From Amycolatopsis cihanbeyliensis (GTDB lineage: Bacteria > Actinomycetota > Actinomycetes > Mycobacteriales > Pseudonocardiaceae), in assembly GCF_006715045.1 (NCBI RefSeq), contig NZ_VFML01000001.1, positions 6,222,746-6,286,745 on the forward strand: 64,000 nucleotides of DNA, in the 5' to 3' direction. Shown piece after piece: positions 1-64,000 of this stretch. The stretch's first letter is position 1, and every line of letters starts with the position of its first letter. Made by a program: the position numbers and the translations under genes. Below the pieces are notes generated by a model. The model saw only the letters and a program-made list of their open reading frames with translations. It made no database searches and had not been told where the DNA came from.

Positions 1-1940
1 GCCCCAGAGGGTTGTCCGTTCTGGAACGCCTGTGTGCCAACGAGCGGAAGAAGCCCGCACAATCCGCCCTGACCGTGCATGTCATCGACCCGTGTACTCC
101 CGGAGCCGGCGCCGTGTGGCGCCCCGACCAGTCTCGCCACCTTCTGACGAACACCGTGGCGTCGCAGATCACGGTCTACACCGACGACAGTGCGCAGATC
201 GAAGGACCGATCGAGCCGGGTCCCAGCCTGTACGAATGGGCCAAGGACATGGCCGCGCTTGGCCCGCAGGGCACCCCCGACGACGAGATCCTTGCCGAGG
301 CCCGCAACCTTGGCCCGGACTGTTATCCCACGCGCGCCTTCTACGGGCGTTACCTCCACGACGGTTTCCACCGGGTGGTGCTGCACGCGCCGGAGCACGT
401 CACCATCCACGTGCATCGGTCGCGCGCCGTCGCGATGGCCGACACCCAGGGCATCACCGGCGGCCCGCAGGGCATCCGGCTGGAGAACGGCACTCGGCTC
501 AACCACCTGGATGCCATCGTCCTGGCACAGGGGCACGTATCGGCGGGGCTCACACCCCACCAGGAGAGGATCGCGAGCCTTGCCCGTATCCACCACCTCA
601 GCTATCTCACCCCCGCCAATCCCGCCGACCTGGACCTGAGCACGATCGAACCGGGCGAGACGGTGCTGCTGCGTGGCCTCGGCCTGAACTTCTTCGATCA
701 TATGGCGCTGTTCACCGTGGGCCGCGGCGGATCGTTTGTCCGTGAGGGGAGACGTCTGGTCTATCGGTCGTCAGGACGGGAGCCCGTACTGTCCGCGAGC
801 TCGCGTCGCGGCGTTCCTTACCACGCCCGTGGGGACAACGAGAAGGGCGCCTTCGGCAGGCACCGGCCCCGGCTGCTCACCGAAGAGTTCATCGCGGAGT
901 TGCGTGGTCGCACCGAGGACGGTGAGCGGGTGAACTTCAGCGAGGATCTGTGGCCACTTATCGCCAAGGAGGTGGAGGGCGTCTACTACGGCGCCCTCCT
1001 TGCCTCCTATGGCCGCGAGGGCGACGGTGAGCGCTTTCTCGAGCGGTACCTGCCCCTGCCGGAAGGTACGCAACAGGCCCGGCTGCTGGCCGAGTACGGC
1101 ATCGGCGCCGACGACCGATGGGACTGGGACCGGATCTCGATGCCCTATCGTGGACGCGAGTTCATCGACCGCGACGACTTCTGGTCGTGGCTGCTGGAGT
1201 ACCTGGCAAGGGACGTCCACGAGGCGAAGGCCGGCAATCTCTCCAGCCCGCTCAAATCGGCGCTGGACGTGTTGCGGGACCTGCGCAACGAGATCAGGCT
1301 CGCGGTGGACCACGGTGGCCTGGATGGCAACTCGCACCGCGACGACCTGGAGGGCTGGTACACCCCGCTCAACGCGTTCCTTTCGATCGGCCCGCCCGCT
1401 TCCCGGATCGAGGAGATGATCGCGCTGATCGAGGCCGGAATCCTGGAGCTCACCGGGCCGGGCACGCTGATTCGCATCGACACCGGCGGACGCGCCTTCG
1501 TCGCCGAGTCCAGTCTGGTGCCCGGCCGCCCGGTGCGGTCGAGGATCCTCATCGAGGCCCGGCTGCCCGTACCCAACCTGTGCCGCACGTCGGACCCGCT
1601 GTTGCGCCACCTGCTCGATACCGACCAGTGCGCCCCCTATCGCATCGCCGGATCCTGCGGGGTCAGTTACGAGACCGGCGGGCTCGCGGTCACCGAGCGC
1701 CCCAACCGGCTCCTCGACGTGGAGGGCAGGGCTCATCCGCGGCGCTTCGCCTACGGAGTTCCCACCGAATCCGTGCACTGGGTCACCCAGGCCGGCATCC
1801 GCCCCGGGGTGGACTCGGTGACGCTGCGTGACTCGGATGCGATCGCCCGTGCGGTACTTGCCCTGCCCCCCGTCGCGCACGTGCCCGCCGCGGTGCGGCC
1901 GCCCGCGTCCGAAACGGATCTCACCGGCGTGATCGTATGA
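1..1940 (+). CDS. FAD/NAD(P)-binding protein, 5' end cut by window
   Basis: The frame is already open at position 3 and reads P-R-G-L-S-V-L-E-R-L before any ATG. This matches the GPRG-x-SVLERL stretch just after the dinucleotide-binding glycines of the NAD_binding_9 (HI0933-like) family, so the TTG at 12 is not the start and the first residues lie outside the window. About 645 residues remain. The PGAGAVWRPDQ region and later segments fit the large FAD/NAD(P)-binding proteins of actinomycetes. Such proteins are flavoenzyme-like, but few have a known substrate. It is followed on the same strand by a START-like protein (131 bp gap) and an MpaB-type oxygenase, so it may be a redox partner or tailoring enzyme of the cluster. 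The family call is fairly secure; the role is inference. Confidence 0.7.
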   Translation, partial: PRGLSVLERLCANERKKPAQSALTVHVIDPCTPGAGAVWRPDQSRHLLTNTVASQITVYTDDSAQIEGPIEPGPSLYEWAKDMAALGPQGTPDDEILAEARNLGPDCYPTRAFYGRYLHDGFHRVVLHAPEHVTIHVHRSRAVAMADTQGITGGPQGIRLENGTRLNHLDAIVLAQGHVSAGLTPHQERIASLARIHHLSYLTPANPADLDLSTIEPGETVLLRGLGLNFFDHMALFTVGRGGSFVREGRRLVYRSSGREPVLSASSRRGVPYHARGDNEKGAFGRHRPRLLTEEFIAELRGRTEDGERVNFSEDLWPLIAKEVEGVYYGALLASYGREGDGERFLERYLPLPEGTQQARLLAEYGIGADDRWDWDRISMPYRGREFIDRDDFWSWLLEYLARDVHEAKAGNLSSPLKSALDVLRDLRNEIRLAVDHGGLDGNSHRDDLEGWYTPLNAFLSIGPPASRIEEMIALIEAGILELTGPGTLIRIDTGGRAFVAESSLVPGRPVRSRILIEARLPVPNLCRTSDPLLRHLLDTDQCAPYRIAGSCGVSYETGGLAVTERPNRLLDVEGRAHPRRFAYGVPTESVHWVTQAGIRPGVDSVTLRDSDAIARAVLALPPVAHVPAAVRPPASETDLTGVIV

Positions 1941-2071
1941 CCGAGCAACCGTGAGGCGGCGGCCCTGTGCGGTCCGGCCGGCTACACCGGCCTCGCAGGG
2001 AGGCATGACAAACCTGACGAACCCCGATCCGGCCGATGGCCGGTGCGGAGGGTCGCTGAGAGGATCTGGAC

Positions 2072-2614
2072 ATGAATGCATCCATTATCGAACAATCGCC
2101 GCTTTTCGAGCTCAGGGCCGATCTGCCCGTCGCGGCCACACCGGATGAGGTCTATGCGGTGGTCAGCGACCTGACCCGCAGCGCGGAGTGGAGCCCGGAA
2201 TGCAAAGGAGGAGAGTGGATCTCCGGTGAGCCGTCGACGGTCGGGGCGATCTTCCGTGGCGAGAACCTGCGTAGCGAAGAAGTGGTTTCCTGGGCTCCGC
2301 TGGTACGCGGCACGTGGTACACCGAGTCCAGGGTCGTCGCGGCCGAACCCGGTCGCACCTTCCGCTGGATGATGCTCTCCCATGCCAAGGAAAGCCAGGA
2401 CAGCGTCTGGGGCTTCGACATCGAGGCCGCGGAGGACGGCTGCGTGCTCGTCCACCACTTCCGGATGGGAAGAGCCACCGCGGGGATCCACAAGATCGTC
2501 GAGGAACTGGAGGAGACGGCACGGGAGCGGTTCGTCGCCGACTGGACGGCGAAGCTGAAGCAGGACCTCGACGAGACACTCGAGCACATCAGGGACGTCA
2601 TCGTGACGACATAG
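2072..2614 (+). CDS. SRPBCC (START/polyketide-cyclase-like) protein
   Basis: A 180-residue protein with the SRPBCC fold pattern: an early V-A-A-T-P-D-E-V-Y strand and helix, the R-S-A-E-W-S-P-E turn near residue 35, an F-R-W-M strand in the middle, and a long C-terminal helix rich in E, L and K. The fold forms a deep hydrophobic pocket and serves as lipid or aromatic carrier, cyclase or aromatase. The ATG is preceded by AGAGG at a good distance. It sits between the flavin-binding protein and the oxygenase, 40 bp from the latter, apparently in one operon. Holding or folding a hydrophobic prenylated intermediate is a reasonable guess, but no catalytic residue identifies a reaction. Confidence 0.75.
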   Translation: MNASIIEQSPLFELRADLPVAATPDEVYAVVSDLTRSAEWSPECKGGEWISGEPSTVGAIFRGENLRSEEVVSWAPLVRGTWYTESRVVAAEPGRTFRWMMLSHAKESQDSVWGFDIEAAEDGCVLVHHFRMGRATAGIHKIVEELEETARERFVADWTAKLKQDLDETLEHIRDVIVTT

Positions 2615-2654
2615 CGGTCCGAGTCAGACTGATTGCCGAGAAAGGAAAGATGAC

Positions 2655-3626
2655 ATGGTATCGCTACTCCTGAGCAAGCGGCGCACCGAGCAGCGGTACG
2701 CACGGCTGCGCGAAATCGAGAGCATGGATGTTGGGACGCACTACACCCGTATCTGGTACCTCGCGATGGGAACCGAGTTTCCCTGGGACTACAGCCTGTC
2801 AGGGGCACTCGGTTTCTACAACAGTATCGCCCCGCGCGGTATCGCCGATATACTGGTGCGGACAGGCGAGCTGACGGGTAACACCCGGCGGCGAATGGAG
2901 CACCACGGCGCCATCAGCCTCGAAATAGCTCGGCGCGGATGCCGGGAGCCCAGCGGCAAAGCGGCGGTCCGGCAGTTGAACCGCATTCACCACAACGCCA
3001 TCAAAAGCATCAGTACCCATGGGCACGAGTTCACCATCACCAATGAGATGTACCTGTTCGTGCTGGCCACCAGCATGCTCACCCAGATGCGGTGGGTCGA
3101 CCGCCACGGCTGGCGCCCGCTGAGCGAACAGGAGCGCAAGGCCGCCTGCCTGCATTTCAGGGAGCAGGGCAAGAACATGGGTATGACCGGTATTCCCGAG
3201 TCCTACGACGAATTCGTGCGCCTGCACGACGATTACGTCGACACTCACGTCCACTATTCACCCGAGGCGGAAAAGCTCTACCGGGCGACACAGGATGTCA
3301 TCATCGGGCCGCTGGTCGGATGGCTTCCTGCTCGGCTGACCACGATCGGAACCCGGGTCGCCAGGGCCGTCGTGCCCGCGCTGCTGACCCCGCACCTACG
3401 CAGGGCGTTCGGCGTTGCCACCCCTTCACCGTTGTTGCGCGCAGCCGTGCGCCTGGCCATCAAGGCGCGCTCGGCATATGTGCGCCGGACACCACCACGC
3501 CAACACCCGATCTATCCTGATCCCCTGCCCACCACGGATTTCCCGCAGGCAGACTATGAGTGGGCGCAGCTCGGGCCATCGCATTCCGGCAGTGCGACGC
3601 CCGGATGTGGTATCCGGCCCGCCTGA
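2655..3626 (+). CDS. MpaB/Lcp-type (DUF2236) oxygenase
   Basis: A 323-residue protein of the DUF2236 family. It shows the family's L-N-R-I-H-H-N motif (about residues 108-114), the E-M-Y-L-F-V-L-A-T-S-M-L helix (131-142) followed by W-V-D-R-H-G-W-R-P-L, and the G-M-T-G-I-P segment near 180. Characterised relatives are haem enzymes that cut isoprenoid double bonds oxidatively: latex-clearing protein Lcp on rubber, and fungal MpaB, which cleaves the farnesyl chain in mycophenolic acid biosynthesis. In a window with polyprenyl synthase and UbiA prenyltransferase genes, oxidative trimming of a prenyl chain is an attractive but unproven role. AAAGGAAAG precedes the ATG. The 3' end overlaps the convergent ketoreductase gene by 73 bp. 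Confidence 0.75.
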   Translation: MVSLLLSKRRTEQRYARLREIESMDVGTHYTRIWYLAMGTEFPWDYSLSGALGFYNSIAPRGIADILVRTGELTGNTRRRMEHHGAISLEIARRGCREPSGKAAVRQLNRIHHNAIKSISTHGHEFTITNEMYLFVLATSMLTQMRWVDRHGWRPLSEQERKAACLHFREQGKNMGMTGIPESYDEFVRLHDDYVDTHVHYSPEAEKLYRATQDVIIGPLVGWLPARLTTIGTRVARAVVPALLTPHLRRAFGVATPSPLLRAAVRLAIKARSAYVRRTPPRQHPIYPDPLPTTDFPQADYEWAQLGPSHSGSATPGCGIRPA

Positions 3627-4606
3627 GACCAGCCGGCTGATGAGACCATCGGTCCGGCGTGCCGGAGCACTTCGTGCAGCAGATCGGCCTGTGCAAGGCA
3701 GTCTGCTCGCGGTGCCGCGCCCGCGTGTACGGCGGCGACGAAGGCGGTAACGGTGTTGGCCACCTGATCGTCCGGGTCCAGCCGGATCTCCCGCGGGCCG
3801 AACCGGTTCTCGAGGCGCAATACCGGCGCGTGGTCCGCGGGCGGGGTAAAGGCGCGGTCGACGGTGATCCGGCCCGTGCTTCCCCAGAGCTCGTAGGCAT
3901 TGCGGTACGCGTGGTCCAGCCCGAAGGTCAGCTGCCCGCTGATCCCCCCGGGGCTGCGCAGCAGCGCCGAGCCCGCGGTGTGCACCGCGTAGCCGGTGCC
4001 CCTGGTGAGGGTGGCTCCCACCACCTGAAGGCCGGGGCCGAGCAAGTGCAGCGCGGCGCGAACCGGATAGACGCCGGTGTCCCAGAGCGCCCCGCCGTCC
4101 AGCTCGGGACGGTAGCGGATGTCGTCGCCCGGCAGCCTGGGGACGGCGAAGGCGGACTGGAAGGCTCGCAGCTCCCCAATGGCATCGTCCGCGACCAGCT
4201 GACGTACCCGCGCGTGCTGGCTGTGGTGGATGAACATGACGTTCTCCATCAGCGCCAGCCCGAGCGAGCCGGCCAGTTCGAACAGCCGGGCGGACCGGTC
4301 CCGATCCGTGGTCAGCGGTTTCTCAGCGAGTACATGCTTTCCCGCCCACAGCGCCGCTTCCACCCAGTCGGCATGCAGCGCCGCCGGCAGCGGTACGTAA
4401 ACCGCCTGGACGGTGTCGTCCCGCAGCAGGGCCGCGTAGCCGTGCACCGCGCGGCAGTCGTACTCCTTGGCGAGTGCATCCGCCTGCGCCGCGTCCCGGC
4501 TGGCTACCGCGGCGACCTCGGTGTCTGCGGCCGCGGCGAAGGCGGGAAGCATGCGGTGCCGGGCGATGGCCGCACAACCCAGCACGCCGATCCGGACCGG
4601 CGCCAT
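3554..4606 (-). CDS. NDP-hexose 3-ketoreductase (Gfo/Idh/MocA family)
   Basis: A 350-residue oxidoreductase with an N-terminal Rossmann motif (I-G-V-L-G-C-A-A-I-A, residues about 6-15), the A-E-K-P-L catalytic-lysine motif near residue 94, and a Gfo/Idh/MocA C-terminal domain containing W-D-T-G-V-Y-P. Relatives in deoxysugar pathways (TylC1, EryBII-like) reduce the 3-keto group formed by the 2,3-dehydratase, giving NDP-4-keto-2,6-dideoxyglucose. The 2,3-dehydratase partner lies at 11285-12688. The ATG shares one base with the stop of the upstream epimerase (TGATG), so the two are translationally coupled. It is the last gene of the sugar operon. Confidence 0.85.
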   Translation of the reverse strand: MAPVRIGVLGCAAIARHRMLPAFAAAADTEVAAVASRDAAQADALAKEYDCRAVHGYAALLRDDTVQAVYVPLPAALHADWVEAALWAGKHVLAEKPLTTDRDRSARLFELAGSLGLALMENVMFIHHSQHARVRQLVADDAIGELRAFQSAFAVPRLPGDDIRYRPELDGGALWDTGVYPVRAALHLLGPGLQVVGATLTRGTGYAVHTAGSALLRSPGGISGQLTFGLDHAYRNAYELWGSTGRITVDRAFTPPADHAPVLRLENRFGPREIRLDPDDQVANTVTAFVAAVHAGAAPRADCLAQADLLHEVLRHAGPMVSSAGWSQAGRIPHPGVALPECDGPSCAHS

Positions 4607-5178
4607 CACGCCGGCCGCCAGAGTGGGAGAATTCCGGTGGACAACGCCTCGGCCAGTCCGATCGCGTGAGTGTCCTTCTCGGACATGAGCGGCGCCTCGG
4701 TGAAACCCCATGGAAGCGCGAGATCCGGATCCAAGGGGTTGAGATCGATCTGCGTTCCGGGTACGAACATCGTGGACATGATGTAGCAGATACAGGTGTC
4801 CTCGGTGAGTGCGAGGAAGCCGTGCCCCACGCCCTCTGGCAGGTAGACCGAAACTCCCGAGGCCGCGTCGAGCACGGCCGAATGGTAACGGCCGAAGGCG
4901 GGGGAGCCCACCCGCAGATCCACCACGATGTCGCGCAGCGCACCGCGTACGCAGGTGACGTACTTCGCCTGTCCTGGCGGGGTCACCGCGCTGTGGATGC
5001 CGCGCAGCGTGTTGCCGCGGGACACGGAGTAGCTGATCTGCTTTGGCACGAAGGGCTCGTTCAGCATGCGCTCGAACGTGTCGGCACGCATGGACTCGTA
5101 GAAGCTCCCCCGGTCGTCCCGGTGCTGGTGCGGGGTGATGACGTACGCTCCGGGAACCGCGGTTTCGGCGACATGCAT
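4606..5178 (-). CDS. dTDP-4-keto-deoxysugar 5- or 3,5-epimerase (RmlC family)
   Basis: A 190-residue RmlC-type cupin. The active-site region L-R-G-I-H-S (catalytic His at about residue 62) is followed by P-P-G-Q-A-K-Y-V-T-C-V-R-G and D-I-V-V-D-L-R-V-G-S-P, typical of epimerases in antibiotic sugar clusters. These enzymes epimerise C5 (or C3 and C5) of NDP-4-keto-6-deoxyhexoses and so set the L configuration. Together with the C3-methyltransferase this points to an L-sugar such as L-mycarose or L-axenose. GGAGAG lies upstream of the ATG. The gene is followed with a one-base overlap by the 3-ketoreductase. Whether it acts at C5 only cannot be told from the sequence. Confidence 0.85.
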   Translation of the reverse strand: MHVAETAVPGAYVITPHQHRDDRGSFYESMRADTFERMLNEPFVPKQISYSVSRGNTLRGIHSAVTPPGQAKYVTCVRGALRDIVVDLRVGSPAFGRYHSAVLDAASGVSVYLPEGVGHGFLALTEDTCICYIMSTMFVPGTQIDLNPLDPDLALPWGFTEAPLMSEKDTHAIGLAEALSTGILPLWRPA

Positions 5179-5236
5179 TCGCAGCTCTCCTTTCCCGCGT
5201 ACCGAGTGGCCGCGCGATTGACGGGGACTCCTCCGG

Positions 5237-6340
5237 TCAGCCGGCCAACTTCTCCATTACGGGCACGATCTCGGCTGGGGCTGGCAGTGCGGCGATCTCC
5301 CGCGAAAGCTCGCGCGCCCGTTCCCCGTACCCCGGGTTCGACAGCAAGTCGTTGCAGGCAGCGACGATGTTCTCCGGACGCTGCTCGTCCGAGGTGAGGG
5401 TGAGCGCGGCACCGTAGTCGACCACCTGCTGCGTCGCCGCCGTCGGGTACTCCGGGTTGGCGATCAGCTGCGGGACGCCGGCGTTCAGTGCGGTCATGTC
5501 GGTGCCGCCGCCGCCATGGTGGATGATGATGTCGCAGGTGGGTGCCAGGATGTCCAGCGGAACCCAGCCGATTCGCACACCGGGCAGGTCCGCGCGTAGC
5601 TCCTCGGCGATCTGTTCGGGTGCCCCGACCACGATCTCCACGTTCAGTCCGGAAAGGTTCCGGATCATCTCCAGCAGGGCATCGCCGCTGAACAGCCGGG
5701 TACCGGCGGTGAGGTACACCCTGGGACGGTCTCCCTTGGCGTACATCCACTGCTCGAGCGGCTGTTGCGGATTCGCCGGGATCCACCGCATCGGTTGTGC
5801 GGGCACGGCGTCCGGTGGCAGCAGGCTGGGTGGGCAGACGCCGAGCCACAGGTCGGGGGCGGGAACCTGAGCCAGGTTCAGTTCGGCGAGCAGCGGCTGT
5901 AGCACCTCGATGGCGCCGGGGTCGTACATCCGTGCGTCGATGCGGTCCCACTCCAGCCGCACCGACGGGACGCCGAGGTGATGAGCGAGGAGCGGAGCGC
6001 AATAGAACATGCCGCCGCCGACCACGATATCCGGGCGCCAATGCTCCGACAGCTCAAGTAGTGGCTCCAAGCTGTTGATGGCTATCTCGGCGTACACTCC
6101 GCCGACCGCCTTGGCCTGTTCCACCGGATCCTCTGGCATCGAGCCGACGAAGGCGCTGACCTCCTCTATCGAAAGGGGAGAGATCTTCACCGGAGGTAGG
6201 CCGACGCTGGCTATCCTCGGCAGGACCCATTCGATCCCTCCCATCAGGACCTGGTGTCCGGCGTTGCGGACCGCGGTTGCCAGCGGGGCGTGCGAAAAGA
6301 TCGGGTACGGGCTATTCCCTGGTACGAACAGAACCTTCAT
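5237..6340 (-). CDS. GT1-family macrolide-type glycosyltransferase
   Basis: A 367-residue GT-B glycosyltransferase. It starts M-K-V-L-F-V-P-G-N, has an N-terminal acceptor domain, and carries the C-terminal sugar-nucleotide signature H-H-G-G-G-G-T at about residue 280, followed by A-L-N-A-G-V-P-Q-L. This is the EryCIII/DesVII type found in antibiotic clusters. It is the only glycosyltransferase in the window and lies in the deoxysugar operon, so it presumably transfers the C-methylated dideoxyhexose. No DesVIII-type activator gene is seen. GGAG precedes the start. The acceptor is inferred to be the prenylated 3-hydroxyanthranilate. Confidence 0.88.
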   Translation of the reverse strand: MKVLFVPGNSPYPIFSHAPLATAVRNAGHQVLMGGIEWVLPRIASVGLPPVKISPLSIEEVSAFVGSMPEDPVEQAKAVGGVYAEIAINSLEPLLELSEHWRPDIVVGGGMFYCAPLLAHHLGVPSVRLEWDRIDARMYDPGAIEVLQPLLAELNLAQVPAPDLWLGVCPPSLLPPDAVPAQPMRWIPANPQQPLEQWMYAKGDRPRVYLTAGTRLFSGDALLEMIRNLSGLNVEIVVGAPEQIAEELRADLPGVRIGWVPLDILAPTCDIIIHHGGGGTDMTALNAGVPQLIANPEYPTAATQQVVDYGAALTLTSDEQRPENIVAACNDLLSNPGYGERARELSREIAALPAPAEIVPVMEKLAG

Positions 6341-6381
6341 GGTGTCTCCTGGTGGGATGGAGGCCGGCCGCGGGGTGCCGG

Positions 6382-7725
6382 TCAACTGACCGTGGTGAGT
6401 GCTGCCGCGGCCCTGACGCCGGACAGCAGCGCGGCCTCCGTGGTCGGGGCGTTGAAATAGTCGCCTGCGAAGACCACGGGCGCGCCCTGCTGTCGCATCA
6501 CCTGAACCGCCTGGTGGTAGCGACCAGGTGCCGGAATCGGAAACCCGTAAGGACGTTCGGCGATCCGGAACGGCTGGGCGTCGGTTGGGAAGTCCGGCCA
6601 CAACGTGGTCAGCAGCGGGGTGACCGCGGCGAACTGCTCCTCCTCGGTGCGGCCGATCAGGCGGCGGGTATTGGCCCGGCCCGGGTAGGTGAACACCAGG
6701 AGCTTGTCCACGAGCCCGCCATGTGCGTCCCGCACCTGGCGCGGGTGGGTGATCATGTTTCGTAGCGGTGGGTCGTCCGGGCCGCCGGCCACGATATGTG
6801 CTTCGGCCGGCATGCTGCCCGCGTCGACCAGGTAGGAGACCGAAAGGGCCGGTTCGTACTCCTGAGTTTCCAGGAACTTGCGGGCCGTGGAACCAACGAC
6901 ATCCGGCGGCATGGCCGCGGTGAGCTTCGCGGCGATCGGGGCGGGGGTGGCGATCAGCACGTCGTCGAACGTCTCGGTGACCGGTTCGCCCTCGGTGTGC
7001 AGTGCGGTGACCCTTACCTTGCCGTCGACCAGTCGCAGGTCGGTGACCTGGTGGCTGAGCCGGAGGTCGGCGCCCTCCGCGTTCTTCTCGGCGATGATCT
7101 CCATGCCACCCCGGAACACGTAGAAGCCGGAGCCGCCCATCCAGGCCAGTAGCGCCCTGGCGTGCACGGCGGAGATGTCCTCGCACGCGAAGTTCCAGAA
7201 CCCTTCGATCTGAGGTCGCAGCAGGAAGTCGAAGCCGCGCCGGGAAACGTGCCGGTAGCCGTATTCGGCGGCGGTGCTTCCATCGTCGAGCGGTGCGGAC
7301 ATGATCGGGTCGAACAGGCTGAGCTCATTGCGCCTGCGGACTTCTCTCAAGGTGGTGAACAGGAACGAGAACCGGTCCTTGAGCGAGACGTGCTTGTAGC
7401 TGAGCAGGCTGCGCGGGGAGTCAGAGGACAGGCTCACCGGCACGCCGTTGTCGACGACGAAGACGTCGCTGGAGAGCTGAACGAGCTCGTCGGAAAGCCC
7501 GTACTCGCGGATGTGTTCGGACATCAGTTGATAGAAGCTGACGTACATGAGGTTGATGCCCACATCGGGTTCGATCTCGGGGCTGTGCCACGAACGAGCT
7601 CGCCCGCCGAGCCCGTCCGCTGTTTCGAAGATGACAACCTCCCTTCCTGCCGTGATGAGCTCCTTGGCAGCGGCGCAACCGGCCATGCCACCACCGATGA
7701 TTGCGGTCCTCGCGCCACCGGACAT
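6382..7725 (-). CDS. FAD-dependent amine-oxidase/desaturase-like oxidoreductase
   Basis: A protein of about 447 residues with an N-terminal FAD motif (I-I-G-G-G-M-A-G-C then E-T-A-D-G-L-G-G-R-A-R), and a C-terminal F-A-G-D-Y motif closing the FAD site. This layout belongs to the protoporphyrinogen oxidase, phytoene desaturase and amine oxidase superfamily. There are two candidate ATGs at 7731 and 7725. The second sits nine bases from a strong GGAGG and is preferred. In this operon it could oxidise or isomerise the isoprenoid chain or act on the sugar or aromatic amine; the sequence does not decide. The long hydrophobic stretches usual in carotenoid enzymes are weak. Confidence 0.75.
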   Translation of the reverse strand: MSGGARTAIIGGGMAGCAAAKELITAGREVVIFETADGLGGRARSWHSPEIEPDVGINLMYVSFYQLMSEHIREYGLSDELVQLSSDVFVVDNGVPVSLSSDSPRSLLSYKHVSLKDRFSFLFTTLREVRRRNELSLFDPIMSAPLDDGSTAAEYGYRHVSRRGFDFLLRPQIEGFWNFACEDISAVHARALLAWMGGSGFYVFRGGMEIIAEKNAEGADLRLSHQVTDLRLVDGKVRVTALHTEGEPVTETFDDVLIATPAPIAAKLTAAMPPDVVGSTARKFLETQEYEPALSVSYLVDAGSMPAEAHIVAGGPDDPPLRNMITHPRQVRDAHGGLVDKLLVFTYPGRANTRRLIGRTEEEQFAAVTPLLTTLWPDFPTDAQPFRIAERPYGFPIPAPGRYHQAVQVMRQQGAPVVFAGDYFNAPTTEAALLSGVRAAAALTTVS

Positions 7726-7773
7726 GTGCATCTACCTCCGTCGTCAGGGTGAGAAGTTGTTGGTACGCCGCCC

Positions 7774-8553
7774 TCAGTGAGTCATCACGTCACCGTGCGG
7801 GGTCTCCAGCCCCTGACCGAGGCCGCCGTCCACGGCCAGCTCGATCCCGGTGGTGAAGGTGGCGTCGAAGCCGAGGAACAGCACCGCGGTGGCGACCTCC
7901 TCCGGCAAGCCGAAGCGCCCCATCGGGGTCATTTCCTCGCCCTCGGACTGGTTGGCGGCGCGCAGCTCGTCGGAGATTCCCGCGATGCCCATGGTCGGGG
8001 TCTGCGTGAAGCCGGGGCTGACCGCGTTGACCCGGATGCTCCTCGGTACCAGTTCGGCGGCGAAAACCCTGGTGAAGGCGCGAACGGCGGCCTTCATCCC
8101 GGTGCCTACGCTGGTGGCGACGAACCCCAGTCCGGTGACGACAGCGGTGGTGAATACGAACGAGCCGCCTTCGGAGACCAACGGAGCCAGCCGTTGGGCG
8201 GTGAAGAACGCGCCTTTGGTGTTGACGGCGAACATCTTGTCGTAGGTGTCTTCGGTGACCTTCTCGAGCGGGTCGAACCGGATGAAGCCGACGTTGACGA
8301 ATACGAAGTCGACCTGGCCGAAGGTATCCTCGACTGTTTTACCCAGCGCGTCGATATCGGTCATGCTCGCCGCGTCCGAGCGCACGACGTGCGCCGTCGA
8401 CCCGAGTTCGCGCCGTGCCGCTTGAATGTTCTCCTCGTTGAGGCCGGTGAGCAACACCTCGGCCCCGCCGTCGAGCAGTGCCTTGACGACCGCCATGCCG
8501 ATCCCGTGCGTCCCACCGGTGACCACGGCCTTCTTACCATCGAACCTATTCAT
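7774..8553 (-). CDS. SDR-family protein lacking the catalytic tyrosine
   Basis: A 259-residue Rossmann protein with the cofactor motif T-G-G-T-H-G-I-G (residues 12-19) and the C-terminal S-P-G-F motif of classical SDRs. In the active site the usual Y-x-x-x-K reads G-T-G-M-K: Lys154 is present but residue 150 is Gly where Tyr is expected, and the usual Ser about 13 residues earlier is Ala/Val. The N-N-A-G motif reads V-N-V-G. It therefore probably does not work as a normal keto-reductase. By position between the C-methyltransferase and the FAD enzyme it would otherwise be the obvious 4-ketoreductase of the sugar pathway, which remains otherwise unassigned. GAAGGG precedes the ATG. Confidence 0.75.
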   Translation of the reverse strand: MNRFDGKKAVVTGGTHGIGMAVVKALLDGGAEVLLTGLNEENIQAARRELGSTAHVVRSDAASMTDIDALGKTVEDTFGQVDFVFVNVGFIRFDPLEKVTEDTYDKMFAVNTKGAFFTAQRLAPLVSEGGSFVFTTAVVTGLGFVATSVGTGMKAAVRAFTRVFAAELVPRSIRVNAVSPGFTQTPTMGIAGISDELRAANQSEGEEMTPMGRFGLPEEVATAVLFLGFDATFTTGIELAVDGGLGQGLETPHGDVMTH

Positions 8554-8584
8554 GGGACCCTTCTCGACGTTTGTGGACAGGGGG

Positions 8585-9835
8585 TCAGACCAGGTGCACA
8601 TGGGGTACGTAGCGAATCCACCGGCCACCCGCGTCGCGGAATCCCTGCTCTTTGGCGATGATCTCGTCCGCGTGGTTCCATGCGAGTAGCAACGCGTAGT
8701 CGGGGTAGGGCGCGGAGAAGGCCTCGGATGGCTTGATCGGAATATGCGTGCCCGGGGTCAGCCTGCCTTGTTTGGCCGGTGTGCTGTCGCAGACATGGGA
8801 AACCAGGTCGGGGCCGATCTCACAGAAGTTGAGTACGGTCGCACTCTTGGCTGTCGCCCCGTACCCGACGACCGTCCGGCCCTGCGCGCGTAGCTCCCGG
8901 AGCAGGCCCACCAGCGCGGCGCAGTTGTCCCGTACCTCGCTCGCGAACCGTTGGTAGCTCTCCGGGTCGGCAAGGCCCTGCGTGCGTTCTCTCGCGACGA
9001 ACTCACCGACCGCGGCCGTGGGGCTGCGCTGTCCAGGACGAGCAACGGTGTACCGCATCGATCCGCCGTGCACCGCGATGTGCTCTACGTCGACCAGCGT
9101 GAACCCGAAGCGTTCGGCCATCGTCCGGACGGAGCCTGCTGAGAACAGGTAGAAGTGCTCGTCATAGATCTGGTCGAACGCGTTCTGCGCCACGATGTCG
9201 CCGAGGTAGCGGTCCTCGAAGACGAATACCCCTTCGGGAGCCAGCAGGATTTCCACGCCACGGAAGATCGAGTCGAGGTAGGGAATGTGGCTCGTGGTGT
9301 TCGCCGAGAATATGACGTCCGCCGGCCCGTCCTCGGCAGCGATCTGGGCGGCCGAATCCTCGTCGAAGAACCCGACGCGAACCCGCACACCATCGGCCTT
9401 GGCGAACTCGGCCACCGACTCGGACGGGTCGACGCCCAGGTGTCGCACCCCGGCCTTCTGGATCGTCTTCAGCATGACTCCGTCGTTGGAACCAATTTCC
9501 ACGATGAACGGGTCGGCACCGGTAAGTGCGACATCCAGGAGGTTCCCCGCGATACGCTCGAAATGTTCGTAGATCCGGGTCGAACCAGACGAGCGGTATG
9601 GATAATCCTCGTGAAACATTTCTTGTCTGGGAATCTCTTCGAGCTGTTGCACCATCGTGCAGCTCGTGCAGATCCCGACGGCCAGCCGGAAGAAGAACTC
9701 GCTGCCGGTCGATTCTGGTCGCACAAAAGAGTCGGAAACCGGCTGCCTTCCGAAGTCGAAGAACTCACTGACGGTGCCGCCGCAGATCCGGCACTCGACT
9801 GCGCGCGCTGTTCTCGAACTCGCCGGATCGGTCAT
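8585..9835 (-). CDS. NDP-hexose 3-C-methyltransferase
   Basis: A 416-residue SAM-dependent C-methyltransferase of the TylC3/EryBIII/EvaC type. Visible are the N-terminal zinc site (C-R-I-C-G near residue 16 and C-T-S-C near 56), the SAM motif V-E-I-G-S-N-D-G near residue 110, the E-H-F-Y-L-F-S segment, and the C-terminal G-Y-G-A-T-A-K-S motif followed by the N-F-C-E region. These enzymes methylate C3 of NDP-4-keto-2,6-dideoxyhexoses, giving branched sugars such as mycarose. GGGAG precedes the ATG. It is the first gene of the minus-strand sugar operon and diverges from rmlA across a 330 bp intergenic region. Confidence 0.9.
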   Translation of the reverse strand: MTDPASSRTARAVECRICGGTVSEFFDFGRQPVSDSFVRPESTGSEFFFRLAVGICTSCTMVQQLEEIPRQEMFHEDYPYRSSGSTRIYEHFERIAGNLLDVALTGADPFIVEIGSNDGVMLKTIQKAGVRHLGVDPSESVAEFAKADGVRVRVGFFDEDSAAQIAAEDGPADVIFSANTTSHIPYLDSIFRGVEILLAPEGVFVFEDRYLGDIVAQNAFDQIYDEHFYLFSAGSVRTMAERFGFTLVDVEHIAVHGGSMRYTVARPGQRSPTAAVGEFVARERTQGLADPESYQRFASEVRDNCAALVGLLRELRAQGRTVVGYGATAKSATVLNFCEIGPDLVSHVCDSTPAKQGRLTPGTHIPIKPSEAFSAPYPDYALLLAWNHADEIIAKEQGFRDAGGRWIRYVPHVHLV

Positions 9836-10165
9836 GGTCGCTCCCTTGTGATGCCTGATGAACCAGCGCTCCCACGTCGGGCAGGTCGCGTGTTCCGCCA
9901 CCGCGGTGACCGGTGATTCCTTGCCGCAAGTCTGTTCAGCCGGTGAACAGGTCTCAAGGGGCCCGCAAAGTATGTGTCAGGTTCGGCCGGGGTACGCCGG
10001 AGCGTCGCGGCTCGCCCGCGGTGAACCTGACGGACTCAGGGCTCGCCTCGGGGGTTCGGTCCAGGCTGCCACTAGCTTGATCCTCATAACTTCGGGACCG
10101 CTGAGCATCGAAAAGGGGAGTCTTATACATGCAGGTCAGGAATTCAGGAACTGAAAGGACCTCCC
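9836..10165. promoter_or_regulatory. Divergent intergenic region of the sugar genes
   Basis: A 330 bp gap between the divergent C-methyltransferase and rmlA genes. It must hold promoters for both sugar operons. I see no gene and no convincing palindrome or -35/-10 pair. The rmlA ribosome site AAAGGA lies at its right edge. Confidence 0.45.
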
Positions 10166-11230
10166 ATGAAGGCTCTTGTACTGTCCGGGGGAACAGGAAC
10201 CCGCCTCCGCCCGCTCAGCTACTCCATGCCGAAACAGCTGATTCCGGTTGCCAACAAACCGGTGCTGGAACATGTCCTTGAGAACATCCGTGACCTGGGC
10301 GTAGTCGAGATCGGGATGATCGTCGGCGATCGTGCCCCGGAAATCACCAGGGCGATCGGCGACGGCTCGCGCTTCGGCGCGCGTATCACCTATATCACGC
10401 AGGACGAGCCGCTCGGCCTCGCGCACTGCGTCACCCTTGCCGAAGAGTTCCTCGGCGACGAGGATTTCGTGATGTATCTCGGCGACAATCTGCTTCCCGA
10501 CGGAATCGCCGATATCGCGAGAGAGTTCGCCACCGGCAGGCCCGAAGCGCAGGTTGTCGTGTGCAAGGTCTTCGACCCGAGCTCGTTCGGAGTCGCGGAG
10601 CTGGATGAACACGGCGCGGTGCTACGGCTGGTGGAGAAGCCGCACGAACCGAAGAGTGACCTCGCGCTTATCGGCGTCTACTTCTTTACCCAGGCCATCC
10701 ATGAGGCCGTCGCCGCGATCGGGCCGAGTGCCCGCGGCGAGTTGGAGATAACCGACGCCATCCAGTGGCTGGTCGGCAGGGGCGCCGAGGTCAAGGCAAC
10801 CGAGTATGGCGGTTACTGGAAAGACACCGGATCCGTCGACGATGTACTGGAGGGAAACCGCCAGCTGCTCGACCGGCTCCGGCCGGCCGTCCTCGGCGAG
10901 ATCGATCACGCCAGCGTACTGATCGGCCCTGTCATCGTCGAACCCGGTGCTCGCGTGCTCCGGTCCACGATCGAGGGGCCCGCGATCATCGGGGCCGGCA
11001 CCGTCGTGGCGGACAGCCGCGTTGGCGAGCACACCTCGCTTGGCCGCGACTGTGTGCTCAGCGGTACGAGTATCGGGAACTCCGTGGTGCTGGACGGATC
11101 CACATTGTCCGGGATTCCCGAGTTGCGCGACTCACTGATCGGCCGGTCGGTTTCCATCGGCGCGGCCGATCGTGGCACCTGTCACCGACTGGTACTCGGA
11201 GACCACACGCACGTGCGGATCGCGGCATGA
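10166..11230 (+). CDS. rmlA: Glucose-1-phosphate thymidylyltransferase, long form
   Basis: A 354-residue nucleotidyltransferase with the signature L-S-G-G-T-G-T-R-L-R-P (residues 7-17), the P-K-Q-L-I-P motif, L-G-D-N near residue 110 and V-E-K-P near 152. The extra C-terminal part (about 240-354) has the hexapeptide left-handed beta-helix rhythm, as in StrD- and DesIII-like long forms found in antibiotic clusters. It makes dTDP-glucose from glucose-1-phosphate and dTTP, the first step of the deoxysugar route. The 4,6-dehydratase that should follow is not in the window. A 54 bp gap separates it from the 2,3-dehydratase. Confidence 0.9.
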   Translation: MKALVLSGGTGTRLRPLSYSMPKQLIPVANKPVLEHVLENIRDLGVVEIGMIVGDRAPEITRAIGDGSRFGARITYITQDEPLGLAHCVTLAEEFLGDEDFVMYLGDNLLPDGIADIAREFATGRPEAQVVVCKVFDPSSFGVAELDEHGAVLRLVEKPHEPKSDLALIGVYFFTQAIHEAVAAIGPSARGELEITDAIQWLVGRGAEVKATEYGGYWKDTGSVDDVLEGNRQLLDRLRPAVLGEIDHASVLIGPVIVEPGARVLRSTIEGPAIIGAGTVVADSRVGEHTSLGRDCVLSGTSIGNSVVLDGSTLSGIPELRDSLIGRSVSIGAADRGTCHRLVLGDHTHVRIAA

Positions 11231-11284
11231 GCGTCCAGACCGCCTGGCCAGGGCGGAGACTATCGATGGATCAGGAGTAACCCT

Positions 11285-12688
11285 ATGTCGAACGCCGCGA
11301 TGCCGGTCATATCGCCGTCCGTACTACAGCGGCGGGAAGACCCCGGACATTCGGGCCGCATGGTGTTGTCCGCGGGCACACTCGAAGGGCGATGGCTGCG
11401 CGGCGAGGACCTCTCGGGCTGGCTCGCGGGGCGCGCCGGTGCTGGCAGTTTCCGGGTCGACCGGATTCCGTTCGCCGAGCTGGACGGCTGGTCGTTCGAG
11501 CGGGACACCGGGAACCTGGTACACCGCAGCGGCCGTTTCTTCAGCGTCGAAGGGCTGCGCGTCGCCGTGGACAGGGGGCCGATTCTCCAGTGGCAGCAGC
11601 CGATCATCCGGCAACCGGAGGTCGGGATCCTGGGCATCCTCGTCAAGGAGTTCGACGGGGTGCTGCATTTCCTGATGCAGGCGAAGATGGAGCCTGGCAA
11701 CCCCAACCTGGTCCAGCTGTCCCCGACCGTGCAGGCCACCCGCAGCAACTACACCAAGGTGCACAAGGGCGCGGACGTGAAGTATCTTGATTACTTCATC
11801 GACTCGCGTCGCGGCAGGGTTCTCGCCGATGTGATGCAATCCGAGCACGGCGCCTGGTTCTTCCGGAAATCCAACCGCAACATGGTCGTCGAGGCGTACG
11901 GCCATGTGCCACTGGACGAGGACTTCTGCTGGCTGACCCTTGGTCAGATCGGCGAACTGCTGCGCAGGGACAACGTCGTGAACATGGACGCGCGCACCGT
12001 ACTGGCCTGCGCCCCGACCACCTACCGCGAGACGGGCGCGCTGCACTCCGACATGGAACTCCTGTCCTGGTTCACCGGTGAGCGTTCCTGGCGTCAGATA
12101 CACGTCCAGCGTATGCCGCTTGCCGAGGTGACGTCCTGGGTACGTGGTGAGTCCACTATCGACCATGTTCCCGAGCGATACTTCCGAGTGATGGCGGTGT
12201 CGGTGCAGGCTGGTAACCGGGAGGTCGCGAGCTGGACACAACCGCTGTTCGAACCGACCGAGCGTGGTGTCGCGGCATTCGTGGTTCGGCGCTTTGAAGG
12301 AGTACCCCATCTACTCGTGCACGCCAGGCTGGAGGGCGGCTTCCTCGATACGGTCGAGCTGGGACCGACCGTCCAGTGCACCCCGGAGTACTACGCCCAC
12401 CTTCCACTGGAGGACCGGCCGCCGTTCCTCGACCTGGTGCTCGGCGCCGCGAGCGGGCAGATCGCCTACGAGGCGGTGCACGCCGAAGAGGGCGGACGTT
12501 TTTACCACGCGGAGAGCCGCTACCTGGTCATCGAAGCCGATGAGGCGCAGGCGCCGACCAAGCCGCCTTCTGGTTTTCTCTGGGTGACACCTGGCCAGCT
12601 GAACTCGCTGGTCCAGCACGGCCGCTACGTCAACGTTCAGGCGCGCAGCCTGCTCGCCTGCTTCAACACCAATGCGATTCGTCTCTGA
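11285..12688 (+). CDS. NDP-hexose 2,3-dehydratase
   Basis: A 467-residue protein made of two homologous halves, the usual structure of the NDP-4-keto-6-deoxyhexose 2,3-dehydratases (TylX3, EvaA). The repeats are recognisable by the parallel segments Q-L-S-P-T-V-Q-A-T in the first half and E-L-G-P-T-V-Q-C-T in the second, each followed by a Y-rich stretch. The N-terminal A-G-R/W-R-G region and V-N-x-x-A-R-S/T-L-L/V-A-C-(F/A) also recur in both halves. It eliminates the C2 hydroxyl; its product is then reduced at C3 by the Gfo/Idh/MocA enzyme at 3554-4606. It converges on phzE with a 62 bp gap. Confidence 0.9.
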   Translation: MSNAAMPVISPSVLQRREDPGHSGRMVLSAGTLEGRWLRGEDLSGWLAGRAGAGSFRVDRIPFAELDGWSFERDTGNLVHRSGRFFSVEGLRVAVDRGPILQWQQPIIRQPEVGILGILVKEFDGVLHFLMQAKMEPGNPNLVQLSPTVQATRSNYTKVHKGADVKYLDYFIDSRRGRVLADVMQSEHGAWFFRKSNRNMVVEAYGHVPLDEDFCWLTLGQIGELLRRDNVVNMDARTVLACAPTTYRETGALHSDMELLSWFTGERSWRQIHVQRMPLAEVTSWVRGESTIDHVPERYFRVMAVSVQAGNREVASWTQPLFEPTERGVAAFVVRRFEGVPHLLVHARLEGGFLDTVELGPTVQCTPEYYAHLPLEDRPPFLDLVLGAASGQIAYEAVHAEEGGRFYHAESRYLVIEADEAQAPTKPPSGFLWVTPGQLNSLVQHGRYVNVQARSLLACFNTNAIRL

Positions 12689-12750
12689 CCGGGCTGGCAG
12701 GCGGCCCGCGGCCGGGTTCGCGAGGCCTTCGGCCGAGAGCGCGCCCCGCA

Positions 12751-14727
12751 TCACCTTTGTGCAGGCACCTTCCTCAACAGCTCCCAGCCCGTGGTCGGTT
12801 CGAGGGCGGAAACCTCCCGTCCCGGTGTGCTGTTCTCAGCGGCTTCGAGGTCCTGGTATCCCAGTACGTCCTTCATGAGCTCGCCGACGATACGCATGCC
12901 GTCCTGGGTGAGAAGTGATTCGGCGTGAAACTGCAGGGAGGCGAAGTACGGCCCGCGTAGCGCGTGCACCTCGTTCGCCTCCGCGTCCCGGCTCACCTCC
13001 ACCGTGCCGACGCCATCGCAGGTGACCTTGTCCTCGCCGCTGTAGACGACGAACGAGTTGTAGAAGCCCACCCGTTCCGGTGCGCCGAAGAGGTCGATCC
13101 GACGCTGTACGCCCTGGTTCGGAACCTCCCTGCGAACCAGGGCGAAACCGAGCTCCGCGCAGAGCACCTGGTGGCTGAGACACACCGCGAGGAACGGCCG
13201 CCGCTGCGCGAGCAGGGTACGCACCGCGGACCTGAGATGATCGATCTTCGGGTGTACTGTCTCGCGCGGGTCGCCGGGGCCTGGACCCAGTACGACGAGG
13301 TCGTGTCCGCTGAACGAGTACGGTTCGTCGAAGCGACGGACGGTCACCACGAGACCGGCGGACCGGAGCTGGTGGTAGAGCATGGACGTGAAGGTGTCCT
13401 CGGCATCGATGACCAGGACCCGGAGGCCGGCCAGTTCTGGCTCCGGCGTTGACCGGGCGTCCTCCCGCGTCCGCCAGAACTTCGAGATCGTCGTGTTGCG
13501 CTCCGCCAGCGCGGCCAGGACGCCGGGGTGCTCGCTGAGCGAAGGAGGCCGGTCGGTGCCTAGCGCGGCGAGCAGTCCGGCTGCCTTGGCGTGTGTCTCG
13601 GCGACCTCGGAGGCCGGATCGGAGTCGCGCACCAGCGTGGCGCCCACCCCGATCTTGATCCGGCCCCGGTCGTCGAGGTGCGCGGTGCGGATGAGGATGG
13701 ACGAATCCATCGTGCGACCACCATGGGCGTCGCGGCCCATGAGCGCGACGATTCCGCTGTAGTAGCCGCGACCCTGAGGTTCGTACCGGTTGATGACCCG
13801 GCAGGCGCTCTCGAGCGGGCTGCCGGTGACGGTGGGTGCGAACATCGTCTCGTGGAGTATCTCGCGTGGATCGCGGGTGCTGTGACCGTCGATGAAGTAC
13901 TCGGTATGCGCGAGGTACGCCATTTCCTTGAGGTACGGTCCTTCGACCCTGCCGCCGTGCTCGCAGATCCGGGCCATCATCTTGAGTTCCTCGTCGACGA
14001 CCATGTAGAGCTCGGCGGTCTCCTTGTGATCGGCGAGGAAGTCCAGCACCTCGTGCAGGACGGGGCCGGACGGCGGGTAGCGGTAGGTGCCGCTGACCGG
14101 GTTCATCACCGCGGTGCCGTGGTGCAGGCTGACGTGCCGTTCCGGGCTGGCGCCGACGAAGGTGTGCGCGCCGGTGTGTACGAGGAAGGTCCAGTAGGCG
14201 CCCGATTCCCGTTGCAGGAGACGGCGGAACAGGGTCAGCGCGTGGTATGGAGTGTAGTCGCTGATATCGGCGACGAACGAGCGTTTGATGACGAAGTTCG
14301 CGCCCTCGCCCCTGCCGATCTCGTCGGCGATGATCTTGCGGACTATCTCGGCGTAGGCGTCGTCGTCCACATCGAAATGCCCACCTTTCACGCGGATGGG
14401 CGTATCTGGTAACCGGTCGAGCACCTCGGTTGCCGACGCGGTGGACTGGTCGGTGACGGTGATCGCGATCAGCGGTGAGCCGTCGTCGGTGCTGGCGAAG
14501 CCTCGTTCGGCGATCTGGCGATAGGGGACGATCGTCAACGTCTCGTGGCGTGCGCCGCCGGTGGGTGCGCACGCCTCGGGCAGCGGAATCTCCGCCAGCG
14601 TTTCCGGGGTGGACATCGTACCGACCAGGATGTCCAGCGTGTCCGCCCCGGTGATCTCGGGCCGGTGCAGCAGCGCGAAGGCGGGCGGTTGTGGTGCCAG
14701 TATCCGGCCGAGCAGATCCGCTGCCAT
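12751..14727 (-). CDS. phzE: 2-amino-2-desoxyisochorismate synthase, PhzE type
   Basis: A 658-residue fusion of a chorismate-binding (TrpE-like) domain (about residues 1-420) and a class I glutamine amidotransferase domain (about 450-640). The amidotransferase half has G-P-G-P-G-D-P, the nucleophile motif A-V-C-L-S-H-Q, and the F-H-A-E-S His/Glu pair. The first half carries G-S-P-L-E-S-A and R-G-Y-Y-S-G. PhzE turns chorismate and glutamine-derived ammonia into ADIC. Anthranilate synthase is the alternative, but the neighbouring PhzD, which consumes ADIC, argues for PhzE. The ATG at 14727 was chosen by the PhzE family start and the 23 bp gap behind phzD; the frame stays open far upstream. It is last in the aromatic operon. 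Confidence 0.88.
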   Translation of the reverse strand: MAADLLGRILAPQPPAFALLHRPEITGADTLDILVGTMSTPETLAEIPLPEACAPTGGARHETLTIVPYRQIAERGFASTDDGSPLIAITVTDQSTASATEVLDRLPDTPIRVKGGHFDVDDDAYAEIVRKIIADEIGRGEGANFVIKRSFVADISDYTPYHALTLFRRLLQRESGAYWTFLVHTGAHTFVGASPERHVSLHHGTAVMNPVSGTYRYPPSGPVLHEVLDFLADHKETAELYMVVDEELKMMARICEHGGRVEGPYLKEMAYLAHTEYFIDGHSTRDPREILHETMFAPTVTGSPLESACRVINRYEPQGRGYYSGIVALMGRDAHGGRTMDSSILIRTAHLDDRGRIKIGVGATLVRDSDPASEVAETHAKAAGLLAALGTDRPPSLSEHPGVLAALAERNTTISKFWRTREDARSTPEPELAGLRVLVIDAEDTFTSMLYHQLRSAGLVVTVRRFDEPYSFSGHDLVVLGPGPGDPRETVHPKIDHLRSAVRTLLAQRRPFLAVCLSHQVLCAELGFALVRREVPNQGVQRRIDLFGAPERVGFYNSFVVYSGEDKVTCDGVGTVEVSRDAEANEVHALRGPYFASLQFHAESLLTQDGMRIVGELMKDVLGYQDLEAAENSTPGREVSALEPTTGWELLRKVPAQR

Positions 14728-14750
14728 GGATGTCCCCTTCTGTGTCGCGC

Positions 14751-15422
14751 TCACCTGGCGACCGCACGGACTCGGTTGGTCGTCGTGCCGAGGTCGGCGA
14801 GCAGCTCCCCGGTGACGGTGACCACCGCACAGCGGCGTGCCGCGTACTCGACAGCCTGCCGGTGGTACTCGGGCGAGAAATCGGCGACCGCGTCCGCGAT
14901 GAGGAAGGTCTCGATATCGTTGGTGAACGCATCGACGGCGGTCATCAGGATGCCGACGTGCGCGTACACCCCGCAGAGGACGAGCTGGTCGCGACCATGC
15001 CGGCGCATCCGCTCGAGCAGCCCGGTGCGGAAGAAGGCGCTGTAGCGCCACTTGGTGAACATCCAGTCGTCCGGGGCAGGCGCCAGTGGCGCGACGATCT
15101 GGCGATCGGCCGGGTCCACCCGCATACCCGGTCCCCAGAAGTCCTTCAACAGCCCGCGCTGCTCCGCGGTCATCCCGCCGGGCTGGGCGGTGTAGCCCAC
15201 CGGGACGCCAAGCGCGCGGCAGCGCCGCCGCAGCAGCACGGTGTTGCGCACGAGCTCGTCTGCGGGGGGCTGGTCCTCGGTGAAGGGATGCAGGAAGTAA
15301 CGCTGCATATCGTGAATCAGCAGCATCGCGCGGTCGGGCTCGACGATCCACGGCGCGGTATTGGCAGGCAGTTCGCGCCTGGTCGGCAGCGGGTAGGGCC
15401 TGATCGGGGGGATCTCTGGCAT
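14751..15422 (-). CDS. phzD: Isochorismatase-family ADIC hydrolase, PhzD type
   Basis: A 223-residue isochorismatase-fold enzyme. The catalytic Asp lies in L-I-H-D-M-Q-R-Y-F and the Lys in F-T-K-W-R-Y-S-A-F. At the place where hydrolase relatives have a nucleophilic Cys, this protein has the A-H-V-G-I segment, as in the PhzD/EntB group, which hydrolyses a vinyl ether without a nucleophile. It converts ADIC to trans-2,3-dihydro-3-hydroxyanthranilate (DHHA) plus pyruvate. Its neighbour phzE supplies ADIC. The next step would be the SDR at 15499, since no phzF is present. Confidence 0.9.
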
Positions 15423-15498
15423 GGGTACACCTCTGCTGGGGTTGGTTGGTCTCGTGGGTGTTCGGGGAGGTGAGAACGGCACCGAACACGCGGGAGTG

Positions 15499-16269
15499 CT
15501 AGCCGCCGAGGGTGGCGCCACCGTCGACCGTGAGGGTGTGCATGGTGATGTGCGCCGCCTGGTCGGAGAGCAGGAAGACGACGGCGTCGGCGACGTCCGA
15601 AGCGCGGGCCAGCTTCGCCAGCGGGATGCCGAGGCGGTAGGCATCGAGACTGCCCTCGACTGTGGTTTTGGGGCCGGTGCTGTCCTGCCACATGGACCTG
15701 AGCATGGGAGTGTCGGTGGAGCCCGGCGCCACCAGGTTGCAGCGGATCCCATACTTGGCGGTCTCAAGGCCGAGGCATTTGGTGAACATCGTCGCCGCCG
15801 CCTTGGAGGCGCAGTAGGCGGACATATCCATCCGTGCGGTGCCCTCGGCGTTGGAGGTCACGGTGACGACGGCTCCGCGCGAGCGTGGCAGCATCCGGTT
15901 CACCACGGCCCTGGACATCAGGAAGACGCCGGTCGTGTTGACGCCGAAGGTGGCCGCCCAGTCCTCCTCGGTCAACTCGGTGGCCTTGCCGAGGCGGAGC
16001 ACTCCCGCTGCGTTGACAAGGAAGTCCACCGGCCCCAGCCGCGACTCGACCGCGCCGGCTCCCGCTTCGACCTCCGCGCTCGCCGTGACGTCGAGGTGGA
16101 AAGCCTCAACCCGCAAGCCGTCAGCGGTCAGCTTCCGCACCGTCTGGCGCAGCCCTTCGGCGTCCCTGTCGACGGCGGCCACCGTCGCGCCTTGCTCGCC
16201 AAGGGCGCGAACCACCGCGGCGCCGATCCCGCTTGCCGCCCCGGTCACCAGCGCGACCTTGTCGTCCAT
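15499..16269 (-). CDS. DHHA dehydrogenase (SDR), forms 3-hydroxyanthranilate
   Basis: A 256-residue classical [11 protein letters not shown] lies at residues 9-16, N-A-A-G near 88, and the active site is intact with Y-C-A-S-K. The closest functional group is the 2,3-dihydro-2,3-dihydroxybenzoate dehydrogenases (EntA, DhbA), which aromatise a dihydrodiol. Between DAHP synthase and phzD, the natural reaction is oxidation of DHHA to 3-hydroxyanthranilate, as in the benzoxazole and related 3-hydroxyanthranilate pathways of actinomycetes. That substrate is inferred from context; the SDR and dehydrogenase calls are seen directly. The upstream gap to the DAHP synthase is 49 bp. Confidence 0.82.
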
Positions 16270-16318
16270 TACCGAATCTCCTTCACGAGGTTCTTGCCTG
16301 CCGTCAGCGACGGGCGCT

Positions 16319-17485
16319 TCATCCACACCAGGCGGAGACCACCGAAACGGCCTGCTCCGGATTGAGTCGTGGATCGCAGAAACTGGTGTACTTCTCGGTC
16401 ACCCGATCCAGGTGGGACCGGTTCGGGACGCATTCGGTGACGTCGTCCGGGGTGGTCTCCAGATGGATTCCCCCTGCGACACCACCGGAGTTCCGTACCG
16501 CGACCTGGAACTGCTGAATCTCCTTGATGATCGTCTCCACCAGCCGGGTCTTGAGCCCGGATGGGGTGGCTATGGTGTTCGCGTGCATGGGATCGGTGAG
16601 CCAGATGACCGGGTGTCCCGCGGCACGGACGGCCGCCACCAGTGGGGGCAACAGCTCGGCCACGACAGTGGCGCCCATCCTGGCGATGAGGGTGAGCCTG
16701 CCCTCCTCGCGCAGGGGATCGAGCGACTCGCATAGGGTGAGCAACTCGCCGACGGTCATGCCGGGGCCGACCTTGCAGGCCACCGGGTTGACGATCCCGG
16801 CAAGGAGCGCGACGTGGGCGAAGCCCACCTGGCGGGTCCGCTCGCCGATCCAGGGCCAGTGCGTTGAGGTGAGTACCACCCGGCCTTGCCCATCCCGGCG
16901 GAGCATCGGGAGTTCGTAGTCGAGCAGAAGCGCCTCGTGGCTGGTCCAGGTGGGCAGGTCGATCCTCGGCTGAGTGTCGCGCCAGCCAAGGTGCCCCATG
17001 ACCTGATGCGCGGCCCGGTAACCGGCCAGGATGCGCCGGGGGTCGGGTGTCCTGAGCTCGGGATCGGGCTCTGGGCTGTTGACCATATGACCCCGGTAGA
17101 CCGGCAGTTCCAGGTTCCCGACCCACTCGGTGCAGTAGGAGCGGGGCTTGGTGAACTGGCCCGCGATGCGCCCCGCCCGCACCACCGGTTTGTGCGTGGT
17201 CATCTTCAGCACGCCGGCAAGTGTGTCCAGCAGCCCCGCCTTCCTGGCGACATAGCCGGCCGTGCATTCCGCCGGATCTTCGGCACAGTCGCCGGACAGC
17301 ACGAGGTGGGCCTGCCCGGTCGCTACTCGTGCCAGCAGGGACGACAGCCGGAACACGTCTTCGGCACGAACAAGGGGCGGTCCGTTCGCCAGCTCTCCGC
17401 GCACCGCCGGAAGCCGCGGATCATCGTCCCAGCCAGGTTGCTGCAAAGCCGGTCTCGATCGGATGCCGAGCAGGTCGTCGTCCAC
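16319..17485 (-). CDS. Class II DAHP synthase
   Basis: A 388-residue plant-type DAHP synthase with S-G-D-C-A-E (metal-binding Cys), T-H-K-P-V-V-R-A-G-R, G-N-L-E-L-P-V-Y-R-G, R-M-G-A, W-L-T-D-P-M-H and G-G-I-H-L-E-T motifs. It condenses phosphoenolpyruvate and erythrose-4-phosphate, the entry to the shikimate route; copies in phenazine-like clusters (PhzC) boost chorismate supply. The start chosen is the GTG at 17485, five bases after GGAGG. An upstream ATG at 17557 would overlap the preceding gene by 28 bases and lacks a ribosome site. It lies 44 bp behind the transposase-like gene. Confidence 0.88.
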   Translation of the reverse strand: MDDDLLGIRSRPALQQPGWDDDPRLPAVRGELANGPPLVRAEDVFRLSSLLARVATGQAHLVLSGDCAEDPAECTAGYVARKAGLLDTLAGVLKMTTHKPVVRAGRIAGQFTKPRSYCTEWVGNLELPVYRGHMVNSPEPDPELRTPDPRRILAGYRAAHQVMGHLGWRDTQPRIDLPTWTSHEALLLDYELPMLRRDGQGRVVLTSTHWPWIGERTRQVGFAHVALLAGIVNPVACKVGPGMTVGELLTLCESLDPLREEGRLTLIARMGATVVAELLPPLVAAVRAAGHPVIWLTDPMHANTIATPSGLKTRLVETIIKEIQQFQVAVRNSGGVAGGIHLETTPDDVTECVPNRSHLDRVTEKYTSFCDPRLNPEQAVSVVSAWCG

Positions 17486-17529
17486 GGACCCCTCCACGTG
17501 TGGAATGGCAGGATCGCCGGCCGTCCGGG

Positions 17530-18795
17530 TCAAGAAGCCCGATCCACTTGATTGCATGGCACAGCGGACATGGCGGCGATGGCATGTGCGGCCGAGACGA
17601 GAGTGACGTGGCGATGCCACCCGCTGTAGGAGCGACCGGCATAGTCCTTGATGCCGACCTGGTCGGTGATCTCGGCGAAATCCTGGTCGACCTTGCTGGA
17701 GAAACCACTCAACTGCGGTATGACGGCGGCCTGGGCGGCCGTCATGCTGGTCAGCCACAGCTCGGCGGGCCACTGCCTGCCGTTGTCTCCTACTCCGACG
17801 AGGAGCAACTCCGTGCTCGGCTGGGCGTGCCCCGGCCGTGCCGGAGATGAGTGCGGCAACGGCGCGGTGACGCGGACGGTGGCGATCAGGCTCGTCCGCC
17901 GCCACATCGTTCCGGAAGCATGCTCGAGCCATCCGACCGGGCGTTTCAGCTCCCTCGCGGCTCGCATGATCTGACTCGCCGGGAGTGCGCTGGCGACGTG
18001 TCCGGTCAGCGCGGGATCCGCCACGGTCAGCATGACCTCGTCGGCGATGCGTGCCACCGGCCACATTCCTTCGGCACGAAGCCGGCACACGGTCGCCACC
18101 GCGTCCGGCTGGCAGGTGTTCACCACCACGGGCCTTGCGGGCAGCTCCCACTCCGCCCGCATCTCGCGGCAGGCAGAGATCACGCAGTCGCTCGGCGTCT
18201 GCGGCCTCACCTCGGACGGAATCGAAGCCTGGCTCCGCCGGACCTGGTCGGTGATCCAGGTCCGGGGCAGGTGCAGCCGCCAGTTGAGCGGGACGCTCAG
18301 TTGATCCGAGACCGCCCATACTCCGATGGCCCATTGCGCGTTCAGCACCTGGCTGTCGGTGGGAGAAAAGTACTTACTCACGCCGACGGAGTGCTGCCCG
18401 GTTTTGGGAATGACCAACGGCCGCACCACCCAGGCCTGCGTCGACGCGGCGCGCATGACGTACTGTGCCAGTGCCCGGCGTACCGTGGTCCAGTCCCAGG
18501 TCGAGCCGCTGACGAAATGGTGAAGACTCTGCTCGGTGCCGTTCCCGCCGATCAACGCCGCCATGTTCCGGACCGACTTGCGCCCACGGGTTCCGAGTAG
18601 GCCGAGGATGTACTCCATGCCCTTCCGGCGCTGGTCGTTGCGGCGCAGCGAGGTGAACAGGGCGGAGCAGAGCTCGTCGAACGCCTCGTCGGTGCCGGTG
18701 ACGTGAGCCGGCTTTCGGGTGTCTCCCAGGTATCCGGTTTGGGCGGGAGACCTGCCTTCGGTGGTCAGCGCCGGACGCTGGATAGTGGTTTGCAT
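17530..18795 (-). CDS. IS701-type transposase-derived protein, catalytic acids lost
   Basis: A 421-residue protein aligning along its length with IS701-family (DDE_5) transposases: the K-x-G-x-x-S-V-G-V block (131-139), the L-x-L-P-R-x-W block (174-180) and the S-G-W-H-R-H-V-T-L block (391-399). All three acidic positions appear changed: the usual V-V-D-(D/E)-T-G reads V-V-R-P-L-V (Arg125), the G-D-x-x-Y-G Asp is Asn226, and the V-E-E-x-F Glu site reads V-D-Q-D-F (369-373). GGAGG stands five bases before ATG 18795. No terminal inverted repeats are evident. It leads the aromatic operon, 44 bp ahead of DAHP synthase, and diverges from ispH. It is probably a domesticated DNA-binding protein, perhaps a regulator. 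The comparison is from memory, not an alignment. Confidence 0.75.
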   Translation of the reverse strand: MQTTIQRPALTTEGRSPAQTGYLGDTRKPAHVTGTDEAFDELCSALFTSLRRNDQRRKGMEYILGLLGTRGRKSVRNMAALIGGNGTEQSLHHFVSGSTWDWTTVRRALAQYVMRAASTQAWVVRPLVIPKTGQHSVGVSKYFSPTDSQVLNAQWAIGVWAVSDQLSVPLNWRLHLPRTWITDQVRRSQASIPSEVRPQTPSDCVISACREMRAEWELPARPVVVNTCQPDAVATVCRLRAEGMWPVARIADEVMLTVADPALTGHVASALPASQIMRAARELKRPVGWLEHASGTMWRRTSLIATVRVTAPLPHSSPARPGHAQPSTELLLVGVGDNGRQWPAELWLTSMTAAQAAVIPQLSGFSSKVDQDFAEITDQVGIKDYAGRSYSGWHRHVTLVSAAHAIAAMSAVPCNQVDRAS

Positions 18796-19087
18796 ATGAT
18801 CCTCCGGGCCGGTGTCGCTGCGGAACGCACTCACCGGGAGTGCCGCGCTCGGCCGTCCTTATCGGTTGGTTTTCACACTAGAAATTTCTCCTTCCGAGCT
18901 GAATGGCAAGCCGATAACAAGGTTCATTGCTACGGGGCTGAGGCGTAGCTGGTTCGTGCCGGCCTGCCTTTTCAGGGTTGACTTCACAACCGCGCGGCGC
19001 CCACGCTGGACATTACCAGCGATAGAAGGGCAGTAATTCGATGCCGACGCCTTTTATATGGACCACCAGCAGGGAAGCGGAGCGAGG

Positions 19088-20038
19088 ATGCAGGTCAACA
19101 AGAAGGTAATTCTTGCGGAGCCCCGCAGTTTTTGCGCCGGGGTGCGTAGGGCAATTTCGATTGTCGAACTCGCCTTGGCGCGTTACGGTGCGCCGGTTTA
19201 TGTCCGCAAGGAAATCGTCCACAATCGCTACATCGTGCGCTTGCTGGAACGTCGGGGTGCGCGCTTCGTCGATACCGAAAACGATGTGCCAGAGGGCGCG
19301 GTGTGCGTGTTCTCCGCGCATGGTGTCTCACCGCAGGTCCGGCAGAACGCCGAGGTGCGGCAGCTCGACGTCATCGACGCGACCTGCCCGCTGGTGACCA
19401 AGGTGCACCAGGAGGCTCGCCGATATGCGAAGGACGACCGGACACTGCTGCTGGTGGGGCACGCCGGGCACGAAGAGGTCGAGGGCACCTTCGGGCACGC
19501 GCCCGGGCAGACGGTGATCATCGAGACGGTTGAGGACGCTGAGCGGCTGGATCTGCCAGCGGATGCCAGGGTCGCCTACCTCACCCAGACGACCCTTTCG
19601 GTCGACGAGACCCGCGACATCATCGATGTGCTGCAGCGCCGGTTCGTCGACCTGGTTGGCCCCGGCACCGGCGACATCTGTTACGCGAGCCAGAACCGGC
19701 AGGACGCGATCAGGGCTATCGTACCGCGCAGTGACCTGGTCCTCGTGGTCGGCTCCCCCAATTCGAGCAATTCGGTTCGTATGGTCGAGCTGGCCGAACG
19801 TCTCGGTACGGCCGCCTATCTGGTGCCGGATGTGACCAAATTCGACAATATGTGGCTCGAAGGAGTGCAAACTGTCGGAGTCAGCGCGGGAGCGAGCGCT
19901 CCCGAGATTCTGGTCGAGGAACTACTGGACAAACTGGCCGAATCTGGCTACAGCAACCTGGAGATCGAGCAGGTGGCGACCGAGGACGTCGTTTTCACCC
20001 CACCCGCAAAACTCACAAGATCGGCTACTGCCGGCTGA
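19088..20038 (+). CDS. ispH: 4-hydroxy-3-methylbut-2-enyl diphosphate reductase
   Basis: A 316-residue IspH. The three cysteines holding the iron-sulphur cluster are visible at C16 (F-C-A-G-V), C100 (D-A-T-C-P) and C198 (D-I-C-Y-A-S-Q-N-R-Q). H-G-V (79-81), T-Q-T-T (about 166-169) and the G-S-P-N-S-S-N-S substrate loop are all present. It performs the last MEP-pathway step, making IPP and DMAPP. The start at 19088 follows a GGAG; an ATG at 19058 is possible but has none. It opens an isoprenoid operon with polyprenyl synthase, dxs and ispG, and diverges from the transposase-like gene across 292 bp. It is probably a cluster copy additional to the housekeeping gene. Confidence 0.93.
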   Translation: MQVNKKVILAEPRSFCAGVRRAISIVELALARYGAPVYVRKEIVHNRYIVRLLERRGARFVDTENDVPEGAVCVFSAHGVSPQVRQNAEVRQLDVIDATCPLVTKVHQEARRYAKDDRTLLLVGHAGHEEVEGTFGHAPGQTVIIETVEDAERLDLPADARVAYLTQTTLSVDETRDIIDVLQRRFVDLVGPGTGDICYASQNRQDAIRAIVPRSDLVLVVGSPNSSNSVRMVELAERLGTAAYLVPDVTKFDNMWLEGVQTVGVSAGASAPEILVEELLDKLAESGYSNLEIEQVATEDVVFTPPAKLTRSATAG

Positions 20039-20066
20039 ACGATCGAACGGGAGGACGGTACCCGAA

Positions 20067-21104
20067 ATGCCAAGTCAGGTAGTCTCCAACATGCGGCCGC
20101 TTCGCGTCGATCTGATGACGCGGGTCGAGTCGCGACTCGATGCTTTCCTGGCCACCGAACGGGCTCGATGGGCCGGTGTCGACAGCAGAGCCGGTGTGCC
20201 CGTCGACGCGGTGACCGCGCTGGTGGCCGCGGGCGGCAAGCGGCTGCGGCCGGCGTTCTGTGTGACCGGGTTCCTTGGCGCCGGTGGCGATCCGGATGAC
20301 CCCACGATTGTGGACTGCGCCGCGGGGCTGGAACTGATCCATGTTGCCGCCCTGATCCACGACGATGTACTGGACGCCGCCGAGTTCCGCCGCGGCAGCC
20401 CAGCCGTGCACGCCAAGTACACGGCCGAACACGCCGCTCTGGGGTGGCGAGGTGAGCCCCGCCGCTACGGCGACGGCGTCGCGATTCTCTCCGGTGACCT
20501 GGCCAACGTCTTCGCCGAACGACTGGCACACGCCCTCTCGCCGGGTCCGCGCCGGATCTGGGGCGAGATGCTCACCGAGATTCAGGTCGGCCAGTTCCTG
20601 GATATGGCCGTGGCCGCCGAAGGCGTGATCGAGCCCAAGCTGTCCCGCTGGATCGCGGTGTGCAAGTCCGGCCGCTACAGCATCCACCGGCCGTTGCTGC
20701 TGGGCGCCGCGATCGCGGGGCGCGAGGACTTGGCGCCCGCCTTCGAGGAGTACGGCGAGGCGCTGGGTGAGGCCTTCCAGCTGCGAGACGACCTGATCGA
20801 CGCCTTCGGCGACAGCGAAACGGCAGGCAAGCCGGTCGGGCTGGACTTGGCGCAGCACAAGATGACGCTGCTGCTCGCCGAGGCGGTGCAGCGTGACGGG
20901 CGAGTCCGCAAGCTGGTCTCGGAGCCGGAATGGGATACCGCGGCGCTTCGCGAACGACTCATCGAGAGCAAGGGCGACATCGAGAACCGCATCGATGTTC
21001 TGGTGGAACGAGCCCACCGCGCGATCGACCGGGCTCCGCTGGGTGCGGCCTGGCGAAACGAGTTGACCAAGATGGCGGTCGAAGTCGCCTACCGGAACCG
21101 GTGA
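20067..21104 (+). CDS. Polyprenyl diphosphate synthase (GGPP or longer)
   Basis: A 345-residue trans-prenyltransferase. G-G-K-R-L-R-P lies at 56-62, the first Asp-rich motif D-D-V-L-D at 99-103, and the second as L-R-D-D-L-I-D near 236-242, with G-K-P-V-G-L-D-L following. The residues four and five before the first motif are both Ala, where farnesyl synthases have bulky aromatics; by the chain-length rule this favours C20 or longer products. It would supply the prenyl donor for the UbiA enzyme at 26901-27863. It lies 28 bp after ispH and 59 bp before dxs. The exact chain length cannot be read from the sequence. Confidence 0.9.
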
Positions 21105-21163
21105 GGGAGAACCGAAATGTCGCTGACGAACACACCTGGGTTCTGCTCGGAGGAGGGATCGCG

Positions 21164-23011
21164 ATGACCCTGCTTGAGACGGTGCACAGCCCGGCGCAAC
21201 TGCGCGGACGGACCACCGAGGAACTGTACGTACTCGCCGGTGAGATCCGCGAGTTCCTGATCGACCGGGTGTCCTCCGTAGGGGGGCACCTGGGACCCAA
21301 CCTCGGCGTGGTGGAGTTGACGATCGCGCTGCACAGCGTGTTCGAGTCGCCCCGGGATCGGTTCCTGTGGGACATCGGGCATCAGGCGTACGTGCACAAG
21401 ATCCTGACGGGCAGGCGCGCCGGCTTCGACCGGCTGCGGCAGAAGGGCGGGCTGTCCGGCTATCCCAGTGCCGCCGAGTCCGAGCATGATCTGGTGGAGA
21501 ACTCGCATGCTTCCACCGCGCTGTCCTACGCCGACGGCCTCGCCCGTGCCGATGCCCACAACGGCCGCACCGACCGGGCCGTGGTGGCGATTATCGGGGA
21601 CGGCGCGATGACCGGCGGCATGGCCTGGGAGGCACTGAACAACATCGCCGGCGGTCCCGACCGCCCCCTGATCATCGTGCTCAACGACAATCAGCGCTCC
21701 TACGCGCCCACCAGGGGCGGGCTGGCCGACCACCTCACCGAACTGCGCGCGGGGCACCCGGGGCGAGGCATGTTCGAGCAACTGGGACTGGCCTACCTCG
21801 GCACGGTCGACGGCCACGACGTGGTGGCCGTGCAGGACGCGCTACGCGAGGCGCGGGAGGTCGGCGGGCCGGTGGTCGTGCATGTGGTCACTGAGAAGGG
21901 GCGAGGTTTCGCGCATACCGAGAACAACGACGTGGACCGGGGACACGTGGTCAAGCCGATGGACCCGCGCACAGGGGAGGCGCTCGGCGCGCCTGCCGGG
22001 CCCTCGTTCACCGCGGTGTTCGGCAAGGAGATCACCAGGCTCGCGCAGGAGCGATCGGACATCGTCGCGATCACCGCGGCGATGCTGGAGCCGACCGGGC
22101 TTGTCCCGATGCAGCAGCGGTTCCCGGACCGGGTCATCGACGTGGGGCTCGCCGAGCAGCATGCCGTCACCATGGCCGCAGGGCTTTCCATGGGTGGGGT
22201 GCACCCGGTGGTAGCCATCTACTCCACCTTCGTCAATCGCGCGCTGGACCAACTGCTGATGGATGTGGCCCTGCACCGCCGCGCGGTGACCTTCGTACTG
22301 GATCGTTCCGGGATCACCGGCGACGACGGCCCCAGTCACAACGGCATGTGGGATATGTCGATCCTGCAGGTGGTGCCCGGACTCCGGATCGCGGCACCGC
22401 GAGACGGCACCCGGCTGGCCGAACTCCTCCGCGAGGCTGTCGCCTGGGAGGAAACCCCGACCCTGATCCGGTTCCCGAAGGGCCCGACCGGTGCGGACCT
22501 GCCGGCCGTGACGACATTCGCGGGTATGGATGTATTACACCGCTCCGGGCCGTTGGACGTGCTTATCGTCTCGGTGGGCGCGCTGGCCGGCGTCGCCCTG
22601 AGAGTCGCCGAAATGGTCGAAGCCCAGGGCATCGGGACGACGGTGGTGGACCCTCGCTGGGTGATCCCGGTCAATCCGGCGCTCGGCGATATGGCGCGCA
22701 GGCACCGGCGGGTGATCACCATCGAGGACAACAGCCGTACCGGCGGAGTGGGTGCGACCATCGCCCAATCACTGCGGGACGCGGGCGTCGGCACCCGGCT
22801 GCGCGAGTTCGGCATCCCCCGGCGCTTCCTCGATCACGGGAAGCGCGCCGACGTGCTTTCCGCATGCGGGCTGACCGCGCAGGATATCTCACTTGCCGTG
22901 ATCGAGGACGTCGCCGAGCTGGAATCGGTGCCATGCGACGCCGGAGGCGAGGATCTCGGCGTGGAGATGGTCCGGTTACTACAGCACGAAAGCGGAAGGG
23001 AAGAACGGTGA
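21164..23011 (+). CDS. dxs: 1-deoxy-D-xylulose-5-phosphate synthase
   Basis: A 615-residue [15 protein letters not shown] near the N-terminus, the thiamine diphosphate motif [16 protein letters not shown], and the transketolase segment [11 protein letters not shown] are intact. The loop after the thiamine site reads [10 protein letters not shown] rather than the more usual N-D-N-x-M-S-I, a feature of secondary DXS copies. The start at 21164 follows GGAGGAGGG. Two TTA leucine codons (22535, 22976) occur. Its stop overlaps the ispG start (GTGA). It catalyses the rate-limiting entry of the MEP pathway. Confidence 0.93.
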
Positions 23012-24168
23012 CGGCCGTAACTCTGGGCATACCGACAATCGGTGCGAAAGAAGAAGAGGTTCCGCTTTCTGTTGCCAATCGGCGTATGTCGCGTCAGATC
23101 ATGGTCGGATCGGTACCAGTGGGCGGGAAGGCCCCCGTTTCGGTGCAGTCGATGACCACCACGCTGACGTCCGATGTGGATGCCACCTTGCAACAGATCG
23201 CCGAGCTGACCGCGGCCGGCTGCCAGATCGTCCGGGTCGCGGTGCCATCGGCCGATGACGCCGCGGCGCTTCCGATCATCGCGAAGAAGTCGCAGCTTCC
23301 AGTGATCGCGGACATCCATTTCCAGCCCAAGTATGTTTTCGCGGCGATCGACGCCGGCTGCGCGGCAGTGCGGGTGAACCCCGGAAATATCAAGAAGTTC
23401 GACGACAAGGTAGGTGATATCGCGAAAGCCGCCGCGGACGCCGGAATTCCGATCCGGATCGGGGTGAACGCCGGGTCGCTTGACAAGCGGCTGCTCGAGA
23501 AATACGGCAAAGCCACCCCGGACGCGCTGGTCGAGTCGGCGCTGTGGGAGTGCTCCCTTTTTGAGGAGCATGGTTTTGGCGATATCAAGATCTCGGTCAA
23601 GCATAATGACCCGGTTGTGATGATCGAGGCCTACCGGCGACTGGCGGCCAGGTGCGACTATCCGTTGCATCTCGGGGTGACCGAGGCCGGCCCGCAGTTT
23701 CAGGGCACGATCAAGTCCGCGGTGGCCTTCGGGGCATTGCTGGCCGAGGGGATCGGCGACACCATCCGGGTGTCGCTGTCCTGCCCGCCGGTCGAGGAGG
23801 TCAAGGTCGGCAACCAGATCCTGGAGTCCCTTGCGCTCAGGGAGCGTGGCCTCGACATCGTCTCGTGCCCGTCCTGTGGGCGCGCGCAGGTGGACGTGCA
23901 CACGTTGAGCGAGCGAGTATCCGCGGCACTGGAGGGCTTCCCGGTACCGCTGCGGGTGGCCGTGATGGGCTGTGTCGTCAACGGCCCCGGCGAGGCAAGG
24001 GAGGCGGACCTCGGAGTGGCGTCCGGTAACGGCAAGGGTCAGATCTTCGTCAAGGGCGAGGTCATCAAGACCGTTCCCGAATCCGAGATCGTCGAAGCCC
24101 TCCTCGAGGAAGCGGTGCGCATCGCCGAGGAGAGGGGCATTGCGGTCGATCCCGACGCGATCGCCTGA
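23008..24168 (+). CDS. ispG: (E)-4-hydroxy-3-methylbut-2-enyl-diphosphate synthase
   Basis: A 386-residue IspG/GcpE. The TIM-barrel part has S-V-Q-S-M-T-T-T and D-I-H-F, and R-V-N-P-G-N-I; the C-terminal part holds the iron-sulphur cysteines in S-C-P-S-C-G-R and [10 protein letters not shown]. It makes HMBPP, the substrate of the ispH product encoded three genes upstream. The GTG start lies inside the dxs stop codon (GTGA), a clear translational coupling. It is the last gene of the isoprenoid operon. Confidence 0.93.
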
Positions 24169-24543
24169 CCTGCCGGTTGCACTCTGAGTGCCTCTTCCGG
24201 GTAGAGACCCGGCTGTTGCCCTGGCGCCTGTGCCGACGGTATGGTAGCGATGACGGTCGGTATGTAGGGGACCGATCTACTTCCTCCGCGTCGAGGATCA
24301 ATCGACCTTTAGTCGCGGTGGCTTCGGCTCTGATCTTGCACCAATGCTGTCACTGCGGTGGATACCGCACGAAGTGGTGATGTTGGCTGGGAGCTGCGCA
24401 CTCACCGATAGCTGCGCGAAAATGTGATCACGCAGTCGATGATGAGGTGAGCCATGTTCTACACGTAGCCACCGACGGGACGAACCCATGCACGCATCTC
24501 AACAGCGACATCCGCGAAGAGCGCTCCTGCTGCGGCCGACACA
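24169..24543. other. Intergenic region with small hairpin after ispG
   Basis: A 375 bp non-coding gap. A perfect six-base inverted repeat (CCGGGT, four-base loop, ACCCGG) at 24197-24212 lies 29 bp after ispG without a T run; it may be a weak terminator. The rest must include the promoter of the LuxR-type gene, but I see no clear elements. Confidence 0.4.
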
Positions 24544-26916
24544 GTGAGCGCCCCCTCGATCTATGCTCCCACCGAGCTTGTCGGCCGTGCGGTCGAGTTC
24601 GGTTCTCTCCGGGATGAGCTGCTCGGTCCGGGCGGCCGGATGATCACCGTTACCGGCCCGGTAGGTGTTGGCAAGAGCCGGCTCGCCGCCGCGCTGTTCG
24701 AGCATGTTTCACCCGAGTTCGAAGATGGTGGGTGTTTCCTCGACCTGACCGACGTGGACCCGCTGCGGCCGGACGGCGTACTCGCCGCGATGATCACCAT
24801 GGCCGAGGCCGAGGCCGGGACCGAGGCCGCCACGGCGCAGGAGCGCGTGGTGAGCTACCTGCGCGACAAGCACTTCCTGCTGGTACTCGACGGTTGCGAG
24901 CATCTGATGGAGATGCTGCCCTCGTTGCTCGCCGCCCTGGTCACGGCCTGTCCTCGGCTGTCGACGCTCGTCGTCAGCCTCGAGCCGCTACGGGTGTACG
25001 GCGAGGCGCTGTTCAGGTTGACGCCGCTGCCGGTTCCTGATCCAAGGCGGTGCGACGATCTGGCCGCGTTGCAGCAGGTACCGGCCGTCCTGCTGTTCGT
25101 GCAGCGGACCAGAGCGGTGCGGCCGGGCTTCACGCTGACCACTGAGAACCGCGAAGCGGTTGCCAGGCTGTCCGTGCTGACCGACGGCCTGCCGCTGGCG
25201 ATCGAGCTCGCGGCGGCGCAAATGAAGCTGTCGTCGCCGCAGAACCTGCTGGCGACGTTGGACGGTGACTTGGCCCGCCTCTCCGGAACAGGATCCGACA
25301 CGCTGTCCCGGCACCACTGCATGCGTGCGGCGGTCGCGTGGAGTTTGAAGCGGCTGCGCAACGACGAGCAGATGTTCCTTGGCAGCCTCGCGTTGTTCCC
25401 GGATCAGTTCGATCTCGACGCGGCCGGGGGAGTGGCACGGACCGGCGCGGCCGAGACACACCGGTTTCTGGAACAGCTCGTGGACAGGAACCTGCTGCAA
25501 ACGGGGGAATGCCTTGACGGGGACCTCACCTTCAGCATGTTCGGACTCACGCGACTGTACGTACTGCAGTGGCTGCGGCAGACGGGTGACTACGAGCGCG
25601 TCCTGCGCGGCCACGCCGACTACTTCCTGGACATGGCCGAGACCGCGGAATCCGCGTTGGCCGGTCCCGGGCAGGCACGATGGCTCCACCGACTTGAGTC
25701 CTGGCACGGTGCTGTGGAGGTCGCGCTGCGTTTCCTGACCAGCGCGGGCGACGGTGCCCGCGCGGTGAGCCTCGCCTCCGCGCTGCGCTTGTACTGGCTC
25801 GGCCGGGGCAAAGCCACCAGCGGCAAGCACTGGCTGAAGGAAGGCCTCGGCACCGAAGGGCTGCCGGAACACCTCGCGGCCAAGGGCGAGGCGGTGCTTG
25901 GCGAGCTCATGCTGTGGACCGGCGAGCAGGAGGCCGCCGTGAAGTGCCTGACCAGTGCCCGCGGCAGATACCAGGAGCTGGGGGACCCGCGGGGCGATGC
26001 CACCTGCCTGAACCGGTTGGGGCTGGCCGCCTACTACCACGGGGACCTGGCCGAAGCCGAGCGGGTGCTCGACGAGAGCGTCGTCGCGTTCCAGGCTCTT
26101 GACCTGACACGCGAACATGCGATGGCGATGCGAGACCTTGCCGACTGCCACCGTGCCTCGGGCAACCTCAAGGCGGCCAAGGAGGCGGCCGAGGCCGCGC
26201 TCGCGGATTTCCTCCGGCAACAAGACCTACGCAACGTCGCGCTGACGCGGTACGTCCTGGCCGATGTCGCTCTCGACCTGGCTGATCGAGATGAGGCCGG
26301 GCGGCTCTACGACATGTCCCTCCGGGAGCTTGACGAGCTCGGTGACCTGTCAGCCTGCGCGATCGGCCTCGAGAAGTCGGCGATCCTGCTGACCAGCAGC
26401 CACGGCCGGATCACCGAGAGCTGGCGGAGGGCCGCGCGCGCACTGGGGACCGCATCGGACCTGCGTGCCACCACCGGGTGCGTGGCACCGCAGCCCGCGC
26501 AGCTCGCCGTGGACGGCGCTGTGGCAGAGGCCAGGGTACGTCTTGGTGACCATGCCATTTATGAATGTTGGGCGGAAGGCGCCGCGCTGGAGCCGGAGGC
26601 GGCCATCGCCGAGGCGCTCACCCCGGCGCAGAGCCCGCAGGTCGCTCGGCTGCGCGGGCTGACCGCGGACAGCCCGCTGACCTGCCGGGAGCTGGAAGTG
26701 GCCGGGCTGGTGGCAGGCGGAATGACCAACCGCGAGATCGGCCGGCGCCTCGGCATCGCGGAATGGACCGCTGTCAACCATATCCGCAAGATCATGCGCA
26801 AGCTGGACTGCACCTCCCGGGTGCAGGTGGCCAGCTGGATGACGAAGACGGGTACCGGCTCCGCGGTCGCGATGCCGAAGCAGCCGGATCCCCGGGCGCG
26901 TCAGAGTCCGAAATGA
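24544..26916 (+). CDS. Large ATP-binding LuxR-family regulator
   Basis: A 790-residue regulator. The N-terminal ATPase has Walker A G-P-V-G-V-G-K-S-R (about residue 38), a Walker B-like L-L-V-L-D-G-C-E-H, and G-L-P-L-A-I-E-L-A, all of the AfsR/NB-ARC type. A TPR-rich middle is followed by a C-terminal LuxR helix-turn-helix (L-T-C-R-E-L-E-V-A-G-L-V-A-G-G-M-T-N-R-E-I-G-R-R-L). The start is a GTG at 24544 with no strong ribosome site. It lies between the isoprenoid operon and the UbiA gene and is a natural candidate for pathway control. Its last 16 bases overlap the convergent UbiA gene. Confidence 0.85.
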   Translation: MSAPSIYAPTELVGRAVEFGSLRDELLGPGGRMITVTGPVGVGKSRLAAALFEHVSPEFEDGGCFLDLTDVDPLRPDGVLAAMITMAEAEAGTEAATAQERVVSYLRDKHFLLVLDGCEHLMEMLPSLLAALVTACPRLSTLVVSLEPLRVYGEALFRLTPLPVPDPRRCDDLAALQQVPAVLLFVQRTRAVRPGFTLTTENREAVARLSVLTDGLPLAIELAAAQMKLSSPQNLLATLDGDLARLSGTGSDTLSRHHCMRAAVAWSLKRLRNDEQMFLGSLALFPDQFDLDAAGGVARTGAAETHRFLEQLVDRNLLQTGECLDGDLTFSMFGLTRLYVLQWLRQTGDYERVLRGHADYFLDMAETAESALAGPGQARWLHRLESWHGAVEVALRFLTSAGDGARAVSLASALRLYWLGRGKATSGKHWLKEGLGTEGLPEHLAAKGEAVLGELMLWTGEQEAAVKCLTSARGRYQELGDPRGDATCLNRLGLAAYYHGDLAEAERVLDESVVAFQALDLTREHAMAMRDLADCHRASGNLKAAKEAAEAALADFLRQQDLRNVALTRYVLADVALDLADRDEAGRLYDMSLRELDELGDLSACAIGLEKSAILLTSSHGRITESWRRAARALGTASDLRATTGCVAPQPAQLAVDGAVAEARVRLGDHAIYECWAEGAALEPEAAIAEALTPAQSPQVARLRGLTADSPLTCRELEVAGLVAGGMTNREIGRRLGIAEWTAVNHIRKIMRKLDCTSRVQVASWMTKTGTGSAVAMPKQPDPRARQSPK

Positions 26917-27863
26917 ATGACGTTGAACAGGAGCACGCAGGCCACGGTGGTGCGGAAGGTGACCACACCCCTGCTGCGTGCCAGCAGCGCGTGACCGTTG
27001 TGTATGAAGGAGCCGTACTGGCGCAGCCGGAGCACGATGAGCGGTGCCGCGGTCACGACGAACCACCACGGAATCCAGCCCGTCACCACGGGAACCACGA
27101 TCACCAGCAGGTTGGCCGCGGTCAGGATGCCGAGGAAGATCTTGTTTCCGCGCGCTGAGGTCAGTACGGCGATGGTGCGGCGGCCTGCCGCGGCGTCCCC
27201 GCTGATGTCGTTGGTGTTGGAGTATCCGGCGATGAGTAACTGCCCGAACCCGAACAGCAGGCCCTCGGTCAGCACGAGGGCCGGCAAGGCTCCCGTGGCG
27301 AGACCGTAGGGTGCCAAGACGAATGCTGATGCGGAGAACAGCAGCAGCAGTTCGCCAAGGCCCCGGTAACTGAGTTTCAGACCCCACGAGTACTGCACGC
27401 TGAGGGTCAGCAGCAATACGGTGATCAGGATGGCCCACAGGGACTTGTTCGGTGTATGGACGATGGTGATGGTCCACCACAGGGCACCGAAGGCCAGGCT
27501 GAGGTAGCCGTACAGCTGAGCCTGACGGACGGTCAGTTCGCCGGTGAGCAGCGGCTTGCGCTTCAACGGACGTGACTGTGTCTTGCTCGCGTCCTGATAG
27601 TTGGCGCTGTCGCTGCCGTCCTTGCTGCCGGTCACGTCGTCGAGTGTCATCACCGCGAAGAGCACGCCGGCTTGACCAAGGCCGAAGAACAGCAAGGTGA
27701 GCAGGGTGTCACCGGCGAACCGTGAGGCCGGTTCCAGCGCTGTCCACATGATGATCAGAGCGAGGAAGAAGTCGAGAACGAACTGATACTTGACCAGCCT
27801 CGCGAAGCTCCCGAAGGTCTTCATGATTCCTGTCGACGTCGTGAGGCTGGCGCTCGCTGTCAT
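26901..27863 (-). CDS. UbiA-family aromatic prenyltransferase
   Basis: A 320-residue membrane protein with about eight helices. The two Asp-rich motifs of the UbiA family are visible: D-D-V-T-G-S-K-D-G-S-D (about residue 73) in the first half, and S-N-T-N-D-I-S-G-D (about residue 216) with A-G-R-R-T in the second. UbiA enzymes attach a polyprenyl group from its diphosphate to an aromatic acceptor. With 3-hydroxyanthranilate made by the aromatic arm and a polyprenyl diphosphate from the gene at 20067, C-prenylation of the aminobenzoate is the natural inference; homogentisate- or naphthoate-type acceptors are alternatives. AGGGG precedes the ATG. It is cotranscribed with the acyltransferase gene 71 bp upstream. 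Confidence 0.88.
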   Translation of the reverse strand: MTASASLTTSTGIMKTFGSFARLVKYQFVLDFFLALIIMWTALEPASRFAGDTLLTLLFFGLGQAGVLFAVMTLDDVTGSKDGSDSANYQDASKTQSRPLKRKPLLTGELTVRQAQLYGYLSLAFGALWWTITIVHTPNKSLWAILITVLLLTLSVQYSWGLKLSYRGLGELLLLFSASAFVLAPYGLATGALPALVLTEGLLFGFGQLLIAGYSNTNDISGDAAAGRRTIAVLTSARGNKIFLGILTAANLLVIVVPVVTGWIPWWFVVTAAPLIVLRLRQYGSFIHNGHALLARSRGVVTFRTTVACVLLFNVIHFGL

Positions 27864-27934
27864 GGTGACCCCTACCAGTCGGAAGTGACTCAGGACTGCT
27901 TACTTCGCCGGGGAGGCAGGCACGCGGCCCGGGC

Positions 27935-29077
27935 TCACCCGGAGACTCCGACCTTGTCGGGGCCGGGGCGGTTCTCCGGCTTCGGCTTCTTACTGCTCGC
28001 GAAGCGCTTCATCATGGGGCGTTCAACGGTGATGTGCAGCAACCACGCCAGCAGCAAGGAGATCACGAAGGAGACCGCGAGCAGCCCGATCGCCTGCGCG
28101 GTGCCCCAGGTTTGTTCGGGGTCGCCCAGTGCCATCTCGCCGTACATCTGGACCAGGCGGTGCACCAGGTAGAAGGCAAAGGAGATCTCACCGAGCCAGA
28201 CGAAAACCCGACCGCGGAGGAACGATGGAAGGTTACGGAGGTCCGCGGTGGCGGCGGCGGGAATGATGAGCGCGAGGGGAATGATTGTCGGCGCGACGGC
28301 GTGGTACGGCGACGGCGTCAGCAGCAAGGCTCCGTAGCCGGCGGCGAGGAGAAGGAATGCCGGTCCCAGGCCGAGCGGAATCCATCGTTTGGCGATGACG
28401 ATACGCGCCATCAGGATGCCGACCACGAACTCGAGCGCGCGGGCGGGTGGCAGCGTGTAGAGCAGCCAGCCCTGCCAGGTGTCCATTCCGTCCTGGGGGA
28501 GGAGCGTCGCCACGAAGATCAGAGCGAAGATCGCGGCTATGACGACGCCGACACAGAGCCAGAGTCGCGCCGCCGGAATCTTCTTGGCGAGCACGAAAAG
28601 AACCGGGAACATCAGATAAAAGAATATTTCGCAGGCCAGTGACCAGCTGACCTCGTTCAAGGAGAACATGATCTCCATCGAGGGGAACCATGCCTGCACG
28701 AGGAACAGGTTCGAGAAGATCTGCGCGCCCGTGAGCGCCTGGCCGACGGAAAACGCGAGCACGAGCGCGATTAACCAGGTGACGACGTGGTTTGGATAGA
28801 TCTTGACGACTCGCCTGCGCCAGAACCGGGCTGGGGTGTCGTTGGCGCGAACGGACCAGGCGAGGACGAATCCACTGAGAATGAAGAAGAAGCTCACGCC
28901 GATGCCGTTGGCCTTTGAGAACAAGAACTCTGCTACCTTGGAAACGCCGGTATCGCCGAAAGGCTGCAGGTAGTATGAATGGTAGAGAAAGACTGCGATC
29001 ACGGCGAGGAACCGCATGCCGGTGAGCGAAGGCAGTCGCGATGTGGGGGCCCGAGTGTCCGGGGAGGTCGAGGTCAT
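27935..29077 (-). CDS. Membrane acyltransferase (Acyltransferase 3 / MdmB type)
   Basis: A 380-residue integral membrane acyltransferase with about ten helices. After a short polar N-terminus, L-T-G-M-R-F-L-A-V and F-L-Y-H-S (catalytic-type His) appear, then F-F-I-L-S-G-F-V-L, F-W-R-R-R and W-S-L-A-C-E-I-F-F-Y. The MdmB/CarE/OafA group includes enzymes that acylate macrolide hydroxyls, among them the 4-hydroxyl of mycarose. Since this cluster makes a C-methyl dideoxysugar, sugar O-acylation is a good guess; the lipid part is another possible site. It sits directly upstream of the UbiA gene on the same strand. Confidence 0.8.
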   Translation of the reverse strand: MTSTSPDTRAPTSRLPSLTGMRFLAVIAVFLYHSYYLQPFGDTGVSKVAEFLFSKANGIGVSFFFILSGFVLAWSVRANDTPARFWRRRVVKIYPNHVVTWLIALVLAFSVGQALTGAQIFSNLFLVQAWFPSMEIMFSLNEVSWSLACEIFFYLMFPVLFVLAKKIPAARLWLCVGVVIAAIFALIFVATLLPQDGMDTWQGWLLYTLPPARALEFVVGILMARIVIAKRWIPLGLGPAFLLLAAGYGALLLTPSPYHAVAPTIIPLALIIPAAATADLRNLPSFLRGRVFVWLGEISFAFYLVHRLVQMYGEMALGDPEQTWGTAQAIGLLAVSFVISLLLAWLLHITVERPMMKRFASSKKPKPENRPGPDKVGVSG

Positions 29078-29201
29078 GGCAATGATATCTCCTGCTCGGA
29101 GTTGTGCGCGGTGGCCGAACGGCTGAGACTCACAAAAACGTCAGTAGGTCCGCACGCGTGCTCGGTTATTTCGTGTTGAGTCAGTGTCTTATTCAAATGT
29201 C

Positions 29202-29351
29202 GGGTTATTCAGGTCCGTAGCGTGCGTCACCACTGCTGTGACCTGCAACGACCTCCCGCCCGTCGCCCACCACCACCCACACGGTGGCGCTGCGCGCCGC
29301 GGTGACCATGGGCCTGGCGGCCCGCGGTCGCTGGGTCGTTCTGAATAACCC
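29202..29351. repeat. Candidate MITE: 150 bp bounded by 11 bp inverted repeats
   Basis: GGGTTATTCAG at 29202-29212 and its exact reverse complement at 29341-29351 bound a 150 bp segment in the gap between the acyltransferase and the AfsR-type gene. The interior is very GC rich and without a convincing gene. I see no clear target duplication (gtc to the left, tct to the right). It could be a miniature transposable element, an IS remnant or a chance long-range palindrome. The rest of the 354 bp gap 29078-29431 holds the presumed acyltransferase promoter. Confidence 0.4.
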
Positions 29352-29431
29352 TCTCAGTGTAAGCGGATGGGCGGAGACGTTCTTTTCGACAAGCCCGGAG
29401 TTTGTCAGGTCTGCCGACCGGTACCGATCGC

Positions 29432-32400
29432 TCAGGAGCGTGACTCGGCCGCCATGACGGTGTGCGGGTCGCTGAGATACTCGTCCGGGTCGAGTTCGCG
29501 GCCGCGCTCGAACTCGGCGGCGAAGGCGTCCGCGCCGATGATGGCTTCCGCCTTCGCGGTGACGCGGTCCACGTCGCCGCGTTCACCGGCCGGGAGTGGC
29601 GCTCCAACCGATTCCCTTGCCGCGGCGCCTGCGCCCAGCAGCCGGGCGGCGTGGCCGGGATGGCCGGCTGCGGCCTGCACACCGGCAAGGCCTTCCAGCG
29701 CGAGCGCGACCGACCTGGGATCTCCGCTGCCGAGTGCGGCGGTGAGGCCGTCCAGTTGTGCTGTTCGTGCGGCCTCGAGGTCGCCCCGCAGTTCGGCGAT
29801 GAAACCGAGTTCGGCCAGAATCAGTGACGGTATGCTCGGCTCGTAACCCATTTGGCGGTGCAGTTCGAGCACGTCGCGGAAATGCGTCTCGGCGAGCTCG
29901 AACTTTCCCTCCCTGCGCGCGCCGAGGCCGAGTCCGATCTCGGCAAACTGCTCCCCGAACTTGTCGGACTGTTCGATGGCCAGCCGCCTCGCGCGCTCGT
30001 GGAACTCCCTGGCCTGCACGTAGTTGCGGGTCAGCAGGGCGATCCGGCCGAGCCCGGACAAGGTGAAGGAGACCTCCGGCCAGAGTTTGAAATCCTCGGC
30101 GATGCGCAGCGCGTCCCGGTGCAGCCTACCCGCCTGCTCGTAGTCACCCATGACCTCGGCCAGCGTCGCGAGCGGGGCGATGGCCTGCAACTGGCCCCAG
30201 TGGTCGCCGAGCTCACGGAACAGTGCGAGGCTCTGCTCGCCGTTGCGCTTGAGCGCCGCGAAGTCGCCGCGGAGCTTCGCCTGGAAACTCCGGGTACTCA
30301 GCACCGCGGCCGTGCCCCAGCGGTCGCCGAGGACGCGGAACGCCGCCAGCGCCCTGTCCATCAGGTCCTCGCTGACCGAAAGATCACCGATTCCGTACAG
30401 GCTGGAGCCAAGGAACAGCTCGGCCCTGGCCAGGCCACCCGGGTCGTCGATCTCGTCGTACTGTTGCAGCGCGGCCCTGCGCTCTTCCACCGGGTCGGTG
30501 CCGCCACCGCCGATCAGCAACCGGAAACCGGCCTGCCAGGCCGTGGCCTTGGCGCGTGCCGCCGCGGGCACCTCGCCCTCGACGGACAGCGCGGTGGTCA
30601 GCGACCGCCAGGCTTCGCCGTGCCTGCCGCGCAGGTTCCAGTACCAGGTCAGCGCGTTGGCCAGCCGCACAGCAGAGACCGCGTCCCCTTGCTGTACCAG
30701 GCCCTCGAGCGCGGAACGGAGGTTGGCGGTTTCGGCATCGAGGCGTCGCAGCCACTGGCGCTGGGCGTGGCCGTGCAGGTGCGGCTCGGCGCGTTCGGCC
30801 AGGTCGAGGTAATAGCGCCGGTGGCGCAGCCGGATGGTTTCGAGCTCGCCGGCCTCCTCGAGGCGTTCGACGCAGTAGGCAGCGACCGATTCCAGCAGCC
30901 GGTACCGGGGTCCTTCCGTACCGTCGGTCATCACGACCAGCGAGCAGTCGACAAGGCGGGCCAGCAGATCGAGTACCTCTGTCCCGTCCGTGCCGTCCGT
31001 TGCGCAGAGCTCCTCGGCGGCCGCGAGTGTGCAGCCGTCGGAGTGCACGGCCAGCCTGCGCAGCACCGCGCGTTCCTTGTCGCCGAGCAGCTCCCAGCTC
31101 CAATCGATGATCGCGCGCAGGGTCCGCTGCCGCTGCGGGGCGTCCCGCTCCCCGGTGGCCAGCAGGTGGAACCGGTCGTCGAGGCGCGCGGCCAGTTCGT
31201 GCACTCCCAGTGCCCGCACCCGGGTAGCCGCCATCTCCAGTGCGAGCGGAATCCCGTCCAGCCGCTGGCAGATCGCGGCGACGGCGGCCGAGTTGTCCGC
31301 GTCGAGGGTGAAACCGGAGGCGGCCGCCGCGCGTGCCACGAACAGCTGTACCGCGCTGAACCGGTGCAACGCCGCGGACTCGGTCTGTTCCGCGGCCGAG
31401 GGCAGTTCCAGTGGCGGCACTACCCGCACCTGTTCACCGGAGATGCCGAGGGGCTCCTGGCTGGTTGCCAGTATCCGCAATCCGGGAGCGTTCCTGAGCA
31501 GCAGCTCGCTCAGCTTGGCGACCGGCTCGATCGCGTGCTCGCAGTTGTCCAGCACCAGCAGCAGGCGCTTGTTGTGCAGAACGCCGACCAGCCATTCGGT
31601 CAGCGGGGTCGGCTCCTCATGGGACGAGGGGCCCATCGGCACGGGGCTGGCCGGCGGGTGATCGCGAACGCCGAGGACCGCCGCCACCACCTCGGCCACC
31701 TCGGTGAGTGCGGACGGGTCGAGTGCGGCGAACTCGGCGAGCCACACCCCGTCCGGGAAGGTGTCGACCAGCTGGGTGGCCGTTTCCACGGCGACCCTGG
31801 TCTTGCCGACCCCGCCGGGACCGGTGAGGGTCACCAGCCTGCGTGCGTCCAGAGTCGCACGGACTTCGGCCGTCTCGCCGTCCCTGCCGATCAGGTCGGT
31901 GAGCGGCGCGGGCAGGTTCGTCGGCGGCCTTGCCGCGGTGGTGACAGGGGATGGCACGGCTTCCAAGGCCGGATCCTGCTCGAGGATCGCCTGGTACAGG
32001 GCCGCCAGTTCGGGCCTGGGGTCAAGGCCGAGTTCCTCGGCGAGGCGGTCGCGCAAGTCACAGTAGCTGTTCAGCGCCTCGCTCTGCCGTCCAGCCCGGT
32101 AGAGCGCGCGTACATGTGCGGTCCGCAGCCGTTCCCGCAGCGGGTGCTGGGTGACCAGGTCGCCCATCTCGTCCGCGAGCAGGCCATGTTCACCCAGCTC
32201 GAGCCGGGTTTCGGCCTGCTCCTCCAGCGCGGTGAGCCGTCGCTCCTCCAGCCGGGCGATCTCGGACCGGCTGAACTCCTCGTCGCCGAAGTCGACGAAC
32301 GGGGGACCCCGCCACAGCGCCAGGGCGTCGGCGAGCAGTGCGGCCTTGGCGCGCGGATCCGCTGTCGCCTGTACCCGCGCCGTCAGGTCCTGGAACCGGC

Positions 32401-32710
32401 CCGCGTCCACCGCCCCGGAATCCACCTCGAGCAGGTATCCCGGTGGCCGGGACACCACGAGCTCCCGCCCACCGGGTTCCGCTTTCTCCAGCGCTCGTCG
32501 TAACTGCCACACCTTGCTCTGCAACACGTTCGCCGGATTGCTTGGTTGCTTCGCGCCCCAGAGGTCGTCGGTGAGCCGGTCCGCCGACACCGGCCGTCCC
32601 TGGTGCACCAGGAGGTCGGCCAGCAGGGCGCGAACCTTGAGCTCGGGGACTCTGACCGACGTCCCGTCGTCTGTCCACACCTCGAGCGGACCAAGCACTC
32701 CGAACCGCAT
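29432..32710 (-). CDS. AfsR-type SARP regulator with NB-ARC and TPR domains
   Basis: A 1092-residue protein. Residues about 1-95 form the OmpR-like winged helix (starts M-R-F-G-V-L-G-P-L-E-V), 100-245 the bacterial activator domain ending in E-L-G-L-D-P-R-P-E-L, 280-560 an NB-ARC ATPase with G-P-G-G-V-G-K-T-R and L-L-V-L-D-N-C-E-H, and the remainder tetratricopeptide repeats. The frame is open well upstream to 33247, but the family start at 32710 is clear. AfsR-type proteins activate secondary metabolism by binding direct repeats near the -35 region, with ATPase-controlled activity. It diverges from the FMN reductase gene across 165 bp, which may be one of its targets. Confidence 0.9.
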   Translation of the reverse strand: MRFGVLGPLEVWTDDGTSVRVPELKVRALLADLLVHQGRPVSADRLTDDLWGAKQPSNPANVLQSKVWQLRRALEKAEPGGRELVVSRPPGYLLEVDSGAVDAGRFQDLTARVQATADPRAKAALLADALALWRGPPFVDFGDEEFSRSEIARLEERRLTALEEQAETRLELGEHGLLADEMGDLVTQHPLRERLRTAHVRALYRAGRQSEALNSYCDLRDRLAEELGLDPRPELAALYQAILEQDPALEAVPSPVTTAARPPTNLPAPLTDLIGRDGETAEVRATLDARRLVTLTGPGGVGKTRVAVETATQLVDTFPDGVWLAEFAALDPSALTEVAEVVAAVLGVRDHPPASPVPMGPSSHEEPTPLTEWLVGVLHNKRLLLVLDNCEHAIEPVAKLSELLLRNAPGLRILATSQEPLGISGEQVRVVPPLELPSAAEQTESAALHRFSAVQLFVARAAAASGFTLDADNSAAVAAICQRLDGIPLALEMAATRVRALGVHELAARLDDRFHLLATGERDAPQRQRTLRAIIDWSWELLGDKERAVLRRLAVHSDGCTLAAAEELCATDGTDGTEVLDLLARLVDCSLVVMTDGTEGPRYRLLESVAAYCVERLEEAGELETIRLRHRRYYLDLAERAEPHLHGHAQRQWLRRLDAETANLRSALEGLVQQGDAVSAVRLANALTWYWNLRGRHGEAWRSLTTALSVEGEVPAAARAKATAWQAGFRLLIGGGGTDPVEERRAALQQYDEIDDPGGLARAELFLGSSLYGIGDLSVSEDLMDRALAAFRVLGDRWGTAAVLSTRSFQAKLRGDFAALKRNGEQSLALFRELGDHWGQLQAIAPLATLAEVMGDYEQAGRLHRDALRIAEDFKLWPEVSFTLSGLGRIALLTRNYVQAREFHERARRLAIEQSDKFGEQFAEIGLGLGARREGKFELAETHFRDVLELHRQMGYEPSIPSLILAELGFIAELRGDLEAARTAQLDGLTAALGSGDPRSVALALEGLAGVQAAAGHPGHAARLLGAGAAARESVGAPLPAGERGDVDRVTAKAEAIIGADAFAAEFERGRELDPDEYLSDPHTVMAAESRS

Positions 32711-32875
32711 ACGGCAACTATAACGCAGCGCAACGTCAGTGAACCGTTTCAGCCGGTACCGGTGGATATCGGGTGACCGAGACCGGGCCAACAGTCGACC
32801 GAGAGCCCGCACGCCCACGCTTTGGGCACGAACAAAGGTCGAGGAACCGTCCCCGACGGTGTGAAGGGAGCTGAA

Positions 32876-33454
32876 ATGATCGAAAACCGTCTGCGGGTGG
32901 CGGTCATCATCGGCAGTATCCGTAAAGACCGCTTCGGCCCCATCCCAGCCGGCTGGATCGCCGCCGAGGCAAGCAAGCGCTCCGAACTCGACGTCGACGT
33001 CATCGACCTCGCCAGTGCCTTCTTGCCCGAGGTACTCGGCGACGGGGGCGCCGCACCACAGGCGGTTCAGGATCTGGCGCCGTATCTGGCTTCTGCGGAC
33101 GGGTTCGTCATGGTGACGCCCGAGTACAACCACAGTGTTCCCGCGTCGTTGAAGAACGCCATCGACTGGTACGTCGATGAGTGGAAGGCCAAACCCGTCG
33201 CCTTCGTCTCCTACGGCGGCATCGCCGGGGGACTGCGCGCCGTGCAACAGCTGCGCCAGATTCTCCCCTCACTGCACGCCACCACCATCCGCGACACGGT
33301 GAGCTTCCACGACTGCTGGGATCTGTTCGACGTCGAGGGCCAGCCCGTCGACGTCGAAGGCTGCAATGCCGCGGCAAAGGTGATGCTGGACCAGCTCATC
33401 TGGTGGGCACAGGCGCTCAGGGACGCTCGCGCGGCACGCCCCTATGACGGCTGA
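32876..33454 (+). CDS. NAD(P)H-dependent FMN reductase
   Basis: A 192-residue flavodoxin-like reductase. I-I-G-S-I-R-K-D-R-F near the N-terminus is the phosphate-binding loop, and T-P-E-Y-N-H-S-V-P-A-S-L-K-N-A-I-D-W the flavin-binding signature of the SsuE/azoreductase-like family. It reduces FMN, or quinone-like substrates, with NAD(P)H. GGGAG lies upstream of ATG 32876. It is 53 bp ahead of an MFS exporter on the same strand, and beside an AfsR-type gene, so a role in redox handling of the aromatic product or in resistance is possible but not shown. Confidence 0.85.
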   Translation: MIENRLRVAVIIGSIRKDRFGPIPAGWIAAEASKRSELDVDVIDLASAFLPEVLGDGGAAPQAVQDLAPYLASADGFVMVTPEYNHSVPASLKNAIDWYVDEWKAKPVAFVSYGGIAGGLRAVQQLRQILPSLHATTIRDTVSFHDCWDLFDVEGQPVDVEGCNAAAKVMLDQLIWWAQALRDARAARPYDG

Positions 33455-33507
33455 GCGAATCCATACGACCCCGAGCGTTTCACGACAACCGAGAAAGGCC
33501 TGACCTC

Positions 33508-35109
33508 ATGTCTGCACCTGTTCTCCCGGTACCCGGCCAGCGGGCCGGATGGAGGGAATGGACCGGGCTCGCCGTGCTGGCGCTGCCCACTTTGCTGATT
33601 TCCATGGACCTGACCGTGCTGTACATGGCGCTGCCGCAGCTCAGTGCGGATCTTGGACCGTCCAGCACCGAGATGCTGTGGATTGTGGACATCTACCCGT
33701 TCGTGATCGCGGGGTTCCTGGTCACGATGGGCAACGTCGGCGACCGAATCGGACGCAGGAAACTGCTGATGATCGGGGCCAGCGCGTTCGGCATCGCCTC
33801 ATTGCTGTCCGCGTACTCCACCAGCCCGGAAATGCTGATCGGGGCGCGGGCACTGCTCGGTGTCGCAGGCGCGACGCTGCAGCCGTCCACTTTGTCGTTG
33901 ATCAGCAACATGTTCAAGGATGCCAAGCAGCGTGCCAGCGCGATCGGCCTGTGGGCAACCGCCTTCACCGTCGGCGCCATCGTCGGTCCGGTTATCGGCG
34001 GGATCCTGCTGCAGAGCTTCTGGTGGGGTTCGGTGTTCCTGCTCGGCGTGCCGGTGATGGTGCTGCTGCTGGTGGCCGCACCGATACTGCTGCCGGAGTA
34101 CCGTGCGCCGAAGGCCGCCGGCCGGATCGACCTGACGAGCGTCGCCCTTTCCATGGCCGCCATCCTGCCGATCGTCTACGGCTTCAAGGAGATCGCCAGG
34201 GACGGCTGGGGTGTGCTACCGATCGCCATGATCGTGGCGGGCCTTGGCGTCGGGTGGGTCTTCGTGCGAAGGCAGCGGGGCCTGGTCGACCCGCTGGTGG
34301 ACATGAAGCTGTTCTCCAGCCGTGCTTTCAGCGGTGCGCTGACCATGATGTTGCTGATGCTGGTCACACTGTCCGGGCTCACGATGTTCTTCACCCAGTA
34401 TCTGCAGCTGGTCGAGGGACTGTCGCCGTTCGTGGCCGGTCTATGGATGATCCCGTTCGTCGGCGGCACCCTTGTCGGCGTCAACCTGGCACCGCTGCTG
34501 GTGCGCAAGCTGAAGGATTCCCACGTCATCTCGGGCGGACTGCTGTTCTCGGCCGTCGGTTTCCTGATCCTGACCTTCGTCGGGGCGTCGTCAGGGGCGT
34601 TGATGCTGGCCATCGGCGCCACGATCGTGACGCTCGGCATGGCCCCGCTGATGGTTCTCGGCACCGGGCTCGTCGTCGGGTCCGCCCCGGTCGAGCGGTC
34701 CGGTTCGGCCGCGGCGATCTCGGAGACCAGTAACGAGCTGGGTATGGCGCTTGGCGCCGCCATGCTCGGCAGCATCGCGCTCGCGGTCTACCGCGGCCAG
34801 GTGGACGGCTCCGTCCTGGCCGGTGCGCCCGACCAGGCGGCGGAGACGGCAGGCGACACTCTCGCCGGCGCCACCACCGTTTCCGAGCAGCTCGGCAGTG
34901 GTGTGCTCGGTGTGGCCAGGGAAGCCTTCACCAACGGGTTCAACGTCGCATCAGGTGTCAGCGCTTTGATCATGATCGGTCTTGCCGCCATCGGCTTGAC
35001 CCTGCTCCGCAACGCGAACGTCAGTGGTAGCGGTGAGCCCGAAGGGACGGGAGACGCCGCCGACGAGGCGGCTCCTCCCGACCTCGTCGAGGAGAAACTC
35101 ACGACGTGA
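33508..35109 (+). CDS. MFS drug exporter, DHA2 (14-helix) type
   Basis: A 533-residue transporter with about 14 helices. The D-R-I-G-R-R-K motif A loop follows the second helix (about residue 84), and the antiporter motif C segment A-T-A-F-T-V-G-A-I-V-G-P-V-I-G-G lies in the fifth. These are marks of the EmrB/QacA proton-driven drug exporters, common as self-resistance pumps next to antibiotic genes. It is 53 bp behind the FMN reductase gene. A strong stem-loop follows 19 bp after the stop. Export of the cluster product is the simplest assumption. Confidence 0.88.
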   Translation: MSAPVLPVPGQRAGWREWTGLAVLALPTLLISMDLTVLYMALPQLSADLGPSSTEMLWIVDIYPFVIAGFLVTMGNVGDRIGRRKLLMIGASAFGIASLLSAYSTSPEMLIGARALLGVAGATLQPSTLSLISNMFKDAKQRASAIGLWATAFTVGAIVGPVIGGILLQSFWWGSVFLLGVPVMVLLLVAAPILLPEYRAPKAAGRIDLTSVALSMAAILPIVYGFKEIARDGWGVLPIAMIVAGLGVGWVFVRRQRGLVDPLVDMKLFSSRAFSGALTMMLLMLVTLSGLTMFFTQYLQLVEGLSPFVAGLWMIPFVGGTLVGVNLAPLLVRKLKDSHVISGGLLFSAVGFLILTFVGASSGALMLAIGATIVTLGMAPLMVLGTGLVVGSAPVERSGSAAAISETSNELGMALGAAMLGSIALAVYRGQVDGSVLAGAPDQAAETAGDTLAGATTVSEQLGSGVLGVAREAFTNGFNVASGVSALIMIGLAAIGLTLLRNANVSGSGEPEGTGDAADEAAPPDLVEEKLTT

Positions 35110-35128
35110 GGTAACGGCACGAGAATGT

Positions 35129-35162
35129 CCGATGGCCCCTCGCAACACCGAGGGGCCATCGG
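35129..35162. terminator. Bidirectional stem-loop terminator
   Basis: A perfect 14-base inverted repeat (CCGATGGCCCCTCG, loop CAACAC, then the complement) in the 64 bp gap between the convergent MFS and SDR genes. There is no T run on either side, as is common in high-GC actinomycetes. Confidence 0.85.
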
Positions 35163-35173
35163 TCGGTCAAGGG

Positions 35174-36085
35174 TCAATGTGCCGCTTCGGACCTCTCGGC
35201 CAGCAGGCGTTCGACCAGTTGGCCGAGCTCGGTGGGTTTCCCGCGACCTTCGATCTCGGTCCGCGGGCCGTGCCGCGACGGCTCGATGATCCCGATGTGC
35301 TGAGCGTGGATCTCGAAGACCTCGCCGGTGACGGGCGCGGCCTCCGCGGAGCACAACCAGACCACAAGCGGCGATACGTTCCCCGGATCCCATGGGTCGA
35401 ACCGGTCGGGCGGCGGCACCTGCGCCAGGTCGGGGGCGAGGCTGATCGTCATGCGGGTTCGCGCGTACGGCGCGATGACGTTGACGCACACCCCGTAGCG
35501 AGCGAGTTCGAGTGCCGCGCTACGGCCCAGGAGCACGATGCCCGCCTTGGCGCTGTTGTAGTTCGTTCGCCCGGCGGCGCCCCAGATGCCCGCGGTCGAC
35601 GTGGTGAGCACCGCGCGTCCACCGGACGGTTCGCCCGTCTCCTCGGCGACCGCGCGCCAGTGCCTTGCCGCATGATGTAGCGGGGCGGCGTGCCCGTTCA
35701 GGTGGACCGAGATCACGAGCTCCCAGTCCTGCTGCGACATGTCGACGAGGTCACGATCGAGTAGGTTGCCCGCGTTGCAGACCAGCGCGTCCAGCCGCCC
35801 GAACGCGGCGACGGCCGACTGGACGAGGCGCTCGGCGCCGGCCCATGAGGTGACGTCGTCGGTGTTGGCGATCGCCTGCCCGCCCGCTTGCCGGATCTCG
35901 TCCGCGACCTCCTGCGCGATCCCGCCGGCGGGGGAGTCCTGCGCCTTCGAGCCATCGAGGGCGGCGCCGATGTCATTGACCACCACGGCGGCGCCCTCGG
36001 ACGCCAGCGCATGCGCGTGCGCCCGGCCGAGCCCGCGGCCTCCGCCGGTGACGATCGCTACCCGGCCTTCGCAGATCTGGCTCAT
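35174..36085 (-). CDS. Short-chain dehydrogenase/reductase
   Basis: A 303-residue SDR. T-G-G-G-R-G-L-G lies at residues 13-20, N-A-G near 100, and Y-N-S-A-K carries the catalytic Tyr and Lys, preceded by a Ser in T-S-T-A-G. The long insertion after the first strand (N-D-I-G-A-A-L-D-G) resembles the MaoC-linked or HSD17B4-type SDRs. The frame runs upstream to 36241, but the ATG at 36085 follows GGGAAG and begins the Rossmann strand properly. No substrate is suggested by the neighbours. It is the only metabolic enzyme between the MFS pump and the regulator block. Confidence 0.82.
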   Translation of the reverse strand: MSQICEGRVAIVTGGGRGLGRAHAHALASEGAAVVVNDIGAALDGSKAQDSPAGGIAQEVADEIRQAGGQAIANTDDVTSWAGAERLVQSAVAAFGRLDALVCNAGNLLDRDLVDMSQQDWELVISVHLNGHAAPLHHAARHWRAVAEETGEPSGGRAVLTTSTAGIWGAAGRTNYNSAKAGIVLLGRSAALELARYGVCVNVIAPYARTRMTISLAPDLAQVPPPDRFDPWDPGNVSPLVVWLCSAEAAPVTGEVFEIHAQHIGIIEPSRHGPRTEIEGRGKPTELGQLVERLLAERSEAAH

Positions 36086-36425
36086 TTTGCTTCCCATTCG
36101 TCGCCGGTCAACAGCCTCTGCTCGACAACGTAGTCGAATGCTCGCTACCCGGCTGTCTCGCGCGCCGACCGCGCCCTCGTGCACTCCATGTGTCGGGCCG
36201 GAAACATCGTTACGGAGGCGGCGGTCCACCAGGTCGGCCAACCGGCACTCGGGTGAGAGCGGAATGAGAGTTCGATCCGGCGGGTGAGATCGCCGTAAGA
36301 GGGGCGGGTGGCATTGTGGGTGCTCAGGTGCACTTCACTGCCATGGGGCGTCGTGATCCGATATGTACGGCCAACTCTGTGCCAACGGGATCCACGTTCG
36401 ATCGTGGATCGATAAGAGGTCGAAG
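36086..36425. promoter_or_regulatory. Divergent intergenic region, SDR and SARP genes
   Basis: A 340 bp gap upstream of two divergent genes. Its last 60 bp, before the SARP start, are less GC rich. The SARP ribosome site AGAGG lies at the right edge. I see no strong palindrome; SARP-type direct repeats would be worth looking for by computation. Confidence 0.4.
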
Positions 36426-37277
36426 ATGAGTACTGCAACGCAGAAGGAGTTCGGGACGAGGGCTGTGGGTGCGGTTTCGGCTGATGTCGGAGTTACGGGT
36501 GGGGGTGTGGGGGCGCGTTTCGCGGTGCTGGGGCCGGTGGAGGTCGTGGTGGGGAGCTCCGACCTTACGCCGACGGCACCGAAGCTGTTGCAGTTGCTGG
36601 CGATGGTCGTCCTGCGGGCGGGTAAGCAGGTGCAAACCGATGCGATCGTTGAGGAACTATGGCCAGGGGCGCCGCCGCAGAGTGCGCGGACGACGGTGCA
36701 GACGTATGTGTATCAGTTGAGAAGGATCTTCGAGAGTGGTGGGCTTGCGGACAGGGGCGAGGACGTCCTGGTCACCAAGGCGACGGGGTATATGTTGCGA
36801 GTCGATCCTGAGCAGATCGATATGTTCGTGTTCCAGCGGTTGTGCCAGGAGGGTCGGGAGGCTTTGCGCCGTCATCGTTATGCGGAAACGGCGGACCTCT
36901 TTCGGAGTGGGTTGTCGTTATGGTCGGGTCCTCCGCTCGAGAACGTGAAATGCGGAGCTCGGTTGGCGGCTTTTTCGGTGGATCTGAAGGAGCAGCGACG
37001 TTATGCGCGGTACCTTCGGATCGAGGCTGAAATCGAGGTCGGGATGTATCGTGAGCTGGTCGGGGAGCTACGCTCGCTGATCGCAACCGATCCGCTCGAT
37101 GAGGAGTTACACGGTCAGCTGATCCGGGTGCTGGATCGTAGTGGCCGCCGCAGCGACGCGCTGGACGCCTATCGCAACCTCCGGATCACCTTGAACGAGG
37201 AACTGGGCCTTGACCCCTGCGCTGACGTGCAGCAACTGCACCACGACCTGCTCTCGGCCGATCGCCTGGTGAGCTGA
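36426..37277 (+). CDS. SARP-family pathway activator
   Basis: A 283-residue streptomyces antibiotic regulatory protein: an N-terminal extension of about 28 residues, the winged helix beginning R-F-A-V-L-G-P-V-E-V, E-L-W-P-G and T-V-Q-T-Y-V-Y-Q-L-R-R-I, then the activator domain ending E-E-L-G-L-D-P. It lacks ATPase or TPR parts, as in the small cluster-specific activators ActII-ORF4 and RedD. Two leucines are coded by TTA (36918, 37107), and the codon choice is visibly less GC-biased than its neighbours, with many G/T-ending codons. ATG 36426 was chosen by AGAGG upstream. It could be the direct switch of the cluster. Confidence 0.9.
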   Translation: MSTATQKEFGTRAVGAVSADVGVTGGGVGARFAVLGPVEVVVGSSDLTPTAPKLLQLLAMVVLRAGKQVQTDAIVEELWPGAPPQSARTTVQTYVYQLRRIFESGGLADRGEDVLVTKATGYMLRVDPEQIDMFVFQRLCQEGREALRRHRYAETADLFRSGLSLWSGPPLENVKCGARLAAFSVDLKEQRRYARYLRIEAEIEVGMYRELVGELRSLIATDPLDEELHGQLIRVLDRSGRRSDALDAYRNLRITLNEELGLDPCADVQQLHHDLLSADRLVS

Positions 37278-37489
37278 GCGGTCGACAACCGGAGCGGACA
37301 CACCGACCTGGGTTGATATCGCTACCGTCAGCGATATTTCGTTGTCGTGCGGGCGCGCAAACATGGCGTGGTCCGCCACCGCCGCAACTTGTTCAGCGAT
37401 TGACGGGAAAAGGTGCATCGTTCACACATGCTTCGCTACTGTCGTGGTGCCGTACCAAGGGTCAGTGTGGCTGGCGAGAGAAGCCGAAG

Positions 37490-40297
37490 ATGTTTCCACT
37501 GGTGGGAAGAGAAGAATCGCTCTCCGAGTTGAGCCGTGCACTCGATGACACTCAACACGGGCGGGGCGGTTGCGTCGTGGTCGAGGGCGTCGCCGGCATC
37601 GGCAAAAGCCGGTTGCTGGACGCCCTGGTCGCGCAGGCCCATGCCCGCGATTTCGTCGTTGTCCGCGCTCAGGCTTGTGAGCTGGACAGTCTCGTTCCGG
37701 CACGCGCGCTGCGTGGGCTGTTCGAGGCAGGGGGGCCGCTGGGCAAGGCCAGTGCGCTTGGCCTGGTCAGCTCCGTGCAGGACCCAGGCGCACTGGTCGC
37801 CGAGGTCCGTGCCCGCCTTGACGGCTGGGCTGCCCGCAGGCCCGTGCTTGTCGCGCTGGACGATGCGCACTGGGCGGACGAGGTAACCACACTGATGTTG
37901 CGGGTCCTGGTCAACGCGCCGCCCGCGAGGCCGGTGATATGGCTGTTGACCCGCAGGCCTGTCCCGGCAGGGGGCCGCGCGCAAGCCAGTATCGACCACC
38001 TGCTGACTCAGGGCGCAGGCCTGCACCGATTGGGACCCATTTCGCCGAAGGCCACGGCCGATATGTGCACCAACCTCTTGGCTGCGGAACCCGACGCGGA
38101 GGTAGTCGAGCTTGCCGCCCGTTGCAACGGCAACCCGTTTCTGCTGGAGGGGCTGCTCACCGCGGCCTGGATCGCGGGGCGAGTGCGCGTCGTCGAGGGC
38201 ACAGCGGTGCTCGCCGGTGCGGAAGGGCTGCCGGATGGCTTCGTCGCCGTGGTGGACCAGTATCTGCTCACCCTCTCGGCCGAGACTCGGCGGATGCTGT
38301 CCGCGGCGTCCGTGCTCGGCAGGCCGTTCACGGTGCACGAGGTCGCCGTGCTGACCGGCTGCGACATACCGGAGCTGCTCGCGATGACCACGGAGGCGAT
38401 CCATGCCGCTGTTCTGGTTGGCGACGGCCTGGAGTTGACTTTCCGGCATGACCTGATCAGGGAAGCCCTCTACGTTGGGCTGCCCGGTCCGGTGCGCTCC
38501 GCGTTGCACCGCGAGATCGCCGCGGTCGCGCGCCGTGAACGCCGTTCTCCCGGGGAAGCTGCCGAGCACCTGATCCGCAGCGGGCACGTCGCTGGTGAGG
38601 ACGGTGCGGAGGTACTCCGGTTGGTCGTCGAACAGATGGGACCCGCGGCGCCCAACACGGCGGCGGACCTGATCATCCGGATGCTGGACCTGTTCGGTCC
38701 TGGCGAGGCAGGGCGAGCGCCGTTCGTCGCGGAGGCGGTACGGTTGCTGGCCACCGCGGGGCGGGGGGTCGAGGCGACGGCGCTCGCCGAGGGGCGGCTG
38801 CGCAACGGAGTCGAAGACATCGAGCAGGCGCAGCTGTTGCTGGCCGTGTCCGAGGCATTGCTCGGGATCAGCGCCAGCGCCCAGGTCGTCGAGTACACCA
38901 CTCGTGCGCTCGGCAAGGCGAGCACACCCGATGCGGTCAAGACCGACCTGCTCGCGCTACAGGCTCGCGGCCTGCTCGGCAGGCAGGATTTCGGTTCGGC
39001 CGACCGGGTGGCCTTGCAGGCCATCGAGCGCTCCTCCGGCGGGCGGTCCCCGGCGGCGGAGTGCACCGGAATCGCGGTGCGCGGCCTGGTCGCCAGGGCG
39101 GCAGGCGAACTCGACCGGAGCCTGAAGCTGGCAAGGGAGTCCGTTCGGATCGCCGATCAGGCAGGGGATGAAGCGTTGCGGCGGCACACCAGGCTGGACC
39201 TCTGTCAGGTACTGACGACAGCCGACCAGTTCGAGGAGGCCGAATCGGTATGCGCGAGCGGGCAGCGCGATGCCGATCGGCTCGGCACGGCTTGGCCGCG
39301 GCCGCTTTACCGGTTGTATCGAGCGGAGCTGCGGATGGCCGCGGGCCTGCTGGACGATGCATGGAAGGACGCGGACTCGGCACTGGGCACCGCGGAGCGG
39401 ATCAACTCGGTTGGTGCGCTGGTGCGCCTGATGGCGTTGCTCGCACGTTTGTCGATCCACCGAGCCGATCTTGACATGGCGGAGGATTACCTGCGCAGGG
39501 CCGCGCAAGTGCGTGGCGACGACCAGGACGGCGACTTCGTGGAGGTCATCTGGGCGCTCACCGAGTTGAGCGACGCGAAGGGCCGTCCCGATCTCGCGTT
39601 GGACAGGCTGGCTGATGCGGGCCCGACCGGCGCAAGGTGGCTGGGACGATCGTTGCTCGTCCACGAGCCGAGGGCGGCGGCCCAGGTCGTGCGGATGGCA
39701 TCGCGTACCGGCAGGATCGCGGATGCGGAGGCCGCGGCCGAGTGCGCGAGCGAGCTCGCCGAGCGTAACCCTGCCTCGACGTCGTTGGTCGGGTCGGCTG
39801 CGCATGCCATGGGACTGCTGCATGAGGACATCGATGAGCTGGCAAGGGCGGTCAAGGTCTTCTGGGGTGGTCCACGGCCGCTCGCCACGGCTTCGGCGCT
39901 TGAGGACCTGGCGGTCGCTCGGCACGCCGCCGGCCATCGATCGGACGTGTCGAGGCTGGTCGTGCAAGCCGAGGTGCTGTATGACAGCAGCAGGTCCCAG
40001 CGCGACACCAAGCGCGTTCGGAGTAGGCTGTCTGCGCTCGGCGTGCGGGGTAAACGCCGGGAGGACGCCGACCGCGCCCGGCAGGGCTGGGCGAGCCTGA
40101 CACCGTCGGAGCTGCGCGTGATCCGGCTGGTCGCTCATGGCCTGACCAACCGCGAGGTCGCCGGCGAGTTGCGCCTCTCCCCGCATACGGTCGACAGCCA
40201 TTTACGGCGTTGCTTCGCCAAACTCGGAGTGAGCAGCCGGGTTGACTTGACTCGGCACGTCCTGGCTCGCGAGGCGGGGCATCATGGGATCGCGTGA
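37490..40297 (+). CDS. LAL-type (MalT-like) LuxR regulator
   Basis: A 935-residue large ATP-binding LuxR regulator. It begins M-F-P-L-V-G-R-E, has Walker A G-V-A-G-I-G-K-S-R at about residues 32-40, Walker B L-V-A-L-D-D-A-H, a long helical repeat middle, and a C-terminal LuxR helix-turn-helix (L-T-P-S-E-L-R-V-I-R-L-V-A-H-G-L-T-N-R-E-V-A). This architecture matches pathway activators such as PikD and RapH. The frame is open upstream to 37313, but the family start is at 37490. A TTA codon lies at 40202 inside the DNA-binding domain. It follows the SARP gene on the same strand after a 212 bp gap. Confidence 0.88.
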   Translation: MFPLVGREESLSELSRALDDTQHGRGGCVVVEGVAGIGKSRLLDALVAQAHARDFVVVRAQACELDSLVPARALRGLFEAGGPLGKASALGLVSSVQDPGALVAEVRARLDGWAARRPVLVALDDAHWADEVTTLMLRVLVNAPPARPVIWLLTRRPVPAGGRAQASIDHLLTQGAGLHRLGPISPKATADMCTNLLAAEPDAEVVELAARCNGNPFLLEGLLTAAWIAGRVRVVEGTAVLAGAEGLPDGFVAVVDQYLLTLSAETRRMLSAASVLGRPFTVHEVAVLTGCDIPELLAMTTEAIHAAVLVGDGLELTFRHDLIREALYVGLPGPVRSALHREIAAVARRERRSPGEAAEHLIRSGHVAGEDGAEVLRLVVEQMGPAAPNTAADLIIRMLDLFGPGEAGRAPFVAEAVRLLATAGRGVEATALAEGRLRNGVEDIEQAQLLLAVSEALLGISASAQVVEYTTRALGKASTPDAVKTDLLALQARGLLGRQDFGSADRVALQAIERSSGGRSPAAECTGIAVRGLVARAAGELDRSLKLARESVRIADQAGDEALRRHTRLDLCQVLTTADQFEEAESVCASGQRDADRLGTAWPRPLYRLYRAELRMAAGLLDDAWKDADSALGTAERINSVGALVRLMALLARLSIHRADLDMAEDYLRRAAQVRGDDQDGDFVEVIWALTELSDAKGRPDLALDRLADAGPTGARWLGRSLLVHEPRAAAQVVRMASRTGRIADAEAAAECASELAERNPASTSLVGSAAHAMGLLHEDIDELARAVKVFWGGPRPLATASALEDLAVARHAAGHRSDVSRLVVQAEVLYDSSRSQRDTKRVRSRLSALGVRGKRREDADRARQGWASLTPSELRVIRLVAHGLTNREVAGELRLSPHTVDSHLRRCFAKLGVSSRVDLTRHVLAREAGHHGIA

Positions 40298-40449
40298 CCG
40301 CCATGTGGGTTAACCGGCGCGGCCGGTGCCGCCGGTACTGCTGCGTGCCGGAACGGTGACTGACGCGAACACGTGATGTACGGCGGGCGGCGCACCACGA
40401 TCATCGGTGGAGCGAACGAAATCCGGCGCCAGTCGTCCTGGGGGTTACG

Positions 40450-42387
40450 TTGTTCTGTGTACTCGGCACGCTCGAAGCGTCGATCAACGGACGGTTGGTC
40501 TTGCCCCGCAAGAGCCGACAGTTCGCCGTTCTCGCGTTGCTGCTGCTGGACGTGAACAAGCCTGTCTCGAGTAAGCGGCTGGTGGAGGCGGTGTGGAACG
40601 GATGCCCGCCGACGACCGCCGCCGAGCAGATCCAGACCTGCGTCTGGCGATTACGCAGGTCGTTCGCCCGGATCGGGGCACAGGATGGGTTGATCGAGAC
40701 GACGGCGTCGGGCTATGCCCTCCACCTCCGCGAGGATTGGGTGGATACGAGTATGTTTGACCGGCACGTGAGCGAGGCCGAGATCGCGCGCACCAACGGC
40801 GACAACCAGGCGGCGATTTCCGGGTTCCGCCAAGCCTTACGCCTGTTCCGTGGCCCGGTGCTCGCCGAGGTCAACAGCATGATCGTGCAGGCCGCGGCCG
40901 CCACCTGGGAGAAGCGCAGGCTCGCCGTGCTCGAGGAGTGCATCGAGCTGGAGCTGGCTTCGGGAGTGGCTGCCGGGCTGGTCCCCGAGCTGACCGTGCT
41001 GGTCGACGAGAACCCGTTACGGGAACGGCTCCGTTGCCAGCTGATGCTGGCCCTTTCCGCGGACGACCGCCGCGCCGAGGCGCTGGCCGCCTACCGGGAA
41101 GGTCGCGGGTTGACGGTTGCCAAGCTGGGCCTGGAACCCGGGCCGAGGCTGCAGGAAGTGCAGCGCATGATCCTGGCGGGGAGTCCCACCTCGTCCGCTG
41201 CCGCGCCGCTGCCACAGCCACCGCCGGTGCGGCCGCCGGGCCAGCTGCCCGCGGACGTTACCGACTTCGTGGGCCGTTCGGGGTACGTCGCGGAGGTGCT
41301 GGGGCTGCTGAACGTGGATGTGCGCGGGGGAGTGCGGATCTGTGCGCTTCTCGGCCGGTGCGGTGCCGGTAAGACGGCGCTCGCCGTCCATATCGCCCAT
41401 CAGCTCCGGAGCCGGTTCCCGGACGGCCAGCTCTACGCCGACCTCGGCGGTTCGCAACGTGCGCACGCCACCGTCGACGACGTGTTACGCGGATTCCTGC
41501 ACGCACTCGGCTACCCGGACTCGTGGATTCCCGCTGCTCGGCACGAGCGGGCGGCGATGTACCGCAGCGTTCTCGCCGAGCGAAGGGTGCTCGTTGTCCT
41601 TGACGACGTTGCCGACGCCGCGCAGGTACAGCAGTTGTTGCCCGGCGGGCCGGACGCCGCGGTGCTCGTCACGAGCCGCACCAGCGTCACCGAGCTGCCG
41701 GGGGTCAGTCCGGTGGAGGTGGGCGTGTTGCCGGAGGGCGAGGCGGTCGAACTGTTCACCAGGATCGTCGGCACCGATCGCTGCCACGCCGAGCCGGTGT
41801 CAAGGAACCAGATCATCCGCGCGGCCGGATACCTGCCGCTGTCCGTCAGGTCGGCTGGTGCGCGGCTTGCCGCCCGGCCGTACCTTTCGCTCGCCCGTTT
41901 CGCCGACCGGCTGCGCGATCCGGAGCGGCGACTGGACGAACTCGCTCACGGCGGACTCGACGTGCGGGACAGCCTGGCGCCGAGCGTGCGCCGCTTGCCG
42001 GCTGAGGCGAGGAACCTGTGGTGGAGACTGAGCCTGCTTCAGGGGCGCGACTTCCCGGCATGGGTGGCGGCCGTCGTGGGTGACGTCGCGCCGCTGCTGG
42101 CGGAAAAGCTCCTCGACTTCCTGGTGGACCGCAGGCTGGTGGACGTCGTGGGAGTGGACCCCGCGGGAATGCCGCGCTACCGGGTGGACGAGCTCTTCGG
42201 CCTCTACGCCAGGAAGCGCGCACAAGAAGAACTACCGGAGTCGGCACGTGCCCGCGTGCTGAGCCGCACCGCGCAATGTTCGGCGGTGGGAGGGACCACC
42301 ATGACGAAGTATCTGGACCTGTACGAGGTCTACGCCACCGATGACGAACCGGCCGAACTGGTTGACGAGTCCGAGGACGACCAATGA
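40450..42387 (+). CDS. AfsR-type SARP regulator with ATPase domain
   Basis: A 645-residue protein: winged helix from F-C-V-L-G-T-L-E-A (residues 2-10), activator domain to about 240 ending K-L-G-L-E-P-G-P, then an NB-ARC-like ATPase with G-R-C-G-A-G-K-T-A and L-V-V-L-D-D-V-A-D, and a short helical C-terminus without TPRs. The start is a TTG at 40450, which fits the family N-terminus; no better codon lies upstream. Four leucines are coded by TTA (40651, 40837, 41017, 41485), a heavy load for this GC content and a hint of tRNA-dependent control. Its stop overlaps the next small ORF (ATGA). Confidence 0.85.
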   Translation: MFCVLGTLEASINGRLVLPRKSRQFAVLALLLLDVNKPVSSKRLVEAVWNGCPPTTAAEQIQTCVWRLRRSFARIGAQDGLIETTASGYALHLREDWVDTSMFDRHVSEAEIARTNGDNQAAISGFRQALRLFRGPVLAEVNSMIVQAAAATWEKRRLAVLEECIELELASGVAAGLVPELTVLVDENPLRERLRCQLMLALSADDRRAEALAAYREGRGLTVAKLGLEPGPRLQEVQRMILAGSPTSSAAAPLPQPPPVRPPGQLPADVTDFVGRSGYVAEVLGLLNVDVRGGVRICALLGRCGAGKTALAVHIAHQLRSRFPDGQLYADLGGSQRAHATVDDVLRGFLHALGYPDSWIPAARHERAAMYRSVLAERRVLVVLDDVADAAQVQQLLPGGPDAAVLVTSRTSVTELPGVSPVEVGVLPEGEAVELFTRIVGTDRCHAEPVSRNQIIRAAGYLPLSVRSAGARLAARPYLSLARFADRLRDPERRLDELAHGGLDVRDSLAPSVRRLPAEARNLWWRLSLLQGRDFPAWVAAVVGDVAPLLAEKLLDFLVDRRLVDVVGVDPAGMPRYRVDELFGLYARKRAQEELPESARARVLSRTAQCSAVGGTTMTKYLDLYEVYATDDEPAELVDESEDDQ

Positions 42388-42566
42388 GTGCGGCGGCGCG
42401 TCAGAAGACGTGCGCCGGTTGCGGCCAGCCACTCACCGTGCCCCAGCGCACCAACGTCGAGCCGCTGATCGACGGCCAGGTGCGGTACGTGGCCGTCCAT
42501 TGGGGCTGCACCACGCACCCCAACCGTGCCGAAGGCGCGAGGTGGAGCGTGGCCGCCGCGGTGTGA
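42384..42566 (+). CDS. Small cysteine-rich protein coupled to the SARP gene
   Basis: A 60-residue ORF whose ATG overlaps the stop of the preceding AfsR-type gene (ATGA). It contains C-A-G-C-G-Q-P near the N-terminus and H-W-G-C-T-T-H near residue 40, a possible zinc-binding arrangement. I know no family for it. The overlap and the Cys pairs favour a real gene, perhaps a partner of the regulator; it ends only about 20 bp before the IS3 remnant, so its 3' end could have been altered by the insertion. Confidence 0.5.
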   Translation: MSAAARQKTCAGCGQPLTVPQRTNVEPLIDGQVRYVAVHWGCTTHPNRAEGARWSVAAAV

Positions 42567-42588
42567 CCCGCGCGTGCCACGCACTCCT

Positions 42589-43489
42589 GGCGTCGAGGGC
42601 GAGTTCGGTCTTGAGGTTGCCGGAGACGTGCCAGCCGACGATAGCGCGGGAGAAGGCGTCGGTGACGAACGCGGCGTAGCAGAACCGACCGTCGGCCAGT
42701 TCGACATAGGTGATGTCGGTGACCCACAGTTGGTTCGGCGCCGGTGCGCGGAAGTCCCGTTCCACCGGGTCACGAGGCCGCTCGCTGGGGTCGCCGGGGA
42801 TCGTGGTGCGCGGCCGGCGGCGCTCGGCGCACACTCCGGCCATGCCGTGGTCGCGCATCAGCCGCTCGACCGTGCAGCGCGCCATGTCGATACCCTCCCG
42901 ACGCAACTCGTTCCACACCTTCTTCGCCCCGTACAGCCTGCGGCCTTGTTCACTCCAGACACGTCGGACGTGCACCACAAGCTCCTGATCGCGGACAGCA
43001 CGGGTCGACGGTTCGTTTTCCCGTTTCTTCGCCGCGTAGTAGGTTGAAACCGGGAACTCGACAACCTCGCACATCTTCTCGACCGAGAATTCCTCACGAT
43101 GCTGATCGACGAACTTCGTCAACGTGGCGGTCGGAGGTTCATCTCCTGGGCGAAAAAAGGTGCTGGCCGCCTTCAAAATCTCATTCGCCCGTTCCACCTC
43201 ACGAAGCCGCCGCTCCAACTCAGCGATCCGAGCGTCTTTATCCGATTCCGAACCCGACACCCGCTCACCGGAAGGCCGCTGGCCCTCTCATCCTGGCCGT
43301 ACCAGTACCGCGGCGCCTCCGGGTGCCCCCAAGCTGACGCGCTACCCGCGCGATCGCCCCGTTACCCGGGCCGAGTCCACGCTCGAACTCACGCACCATC
43401 GCCACCGCACGTTCCTTCAGTTCAACCGGGTACTTCTTCGCCTGTGCCACGCTGCTCATCCTTCCCAGGATCAACAGCCTCCAAGATCA
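42589..43489 (-). mobile_element. IS3-family element remnant
   Basis: A truncated IS3-type element. The orfA part starts at 43459 (M-S-S-V-A-Q-A-K-K-Y-P) and loses frame after R-Q-L-G near 43320, where one base appears missing; the next frame continues through the coiled-coil region (R-R-L-R-E-V-E-R-A-N-E-I-L-K) into orfB. OrfB carries the H-D-like region, W-V-T-D-I-T-Y (first catalytic Asp) and F-V-T-D-A-F-S-R-A-I-V-G-W, but homology stops at L-A-L-D-A near 42589, so the second Asp and the Glu are gone. The right edge, next to the broken serine hydrolase, is at about 43489. It cannot move by itself. Confidence 0.75.
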
Positions 43490-43822
43490 CCGGGGTGGTC
43501 CAGGGTGCTGGACACCGACTTGGTCGCTGACCAGACTTCCTGGGCGGACTCGGGGCCGGTGCCGTTCCAGTACCAGCCGCCCGTGCCGGATCACCACCAG
43601 GCAGTTCGTGTTGCCCGCCTTCAACTTCTCGGCGATCTGCGCCAGTTTGGCGGGGTCGAATCCGGCCGCGGCGGGGTCAACGCGTTCCCATTCCACACCC
43701 GGATACGGGTCATCGCCCAGCTGGCCGGCGGCAGCCGAACCACTCAACGCGACGGCCGCGCTGGTTGCCAGCACCGCGGCTGCCACCACGGAAATAACCA
43801 GATGACGAGCAGAAGGAGGCAT
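43490..43822 (-). pseudogene. N-terminal fragment of secreted serine hydrolase
   Basis: From ATG 43822 (GGAGGAG upstream) the frame gives a signal peptide ending about A-A-A-G, then E-W-E-R-V-D-P-A-A-A-G-F-D and C-L-V-V-I-R-H-G-R-L-V, the start of a beta-lactamase-family (class C-like) hydrolase. Near 43590 the frame breaks: W-Y-W-N-G-T-G-P, followed by the S-A-T-K catalytic motif, lies in another frame. The rest is lost at the IS3 boundary (43489). It is thus disrupted twice, by a small deletion and by truncation. The normal family length is about 350-400 residues. Confidence 0.75.
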
Positions 43823-43994
43823 AGCTGACTCCTCCGGCCTGGCTAAACGCTCGAATCCAGGACGAAGAGTGGACGTGACCGGAAGCCGTGTCAACAGCTT
43901 CGGAATCAGTTGTCACATTTGTGCGCGCTAGCACTCCCAGCTTTCAGGGAGGAGTGAGCACGGCAGAATTTCTGCTTGCTCATCGTGTTGAGAA

Positions 43995-44029
43995 ACTGTA
44001 CAGTACGCGGAACACTGATGAGTACTTCA
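43995..44029. promoter_or_regulatory. ACTGTACAGT palindrome and AGTACTT box before LuxR gene
   Basis: ACTGTACAGT (43995-44004) is a perfect palindrome, and AGTACTT follows at 44021-44027, within the 100 bp before the LuxR-type gene at 44094. The AGTACTT half-site recurs as an inverted pair upstream of the paralogous LuxR gene (47312-47329). This suggests a shared operator or autoregulation site; the link is inferred from sequence similarity only. Confidence 0.4.
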
Positions 44030-44093
44030 ACACTTTGCCGCCACGGTCACCCCGTTGGTCAGCTATGGTGCGTGCTGGTCTGGAGTGTGGTGT

Positions 44094-46400
44094 ATGGCTG
44101 CGGTCAGTGAGTCCAGGGTGGATGCTCTGCCAGTATGGCGGACCAGCTATGTGGGGCGGTGTCGTGAGGTCACCGAATTGCGGACGCTGCTGGGCACCGC
44201 GCGGTTGGTGACCGTGGTCGGGCCGCCTGGGGTCGGTAAGACCCGGCTGGCCGTGCAGATGGTGGCCGAGCGTGCGGGGAAACCGCCGGACGGTGTGGCG
44301 TTCGTCGGACTGGCGGAGCTGACCGATGCCGCGCTGGTGGCGAACGCGGTCGGGGTGACGCTCGGGCTGCGCGGCCAGGCCGGGTCCGAGGAGCGGACAC
44401 TGCTGGCCGCGCTGCGGGAGCGGCGGATGGTGCTCGTGCTGGACAACTGCGAACACCTGATCGATGCCTGTGCCCGGGTGGCCACCGCGGTGGTGCGGGC
44501 CTGCCCGCAGGTGGTCGTGCTGGCCACCAGCAGGCAGCCCCTCGGCGTGGCCGGTGAGCAACTGTTCCCGCTGTCGCCACTGGCCGTGCCGGATCCGGAC
44601 AGTGTCGGGTCGGCGGGCGAACTCCAGGCGTACGACGCGGTGTCGCTACTCGCGGACCGGATGCAGCTGATCCTGCCGTCCTTTGCGATCACCGAGGACA
44701 ACTACGCCGATGTCGCCCGGCTCAGCCAGGGACTGGACGGCTTGCCACTGGCGATCGAGCTGGCCGCGGTCCGTGTCCGGTCGCTGTCGGTGCGCCAGCT
44801 CTCCGACCGGCTGGCCGGCCGGCTCTCGCTGCTGACCGGCGTTGCGCGTACCGCCCCGCAGCGGCAGCGCACCCTGCGCGGCACCGTGGACTGGAGCTAC
44901 CAGCTGTGCACCCCGGAGGAGCGGCTGGTGTGGGCGCGGGCCTCGGTGTTCTCCGGATCGTTCGACCTGGACGCGGCCGAGCGGGTGTGCGGCGGCGACG
45001 GGGTCGAGCCGGCCGCCGTGGTGGACCTGATCGGCGGCCTGGTCGACAAGTCCGTGCTGGCCGTGCAGGAGCACGCTGGTGAGAACCGGTACCGCATGCT
45101 GGAGTCGCTGCGGGAGTACGGCCGGGAGCAGCTGTCCACCGACGAGTCGCTGCGGGCGCGCAGGCGGCACCGGGACTGCTACGCAGCCAGGGCGGGCCGG
45201 GTGCGTGCGGCGGAGGGGTCGCTGGACACCGTGGCGCTGTGCCACCAGCTGCGGCCCGACCACCCGAACCTGCGGGCCGCCATCGAGTTCTGCCTGCGTA
45301 CCCCTGATGAGGCCGATGCCGGTCTCGCGATGACGACCGACCTGCACCTCTACTGGCAGATGTGGCGCCTGCTCGCCGAAGCTCGGACCTGGCTGGACCG
45401 CCTGCTGTCGAACGCCTCACCCGGCGGGCCACGGAGGTGCCTGGCCCTGCTGTACAGCGCCGACTACTGCCTGCACGAAGGCGCCCTGCAACGCTGCGCC
45501 GAACTGGTGGCCGAAGCGAACGGCATCGCGGCACGCCTCGCCGACGGGTCCCTGATGGCCAGGGCCGAACTGACCGCCGGGTCCCTCGCCGAGTGCCAGG
45601 GTGAGCCCCGCCGTGCCGCCGGAATCTTCTCGACCGCGGTGGCCGGGTTCCGCAAGGTCGGCAACCGGCGGGGAGAGCTCGTCGCCCTGATCCACCACGG
45701 TTGGAGCACCGGCTTCTCCGGCGACCCGGACGGCGGCAGGGCCCTACTGCGGGAGGGGCTGGCGCGCAGCACAGAGTACGGCGACCTGTATGCCCGGCTG
45801 TACTTGCTGGCCGGGCTGGTCATGATCGAGGCAGAGTTCGGTGCCGCGGCCACCGCCGCGCGTCACCTCCAGGACCTGGTGGCGGCCACCGAGGAGGCCG
45901 GGCTGGATCGGTGGGACGTCGAATGGCTCTCCAGCGCCGGCTGGGTCGCCGGTCGCCTGGGTGAGCACGCTCGCGCCGCCACCTTGTACGGGATCACCGA
46001 GACCGCCTGCCGTATCCAGGGCATCGCCCTGCACACGCTGGCTGCCTTCGAGACTCCGAACGCCCGGCACGTCCAGTGCACCCGGGAAGCCCTCGGCGTG
46101 CACGAGTTCGAGAAGCACTTCACGGCCGGCGCGGCGATGTCCGAAGGCGACGCACTGCGCTACGCCTTCGGCGTGACCGACACACCGGCCTCCGCGCCGG
46201 CCGACCCCGACCCCCTCACCAGGCGGCAGCGCGAGATCGCCGAGCTCGTCCGCCAGGGCCTGACCAACCGCCAGATCGCCAGGCGCCTCGCCATCTCCCT
46301 GCGCACCGCCGAGACCCATGTCGCCCACATCACGACCAAACTCGGCTTCACCAATCGCGCCCAGATCGCCGCCTGGGCCGCCCGTCGCCAAATCCGGTAA
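44094..46400 (+). CDS. ATP-binding LuxR-type regulator (paralogue 1)
   Basis: A 768-residue protein: T-S-Y-V-G-R-C-R-E-V near residue 16, Walker A G-P-P-G-V-G-K-T-R, L-V-L-D-N-C-E-H-L-I-D-A, G-L-P-L-A-I-E-L-A-A-V-R, winged-helix-like and TPR regions, then a C-terminal LuxR helix-turn-helix (L-T-R-R-Q-R-E-I-A-E-L-V-R-Q-G-L-T-N-R-Q-I). The ATG at 44094 is eight bases after GGAG. It is strikingly similar in layout and wording to the gene at 47372, so the two are paralogues, with a tetR between them. It converges on the tetR gene with a 21 bp gap. Confidence 0.86.
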   Translation: MAAVSESRVDALPVWRTSYVGRCREVTELRTLLGTARLVTVVGPPGVGKTRLAVQMVAERAGKPPDGVAFVGLAELTDAALVANAVGVTLGLRGQAGSEERTLLAALRERRMVLVLDNCEHLIDACARVATAVVRACPQVVVLATSRQPLGVAGEQLFPLSPLAVPDPDSVGSAGELQAYDAVSLLADRMQLILPSFAITEDNYADVARLSQGLDGLPLAIELAAVRVRSLSVRQLSDRLAGRLSLLTGVARTAPQRQRTLRGTVDWSYQLCTPEERLVWARASVFSGSFDLDAAERVCGGDGVEPAAVVDLIGGLVDKSVLAVQEHAGENRYRMLESLREYGREQLSTDESLRARRRHRDCYAARAGRVRAAEGSLDTVALCHQLRPDHPNLRAAIEFCLRTPDEADAGLAMTTDLHLYWQMWRLLAEARTWLDRLLSNASPGGPRRCLALLYSADYCLHEGALQRCAELVAEANGIAARLADGSLMARAELTAGSLAECQGEPRRAAGIFSTAVAGFRKVGNRRGELVALIHHGWSTGFSGDPDGGRALLREGLARSTEYGDLYARLYLLAGLVMIEAEFGAAATAARHLQDLVAATEEAGLDRWDVEWLSSAGWVAGRLGEHARAATLYGITETACRIQGIALHTLAAFETPNARHVQCTREALGVHEFEKHFTAGAAMSEGDALRYAFGVTDTPASAPADPDPLTRRQREIAELVRQGLTNRQIARRLAISLRTAETHVAHITTKLGFTNRAQIAAWAARRQIR

Positions 46401-46421
46401 GGTTGCGTACCGGAAATCCGA

Positions 46422-47123
46422 TCAGGCGCCGGCCGCCGGGTCGGCGGAGTCGACCTGCTCGCCGAACAGTGTCATGAGAGTGGCGAAGAAGACGGGTGCC
46501 AGCTCGGGAATCGCCTCGGCGCCCCTGGTGTAGAGGCAGTAGCGGATGCGGTCCGACATGCCGCCGACCACAAGGTCGAACGCCTCGTCCGGTAGTATCG
46601 GCCGGTCCGGGTGTTCCTTGCGGATCACGTGGTTGTAGGTGAGGCGGTACAGCTCGGCGAGGTGGGCGACCCGCCGGTGGTACATCGCGGCGACCTCCGG
46701 GCCCGCGGCCAGGCACTCGATCTGCAGCGCCCAGGTCGCCTTCGGATGCTCGGCCAGCAGCGTGAGGTACTTCTCCATCGCCCGCTGGATGCCACCGCGC
46801 CAGTCGGTGTACGGCAGTTCGCTCAGCGGGCGGTTGATCTCGCCAAGGGCCACGGCCGACCCCGCGCGGAACGCGGCGACGAAACACGCGTGCTTGGTGG
46901 GAAACAGGTGGTAGAACGCCTGCCGGGACACGCCAGCGCGTTCCACGATGTCGGCGATGGTGACCGACGGGTACCCCTTCTCCGCGGCGATCTCCAGGAA
47001 GGCCACCAGGATCCGGGCGCGCTGGGACGCCGCCACCTCGTCCGCCGTGAGCCGGTGCCGGCTCGGCAGCCGCTGCCCGACAGCGGCGAAGGCCTCCACG
47101 CCGGTCGCGGTCCGCTCGCTCAT
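46422..47123 (-). CDS. TetR-family transcriptional regulator
   Basis: A 233-residue TetR protein with the DNA-binding domain at about residues 32-80: R-A-R-I-L-V-A-F-L-E-I-A-A-E-K-G-Y, V-T-I-A-D-I-V-E-R-A-G-V-S-R-Q-A-F-Y-H-L-F-P-T-K. The C-terminal ligand domain is not of a type I can link to a ligand. GGAGG precedes the ATG. It lies between two paralogous LuxR genes and diverges from the second; the 248 bp gap holds an AAGTACT palindrome that may be its operator or that of the LuxR proteins. Confidence 0.88.
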   Translation of the reverse strand: MSERTATGVEAFAAVGQRLPSRHRLTADEVAASQRARILVAFLEIAAEKGYPSVTIADIVERAGVSRQAFYHLFPTKHACFVAAFRAGSAVALGEINRPLSELPYTDWRGGIQRAMEKYLTLLAEHPKATWALQIECLAAGPEVAAMYHRRVAHLAELYRLTYNHVIRKEHPDRPILPDEAFDLVVGGMSDRIRYCLYTRGAEAIPELAPVFFATLMTLFGEQVDSADPAAGA

Positions 47124-47311
47124 GGCACCTCCTCTGCGTGGCCATGCCTGGTGGGCGCGATCGCGCGGGAACGTGGGCCTGCGCTCCCGGCGCGTCTGCT
47201 CACCACAGATGAACGATACCGACCGGCTCCCGGTTGTCCTGTTCTGTCAGATGACTGTCGTACACCAGTTGTTCCCTTGCGAGCAAGTATTGAAGAACGC
47301 TACGGTACTCA

Positions 47312-47329
47312 AAGTACTGTGTAGTACTT
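47312..47329. promoter_or_regulatory. AAGTACT-N4-AGTACTT inverted repeat (operator candidate)
   Basis: A perfect seven-base inverted repeat with a GTGT spacer, 43 bp before the LuxR-type start at 47372 and in the divergent gap with tetR. An additional GTACT lies just upstream (47305-47309). The same AGTACTT half-site stands upstream of the paralogue at 44094. Confidence 0.5.
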
Positions 47330-47371
47330 GCACATCGTTACCTGTTCTCGCTGTCCGGAGTGGAGTTGGGA

Positions 47372-49672
47372 ATGGGACCGAGCTCGCCAGAGGCAGTGTT
47401 TCCGGCCGAGTTTCCGGCCGAGCCGACCACCTACCTCGGCCGTCGCCGGGAATTGGCACGGGTCCGGACCCTGCTCGGCACTGGCTCGCCGGTGACGTTG
47501 ACCGGGATCGGCGGGGTGGGCAAGACCCGGCTGGCCGGCCGGGTCGTCGCGGCGGTCGCCGGGGAGTACCCCGACGGCGTGGCGGTGATCGAGCTGGCCG
47601 AACTTCGGGAGCCGGAGTTGCTGGCGGACACCGTGGCCGCGCGGCTGGGGCTGCCCGACCAGCCGGCCCGGCACCGGTTCGGGGCCGTAGTTGACCATCT
47701 GCGGGATCGGCGATTCCTGCTCGTGCTGGACAACTGCGAGCATCTGGTGGCGAGCTGCGCCAGGTTCGTGGCGGAGCTGGTCGCCGCGTGCCCGAAGCTG
47801 AGCGTGCTCGCCACCAGTCGCCAGGCCCTTGGCATCGACGGCGAAGAAGTGCTGCCGGTGCCACCGCTGGCGGTGCCCGGGGCCGAGGATGTCCGATCGC
47901 TCGCCGATCTGGAGTCCTACGGAGCGGTCCAGCTGTTCCTGGAGCGGGGACGTGCGGTGCTGCCGTCCCTGACCGTCACCGACGACAACTACCGCGACCT
48001 GGTCGAGCTGTGCCGCAGCCTGGACGGGTTGCCGTTGGCGATCGAGCTGGCGGCCGTCCGGCTGCGGTCGTTGTCGGTGGCCCAGCTGCGGCGGCGGCTG
48101 GCCACCCCGCTGGCCGTGCTCACCTGGGGCAGCCGTGGTGCCCCTGCCCGGCACCAGGCGCTGCGCGCGCTGATCGACTGGAGCTACGCGTTGTGCTCGG
48201 AGCCCGAGCGGCGAGTGCTGGCGCGCGCCTCGGTCTTTGCCGGCGGGTTCGGCCTCGCCGCGGCCGAACAGGTCTGCGCCGGTGCCGGGGTACGTCCCGA
48301 GGACGTGCCGGACCTGCTGCACGACCTGGCGGGCAAGTCGCTGCTGGTCACCGAGGACACCGGTGGCGAGCCCCGCTACCGGATGACGGAGACGCTGCGC
48401 GAGTACGGTGCCGAACGGCTGGCCGAGGCCGGGGAGAGGGTGCGGGTGACGCGGGAGCACCGGGACTGGTGCGCCGGCCTGACCGCCCGCTACGAGACCG
48501 GGTGGCGCGGCCCTGACCAGGTGGGCTGGATACGCCGGATCTCCCGGGAGCATGCCAACGTCCGGGTGGCACTGGACTACTGCGCCCGCACGTCCGGTGA
48601 GGCCGTCGTCGGTCTGCGGATGGTCAACCGGCTCGACGCCTACTGGGCGGTGTGCGGACTGCTGGACGAGGCGCGCGGGTGGCTGACCAGGCTGCTGGCC
48701 GCGGTGCCGCCGCAGGCTCCGGAGCGCGCGCTGAGCCTGCGGCTGCGGACCTGGTGCGCTGTGCTGCAGGGCGATGTGCCCGCGGCCCTGGCCGATGTCC
48801 GGGCCGGGCGGGAACTGGCCCGGCAGACCGGCGACGAGATCGCCGCCGCCTGCGCCGAGGTCTCCCGTGGACTGGCCGAGTTCTGCTCCGGCACCGAGCC
48901 GGACATCCCGCCCGCCGGCCGGTTCGCCGGCGCGCTGGCCGTGTTCCGCCGGCATGGGATGCGGCCGGGCGCGGACTTCGCCGCGTGCCAGCACCGGCAC
49001 GCCGCCGCGACGACCGGCACCATCGAGGACACCCGGGTGCTGCTTGGTGCGAGTATCGCCGCCGCCGAGGAGAGCGGCGAGCTGTTCTGGCGATCCTGGG
49101 ACTGGTGGGTGCTGAGCCTGGCCGAGGAGTTCTTCGGCGACCCGGGCGCCGCCGAACGGGCCGGGCTGGAAGCCTTCAGGTTGCAGCAGGTGCTGGGCAA
49201 CCGCTCGGCCGAGCCGCACGCGGTGCACACCCTCGGCCGCGCCGCCGCCTGCCGGGGTGACCTGGTCCGCGCGGCGACCCTGTTCGGCATCAGCGGCACC
49301 AGGTGGAAAGCCATCGGCGCCGACCCGCGGCAGTTCGGCCGGTTCACCGAGCACGCCGCCACCGTCGCCGGGCAGGTGTTCGCGGCGCTGGGCGAGCAGG
49401 AACACCGGCGGTACTACCGGCACGGCCGGGGTATGTCGCGCGACGAGGCGGTGCGGTTCGTACTCGGCGAACCGGCAGCGCCGGACAACCCGCTGACCCA
49501 GCGGGAACGCGAGGTCGCCGAGCTGGTCACCAAGGGCATGACCAGCCGGGAGATCGCAGCCGAACTGGTCATCTCGCCGCGGACCGCCACCACCCACGTG
49601 AACAACATCCTCGGCAAGCTCGCCCTCACCTCACGCGCCCACCTCGCCGCCTGGGTAACCGACCGAAGGTAA
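47372..49672 (+). CDS. ATP-binding LuxR-type regulator (paralogue 2)
   Basis: A 766-residue protein with T-T-Y-L-G-R-R-R-E-L near residue 21, Walker A G-I-G-G-V-G-K-T-R, L-L-V-L-D-N-C-E-H-L-V-A-S-C, G-L-P-L-A-I-E-L-A-A-V-R-L-R, a TPR-like region, and the C-terminal LuxR helix-turn-helix (L-T-Q-R-E-R-E-V-A-E-L-V-T-K-G-M-T-S-R-E-I). ATG 47372 is six bases after GGAG and preferred over GTG 47360. It is the paralogue of the gene at 44094. A strong terminator follows 18 bp after the stop. Confidence 0.86.
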   Translation: MGPSSPEAVFPAEFPAEPTTYLGRRRELARVRTLLGTGSPVTLTGIGGVGKTRLAGRVVAAVAGEYPDGVAVIELAELREPELLADTVAARLGLPDQPARHRFGAVVDHLRDRRFLLVLDNCEHLVASCARFVAELVAACPKLSVLATSRQALGIDGEEVLPVPPLAVPGAEDVRSLADLESYGAVQLFLERGRAVLPSLTVTDDNYRDLVELCRSLDGLPLAIELAAVRLRSLSVAQLRRRLATPLAVLTWGSRGAPARHQALRALIDWSYALCSEPERRVLARASVFAGGFGLAAAEQVCAGAGVRPEDVPDLLHDLAGKSLLVTEDTGGEPRYRMTETLREYGAERLAEAGERVRVTREHRDWCAGLTARYETGWRGPDQVGWIRRISREHANVRVALDYCARTSGEAVVGLRMVNRLDAYWAVCGLLDEARGWLTRLLAAVPPQAPERALSLRLRTWCAVLQGDVPAALADVRAGRELARQTGDEIAAACAEVSRGLAEFCSGTEPDIPPAGRFAGALAVFRRHGMRPGADFAACQHRHAAATTGTIEDTRVLLGASIAAAEESGELFWRSWDWWVLSLAEEFFGDPGAAERAGLEAFRLQQVLGNRSAEPHAVHTLGRAAACRGDLVRAATLFGISGTRWKAIGADPRQFGRFTEHAATVAGQVFAALGEQEHRRYYRHGRGMSRDEAVRFVLGEPAAPDNPLTQREREVAELVTKGMTSREIAAELVISPRTATTHVNNILGKLALTSRAHLAAWVTDRR

Positions 49673-49690
49673 CCAGCGCCTGGACATGGT

Positions 49691-49720
49691 TTTGGGGCGC
49701 CCCGGAAGGGACGCCCCAAA
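49691..49720. terminator. Stem-loop terminator after LuxR paralogue 2
   Basis: TTTGGGGCG and CGCCCCAAA form a long stem, extended by CCC and GGG around a GGAA loop with one mismatch. It lies between the convergent LuxR-type and secreted-protein genes and can serve both. Confidence 0.85.
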
Positions 49721-49748
49721 CCGTTGTCGCCGACCGTCGCGGATCTAC

Positions 49749-50357
49749 CTACTTGATCTCGACGGTGCCGAGCGTCCCGTCCTGGTCCGGCGGGTCGAAG
49801 GTGAGCTCGTTGTCGAACTCGCCGAGCGCGCCATCCGTCGCCAGGTGCGCGCTGACGTCCGGGTCGAGCGCGATCTCGGCCGGGCCTGCCGGCACGCCGC
49901 CCGGGACCTGGAACTCCACCGTGCCGTCGGCCTCGAACGTGAACGGCCCCTCCGCGGGCATCTCCAGCGGCACGATGGTCAGCGCGACCGGAATCTGGAC
50001 CGACTGCCCGTCGCTCACGGTGACGGTGATCGAGGCCTTGATGTCGCCGGAGACGTTCTTCGTGCCGACGAGGCGCAAGCCGTCGCCCGCGTTCTGACCG
50101 GCGTCCACATCGATATGCACCGGCGCGGTCACGGTCTCGCCGCGGGTGGCCGACGCCGGGATGTCCGTCTCCACGTGGACGGCCACCTGCTGCTCGCCGA
50201 TGATCGGGAAGCTCCCCTTGTAGGTGAAGTCCTTCTCGACCGGATCGGCGTTCGCCATGCCGGCACCGAAGACGCCCAACGTGGCCGCCGCGACGGCGGC
50301 GAGGATCCCCGTCTTCGCCGCTCGCCTACCGGTCTTCCTTAGCATAGGTGTTGTCAC
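49749..50357 (-). CDS. Secreted beta-rich protein (DUF6801-like)
   Basis: About 202 residues. GTG 50357 is preferred because AGGAA stands six bases upstream; ATG 50345 is possible. A Sec signal peptide (R-R-A-A-K-T-G-I-L-A-A-V-A-A-A-T-L-G then M-A-N-A-D) is followed by a strand-rich mature part starting F-T-Y-K-G-S-F-P-I-I-G, with repeated V-x-V-x-V patterns. It resembles the DUF6801-type exported proteins of actinomycetes, whose function is unknown. No catalytic motif or cysteine pair is visible. It converges on the LuxR-type gene, with the terminator at 49691 between them. Confidence 0.75.
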   Translation of the reverse strand: MTTPMLRKTGRRAAKTGILAAVAAATLGVFGAGMANADPVEKDFTYKGSFPIIGEQQVAVHVETDIPASATRGETVTAPVHIDVDAGQNAGDGLRLVGTKNVSGDIKASITVTVSDGQSVQIPVALTIVPLEMPAEGPFTFEADGTVEFQVPGGVPAGPAEIALDPDVSAHLATDGALGEFDNELTFDPPDQDGTLGTVEIK

Positions 50358-50901
50358 TTCCAGTTCCTTCCTCGATGAATGAACACAGGAGCAGACAAAC
50401 AATCGACGGGAACCAGGTCCCGGGATCTGCCGGTGTCAGCGTAGTTTGAAATTGACCTGCCGCACAAGGATTATTCGGGTTCTTGTCAATCGGTGATGTA
50501 TTCGCCGTCGTGCCGGTCTCATCCGGCTGACAAGTCAGAACAGGTTGGCTGACAGAAAGGCCACGTTTTGTCGGTGTTGCTGTGACAAGAAAGCGGTAAT
50601 GGTGGACAAGCCGGAACGGTCCGAAGGCGTAGCTGCTGATCACGCCCCCCAGTTGAGCTGGGAAAACTATGGTGAGGAAGGGGTCATACATACCCCAATA
50701 CGTAGTTCTACGGATGTCCGTCAACCGACCGAAGGCGCATCATAGGTTCCCCTGCGAGCAAGGAAGCGGAGAACGGAAATACGGGTATTGGTAGTTCCGT
50801 CGTGCTGGCCGCGGACATGGCGTAAATGACCATCCGGCGGGCAGGAGCCACGGCGGCAACCCCGCTAGATAACCTTACGTCTCTCATGATGGAGAATGGT
50901 C
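50358..50901. other. Intergenic region without recognised gene
   Basis: A 544 bp gap between the divergent secreted-protein and lipase genes, with lower GC than the genes. A 132-codon minus-strand frame (50326-50724) crosses it but overlaps the next gene's start and resembles nothing known. The lipase ribosome site GGAGA lies at 50891. Confidence 0.45.
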
Positions 50902-52131
50902 ATGTCAATTTCGGTTCGACGTGGGCTTACCGCCGTACTGACGTCGGTGACCGTCACGGTGGCGCTGGTTGCCGGGGCGCCCGCGGCAGGCGCCGACGAG
51001 GCGTTCTACACTCCACCGTCGCCGCTGCCGGCCGGGCAGGACGGTGATGTGATCAAGTCGCAGCCGTCGTTCATCCTCGGTTCGAAGGCGACCCGGATCA
51101 TGTATCTGAGTCGGGACTCGAAGGGTGAGGCGATTCCGGTGACCGGCACGGTGATGGTGCCGGACAGGGCGTGGACCGGGGGTGGCCCGAGGCCGATCGT
51201 GGCCTACGCGCCGTTCACCGCGGGTCTTGGTGACAAGTGTGCGCCGTCCAAGACCATGGCGGGCGAGGGGGAGGGCGACGCCTCCTCGCTGTTCCAGAGT
51301 GGGTTTGTCAACGCCTTGCTGGAGAAGGGGATCGCGGTAGCGCAGACCGATTACGAGGGTCTGGGGACTCCTGGGGACCACACCTATGTGATGCGGGGGG
51401 CTCAGGCGCACGCGGTGCTTGATGTGATCCGCGCGGCGCAGCGGTTGCCGGACACCGGTCTGCCCGCGGATGGGCCGGTAGGGATCACGGGGTACTCGCA
51501 GGGTGGTGGTGGCTCGGCCGCGGCGGTCGAGTTGGCCCCGAGCTACGCACCCGAGCTCGATATCCGGGGCGCCTATGTCGGCGCGGCACCGGCGGACCTG
51601 GCCGTGTTGGCCAAGTCGTTGGACGGTTCGTATGCCGTGGCGTTCCTGGGCTTCGCGCTGGTGGGGTTGAACACCGCGTACCCGGAGACGGAGATTCTGA
51701 CCAAGCTTGCCAACGAGAAGGGCAAGGAGCTGTACAACACCGCAAGGGACATCTGCACGATGGAGGCGCTGCTCAGGTACCCGTTCTCGCGGACGCGCGA
51801 CTTCACCAGGGACGGGCGGCCGGTGTCGGCGTATCTCGACGAGGAGCCGTTCAGGTCCATCATGGCGGAGGTGAAGATCGGTAACCGGAAGCCGGAAGCC
51901 CCGGTACTGGTCGAGCACGCCTCGAACGACGACATCGTGCCCTACGGCCAGGGTAGGCAGATGGCCGAGGACTGGTGTGGCAAGGGCGCCACCGTGCAGT
52001 TCGAAGACCTGCCGGCCACTCCCGCTTTCGCGCACGTCGGAGCGCTTCCGGCGGCCATGGACAACTCCGCGAACTGGCTGGCCGACCGGCTGTCCGGCAA
52101 GCCCGCGACCGACAACTGCGGGCAGTTCTGA
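50902..52131 (+). CDS. Secreted lipase (LIP family)
   Basis: A 409-residue secreted alpha/beta-hydrolase. A Sec signal peptide (R-R-G-L-T-A-V-L then A-G-A-P-A-A-G-A-D-E) is followed by the hydrolase core: T-D-Y-E-G-L-G-T-P-G (oxyanion and lid region), the nucleophile elbow G-Y-S-Q-G-G at about residue 196, a late E-H-A-S-N-D-D-I-V-P (acid) and F-A-H-V-G (catalytic His). This matches the secretory lipase family. Two ATGs occur; 50902 has the better spacing from GGAGA. It probably hydrolyses triacylglycerols or esters outside the cell. No link to the cluster is apparent. Confidence 0.87.
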   Translation: MSISVRRGLTAVLTSVTVTVALVAGAPAAGADEAFYTPPSPLPAGQDGDVIKSQPSFILGSKATRIMYLSRDSKGEAIPVTGTVMVPDRAWTGGGPRPIVAYAPFTAGLGDKCAPSKTMAGEGEGDASSLFQSGFVNALLEKGIAVAQTDYEGLGTPGDHTYVMRGAQAHAVLDVIRAAQRLPDTGLPADGPVGITGYSQGGGGSAAAVELAPSYAPELDIRGAYVGAAPADLAVLAKSLDGSYAVAFLGFALVGLNTAYPETEILTKLANEKGKELYNTARDICTMEALLRYPFSRTRDFTRDGRPVSAYLDEEPFRSIMAEVKIGNRKPEAPVLVEHASNDDIVPYGQGRQMAEDWCGKGATVQFEDLPATPAFAHVGALPAAMDNSANWLADRLSGKPATDNCGQF

Positions 52132-52369
52132 CACACGGACCGTGCGGTGGTGCCGGGCACCAGCATTCCCTGCCCGGCCCGGCGCCACCACGCGGTGCTG
52201 TTCGCCGCCTCCGCGGTGACGATCGAACGACGCTCCCCGCCCGCTGGTGGCGGTGGGTGCCGACCTGGCCGGTGTACGCGCTGTCCGTGCCACTGATGAT
52301 CTACCGCGCGCTGCCGGTACGCCCGGCGACCGCGGACTGCCCGGAGCGTACGGCCCGGAACGCGGATAC

Positions 52370-52812
52370 TGGTACACCGGCCACCCGCCGGACAGCACCA
52401 CACAGGTGCTCTACGTCGGTGGCGAGGCGGCCTGGTTGCGCCAGTTCTTCGGTGAGGTCAGCCAGGTGTCCACCGTGCGGCTGGAGCTGGACCGGTTCGT
52501 ATTGACGCAGTACGCGAATATCGATGGCACGGTCAGAGTCGGCGACACCATGCAAGCCTACGGTTGGGGCAGGACCAGAACGGAAACATGCAGACCCGGT
52601 TGAAGGTGGCGAACGTGAAGGTGACCTCCGCATCCGGCGGGAGGGTCCGCGCCGATCGCATCGGCGGCATGCTCGGCCGCGGCGATTCGGGAGGCCCTGC
52701 CATGGTTAACGGTAAGCAGGTCGGGGTGAACGTCGCGGTCGCAGGGGGCAGCTCGCTCCATGACCACATCGGCACTTGTCGCGGCTGGATCAGGTCGACA
52801 TCCGGCGTGTAA
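52370..52812 (+). pseudogene. Decayed trypsin-like serine protease
   Basis: Two frames together give the second half of a chymotrypsin-fold protease. The first contains V-G-D-T-M-Q-A-Y-G-W-G near 52560; a one-base shift then leads to a frame with L-K-V-A-N-V-K-V and the catalytic G-R-G-D-S-G-G-P (Ser codon at 52687) followed by G-K-Q-V-G-V. The His part is not recognisable, and the place of the catalytic Asp reads S-T-V-R-L-E-L. It is broken by loss of the 5' half and a frameshift, and ends 8 bp before the convergent peptidase gene. Confidence 0.65.
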
Positions 52813-52820
52813 CGGTCCGG

Positions 52821-54410
52821 TCAGGACCTCGTGGGCAGCAGAGCCCTGAGCAGGTCGAGTACGGTCGAAGGATCGTCGAGACGGCGCTTGTCGAGGCGGG
52901 ACCGGGGCATGCGGACGAGCTCGAGGGTGGCGTCGGTGAACGCGATGGCCTGACGTCGGATGACCGCGGTATCGACGAAGCGCATCGTCGGCATGCCGGC
53001 ATTGAGCAGGTAGGTCGGCCCGCTGATGTACTGCAACGACGGCAGGCCGGCGGTGCGCCAGAGCGGTTCACCGTCGCCGGGCCACCAGAATCCGCTCGGC
53101 GAGGAGAGCGTGGGGTCGGGCTTGAACGGCCGCAGCACACGGTTGTCGCCGATCCGCTGACGGTCCTGCGCGCGCCGCCCGGCCTTGACCATCTCGACGT
53201 GCGGGGAGGAGAACACGACGCCCGGCTCGTAGCCGGGCGCGATCTCGTACTCGCCGTCGGGGCCGGGCAGCCACGGGCGCGCGCCGAGGTGTTCCAGGCT
53301 CATCGCGGCGGCGGTGCGCGCCACGAGGTCGTCGGCGTGCCGGCGCAGGAACTCCGTGGTTCCCGGCGACGTGCCCGCCAGATGCCCGGTGCTCATCAGC
53401 ACGAGGATCGAGCGCGGCAGCTCGTCGCGGGGGATTCGTGCGAGGTACTGCGCTATCGCGAGGATCGCTTCCGGCCCGTTCTCCTCGAGACCGTGCGTAC
53501 CGTCCGTGTGCGAGGACAGCACGACCAGCTCGTCGGAGGCGCCGGGGATGACGCCGTACACGTTCGGCGTGGTCATCGTACGCACGCCGGCCTCGAGCTT
53601 CAACCGCGCCTTTCCGCCAGCCAGCGCCACCTTCCGCAGGCCGGCGCCGGTGTTTCGGTCGACGTACAGCGCGGGAAGGTCGCGGACCACCCCGTCGTAG
53701 GGCGCGTACCGGCCGCGGGCCGCCTCGGCGGGTTCGTCGAGCACCACGATCAAGCCGACCGCACCCGCCGCCTCGAACGCCGACATGGTGTCGATCAGTG
53801 ACTCGGTGGACAGCCACGGCCGGGCGTAGAGGTCGAGAGGGTTGTAGCCGGGCGCATGGCGCGGTTGCAGCGGGGCGTCCCAGTCGATCACGTCCAGCAG
53901 GAGGTACGGCAGCGGTGGGGATGCGACACTCACGATCCCGATCGTGCCCGGCATCGGAATGGCACACAGCCGGGCGGTGACGCCGTCCGGTCCGGTGTCG
54001 CCCGAGTACGGTAGATACCCCGCAACCTCGACCGGCCCGGCTTCATGGCCGCCGACCACGTCGAGACTCCAGCTCGACGGTTGCCAGCGGTCGAACGGCA
54101 CGCCTTCGGCCGTGACCGCGCTGATGCCGACGCGCTCCATCCGCGCGGCGAGGCCGTCGACATAACCGTGGTGGGCCGTACTGCCGGTGGCGCGCAGGCC
54201 GATGCCGTCCGCGGCCTCCTGCCATTCGTGGATCTGCCACCGGGGCATGAACTTCGCCGGGTCGACGGCGCGGGCCGCGGCGCCGGTGATCGGACCGCGC
54301 GGCCAGCCACGGCCCGCGGCACGGGCCGCCGGCGTCAGCAGCGCGCCCGCACCGAGAGCGAGCCCGCCGGCCAGCAGGCCGCGGCGGGAGACCCTGTTCG
54401 TCGGTGTCAT
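52821..54410 (-). CDS. Tat-exported M28-like peptidase with PA domain
   Basis: A 529-residue exported protein. The N-terminus N-R-V-S-R-R-G-L-L-A-G-G is a twin-arginine signal, with processing after about A-R-A-A. A protease-associated-like insert lies in the middle, and the C-terminal half has L-S-S-H-T-D-G-T-H-G-L-E-E-N-G-P, which recalls the zinc-binding H-x-D and E-E of M28 aminopeptidases, and S-L-E-H-L-G further on. The first metal motif is present, but later ligands are less clear, so it may be a diverged or inactive member. GGGAG precedes the ATG. Confidence 0.7.
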   Translation of the reverse strand: MTPTNRVSRRGLLAGGLALGAGALLTPAARAAGRGWPRGPITGAAARAVDPAKFMPRWQIHEWQEAADGIGLRATGSTAHHGYVDGLAARMERVGISAVTAEGVPFDRWQPSSWSLDVVGGHEAGPVEVAGYLPYSGDTGPDGVTARLCAIPMPGTIGIVSVASPPLPYLLLDVIDWDAPLQPRHAPGYNPLDLYARPWLSTESLIDTMSAFEAAGAVGLIVVLDEPAEAARGRYAPYDGVVRDLPALYVDRNTGAGLRKVALAGGKARLKLEAGVRTMTTPNVYGVIPGASDELVVLSSHTDGTHGLEENGPEAILAIAQYLARIPRDELPRSILVLMSTGHLAGTSPGTTEFLRRHADDLVARTAAAMSLEHLGARPWLPGPDGEYEIAPGYEPGVVFSSPHVEMVKAGRRAQDRQRIGDNRVLRPFKPDPTLSSPSGFWWPGDGEPLWRTAGLPSLQYISGPTYLLNAGMPTMRFVDTAVIRRQAIAFTDATLELVRMPRSRLDKRRLDDPSTVLDLLRALLPTRS

Positions 54411-54665
54411 CGGATCGGCTCCCTTGTCTGTCGAGCCCGCAGGTGATGATCACGAGGCGAATTTCCCGGAACCCGGCCGAGCCTGACTGATCCGGACGTC
54501 GTCGGCATCGGTATCTCCACGTACGTACGTACGTAGCCGGAGCACTTGTCACAGCGCTGACACTCGCCCGCGACAGTTTCCTACTTGCTGGTAGCAATTG
54601 GGTGAGAATGGTTCCGGAGTCTCGTGCGCGGGTGAAACACTGCGGTCACGTGGTGGGAGGTGGCC

Positions 54666-56702
54666 ATGAACGCAGCATCGACGGCCGAGTACCCGGACAG
54701 TCGACTACGCACACCGGAACCGGTGGGCAAGGCGCTGCACCCGGCTGTCCGGGACGGTTTGTTCGGGTCGGTCGCGCTGCTGTGTGGCGGGGCGTTTCTC
54801 GTGCTGTACCTGGGTAGTGGAGCGACCAACTGGTGGTTCGCGTGGACGGTGGCGAGTCCGCTCACGGCCACCACGCTCGGTGCTGGTTTCGGCGCCGCGT
54901 TCGTATTGTTCGTGCTGGCCGCTCTGGAACCGGACTGGGCGAACGCCCGGATCGCCGGTTCGGCCCCGCTGGTCCTGGCCGGTGGCATCCTGCTCGCGGT
55001 CGCCCTTGATGGTGCGGAGCTGAACCCGGCTCATGACCTCACCGTTGCCGGGGTGTCGTTCAGTATGCCCGTCGCGGACGTGTGGCTGCTCGGCCTGGGC
55101 CTCGGGCTGCTGGTCACGGTGCTGACGGTGCCGGTTCAGCTCGCTCGCCGGGTCGAGGTCGAGGGTGGCGGGCGCACTGCGCCGATGCCGGGATGGGTCC
55201 GCGTCATCGCCGGGATCGAGGGTACCGGGCTGGTTGCGGCCGGGGCGGTGTGCTTCGCCCGCCCCGAGCTGGCCGGGTCGTGGTGGCCGTGGCCGGTGGG
55301 CGTGCTCGATTTGCGGGTGCTGTGCGTGCTGACGGTCACCGTGGGCGTGCTGATCGTGCACGCCACCGTTGACGGCGACCTGCGGCGCACTGCGGTGGGG
55401 TTGGCCGCGCTGGTCGCGTTCGGGGTGCTCGTGCCTGCTGGTGTGCTGTTCCATGCGGATGACCTCCGCTGGCCCGCGCCGTCGGCGTGGTTCTTCCTGG
55501 CCACTGTGGCGATCCTGCTCGGCACCGGCGCGATCGGCCTGCTGCTGCTCGCCTTGCTGCGGGTGGCGCTGCCGGTGCTGACCGCGGTGACGGGCGCCGG
55601 GTCCGACGTGCCGCCGTCGACCGCACGGCTGGCGGAGCTGGCACGGAAGGCGCGGTCACGGATCACGCCACATGCCGACCACGGCTTCTTCGGCCCGGAC
55701 TCGGTGGCCTGGAAGGTCTGGTCATACCCGACCTCGCTCACCGTGGGCTTCCAGCGCGCGGTCGTGGTCGAGGAGCTCGAGCCCGGGCTGGTGGCCTCCG
55801 TGGACGCGACGAAGGCGATCCGAACCCGGCCGCGTGCCCGTTACGACCGCACGCTGCGGTACTTCGCGATGGTGGCCTTCGCCAGCACCCGGGACACGAT
55901 GAAAGCCGCCGACGTGCTGGTCAAGATCCATTCGGTCGGCATTGGTATCGAGCCGGCCAGCGGCAAACCGTACGACGCCAACGACCCCGAGTCGCAGCTG
56001 TGGATTCACCTGACCGCCTGGCACTCGATCCTCTACGCCTACGAGAAGTACGGTCCCGGCAAGCTCGGCCCGGCCGAGGAGGCCCGCTACTGGGCGGAAT
56101 GTGCTGCCGCCGCCGAGCTCCAGACCTGCGACCCCGCCGACGTCCCGCGCGACCGCGCCGGCGTGCGCGCCTACTTCGAGCGGATGCGCCCCCGGCTGGT
56201 CGGCTCCCCGGTGGCACGTTCCACAATGGACCACCTGTTGCACGCCGAGGTGATGCTGCCCCCGATGCCGCTGGTGCACTGGCCGGCGACCGTGGTCGTA
56301 ACCGGTGCCCTGCGCGTGGCGACCATCGCGTCGATGCCGCGCTGGATGCGCGACATGGCGGGCATCCAGCAGAGCCGCCTGCTGGACGCGCTGATCGTGC
56401 CGGTCATGCGGCTCTCCTTCCGGCTGATCCGGACCAGCCGCTGGCTCCAGCTGGGCGCGCTGCACCTGCTGTCCCCGTCGACCACGCCTGTCGTGGCACC
56501 GATCCTGTTCGGCGTCCCGGCCACCACTCCCGAGACGCTGACCCCCGCGGAAGCCCGGGACCGCTACGGCTACCCCAAGCCCGCACAGGCCCACCTGGAA
56601 CTGCGCGCCAGACAACACCGGCGGGTATTCACCGAGCGCCAGGCACCCAGCGACACGGGCCTGGCCGAGTCCGAAGAAGTCCTGGGAACCCGCAGACGAT
56701 GA
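54666..56702 (+). CDS. MpaB/DUF2236 oxygenase fused to membrane domain
   Basis: A 678-residue protein. Residues about 40-315 form a seven- or eight-helix membrane domain. From about 330 (D-H-G-F-F-G-P-D-S-V-A-W-K-V) it is a complete DUF2236 domain with R-Y-F-A-M-V-A-F-A-S-T-R-D-T-M, V-K-I-H-S-V-G-I, and L-W-I-H-L-T-A-W-H-S-I-L-Y-A-Y. Relatives include Lcp and MpaB, haem oxygenases on isoprenoids, but many actinomycete members are uncharacterised. ATG 54666 follows GGGAGG. It is the second DUF2236 gene in the window, but about 25 kb from the prenyl genes, so a link to the cluster is doubtful. Confidence 0.75.
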   Translation: MNAASTAEYPDSRLRTPEPVGKALHPAVRDGLFGSVALLCGGAFLVLYLGSGATNWWFAWTVASPLTATTLGAGFGAAFVLFVLAALEPDWANARIAGSAPLVLAGGILLAVALDGAELNPAHDLTVAGVSFSMPVADVWLLGLGLGLLVTVLTVPVQLARRVEVEGGGRTAPMPGWVRVIAGIEGTGLVAAGAVCFARPELAGSWWPWPVGVLDLRVLCVLTVTVGVLIVHATVDGDLRRTAVGLAALVAFGVLVPAGVLFHADDLRWPAPSAWFFLATVAILLGTGAIGLLLLALLRVALPVLTAVTGAGSDVPPSTARLAELARKARSRITPHADHGFFGPDSVAWKVWSYPTSLTVGFQRAVVVEELEPGLVASVDATKAIRTRPRARYDRTLRYFAMVAFASTRDTMKAADVLVKIHSVGIGIEPASGKPYDANDPESQLWIHLTAWHSILYAYEKYGPGKLGPAEEARYWAECAAAAELQTCDPADVPRDRAGVRAYFERMRPRLVGSPVARSTMDHLLHAEVMLPPMPLVHWPATVVVTGALRVATIASMPRWMRDMAGIQQSRLLDALIVPVMRLSFRLIRTSRWLQLGALHLLSPSTTPVVAPILFGVPATTPETLTPAEARDRYGYPKPAQAHLELRARQHRRVFTERQAPSDTGLAESEEVLGTRRR

Positions 56703-57150
56703 CCTGGGCTCGATGGCTGCGACCCCGGCGGTGCGATGTCCTGCACGGTGACCACTCCGGTCGAGTGCGTCCCGTGCGTCCGGAGATCCGCATTCCGCTC
56801 CCTCCCGAGTTGTGGACTGAGCCGCCCGCGCCCTGACCCAACTGGTCAGCTGAACATGACTCCGGCATGCTGCGGTTGACCTTCGCCAACGGCACCCAGT
56901 TGCAGGTCGAGCCGGACGACAGATTCGAGTCATGGACAGAAGCGTTGCCCACTCGGTCGAATGCCAGGCCCTCGACCGCGAGCTGTCGACGGATGTCGGC
57001 TGCAGCGATGCCATGTCTCCGACCGGTCTCGCTTGCTCCCACCGCACTCGGACGGCACAGTCGCCCGGGATCGGTGACACGCCTGCGTGTCGGGCCTGGT
57101 GAGGCGGTGCAAGTCGATAGGAGTCATGCAGTCGAGCTTGAGGAGGCTGC
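56703..57150. other. Gap without recognised gene
   Basis: A 448 bp stretch between the MpaB fusion gene and the integrase remnant. Only short unconvincing frames are present on both strands. It may be eroded coding sequence at the boundary of the island. Confidence 0.4.
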
Positions 57151-57378
57151 ATGGCGTTGGACGTAGGTGCCGAGCACGAGGTCAACGCGATCCGATTGCC
57201 GCGTTGGGGACAGGTCGCCCGCGTTCCGGACGCGGTCGTGCCGTTCGTGGTCGTGGACGATGGTGGGCTGCCGGTCGAGCCCGTCCTGCTGTACCTGCGT
57301 GACTTCGTTACCCGTGGTCGACGATCGGGCAGCGTCCGCAGCTACGCGTACGCGCTGCTGAGATGGTGGCGGTGGCTT
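57151..57378 (+). pseudogene. Tyrosine recombinase (integrase) N-terminal remnant
   Basis: The first 76 or so codons match the N-terminus of actinomycete phage-type integrases: V-V-D-D-G-G-L-P-V-E-P-V, Y-L-R-D-F-V, and the core-binding-domain signature S-V-R-S-Y-A-Y-A-L-L-R-W-W-R-W-L. Homology stops there, and the frame runs on by chance to 57627 over the opposite-strand gene. The catalytic domain (R-H-R-Y) is absent. It is a relic of an integrated element, in line with the IS and tRNA remnant downstream. Confidence 0.65.
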
Positions 57379-57465
57379 CTCTGCACTTGTCAAGCGAGCG
57401 GCTGTGAATACGTCGGATCTTGCTGGCTGAGCGTGACCGCCCTCGCGGCGGGCCCCGGAGTCCTT

Positions 57466-58520
57466 TCAGTCTGTGACTACGAACTCGGCGCCTGCGGCCA
57501 GCGCCACCTCGGGGCCGAAGAGCCTGGCCGGGGTGAACGCGCCGGGGCGGCCCTCGCCCTTGGCCAGGCGCTGGGCCACCTCGGTGACGGCGCCGACCGT
57601 GAACGTCATGCCCTCGCCGGTGCGTAGCCAGCCCTCACGCACGCGACCGGAGGGCCATTCGACTCGGGCGCGGCCCCAGGACGATCGGCGCGGGCGCTCT
57701 TTGGCGGTGGTCGTCGTGATGCGGGCGAGCCGTCGAGTGGCGAAGCCGGCCAGGCCGGGCAGACGCAGTACGTTACCGATCGCCGGCAGGGCCGCTCGGA
57801 CGGCCGGGTCGGTCGGGGCGAGAGCCGAGGCGCCGATCACCGACGGGGCACCGCTGGCCTGCCAGGCCGCGAAGAGCTCGCCGCTGCCGAGGGAAGCGGT
57901 GGTGACCACGTTGCCGTCGGGGGTGGTCAATCGCTCGGCGGCACGGCCGGCCCGGGCGCGTACCATCCGGCCCTGCCGCACCTCGCGGCCGCCGTCGAGC
58001 ATCGCGTGCACGATGGTGGCGGCCAGGGCTTCGCCGAGGGCGCCGGGTTCGATCGCGACTGACGCGACGGCGTCGACGCGTACTCGCGAAGGTTTTTCCT
58101 CGACCGTCAGCAGATGCAGCAGGATGCTCTCGGTTGCCAGCACGCGAAGCCCGCCCCAGAGACCAGCGTGCGACCGGTCGCCGCAGCCTCCCGGTCCATG
58201 CCGTGGAGCAGCTCGAACGCGCTCAGTTCGTCGGCGACGTCGACGTAGTGGGTGCCTGGCGGGCAGGCCCGCGCGACCTGCGGCGCCGTGACCGCAAACG
58301 GGCCCACCGTGTTGATCACGACGGTCGGCGTCTCGGTGGCCAGCCGCGTGCAGACCTCGTCGAGCGAGCCGGTCACCGCCCGGGCGTCCGGACTCACCTG
58401 GGTCAGCCGCTCCCGATTGCGGCCGGCCACCACCACCTCGGCGCCCGCCTGCTGCAGACGCTCCACCGCCTCCCGGCCGACCCGTCCGGTCGCGCCGAGC
58501 ACCCAGATCTGCCCCGTCAT
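57466..58520 (-). pseudogene. Frameshifted NAD(P)-binding saccharopine-dehydrogenase-like enzyme
   Basis: From ATG 58520 the product reads W-V-L-G-A-T-G-R-V-G-R (Rossmann motif), V-V-I-N-T-V-G-P-F, and T-H-Y-V-D-V-A-D-E, as in the saccharopine-dehydrogenase-like or trans-acting enoyl reductase family. After V-S-G-A-G-F near 58140 one base appears to be missing: the next frame continues without loss as V-L-A-T-E-S-I-L-L-H-L and runs to the stop at 57466. Together the two frames give about 350 residues, the normal length. It is either a recent pseudogene or a sequencing error. It diverges from a tetR. Confidence 0.7.
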
Positions 58521-58574
58521 GTTCGCCTCCAACAGCCATGGCACGTCGTGTCATCACTATCGCATAGCAACGAC

Positions 58575-58586
58575 ATGACATGTCAT
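58575..58586. promoter_or_regulatory. TetR operator candidate
   Basis: ATGACATGTCAT is a perfect 12-base palindrome in the 82 bp gap between the divergent oxidoreductase and tetR genes, 16 bp before the tetR ATG. The half-site TGTCATCACTA also occurs 33 bp to the left. Position and symmetry suggest the TetR binding site controlling both genes. Confidence 0.6.
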
Positions 58587-58602
58587 CACTAGAATTTGCC
58601 GC

Positions 58603-59181
58603 ATGGGTCGATGGCAGCCGGGTGCGCGAGAACGGCTCGAGCAGGCCGCGCTCGATCTCTTCCTCGAGCAGGGCTTCACCGAGACCACCGTGCCGCAGAT
58701 CACGGCGCGGGCCGGGCTCACGACCCGTACGTTCTTCCGGCACTTCGCCGACAAGCGTGAGGTGCTGTTCGCCGGCGAGGAGTTGGTGCCCGAGCGGGTG
58801 GCCCGCCTCATGGCCGAGGCCCCGCCGTCGCTCGGCGCGATGGAACTGATCACCGAGGGCCTGGCCCCCACCGCGGCCGAGATCTTCGAGGGCCGCAGCC
58901 TCGACTACCTGCTACGCCGACGGGCCGCGATCGACGCCGAACCCGCCCTGCATGAGCGCGAGCTGCGCAAGTACTCGCTGATGTCGCAGGCCCTGGAGCA
59001 GGGCTTCCGCGACCGCGGCGTCGACGACCTGACGGCCCAGCTGGCGGCCGAGATCACCGTGACCACGTTCCGGATAGCGGTGACCCGCTGGCTCAACCAG
59101 CACGGCGACTCCGACCTCCCGGCCACCGTCAACCAGACCCTGGCGGCGATGAGGCACCTGACGAATACGCCGTCGACTTAG
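58603..59181 (+). CDS. TetR-family regulator, stop codon remade by IS insertion
   Basis: A 192-residue TetR protein: R-E-R-L-E-Q-A-A-L-D-L-F-L-E-Q-G-F and T-V-P-Q-I-T-A-R-A-G-L-T-T-R-T-F-F-R-H-F-A-D-K-R form the DNA-binding domain. Its stop is TAG at 59179-59181, where TA is the target duplication and G the first base of the IS5-type element; without the insertion the codon would have been TAA. The protein is therefore unchanged. It diverges from the frameshifted oxidoreductase gene, its likely target, with a palindrome between them. Confidence 0.85.
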   Translation: MGRWQPGARERLEQAALDLFLEQGFTETTVPQITARAGLTTRTFFRHFADKREVLFAGEELVPERVARLMAEAPPSLGAMELITEGLAPTAAEIFEGRSLDYLLRRRAAIDAEPALHERELRKYSLMSQALEQGFRDRGVDDLTAQLAAEITVTTFRIAVTRWLNQHGDSDLPATVNQTLAAMRHLTNTPST

Positions 59182-60053
59182 TGATCAGTTCGAAATGAGT
59201 TTGCGGAGGCAGATGACTGAGCAGGCCAGGCTGAGGGTGGCCTGGTGGGCATCGGCTCGTCGTTCGGTGCGGATGCGGAGTCGTCTGAAGCCTCGCAGCC
59301 AGGCGAAGGTGCGCTCGACCGGCCATCGCACGGTGCCCAGGCCGGAACCGTGCTCGCCGCCACGGCGGGCGATCACGGGTGTGATGCCGCGAGCGCGGAC
59401 AAGACGGCGGTCCTTGTCGTGGTCGTAGCCCCGGTCGGCGTAGAGGTACCGTGGCCGCTGGTTCGGCCGCCCCACCACGCCCCGGATGGGCGGAACGGCA
59501 TCGGTCAGCGGGATCAACTGCGTGACGTCGTTACGGTGCCCGCCGGTCAGCGTCACCGCCAGGGGCACTCCGCTCGCGTCGGTGATCAGGTGGTGCTGGG
59601 AACGGAGCTTGCGTCGATCGACCGGGCTCGGCCCAGTGTGCTCCCCCTTTTGAGAGTCCGCAGGTGCGCAGAGTCCACCAGAGCGCGAGACAGGTCCAGG
59701 AGCCCGGCGGTGCGGAGTTCGGCGAGCAGGCGCTCATGCCACTGTTGCCACACTCCCGCCTCATGCCACTCGGTCAGCCGCCGCCAGCAGGTAGCCCCGG
59801 AAGCGCCGAACAACCGGGGCGGCAGGCGGTTCCAGCCGATACCCGAGCGCGCCACCTACAAACCCCCTCCAGCGCCGCGCGGTCACCGACACGCTTGCGA
59901 CCCGGATAGCGCAAGCGTCGTGGTGGCACCGGGATCAGCGGTTCCAGCCTTGCCCACAGTTCATCGGTCAGGACCTCCTCGCGCACCCGGCAAGTCTGGA
60001 ACACCCTGCCGCATCAGCAACACCGACACACCCACTCATTCTGAACTGATCTC
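59181..60053 (-). mobile_element. IS5-family insertion sequence, 873 bp
   Basis: The terminal inverted repeats are at 59183-59200 and 60034-60051, identical in 16 of 18 positions, and extend two bases outwards (GTGATCAG at the left, GAGATCAG at the right on the other strand). A TA target duplication is at 59179-59180 and 60054-60055. The internal transposase frame lies on the minus strand and is broken. The TA target and the small size fit the IS427-like part of the IS5 family. Confidence 0.8.
59185..60004 (-). pseudogene. IS5-family transposase, broken by two frameshifts
   Basis: Three minus-strand frames together make a full transposase. The N-terminus (60004 down to about 59860) has L-T-D-E-L-W-A-R-L-E-P-L-I-P; the middle (about 59855-59600) has G-I-G-W-N-R-L-P-P-R-L-F-G-A-S and A-L-V-D-S-A-H (first catalytic Asp); the C-terminal part (59568-59185) has Y-A-D-R-G-Y-D and W-P-V-E-R-T-F-A-W-L-R (second Asp and Glu). 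One of the shifts may be a programmed one, as in relatives, but two are more than needed. Confidence 0.75.
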
Positions 60054-60515
60054 TAAGCCATCAACCACTCGGACGGCAGAGTGCCTTGGCGATCGGCTAG
60101 CAAGTGCCCGTGTAGATGCCAGCACAAAGATGTTCGGCGACGAGCAGCCGTCGGGCCAGCCTGTCGTCCCCGATTCCGATGACGAGGCGATGGGAGCTGT
60201 TGTCCCAGTCAACAGACGTTGCCCGCTTCCGCACTGGAGCTACCTGAGTATGATGTGCGGCTCGCTCGACGCTGCGGGCAGCGCAGGCGCCAGCGCGAGG
60301 GCCTCAACGAGCGCGCTAACGTCCACACAGGCTGTACGGCATTCAAAATGCGTACGGCGTTCACACTGGGCTTGCTGGAGCGATCCTGGAGCACAGGTGC
60401 GCGTCGAACGGCTGGGAACGGCAACCAGCGGCAGTCAACGGCAGGCTTTGACGTGTAGATTCTCTATCGTTGCAGGTCAGAGGAATGTTGGGTTCTTACT
60501 GGCAGTGAGGGGGTC
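60054..60515. other. Gap without recognised gene
   Basis: A 462 bp stretch between the IS5-type element and the tRNA remnant. Only chance frames occur. Its base composition is less GC rich than the flanks in parts, as expected for eroded mobile DNA. Confidence 0.4.
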
Positions 60516-60543
60516 GAGGGTTCGAGTCCCCTTAGCTCCACCA
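60516..60543 (+). tRNA. 3' end of a tRNA (attachment-site remnant)
   Basis: GAGGG, loop TTCGAGT, CCCCT, then TAGCTCC-A-CCA match the T arm, the 3' acceptor strand, the discriminator and the CCA end of a tRNA, of the type seen in tRNA-Ala-like sequences. The 5' half is not present; the upstream bases do not form anticodon or D arms, and one T-stem pair is mismatched. Such 3' fragments are left when an integrase inserts an element into a tRNA gene. Confidence 0.65.
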
Positions 60544-60743
60544 CGTGATTCACGCCGAGTACGTACCCGGCCAGTTCGCTCACTGTGTCCAGCACCAGCG
60601 GCTGGCCACTCCGCGTTTACCGCCCTCCCTCGTTGAACAGACCTGGGGTGGCTCAACAAACTTACCGGGCACAGGGGCGTTCGAGGCGCGCCGAGTCCTG
60701 GGTGTCCCGCGGGGCGCGGACACCCTTGCGGAAAACTCGCGAC

Positions 60744-61637
60744 GTGACCACGAACAACACCGGCCTCACGGGCGACGACTATCCAGGATTGTTCCAGGCA
60801 GCGGACGCTGCCTCGGGGCGCGGCCAGCGGTCCTACTTGCGGGCATCGGGTGCCCGGTTGCTGCTCGCCGTGCTGGCCGCAGCAGCGGCGGCGTTCACGG
60901 TACGGATCGGCTCGAAAGGTATCGACATCGCAGCCGTGGTGACGGCGCTGGCCTTCGTCGGCGCGCTGATCGTCGACATCGCCGTGCTGCGTGCGCAGCC
61001 AAGCAGAACGTGGTATCAGGGGCGCGCCCTCGCGGAGTCGGCGAAGACACTGACGTGGCGCTACGCGGTCGGCGCATCGCCGTTCCCGCTGTCCCTGACC
61101 GCGGACGACGCGGACCGGCTCTTCCTCCAGCGGATCAGGGCGTTACAGGGCGACCTGCCGCAGGTGCCCATGGTGCCCAACCGGAGCGGCACGATCAGCG
61201 ACCGCATGCGCAGGTTGCGCGAGGGCGCGCTCGACGAGCGCAGGTCGGCGTACCTCAGTGGGCGCATCCACGACCAGCAACGGTGGTACGCCGACAAAGC
61301 GGAGCATCACCGGCGGAGGGCCTCGGTGCTGCGGCGGGCCGGGTTGGCGCTCGAACTGGTGGGCGTGACCGCTGCGCTGGCCAAGGCGTTCGGGGCGGTC
61401 GACATCGACCTCGCCGGCATCGTGGCCGCCGCAGTGTCCGGACTCGCCGCGTGGTCGTCGGCCAACCAGTACACCGCGACCGCGACCGCGTACGCCGTGG
61501 CCACCAATGAACTGAGCGTGATCGGCGACCTGTTGACGCGCGATATGCCCGAACCGGAGTGGTCTGCCACTGTCGCCGACGCCGAGGAAGCGATCAGTCG
61601 CGAGCACACCATGTGGCGGGCCTCCCATGGCGGATGA
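60744..61637 (+). CDS. Tandem SLATT (DUF4231-like) membrane protein
   Basis: A 297-residue protein with helices at about 35-53 and 59-82, then R-T-W-Y-Q-G-R-A-L-A-E-S-A-K-T-L-T-W-R-Y, an amphipathic middle with R-I-H-D-Q-Q-R-W-Y-A-D-K-A, and a second helix pair at about 199-240 followed by N-Q-Y-T-A-T-A-T-A-Y. This is the two-module pattern of SLATT/DUF4231 proteins, predicted pore-forming effectors in nucleotide-signalling conflict systems. The GTG at 60744 is chosen because the upstream part has no homology and no ribosome site is evident for any start. It is 291 bp ahead of a TIR-domain gene on the same strand. Confidence 0.75.
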   Translation: MTTNNTGLTGDDYPGLFQAADAASGRGQRSYLRASGARLLLAVLAAAAAAFTVRIGSKGIDIAAVVTALAFVGALIVDIAVLRAQPSRTWYQGRALAESAKTLTWRYAVGASPFPLSLTADDADRLFLQRIRALQGDLPQVPMVPNRSGTISDRMRRLREGALDERRSAYLSGRIHDQQRWYADKAEHHRRRASVLRRAGLALELVGVTAALAKAFGAVDIDLAGIVAAAVSGLAAWSSANQYTATATAYAVATNELSVIGDLLTRDMPEPEWSATVADAEEAISREHTMWRASHGG

Positions 61638-61928
61638 CATCTGGTGTCGCTCGCGAGCTTGCGGCGCATTGAGGTGATCCGGGGATACAGGCGATGGCCA
61701 TTGAGAGCGTGCGGCCGGTTGCCCTGGCGTGTCCGATGCGAGGTTGCGCCGTTGAGGTGATGCTGACCGGAGTCGAGGCGGCTCGAAACATGGCTGGGCA
61801 TCATGACAGCCATGGCCGAGGAGGACGACCGCTCGAGAGGGGCTTGCCCAACCACTGGGATCGCGTCATCGGCCGGTACCGCCGGGACACCGGCACCGGT
61901 CGATGGCGTTGACAGCACCCGGCGGTCG

Positions 61929-64000
61929 ATGACCGTGTTCGTGAGCTATTCGCGGCATGAGTTCAACTTTGCCGAAGCTGTGGCGGCGACATTGAGATCC
62001 CACGGCGCCCTCCAGCCCTGGCTTGACGTGCAGCGTCTGCGGCCGGGAGACGACTGGGAAAGGAAGTTGGATCAAGGTCTTGAGGACGCCGATGCCCTGC
62101 TGCTTGTGGCTTCCCGCGCCGCGATTGCCTCCCCCTATGTGCGGCGCGAGTGGTCGCGGGCATTGGAACGTGGCATCCCGATCTACATCGGCGTGGTCGA
62201 GGCGGTCGAACTACCCGACGAGCTTTCCGACGCACCCGTATATGACCTGCGCACGCGGTTCTGGAGCAGAACGGCAGCGCTTGGTGCGGTGATCGCCAAT
62301 GCGCGCATCGAACCGACTCCAGCCGCGCCCCGCAGGAACCGTTGGGGACTGCCCAGTCGGATGCCCACCCCAGTTGCCGCGACGGCCACGTTGTTGGCCT
62401 TCACCGCTATTGCCTTCATCTGGGCCACGACGCTCATGGTGAACTTGGATTTCGCAGTGGCACGCCTGGTCCCCGACGTCTTCACCGGCGACAGCTGGAT
62501 GGGGAACGTGAGCGCGCTCGAAGGGTTGCGTGCGAAGCGATGGCTTGCCGCGATACTGCCGCTGCTGGGCATGACCTTGCTGATCGCTTTGCTGGCGGCG
62601 AGTGTCGTGGCCCTCTGTAGCGGACTCTTGCGCCGCCGCAGCGGATGGGTCTCGCTGGCGGTGGGTAGCGGCGCGTCTGCCATGTTCGGGTTGACGGTCT
62701 TCCTCGGGGTCGCACCTATCGGAAGGACTCCATCTGGCGGTGAGTTCTTTTCTACCTCGGTCATGGAGCAGGTATATCCCGTTCCCCCTGGGATCGCGGC
62801 TGATACAGGGGTTTTGCGAACACTGCTGGCAAGCGGGGCCGGGTGCGCGGTCGTTGGCGTCATCTTGGTTGTCAGTTCGCGAACGCTGCATCTGTGGTTA
62901 CCGACGGGGAAGGGCGCCGATCACCATCGCGGTCGGATCGTCCAAACACGACGACCGCGATGGCGCGAACTCCGGCGGGCCATGGAAGAGTTCAAAAACG
63001 CCGATCAGCGGTACATTCCCGATCGGCAGACCACGTCCTTTCTGATCGCCCTGAGGTCTTACTTTGCTCGAGGGGCTGGTCTACCACCTTCGCCTGAGCA
63101 ACCCGCCGTCGAGGTGGTACCCCTGGCTCACGCGGATCGGCCGATCGCGAAACTGTTGACCGAGTCCTGCCGGCAGGCAGGTTTTGCGGGCGGCGCGTCC
63201 CGGGCCGGGTGGGTTCTTGTGCTGGTCAGTTCCCATGTCTCGTGGCCGGAGGCAGCGCGGCGGATCGAGCAGATCGGCGCCCGTGCGATCTGCGTCCTGC
63301 TAGACAACATGCACCTTCATGCTGACGCCGAGAAATTGCGGCGCCGGCAATGGCTGGACTTCCGTGAACGCCGCCCGGACAACCTGTCCTTCCTACTGTT
63401 CGCATTGCGGCGCTCTGACACCGGGCTCGTCGAGAACGGTGTCAGCCCGACACCGATCGCCACAGAACGGTTTCGAGCACCTTCACCAGTTCGCTGGTTC
63501 ATCGCGCACACCATATCCATGTCCGGTTTCATTTCTGGTTTCACGTTGACGAGACTGATTCTCTGGCCCCTGGATGTTCGGAGCCTGGCGTTGCTGGCCG
63601 CGACGGCCGCCCTGGACGTGACCTGCTGGCGTTTGTGCCACCGGGTGACGACCCGGCAGATCACCGTCGGCAGGTTCAGACGATCTTCGTGGGGAGTATT
63701 GGCACTCTCTGCTGTATGGGCAGGCCTGGCGGTCTCCACGCTGTGGACGCCGCTGACGAGGTGGATTGGTGCAGATCAAGAATATCCGCCATCGATCATT
63801 GCCAGGGACCAGGCGGCCTTGGTCGCGGCTGTGGTTGTATTCGTCGTCCTGTCTGGCGCAGGAGTGCTCCAGTTGTTCCAGAGGTTGCTACGCGACGTGT
63901 GGCTGCCACGCGTCACGAGCTCAACCGGCCGACAGGTCTCGGGCATCGGCACGGGTTCCCAGGCTGTGCTGATCGCGGTGTGTGCCGCGATAGGAGCGTT
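61929..64000 (+). CDS. Membrane protein with TIR and second TIR-like domain, 3' cut
   Basis: From ATG 61929 the frame stays open for 690 codons to the end of the window. Residues 1-125 form a TIR domain: F-V-S-Y-S-R (4-9), W-L-D-V-Q-R-L-R-P-G-D-D-W (31-43), and S-P-Y-V-R-R-E-W with the candidate catalytic Glu74 of NAD-cleaving TIRs. About four helices follow (147-318). A soluble part at about 375-520 contains V-L-V-L-V-S-S-H-V-S-W and a later Q-W-L-D-F-R-E-R-R, which looks like a second, degenerate TIR fold. At least four further helices (523-690) follow. The likely partner is the SLATT gene upstream. The function, NAD depletion or signalling at the membrane in defence, is inferred. Confidence 0.75.
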   Translation, partial: MTVFVSYSRHEFNFAEAVAATLRSHGALQPWLDVQRLRPGDDWERKLDQGLEDADALLLVASRAAIASPYVRREWSRALERGIPIYIGVVEAVELPDELSDAPVYDLRTRFWSRTAALGAVIANARIEPTPAAPRRNRWGLPSRMPTPVAATATLLAFTAIAFIWATTLMVNLDFAVARLVPDVFTGDSWMGNVSALEGLRAKRWLAAILPLLGMTLLIALLAASVVALCSGLLRRRSGWVSLAVGSGASAMFGLTVFLGVAPIGRTPSGGEFFSTSVMEQVYPVPPGIAADTGVLRTLLASGAGCAVVGVILVVSSRTLHLWLPTGKGADHHRGRIVQTRRPRWRELRRAMEEFKNADQRYIPDRQTTSFLIALRSYFARGAGLPPSPEQPAVEVVPLAHADRPIAKLLTESCRQAGFAGGASRAGWVLVLVSSHVSWPEAARRIEQIGARAICVLLDNMHLHADAEKLRRRQWLDFRERRPDNLSFLLFALRRSDTGLVENGVSPTPIATERFRAPSPVRWFIAHTISMSGFISGFTLTRLILWPLDVRSLALLAATAALDVTCWRLCHRVTTRQITVGRFRRSSWGVLALSAVWAGLAVSTLWTPLTRWIGADQEYPPSIIARDQAALVAAVVVFVVLSGAGVLQLFQRLLRDVWLPRVTSSTGRQVSGIGTGSQAVLIAVCAAIGA

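Follow-up and report, generated by a model that had tools for sequence, protein, structure and literature searches.

A gene cluster of Amycolatopsis cihanbeyliensis combining 3-hydroxyanthranilate, prenylation, deoxysugar and putative N-N genes suggests a type of natural product not yet described

Extent and recurrence of the cluster

A gene cluster of approximately 38 kb was identified in A. cihanbeyliensis, and its gene combination suggests a type of natural product not described so far. The compound is probably a 3-hydroxyanthranilate bearing a prenyl chain and a sugar, with a diazo/N-N group either retained or present only in an intermediate. Natural products of the diazo and N-N kinds are both rare and reactive. 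The available part of one review, whose scheme covers seven diazo pathways, describes neither a terpene chain nor a deoxysugar in them. On contig NZ_VFML01000001.1 (C1) the cluster spans about 6219848-6257854, corresponding to about 1-35109 of the 64,000-nucleotide stretch analysed (the window) and about 2.9 kb to its left. A first-pass annotation had placed a cluster at 1-29077 and predicted a polyprenylated 3-hydroxyanthranilate bearing a C-methyl dideoxysugar. The locus was borne out, and Pfam/TIGRFAM profile searches recovered every gene class where it had been placed, but the limits were too narrow on both sides, as the CreE gene is cut by the left edge, the ligase gene lies beyond it, and genes for a SARP, an FMN reductase and an MFS protein, all conserved, reach 35109. 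The genes are consistent with the supply of 3-hydroxyanthranilate, with UbiA prenylation by a chain of C20 or longer and with a 2,6-dideoxy-3-C-methyl sugar; the nitrite/N-N module and an MpaB-type oxygenase had, however, been left out, so that the end product first proposed is probably wrong in kind. No described cluster combining 3-hydroxyanthranilate, UbiA/isoprenoid, C-methyl sugar and N-N genes was found in the literature searched, and the annotation had recognised none for the combination without the N-N genes.

Genes overlooked at that stage comprised the CreE-type gene and those for an SRPBCC protein (2072-2614), the MpaB-type protein (2655-3626), an FAD amine-oxidase-family protein (6382-7731), a second SDR (7774-8601) and a DDE_5 protein (17530-18834), as well as the SARP, FMN reductase and MFS genes up to 35109.

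Most of the gene set is also present in 12 further actinomycete strains, which were picked for comparison by their UbiA relatives, indicating that the combination is not due to chance. Members of the family occur in Streptomyces, Kibdelosporangium, Nocardiopsis and Microtetraspora, which allows it to be tested in several hosts. The gene groups for 3-hydroxyanthranilate, prenylation and the C-methyl sugar recur together in related strains; in XY006 and B-S-A12, part of the module genes sit on other contigs. Pairwise UbiA identities across strains tracked neither the ligase identities (Spearman 0.12) nor the PhzD identities (Spearman 0.09). These last two observations speak against the preferred reading.

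Genes for 3-hydroxyanthranilate, isoprenoid supply and probable chain cleavage

The reported quartet of PhzE, PhzD, EntA-like SDR and class II DAHP synthase, which together would supply 3-hydroxyanthranilate, was present at 12751-17497, with a transposase-derived gene beside it:

12751-14727, minus strand: PhzE (ADIC synthase, fused GATase); chorismate_bind 5e-41 plus GATase, closest solved structure 3r74 (E 1e-221)
14751-15422, minus strand: PhzD isochorismatase; isochorismatase domain 8e-43
15499-16269, minus strand: EntA-like dehydrogenase/SDR (predicted step DHHA to 3-hydroxyanthranilate); TIGR04316, 345 bits, cut-off 300
16319-17497, minus strand: class II DAHP synthase; PF01474, 4e-120
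17530-18834, minus strand: DDE_5 transposase-derived protein, conserved cluster gene; PF13546, 8e-34; 45-56% identity in 12 of 12 strains

A phenazine cluster was considered and rejected, as no PhzF, PhzB or PhzG family member was found among the cluster genes of the window. An active DDE_5/IS701 transposase was also rejected: the DD of a fragment from the same genome (L121) is RP, RL or RT in all 11 aligned cluster copies, which thus lack the first Asp pair, presumably catalytic as in IS701. This pair is also missing in four of five other relatives, with EE there in one. In most contiguous cases the DDE_5 gene is flanked by the DAHP synthase side and by ispH.

The operon of IspH, polyprenyl synthase, Dxs and IspG was found at 19058-24168 as annotated and would provide a diphosphate of C20 or longer, from which UbiA would transfer the polyprenyl chain onto the aromatic ring:

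19058-20038, plus strand: IspH; profile searches
20067-21104, plus strand: polyprenyl diphosphate synthase; domain match, small residues preceding the first catalytic DDxxD
21101-23011, plus strand: Dxs; reading frame and domain match
23098-24168, plus strand: IspG; domain match
26901-27863, minus strand: UbiA-superfamily prenyltransferase; PF01040, 3e-17, both Asp-rich motifs
2655-3626, plus strand: MpaB-type heme oxygenase, putatively alkene-cleaving; PF09995, predicted fold

The prenyltransferase belongs to the UbiA superfamily by its PF01040 match, and alignment showed DDVTGxxDGSD and SNTNDxxGD to be intact; its identity to the 12 strains, themselves selected by UbiA, is 61-71%. The MpaB-type protein was assigned to the MpaB/Lcp heme oxygenases from its PF09995 match, the helical fold of its model and a candidate heme-ligand His, assigned from invariance only. 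Its modelled alkene-cleaving heme-oxygenase fold suggests chain trimming like that of mycophenolic acid, in which a chain double bond would probably be cleaved to an aldehyde or acid.

Sugar genes and tailoring

The C-methyl-dideoxysugar genes and the single glycosyltransferase gene were, like UbiA, present as predicted:

3554-4606, minus strand: GFO/IDH-type sugar 3-ketoreductase; Pfam 6e-22; 59-66% in 5 of 12 strains
4606-5178, minus strand: RmlC-like sugar epimerase; Pfam 2e-48; TIGR01221 rmlC 125 bits, under the cut-off of 156
5237-6340, minus strand: EryCIII-like glycosyltransferase; Pfam 1e-30; ATG at 6340; 56-72% in 8 of 12 strains
6382-7731, minus strand: FAD amine-oxidase/HpnE-CrtI-like oxidoreductase; Pfam 3e-29; 59-78% in 10 of 12 strains, one partial
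7774-8601, minus strand: SDR, candidate sugar 4-ketoreductase; Pfam 6e-51
8585-9901, minus strand: NDP-hexose 3-C-methyltransferase; PDB 5t64 E 4e-178, TcaB9 8e-168, D-mycarose enzyme 4rv9 1e-85
10166-11230, plus strand: RmlA-long glucose-1-phosphate thymidylyltransferase; TIGR01208 406 bits, cut-off 320
11285-12688, plus strand: NDP-hexose 2,3-dehydratase; PF03559, 2.5e-161
27935-29077, minus strand: Acyl_transf_3 acyltransferase, candidate MdmB type, strain-specific tailoring; Pfam 2e-32; relatives in 1 of 12 strains

The 2,3-dehydratase, 3-ketoreductase, 3-C-methyltransferase and epimerase of an L-mycarose/axenose-type sugar were thus all found, and the glycosyltransferase would add a 2,6-dideoxy-3-C-methyl hexose. 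The C-methyltransferase is nearer to 5t64, a sugar 3-C-methyltransferase, and to TcaB9 than to the D-mycarose enzyme. No recognised 4-ketoreductase occurs in the cluster, the SDR at 7774 being a candidate only; relatives of this SDR (70-76%) were confined to the five strains in which the GFO/IDH gene occurs as well. Five Streptomyces among the 12 strains have the same sugar genes (59-76% identity). A 4,6-dehydratase (RmlB) gene was not found in the window, and a single close copy (62%) lies elsewhere in the genome. The acyltransferase does not belong to the cluster core, its relatives occurring in one of the 12 strains only.

The putative N-N module and its nitrite source

At the left end of the cluster, two further genes were recognised:

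1-1940, plus strand, start left of the window at C1 about 6222706 (L009:19907): CreE-type FAD L-aspartate N-hydroxylase, 659 aa; PDB 8cp2/8cp5, E 4e-195
2072-2614, plus strand: SRPBCC/Polyketide_cyc2 protein, 180 aa; Pfam 1e-11; 54-74% in 12 of 12 strains, one partial; same length as Pzm19

CreE is similar to 8cp2 over its full length and keeps 11 of the 12 residues that the structure paper singles out (tested as the 8cp2 Arg cluster, Trp51 and Asn62), R597 being Ala. It would convert L-aspartate to nitrosuccinate. Adjoining it, just outside the left edge of the window, is a gene for an adenylate-forming enzyme (AMP-binding 4e-38) with TSGTTGVPK and YGQSE in its sequence. By domain and length it resembles the CreM homolog of the penzonemycin (pzm) cluster, and it may be a CreM-like diazotase which, with the SRPBCC protein and a quinone reductase, would use nitrite to install a ring diazo/N-N group, either at the original amine or, following the penzonemycin pattern, at a second nitrogen on C4.

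It was also considered that the product is a prenylated, glycosylated 3-hydroxyanthranilate devoid of N-N chemistry, the ligase being an ordinary aryl-CoA ligase and CreE belonging to a neighbouring or decayed pathway. The ligase scored 85 bits against the AvaA6 diazotase equivalog NF058622, far under its cut-off of 975; it belongs to a very large family (2198 proteins), and the solved structures closest to it bear the names of a FadD ligase, AMP-binding proteins and a 4-chlorobenzoyl-CoA ligase. CreD is absent locally, and close CreE is missing from three of the 12 related genomes (best 37%, 41% and none at E 1e-30). This explanation is nevertheless unlikely, given that CreE directly adjoins the ligase gene in this cluster as well as in K. 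persicum and four Nocardiopsis strains, that a single gene separates the two in a second locus of the same genome and in G123, and that the pzm cluster has a ligase, SRPBCC protein and quinone reductase of similar size. Furthermore, a nitrate transporter/molybdopterin oxidoreductase/flavoprotein cassette lies inside the cluster in two of the three genomes without close CreE, which, as read from gene content, supports nitrite-dependent N-N chemistry.

Among the 12 strains, the ligase was present in 12, the SRPBCC protein in 12, the quinone reductase in 11 and CreE with CreD in eight; besides the three genomes lacking a close CreE, a fourth has CreE only as a 58% copy on another contig, and no nitrite source was found in the stretches fetched from Microtetraspora. 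In A. cihanbeyliensis, CreE and CreD are not encoded together at this cluster as in the ANS nitrite pathway: CreD is absent from the window and the flanking stretches L009 and L011, and its only close copy in the genome (60%) lies about 0.9 Mb away at C1:5321183. A CreD lyase encoded there would release nitrite from nitrosuccinate. In the four strains whose fetched stretches lack CreD, CreD-family lyases (45-59%) occur elsewhere in the genome, so that such a lyase is not by itself a marker of a swapped nitrite source. Where a cluster has no close CreE, the nitrate reductase cassette inside it would serve as a genomic marker of nitrite-dependent biosynthesis. It also bears on the nitrite source of ava-type clusters, about half of which lack CreE/CreD, a question raised in the part of PMC10777205 available.

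The local absence of CreD and RmlB and the DDE_5 gene in mid-cluster could instead indicate decay, with two genes lost, a transposase inserted and nothing made. This is very improbable, as the reading frames of the remaining cluster genes are unbroken, the genome holds one close copy each of CreD and RmlB at other sites, and the DDE_5 gene is itself conserved, mostly at the same place.

Comparison with known systems

Among related products, diazepinomicin/ECO-4601 likewise joins 3-hydroxyanthranilate to a terpene but is a farnesylated dibenzodiazepinone; we know of no nitrite pathway or sugar for it. To our knowledge, cremeomycin has no prenyl chain or sugar, and mycophenolic acid, built on a fungal polyketide aromatic with the UbiA-type MpaA, involves neither N-N chemistry nor a sugar. 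The papers cited below were available in part, and the comparisons apply to those parts. Mycophenolic acid biosynthesis pairs an aromatic prenyltransferase (MpaA) with an MpaB-type oxygenase that cuts a chain double bond (PMC12724181). In the Mpz10 system, a single cluster holds PhzC/D/E and isoprenoid genes together with a UbiA-type phenazine prenyltransferase, but this system differs in its phenazine product, mevalonate genes and dimethylallyl donor (PMC4044012). The cremeomycin ANS pathway (PMC11705231, PMC10777205) would share CreE/CreD nitrite formation from aspartate and diazotisation of an arylamine by an adenylate-forming enzyme (CreM there); its aminobenzoate is a different one, and here CreD lies outside the cluster.

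Penzonemycin, a 3-hydroxyanthranilate hydrazone of Streptomyces sp. SCSIO 40020, has a proposed but unproven pathway (PMC9323291). Its pzm cluster shares PhzE/PhzD/EntA/DAHPS, a transposase-like gene, CreE, a quinone reductase, a putatively CreM-like ligase and an SRPBCC gene, with matching sizes for the transposase-like protein (432 aa), CreE (659 aa), the CreM homolog (527 aa) and the SRPBCC protein (180 aa); Pzm10, the annotated transposase, stands beside DAHPS as the DDE_5 gene does here (PMC9323291). This likeness is one of domain, length and arrangement, not of sequence comparison with pzm. The pzm cluster differs in containing CreD, acetolactate synthase and N-acetyltransferase genes, and the available gene table lists neither an isoprenoid operon nor UbiA, MpaB or sugar genes (PMC9323291). 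No acetolactate synthase coupling partner (Pzm16) was found among the cluster genes of the window.

Diazotisation might also be transient, the ring amine being removed or replaced as in avenalumic and p-coumaric acid to give a prenylated, glycosylated 3-hydroxybenzoate-type product with no N-N bond. Such deamination logic is known from the Ava and Cma pathways, in the sources as available, and the conserved quinone reductase could reduce a diazoquinone. No AvaA7-type gene was recognised, as judged without the AvaA7 sequence as query, and pzm, as far as described, keeps its N-N bond despite its own quinone reductase; this route is therefore considered rather unlikely. For the preferred N-N-containing or N-N-derived product, gene content, CreE residues, the predicted MpaB-type fold and recurrence of the set with two likely nitrite sources were observed, from which we infer the substrates, step order, final N-N function, product and diazotase activity. 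A bolder version is put forward tentatively: a new class of diazo- (or azo/hydrazone-) meroterpenoid glycosides on 3-hydroxyanthranilate, whose UbiA chain would be shortened by the MpaB-type enzyme in a bacterial counterpart of the mycophenolic acid prenyl-then-cleave sequence, and whose nitrite would come interchangeably from CreE/CreD or from nitrate import and nitrate reductase.

Regulators, reductase and exporter

The SARP and LuxR proteins would serve in regulation and the MFS protein in export:

24544-26916, plus strand: large LuxR-type regulator; domain match; 39-50% in 12 of 12 strains
29432-32710, minus strand: SARP-type regulator; BTAD 2e-39; start revised; 52-67% in 8 of 12 strains
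32876-33454, plus strand: NADPH-dependent FMN reductase-like protein; 66% to the L034 copy, PF03358 on that relative
33508-35109, plus strand: MFS exporter (predicted); Pfam 1e-44; 51-55% in 9 of 12 strains

Outside the cluster, the same N-N module was seen in G123, without UbiA among its called genes, and parts of it are also scattered over C1 5.321-5.378 Mb of the A. cihanbeyliensis genome.

Gene content of the cluster

A codon-based gene call, combined with Pfam and NCBIfam searches, recovered every gene class that the first-pass annotation had claimed. PhzE was matched by the solved structure 3r74 (E 1e-221), the EntA-like SDR passed the DhbA cut-off, and the closest relative of the C-methyltransferase was the sugar 3-C-methyltransferase 5t64. 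A phenazine product was ruled out, as PhzB, PhzF and PhzG were all absent among the cluster genes. In the polyprenyl synthase, Ala occupies the fourth as well as the fifth position ahead of the first catalytic DDxxD motif; under the chain-length rule such residues do not stop the chain at C15, and a product of C20 or longer is therefore reasonable. The predicted model of the amine-oxidase-family protein had a pLDDT of 46. For the MpaB-type gene (2655-3626), the protein model was compared with pdb and pdb_via, and a genome-level search gave one TGA within the match in three of the nine best matches, one of which corresponded to a 325-aa open frame. A second MPAB_Lcp_cat protein (659 aa, domain at residues 330-563) is encoded outside the cluster at window 54723-56702.

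CreE and its neighbors at the left edge

The left-edge gene is complete only when joined with the flanking stretch L009, and then encodes a protein of 659 aa that matches the L-aspartate N-hydroxylase 8cp2 at E 4e-195. Of 12 residues that are named for that enzyme in its structure paper (PMC10404684), 11 were kept in this CreE, with R597 replaced by Ala. The genes surrounding it were as follows.

L009:17049-18068, beyond the ligase and divergent: quinone-reductase-like zinc-dehydrogenase-family protein
L009:18296-19864, directly upstream of CreE: adenylate-forming enzyme (ligase)
Downstream of CreE: SRPBCC protein, 180 aa

Matches to the ligase included the 3-aminoavenalumate diazotase model, at 85 bits and so far under its 975-bit cut-off; the nearest solved structures by name were a FadD ligase, AMP-binding proteins and 4-chlorobenzoyl-CoA ligase. 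The ligase is a putative diazotase; what UbiA accepts, what the amine-oxidase-family protein does and which N-N group the product finally bears are likewise predictions.

Comparison with the penzonemycin cluster

In the available part of the penzonemycin report (PMC9323291), pzm6-9 form the 3-hydroxyanthranilate quartet, pzm10, which adjoins the DAHP synthase gene, is annotated as a 432-aa 'transposase', pzm11 is CreD, pzm12 is CreE (659 aa), pzm13 is a quinone reductase (334 aa), pzm18 is homologous to CreM (527 aa) and pzm19 encodes an SRPBCC protein (180 aa); the pathway is proposed there and not proven. Counterparts of the genes so described as pzm6-13, pzm18 and pzm19 were present in the window and its left flank, CreD excepted, as judged by domain, length and arrangement. 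The lengths here were 434 aa for the transposase-derived DDE_5 gene product, 659 aa for CreE, 339 aa for the quinone reductase, 522 aa for the ligase and 180 aa for the SRPBCC protein. Penzonemycin is described in the same text as bearing a hydrazone nitrogen on the ring in addition to an acylated amine, which on our reading of the published NMR table lie at C4 and C2, respectively; the original amine is therefore not necessarily the nitrogen that becomes diazotized.

The 3-hydroxyanthranilate/N-N core module is already known, and its elaboration by prenylation, chain cleavage and glycosylation appears to be undescribed. Among the open-licence papers listed, judged by title and abstract beginning, no product or cluster combining these features was found.

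The DDE_5 gene

The first Asp pair of the transposase was replaced in all 11 aligned cluster copies when the own-genome relative L121 (DDTGFPK) was used as a reference; these copies lie at window 17530-18834 and in the related stretches L023, L024, L025, L029, L031, L034, L039, L071, L109 and L111. The pair was missing as well in four other DDE_5 relatives (L122-L125). At E 1e-15, the own genome held one further relative, which was partial (40% identity). Six short inverted pairs were found, one of which, 13 nt long, flanks DDE_5 (17362-17374/18949-18961), and no pair exceeded 19 nt in length. Damage by an insertion sequence was ruled out by the conservation of DDE_5 with the cluster and by the missing first Asp pair. 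DDE_5 has the appearance of a domesticated transposase that the cluster has retained.

Related clusters in 12 strains

The scan with the UbiA alignment confirmed 137 loci, from which the best 80 were kept. In 13 strains the identity of UbiA was 61-71%; 12 of these were extended and tabulated (L025 was left out). Within the fetched stretches, the ligase, SRPBCC and DDE_5 genes were each present in 12/12, the quinone reductase in 11/12, the amine-oxidase-family gene in 10/12, PhzE, PhzD, EntA and DAHP synthase each in 9/12, and the MpaB-type gene, as well as CreE and CreD, in 8/12. XY006, S. africanus and B-S-A12 had no PhzE in the fetched stretches, but a copy of 69-70% on another contig; in these drafts the cluster is therefore divided between contigs or between loci.

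The five Streptomyces (XY006, S. fumanus, S. africanus, B-S-A12 and LHD-70) carried counterparts of the window's GFO/IDH, RmlC, glycosyltransferase, amine oxidase, C-methyltransferase and second SDR genes, with identities of 59-76%, and in the three strains that were read out the order of these genes was as in the window. K. persicum, K. aridum, Microtetraspora and three Nocardiopsis (6/12; Pfam on four) instead had a DegT/EryC1-type aminotransferase gene, and their sugar is therefore probably an amino sugar. As the second SDR was present only alongside the GFO/IDH gene, it is a candidate sugar 4-ketoreductase.

As descriptive values, identities across strains correlated at 0.67 for UbiA-PPS, 0.62 for UbiA-IspH, 0.59 for DDE_5-IspH and 0.51 for UbiA-DDE_5, and at 0.12 for UbiA-ligase and 0.09 for UbiA-PhzD; values for EntA were unusable, since the other SDR had been matched in three strains. 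With UbiA identities tracking neither the ligase nor PhzD, the prenyl half of the cluster may not always have moved along with the N-N half.

A second N-N region and candidate sources of nitrite

The sole close CreD relative in the own genome lies at C1:5321183 and is 60% identical to the K. persicum CreD, which itself matches the CreD structure 5xny (5e-145). Between 5.321 and 5.378 Mb of C1, this gene is accompanied by further copies of EntA, PhzD and PhzE and by another set of quinone reductase, SRPBCC, ligase and CreE. Another genome of the same order, G123, contained the ligase (64%), CreE (69%), CreD (60%), DDE_5 (48%) and quinone reductase (69%), together with SRPBCC and the 3-hydroxyanthranilate quartet, and the gene call for this 40-kb stretch contained no UbiA. 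The N-N module therefore recurs apart from the prenyl genes. The second own-genome region (C1:5321177-5377540; L106, L010, L107 and L115) also holds sulfate-activation genes (PAPS_reduct, APS kinase/GTPase), a weak sulfotransferase match and, with its quinone reductase/SRPBCC/ligase/CreE set, an extra FAD_binding_3 monooxygenase.

When the 12 genomes, excluding L025, were searched for CreE, a match of at least 64% was obtained in eight and one of 58% in S. africanus; the best matches were 41% in Microtetraspora and 37% in S. fumanus, and the K. aridum genome gave none. Two clusters contained a cassette that encodes an MFS transporter and a molybdopterin oxidoreductase together with two pyridine-nucleotide flavoproteins.

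L154:1870-7849, K. aridum: cassette inside the cluster
L141:16101 into L142, S. fumanus: cassette inside the cluster

In LHD-70 and B-S-A12 the same cassette adjoins CreE/CreD; in all, it lies inside or beside 4/12 clusters, the other two copies being at L108:4087-10203 and L120:4462-10668. Pfam assignments were made for the K. aridum copy and three LHD-70 proteins, and no nitrite reductase domain was found in these seven. Family and context suggest nitrate, rather than another compound, as the substrate. According to the part of PMC10777205 available, 72 of 134 ava-type clusters have no CreE/CreD homologs and other nitrite routes were suggested, of which the nitrate-type cassette would be one. 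Against a clean swap of nitrite source, CreD-family lyases (56%, 59%, 50% and 45%) were encoded elsewhere in the four genomes whose stretches had no CreD, and the fetched stretches of Microtetraspora showed no source of nitrite. Because of these lyases, confidence in a prenylated, glycosylated 3-hydroxyanthranilate that carries or passes through a diazo/N-N group was lowered slightly, leaving it somewhat favored.

More distant relatives and surrounding genes

Further UbiA relatives were surveyed at 7 loci of 52-58% and 60 loci of 38-50%. The former, from S. niveus and others (L033, L035-L038, L040 and L041), have an amine oxidase at 62-65% and a ligase at 35-39%; CreE of 59-61% occurred in six of the seven genomes, with CreD adjoining it in both of those fetched, and no 3-hydroxyanthranilate genes were seen in the fetched stretches. 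A trio of UbiA (38-50%), FAD amine oxidase and adenylate-forming enzyme was found in many actinomycetes (L042-L070 and L072-L102), where the conserved neighbors, judged from their first residues only, resemble aminotransferase and Gfo/Idh genes.

To the right of the cluster, large regulators of the SARP/BTAD, LuxR/AAA and NB-ARC types follow one another across window 36363-49672, and among them lies an HTH_21/rve transposase-type gene (42433-43260). The right end of the window (G000:C1:6222746-6286745) is the contig end, which cuts a TIR-domain protein at 61803-63998.
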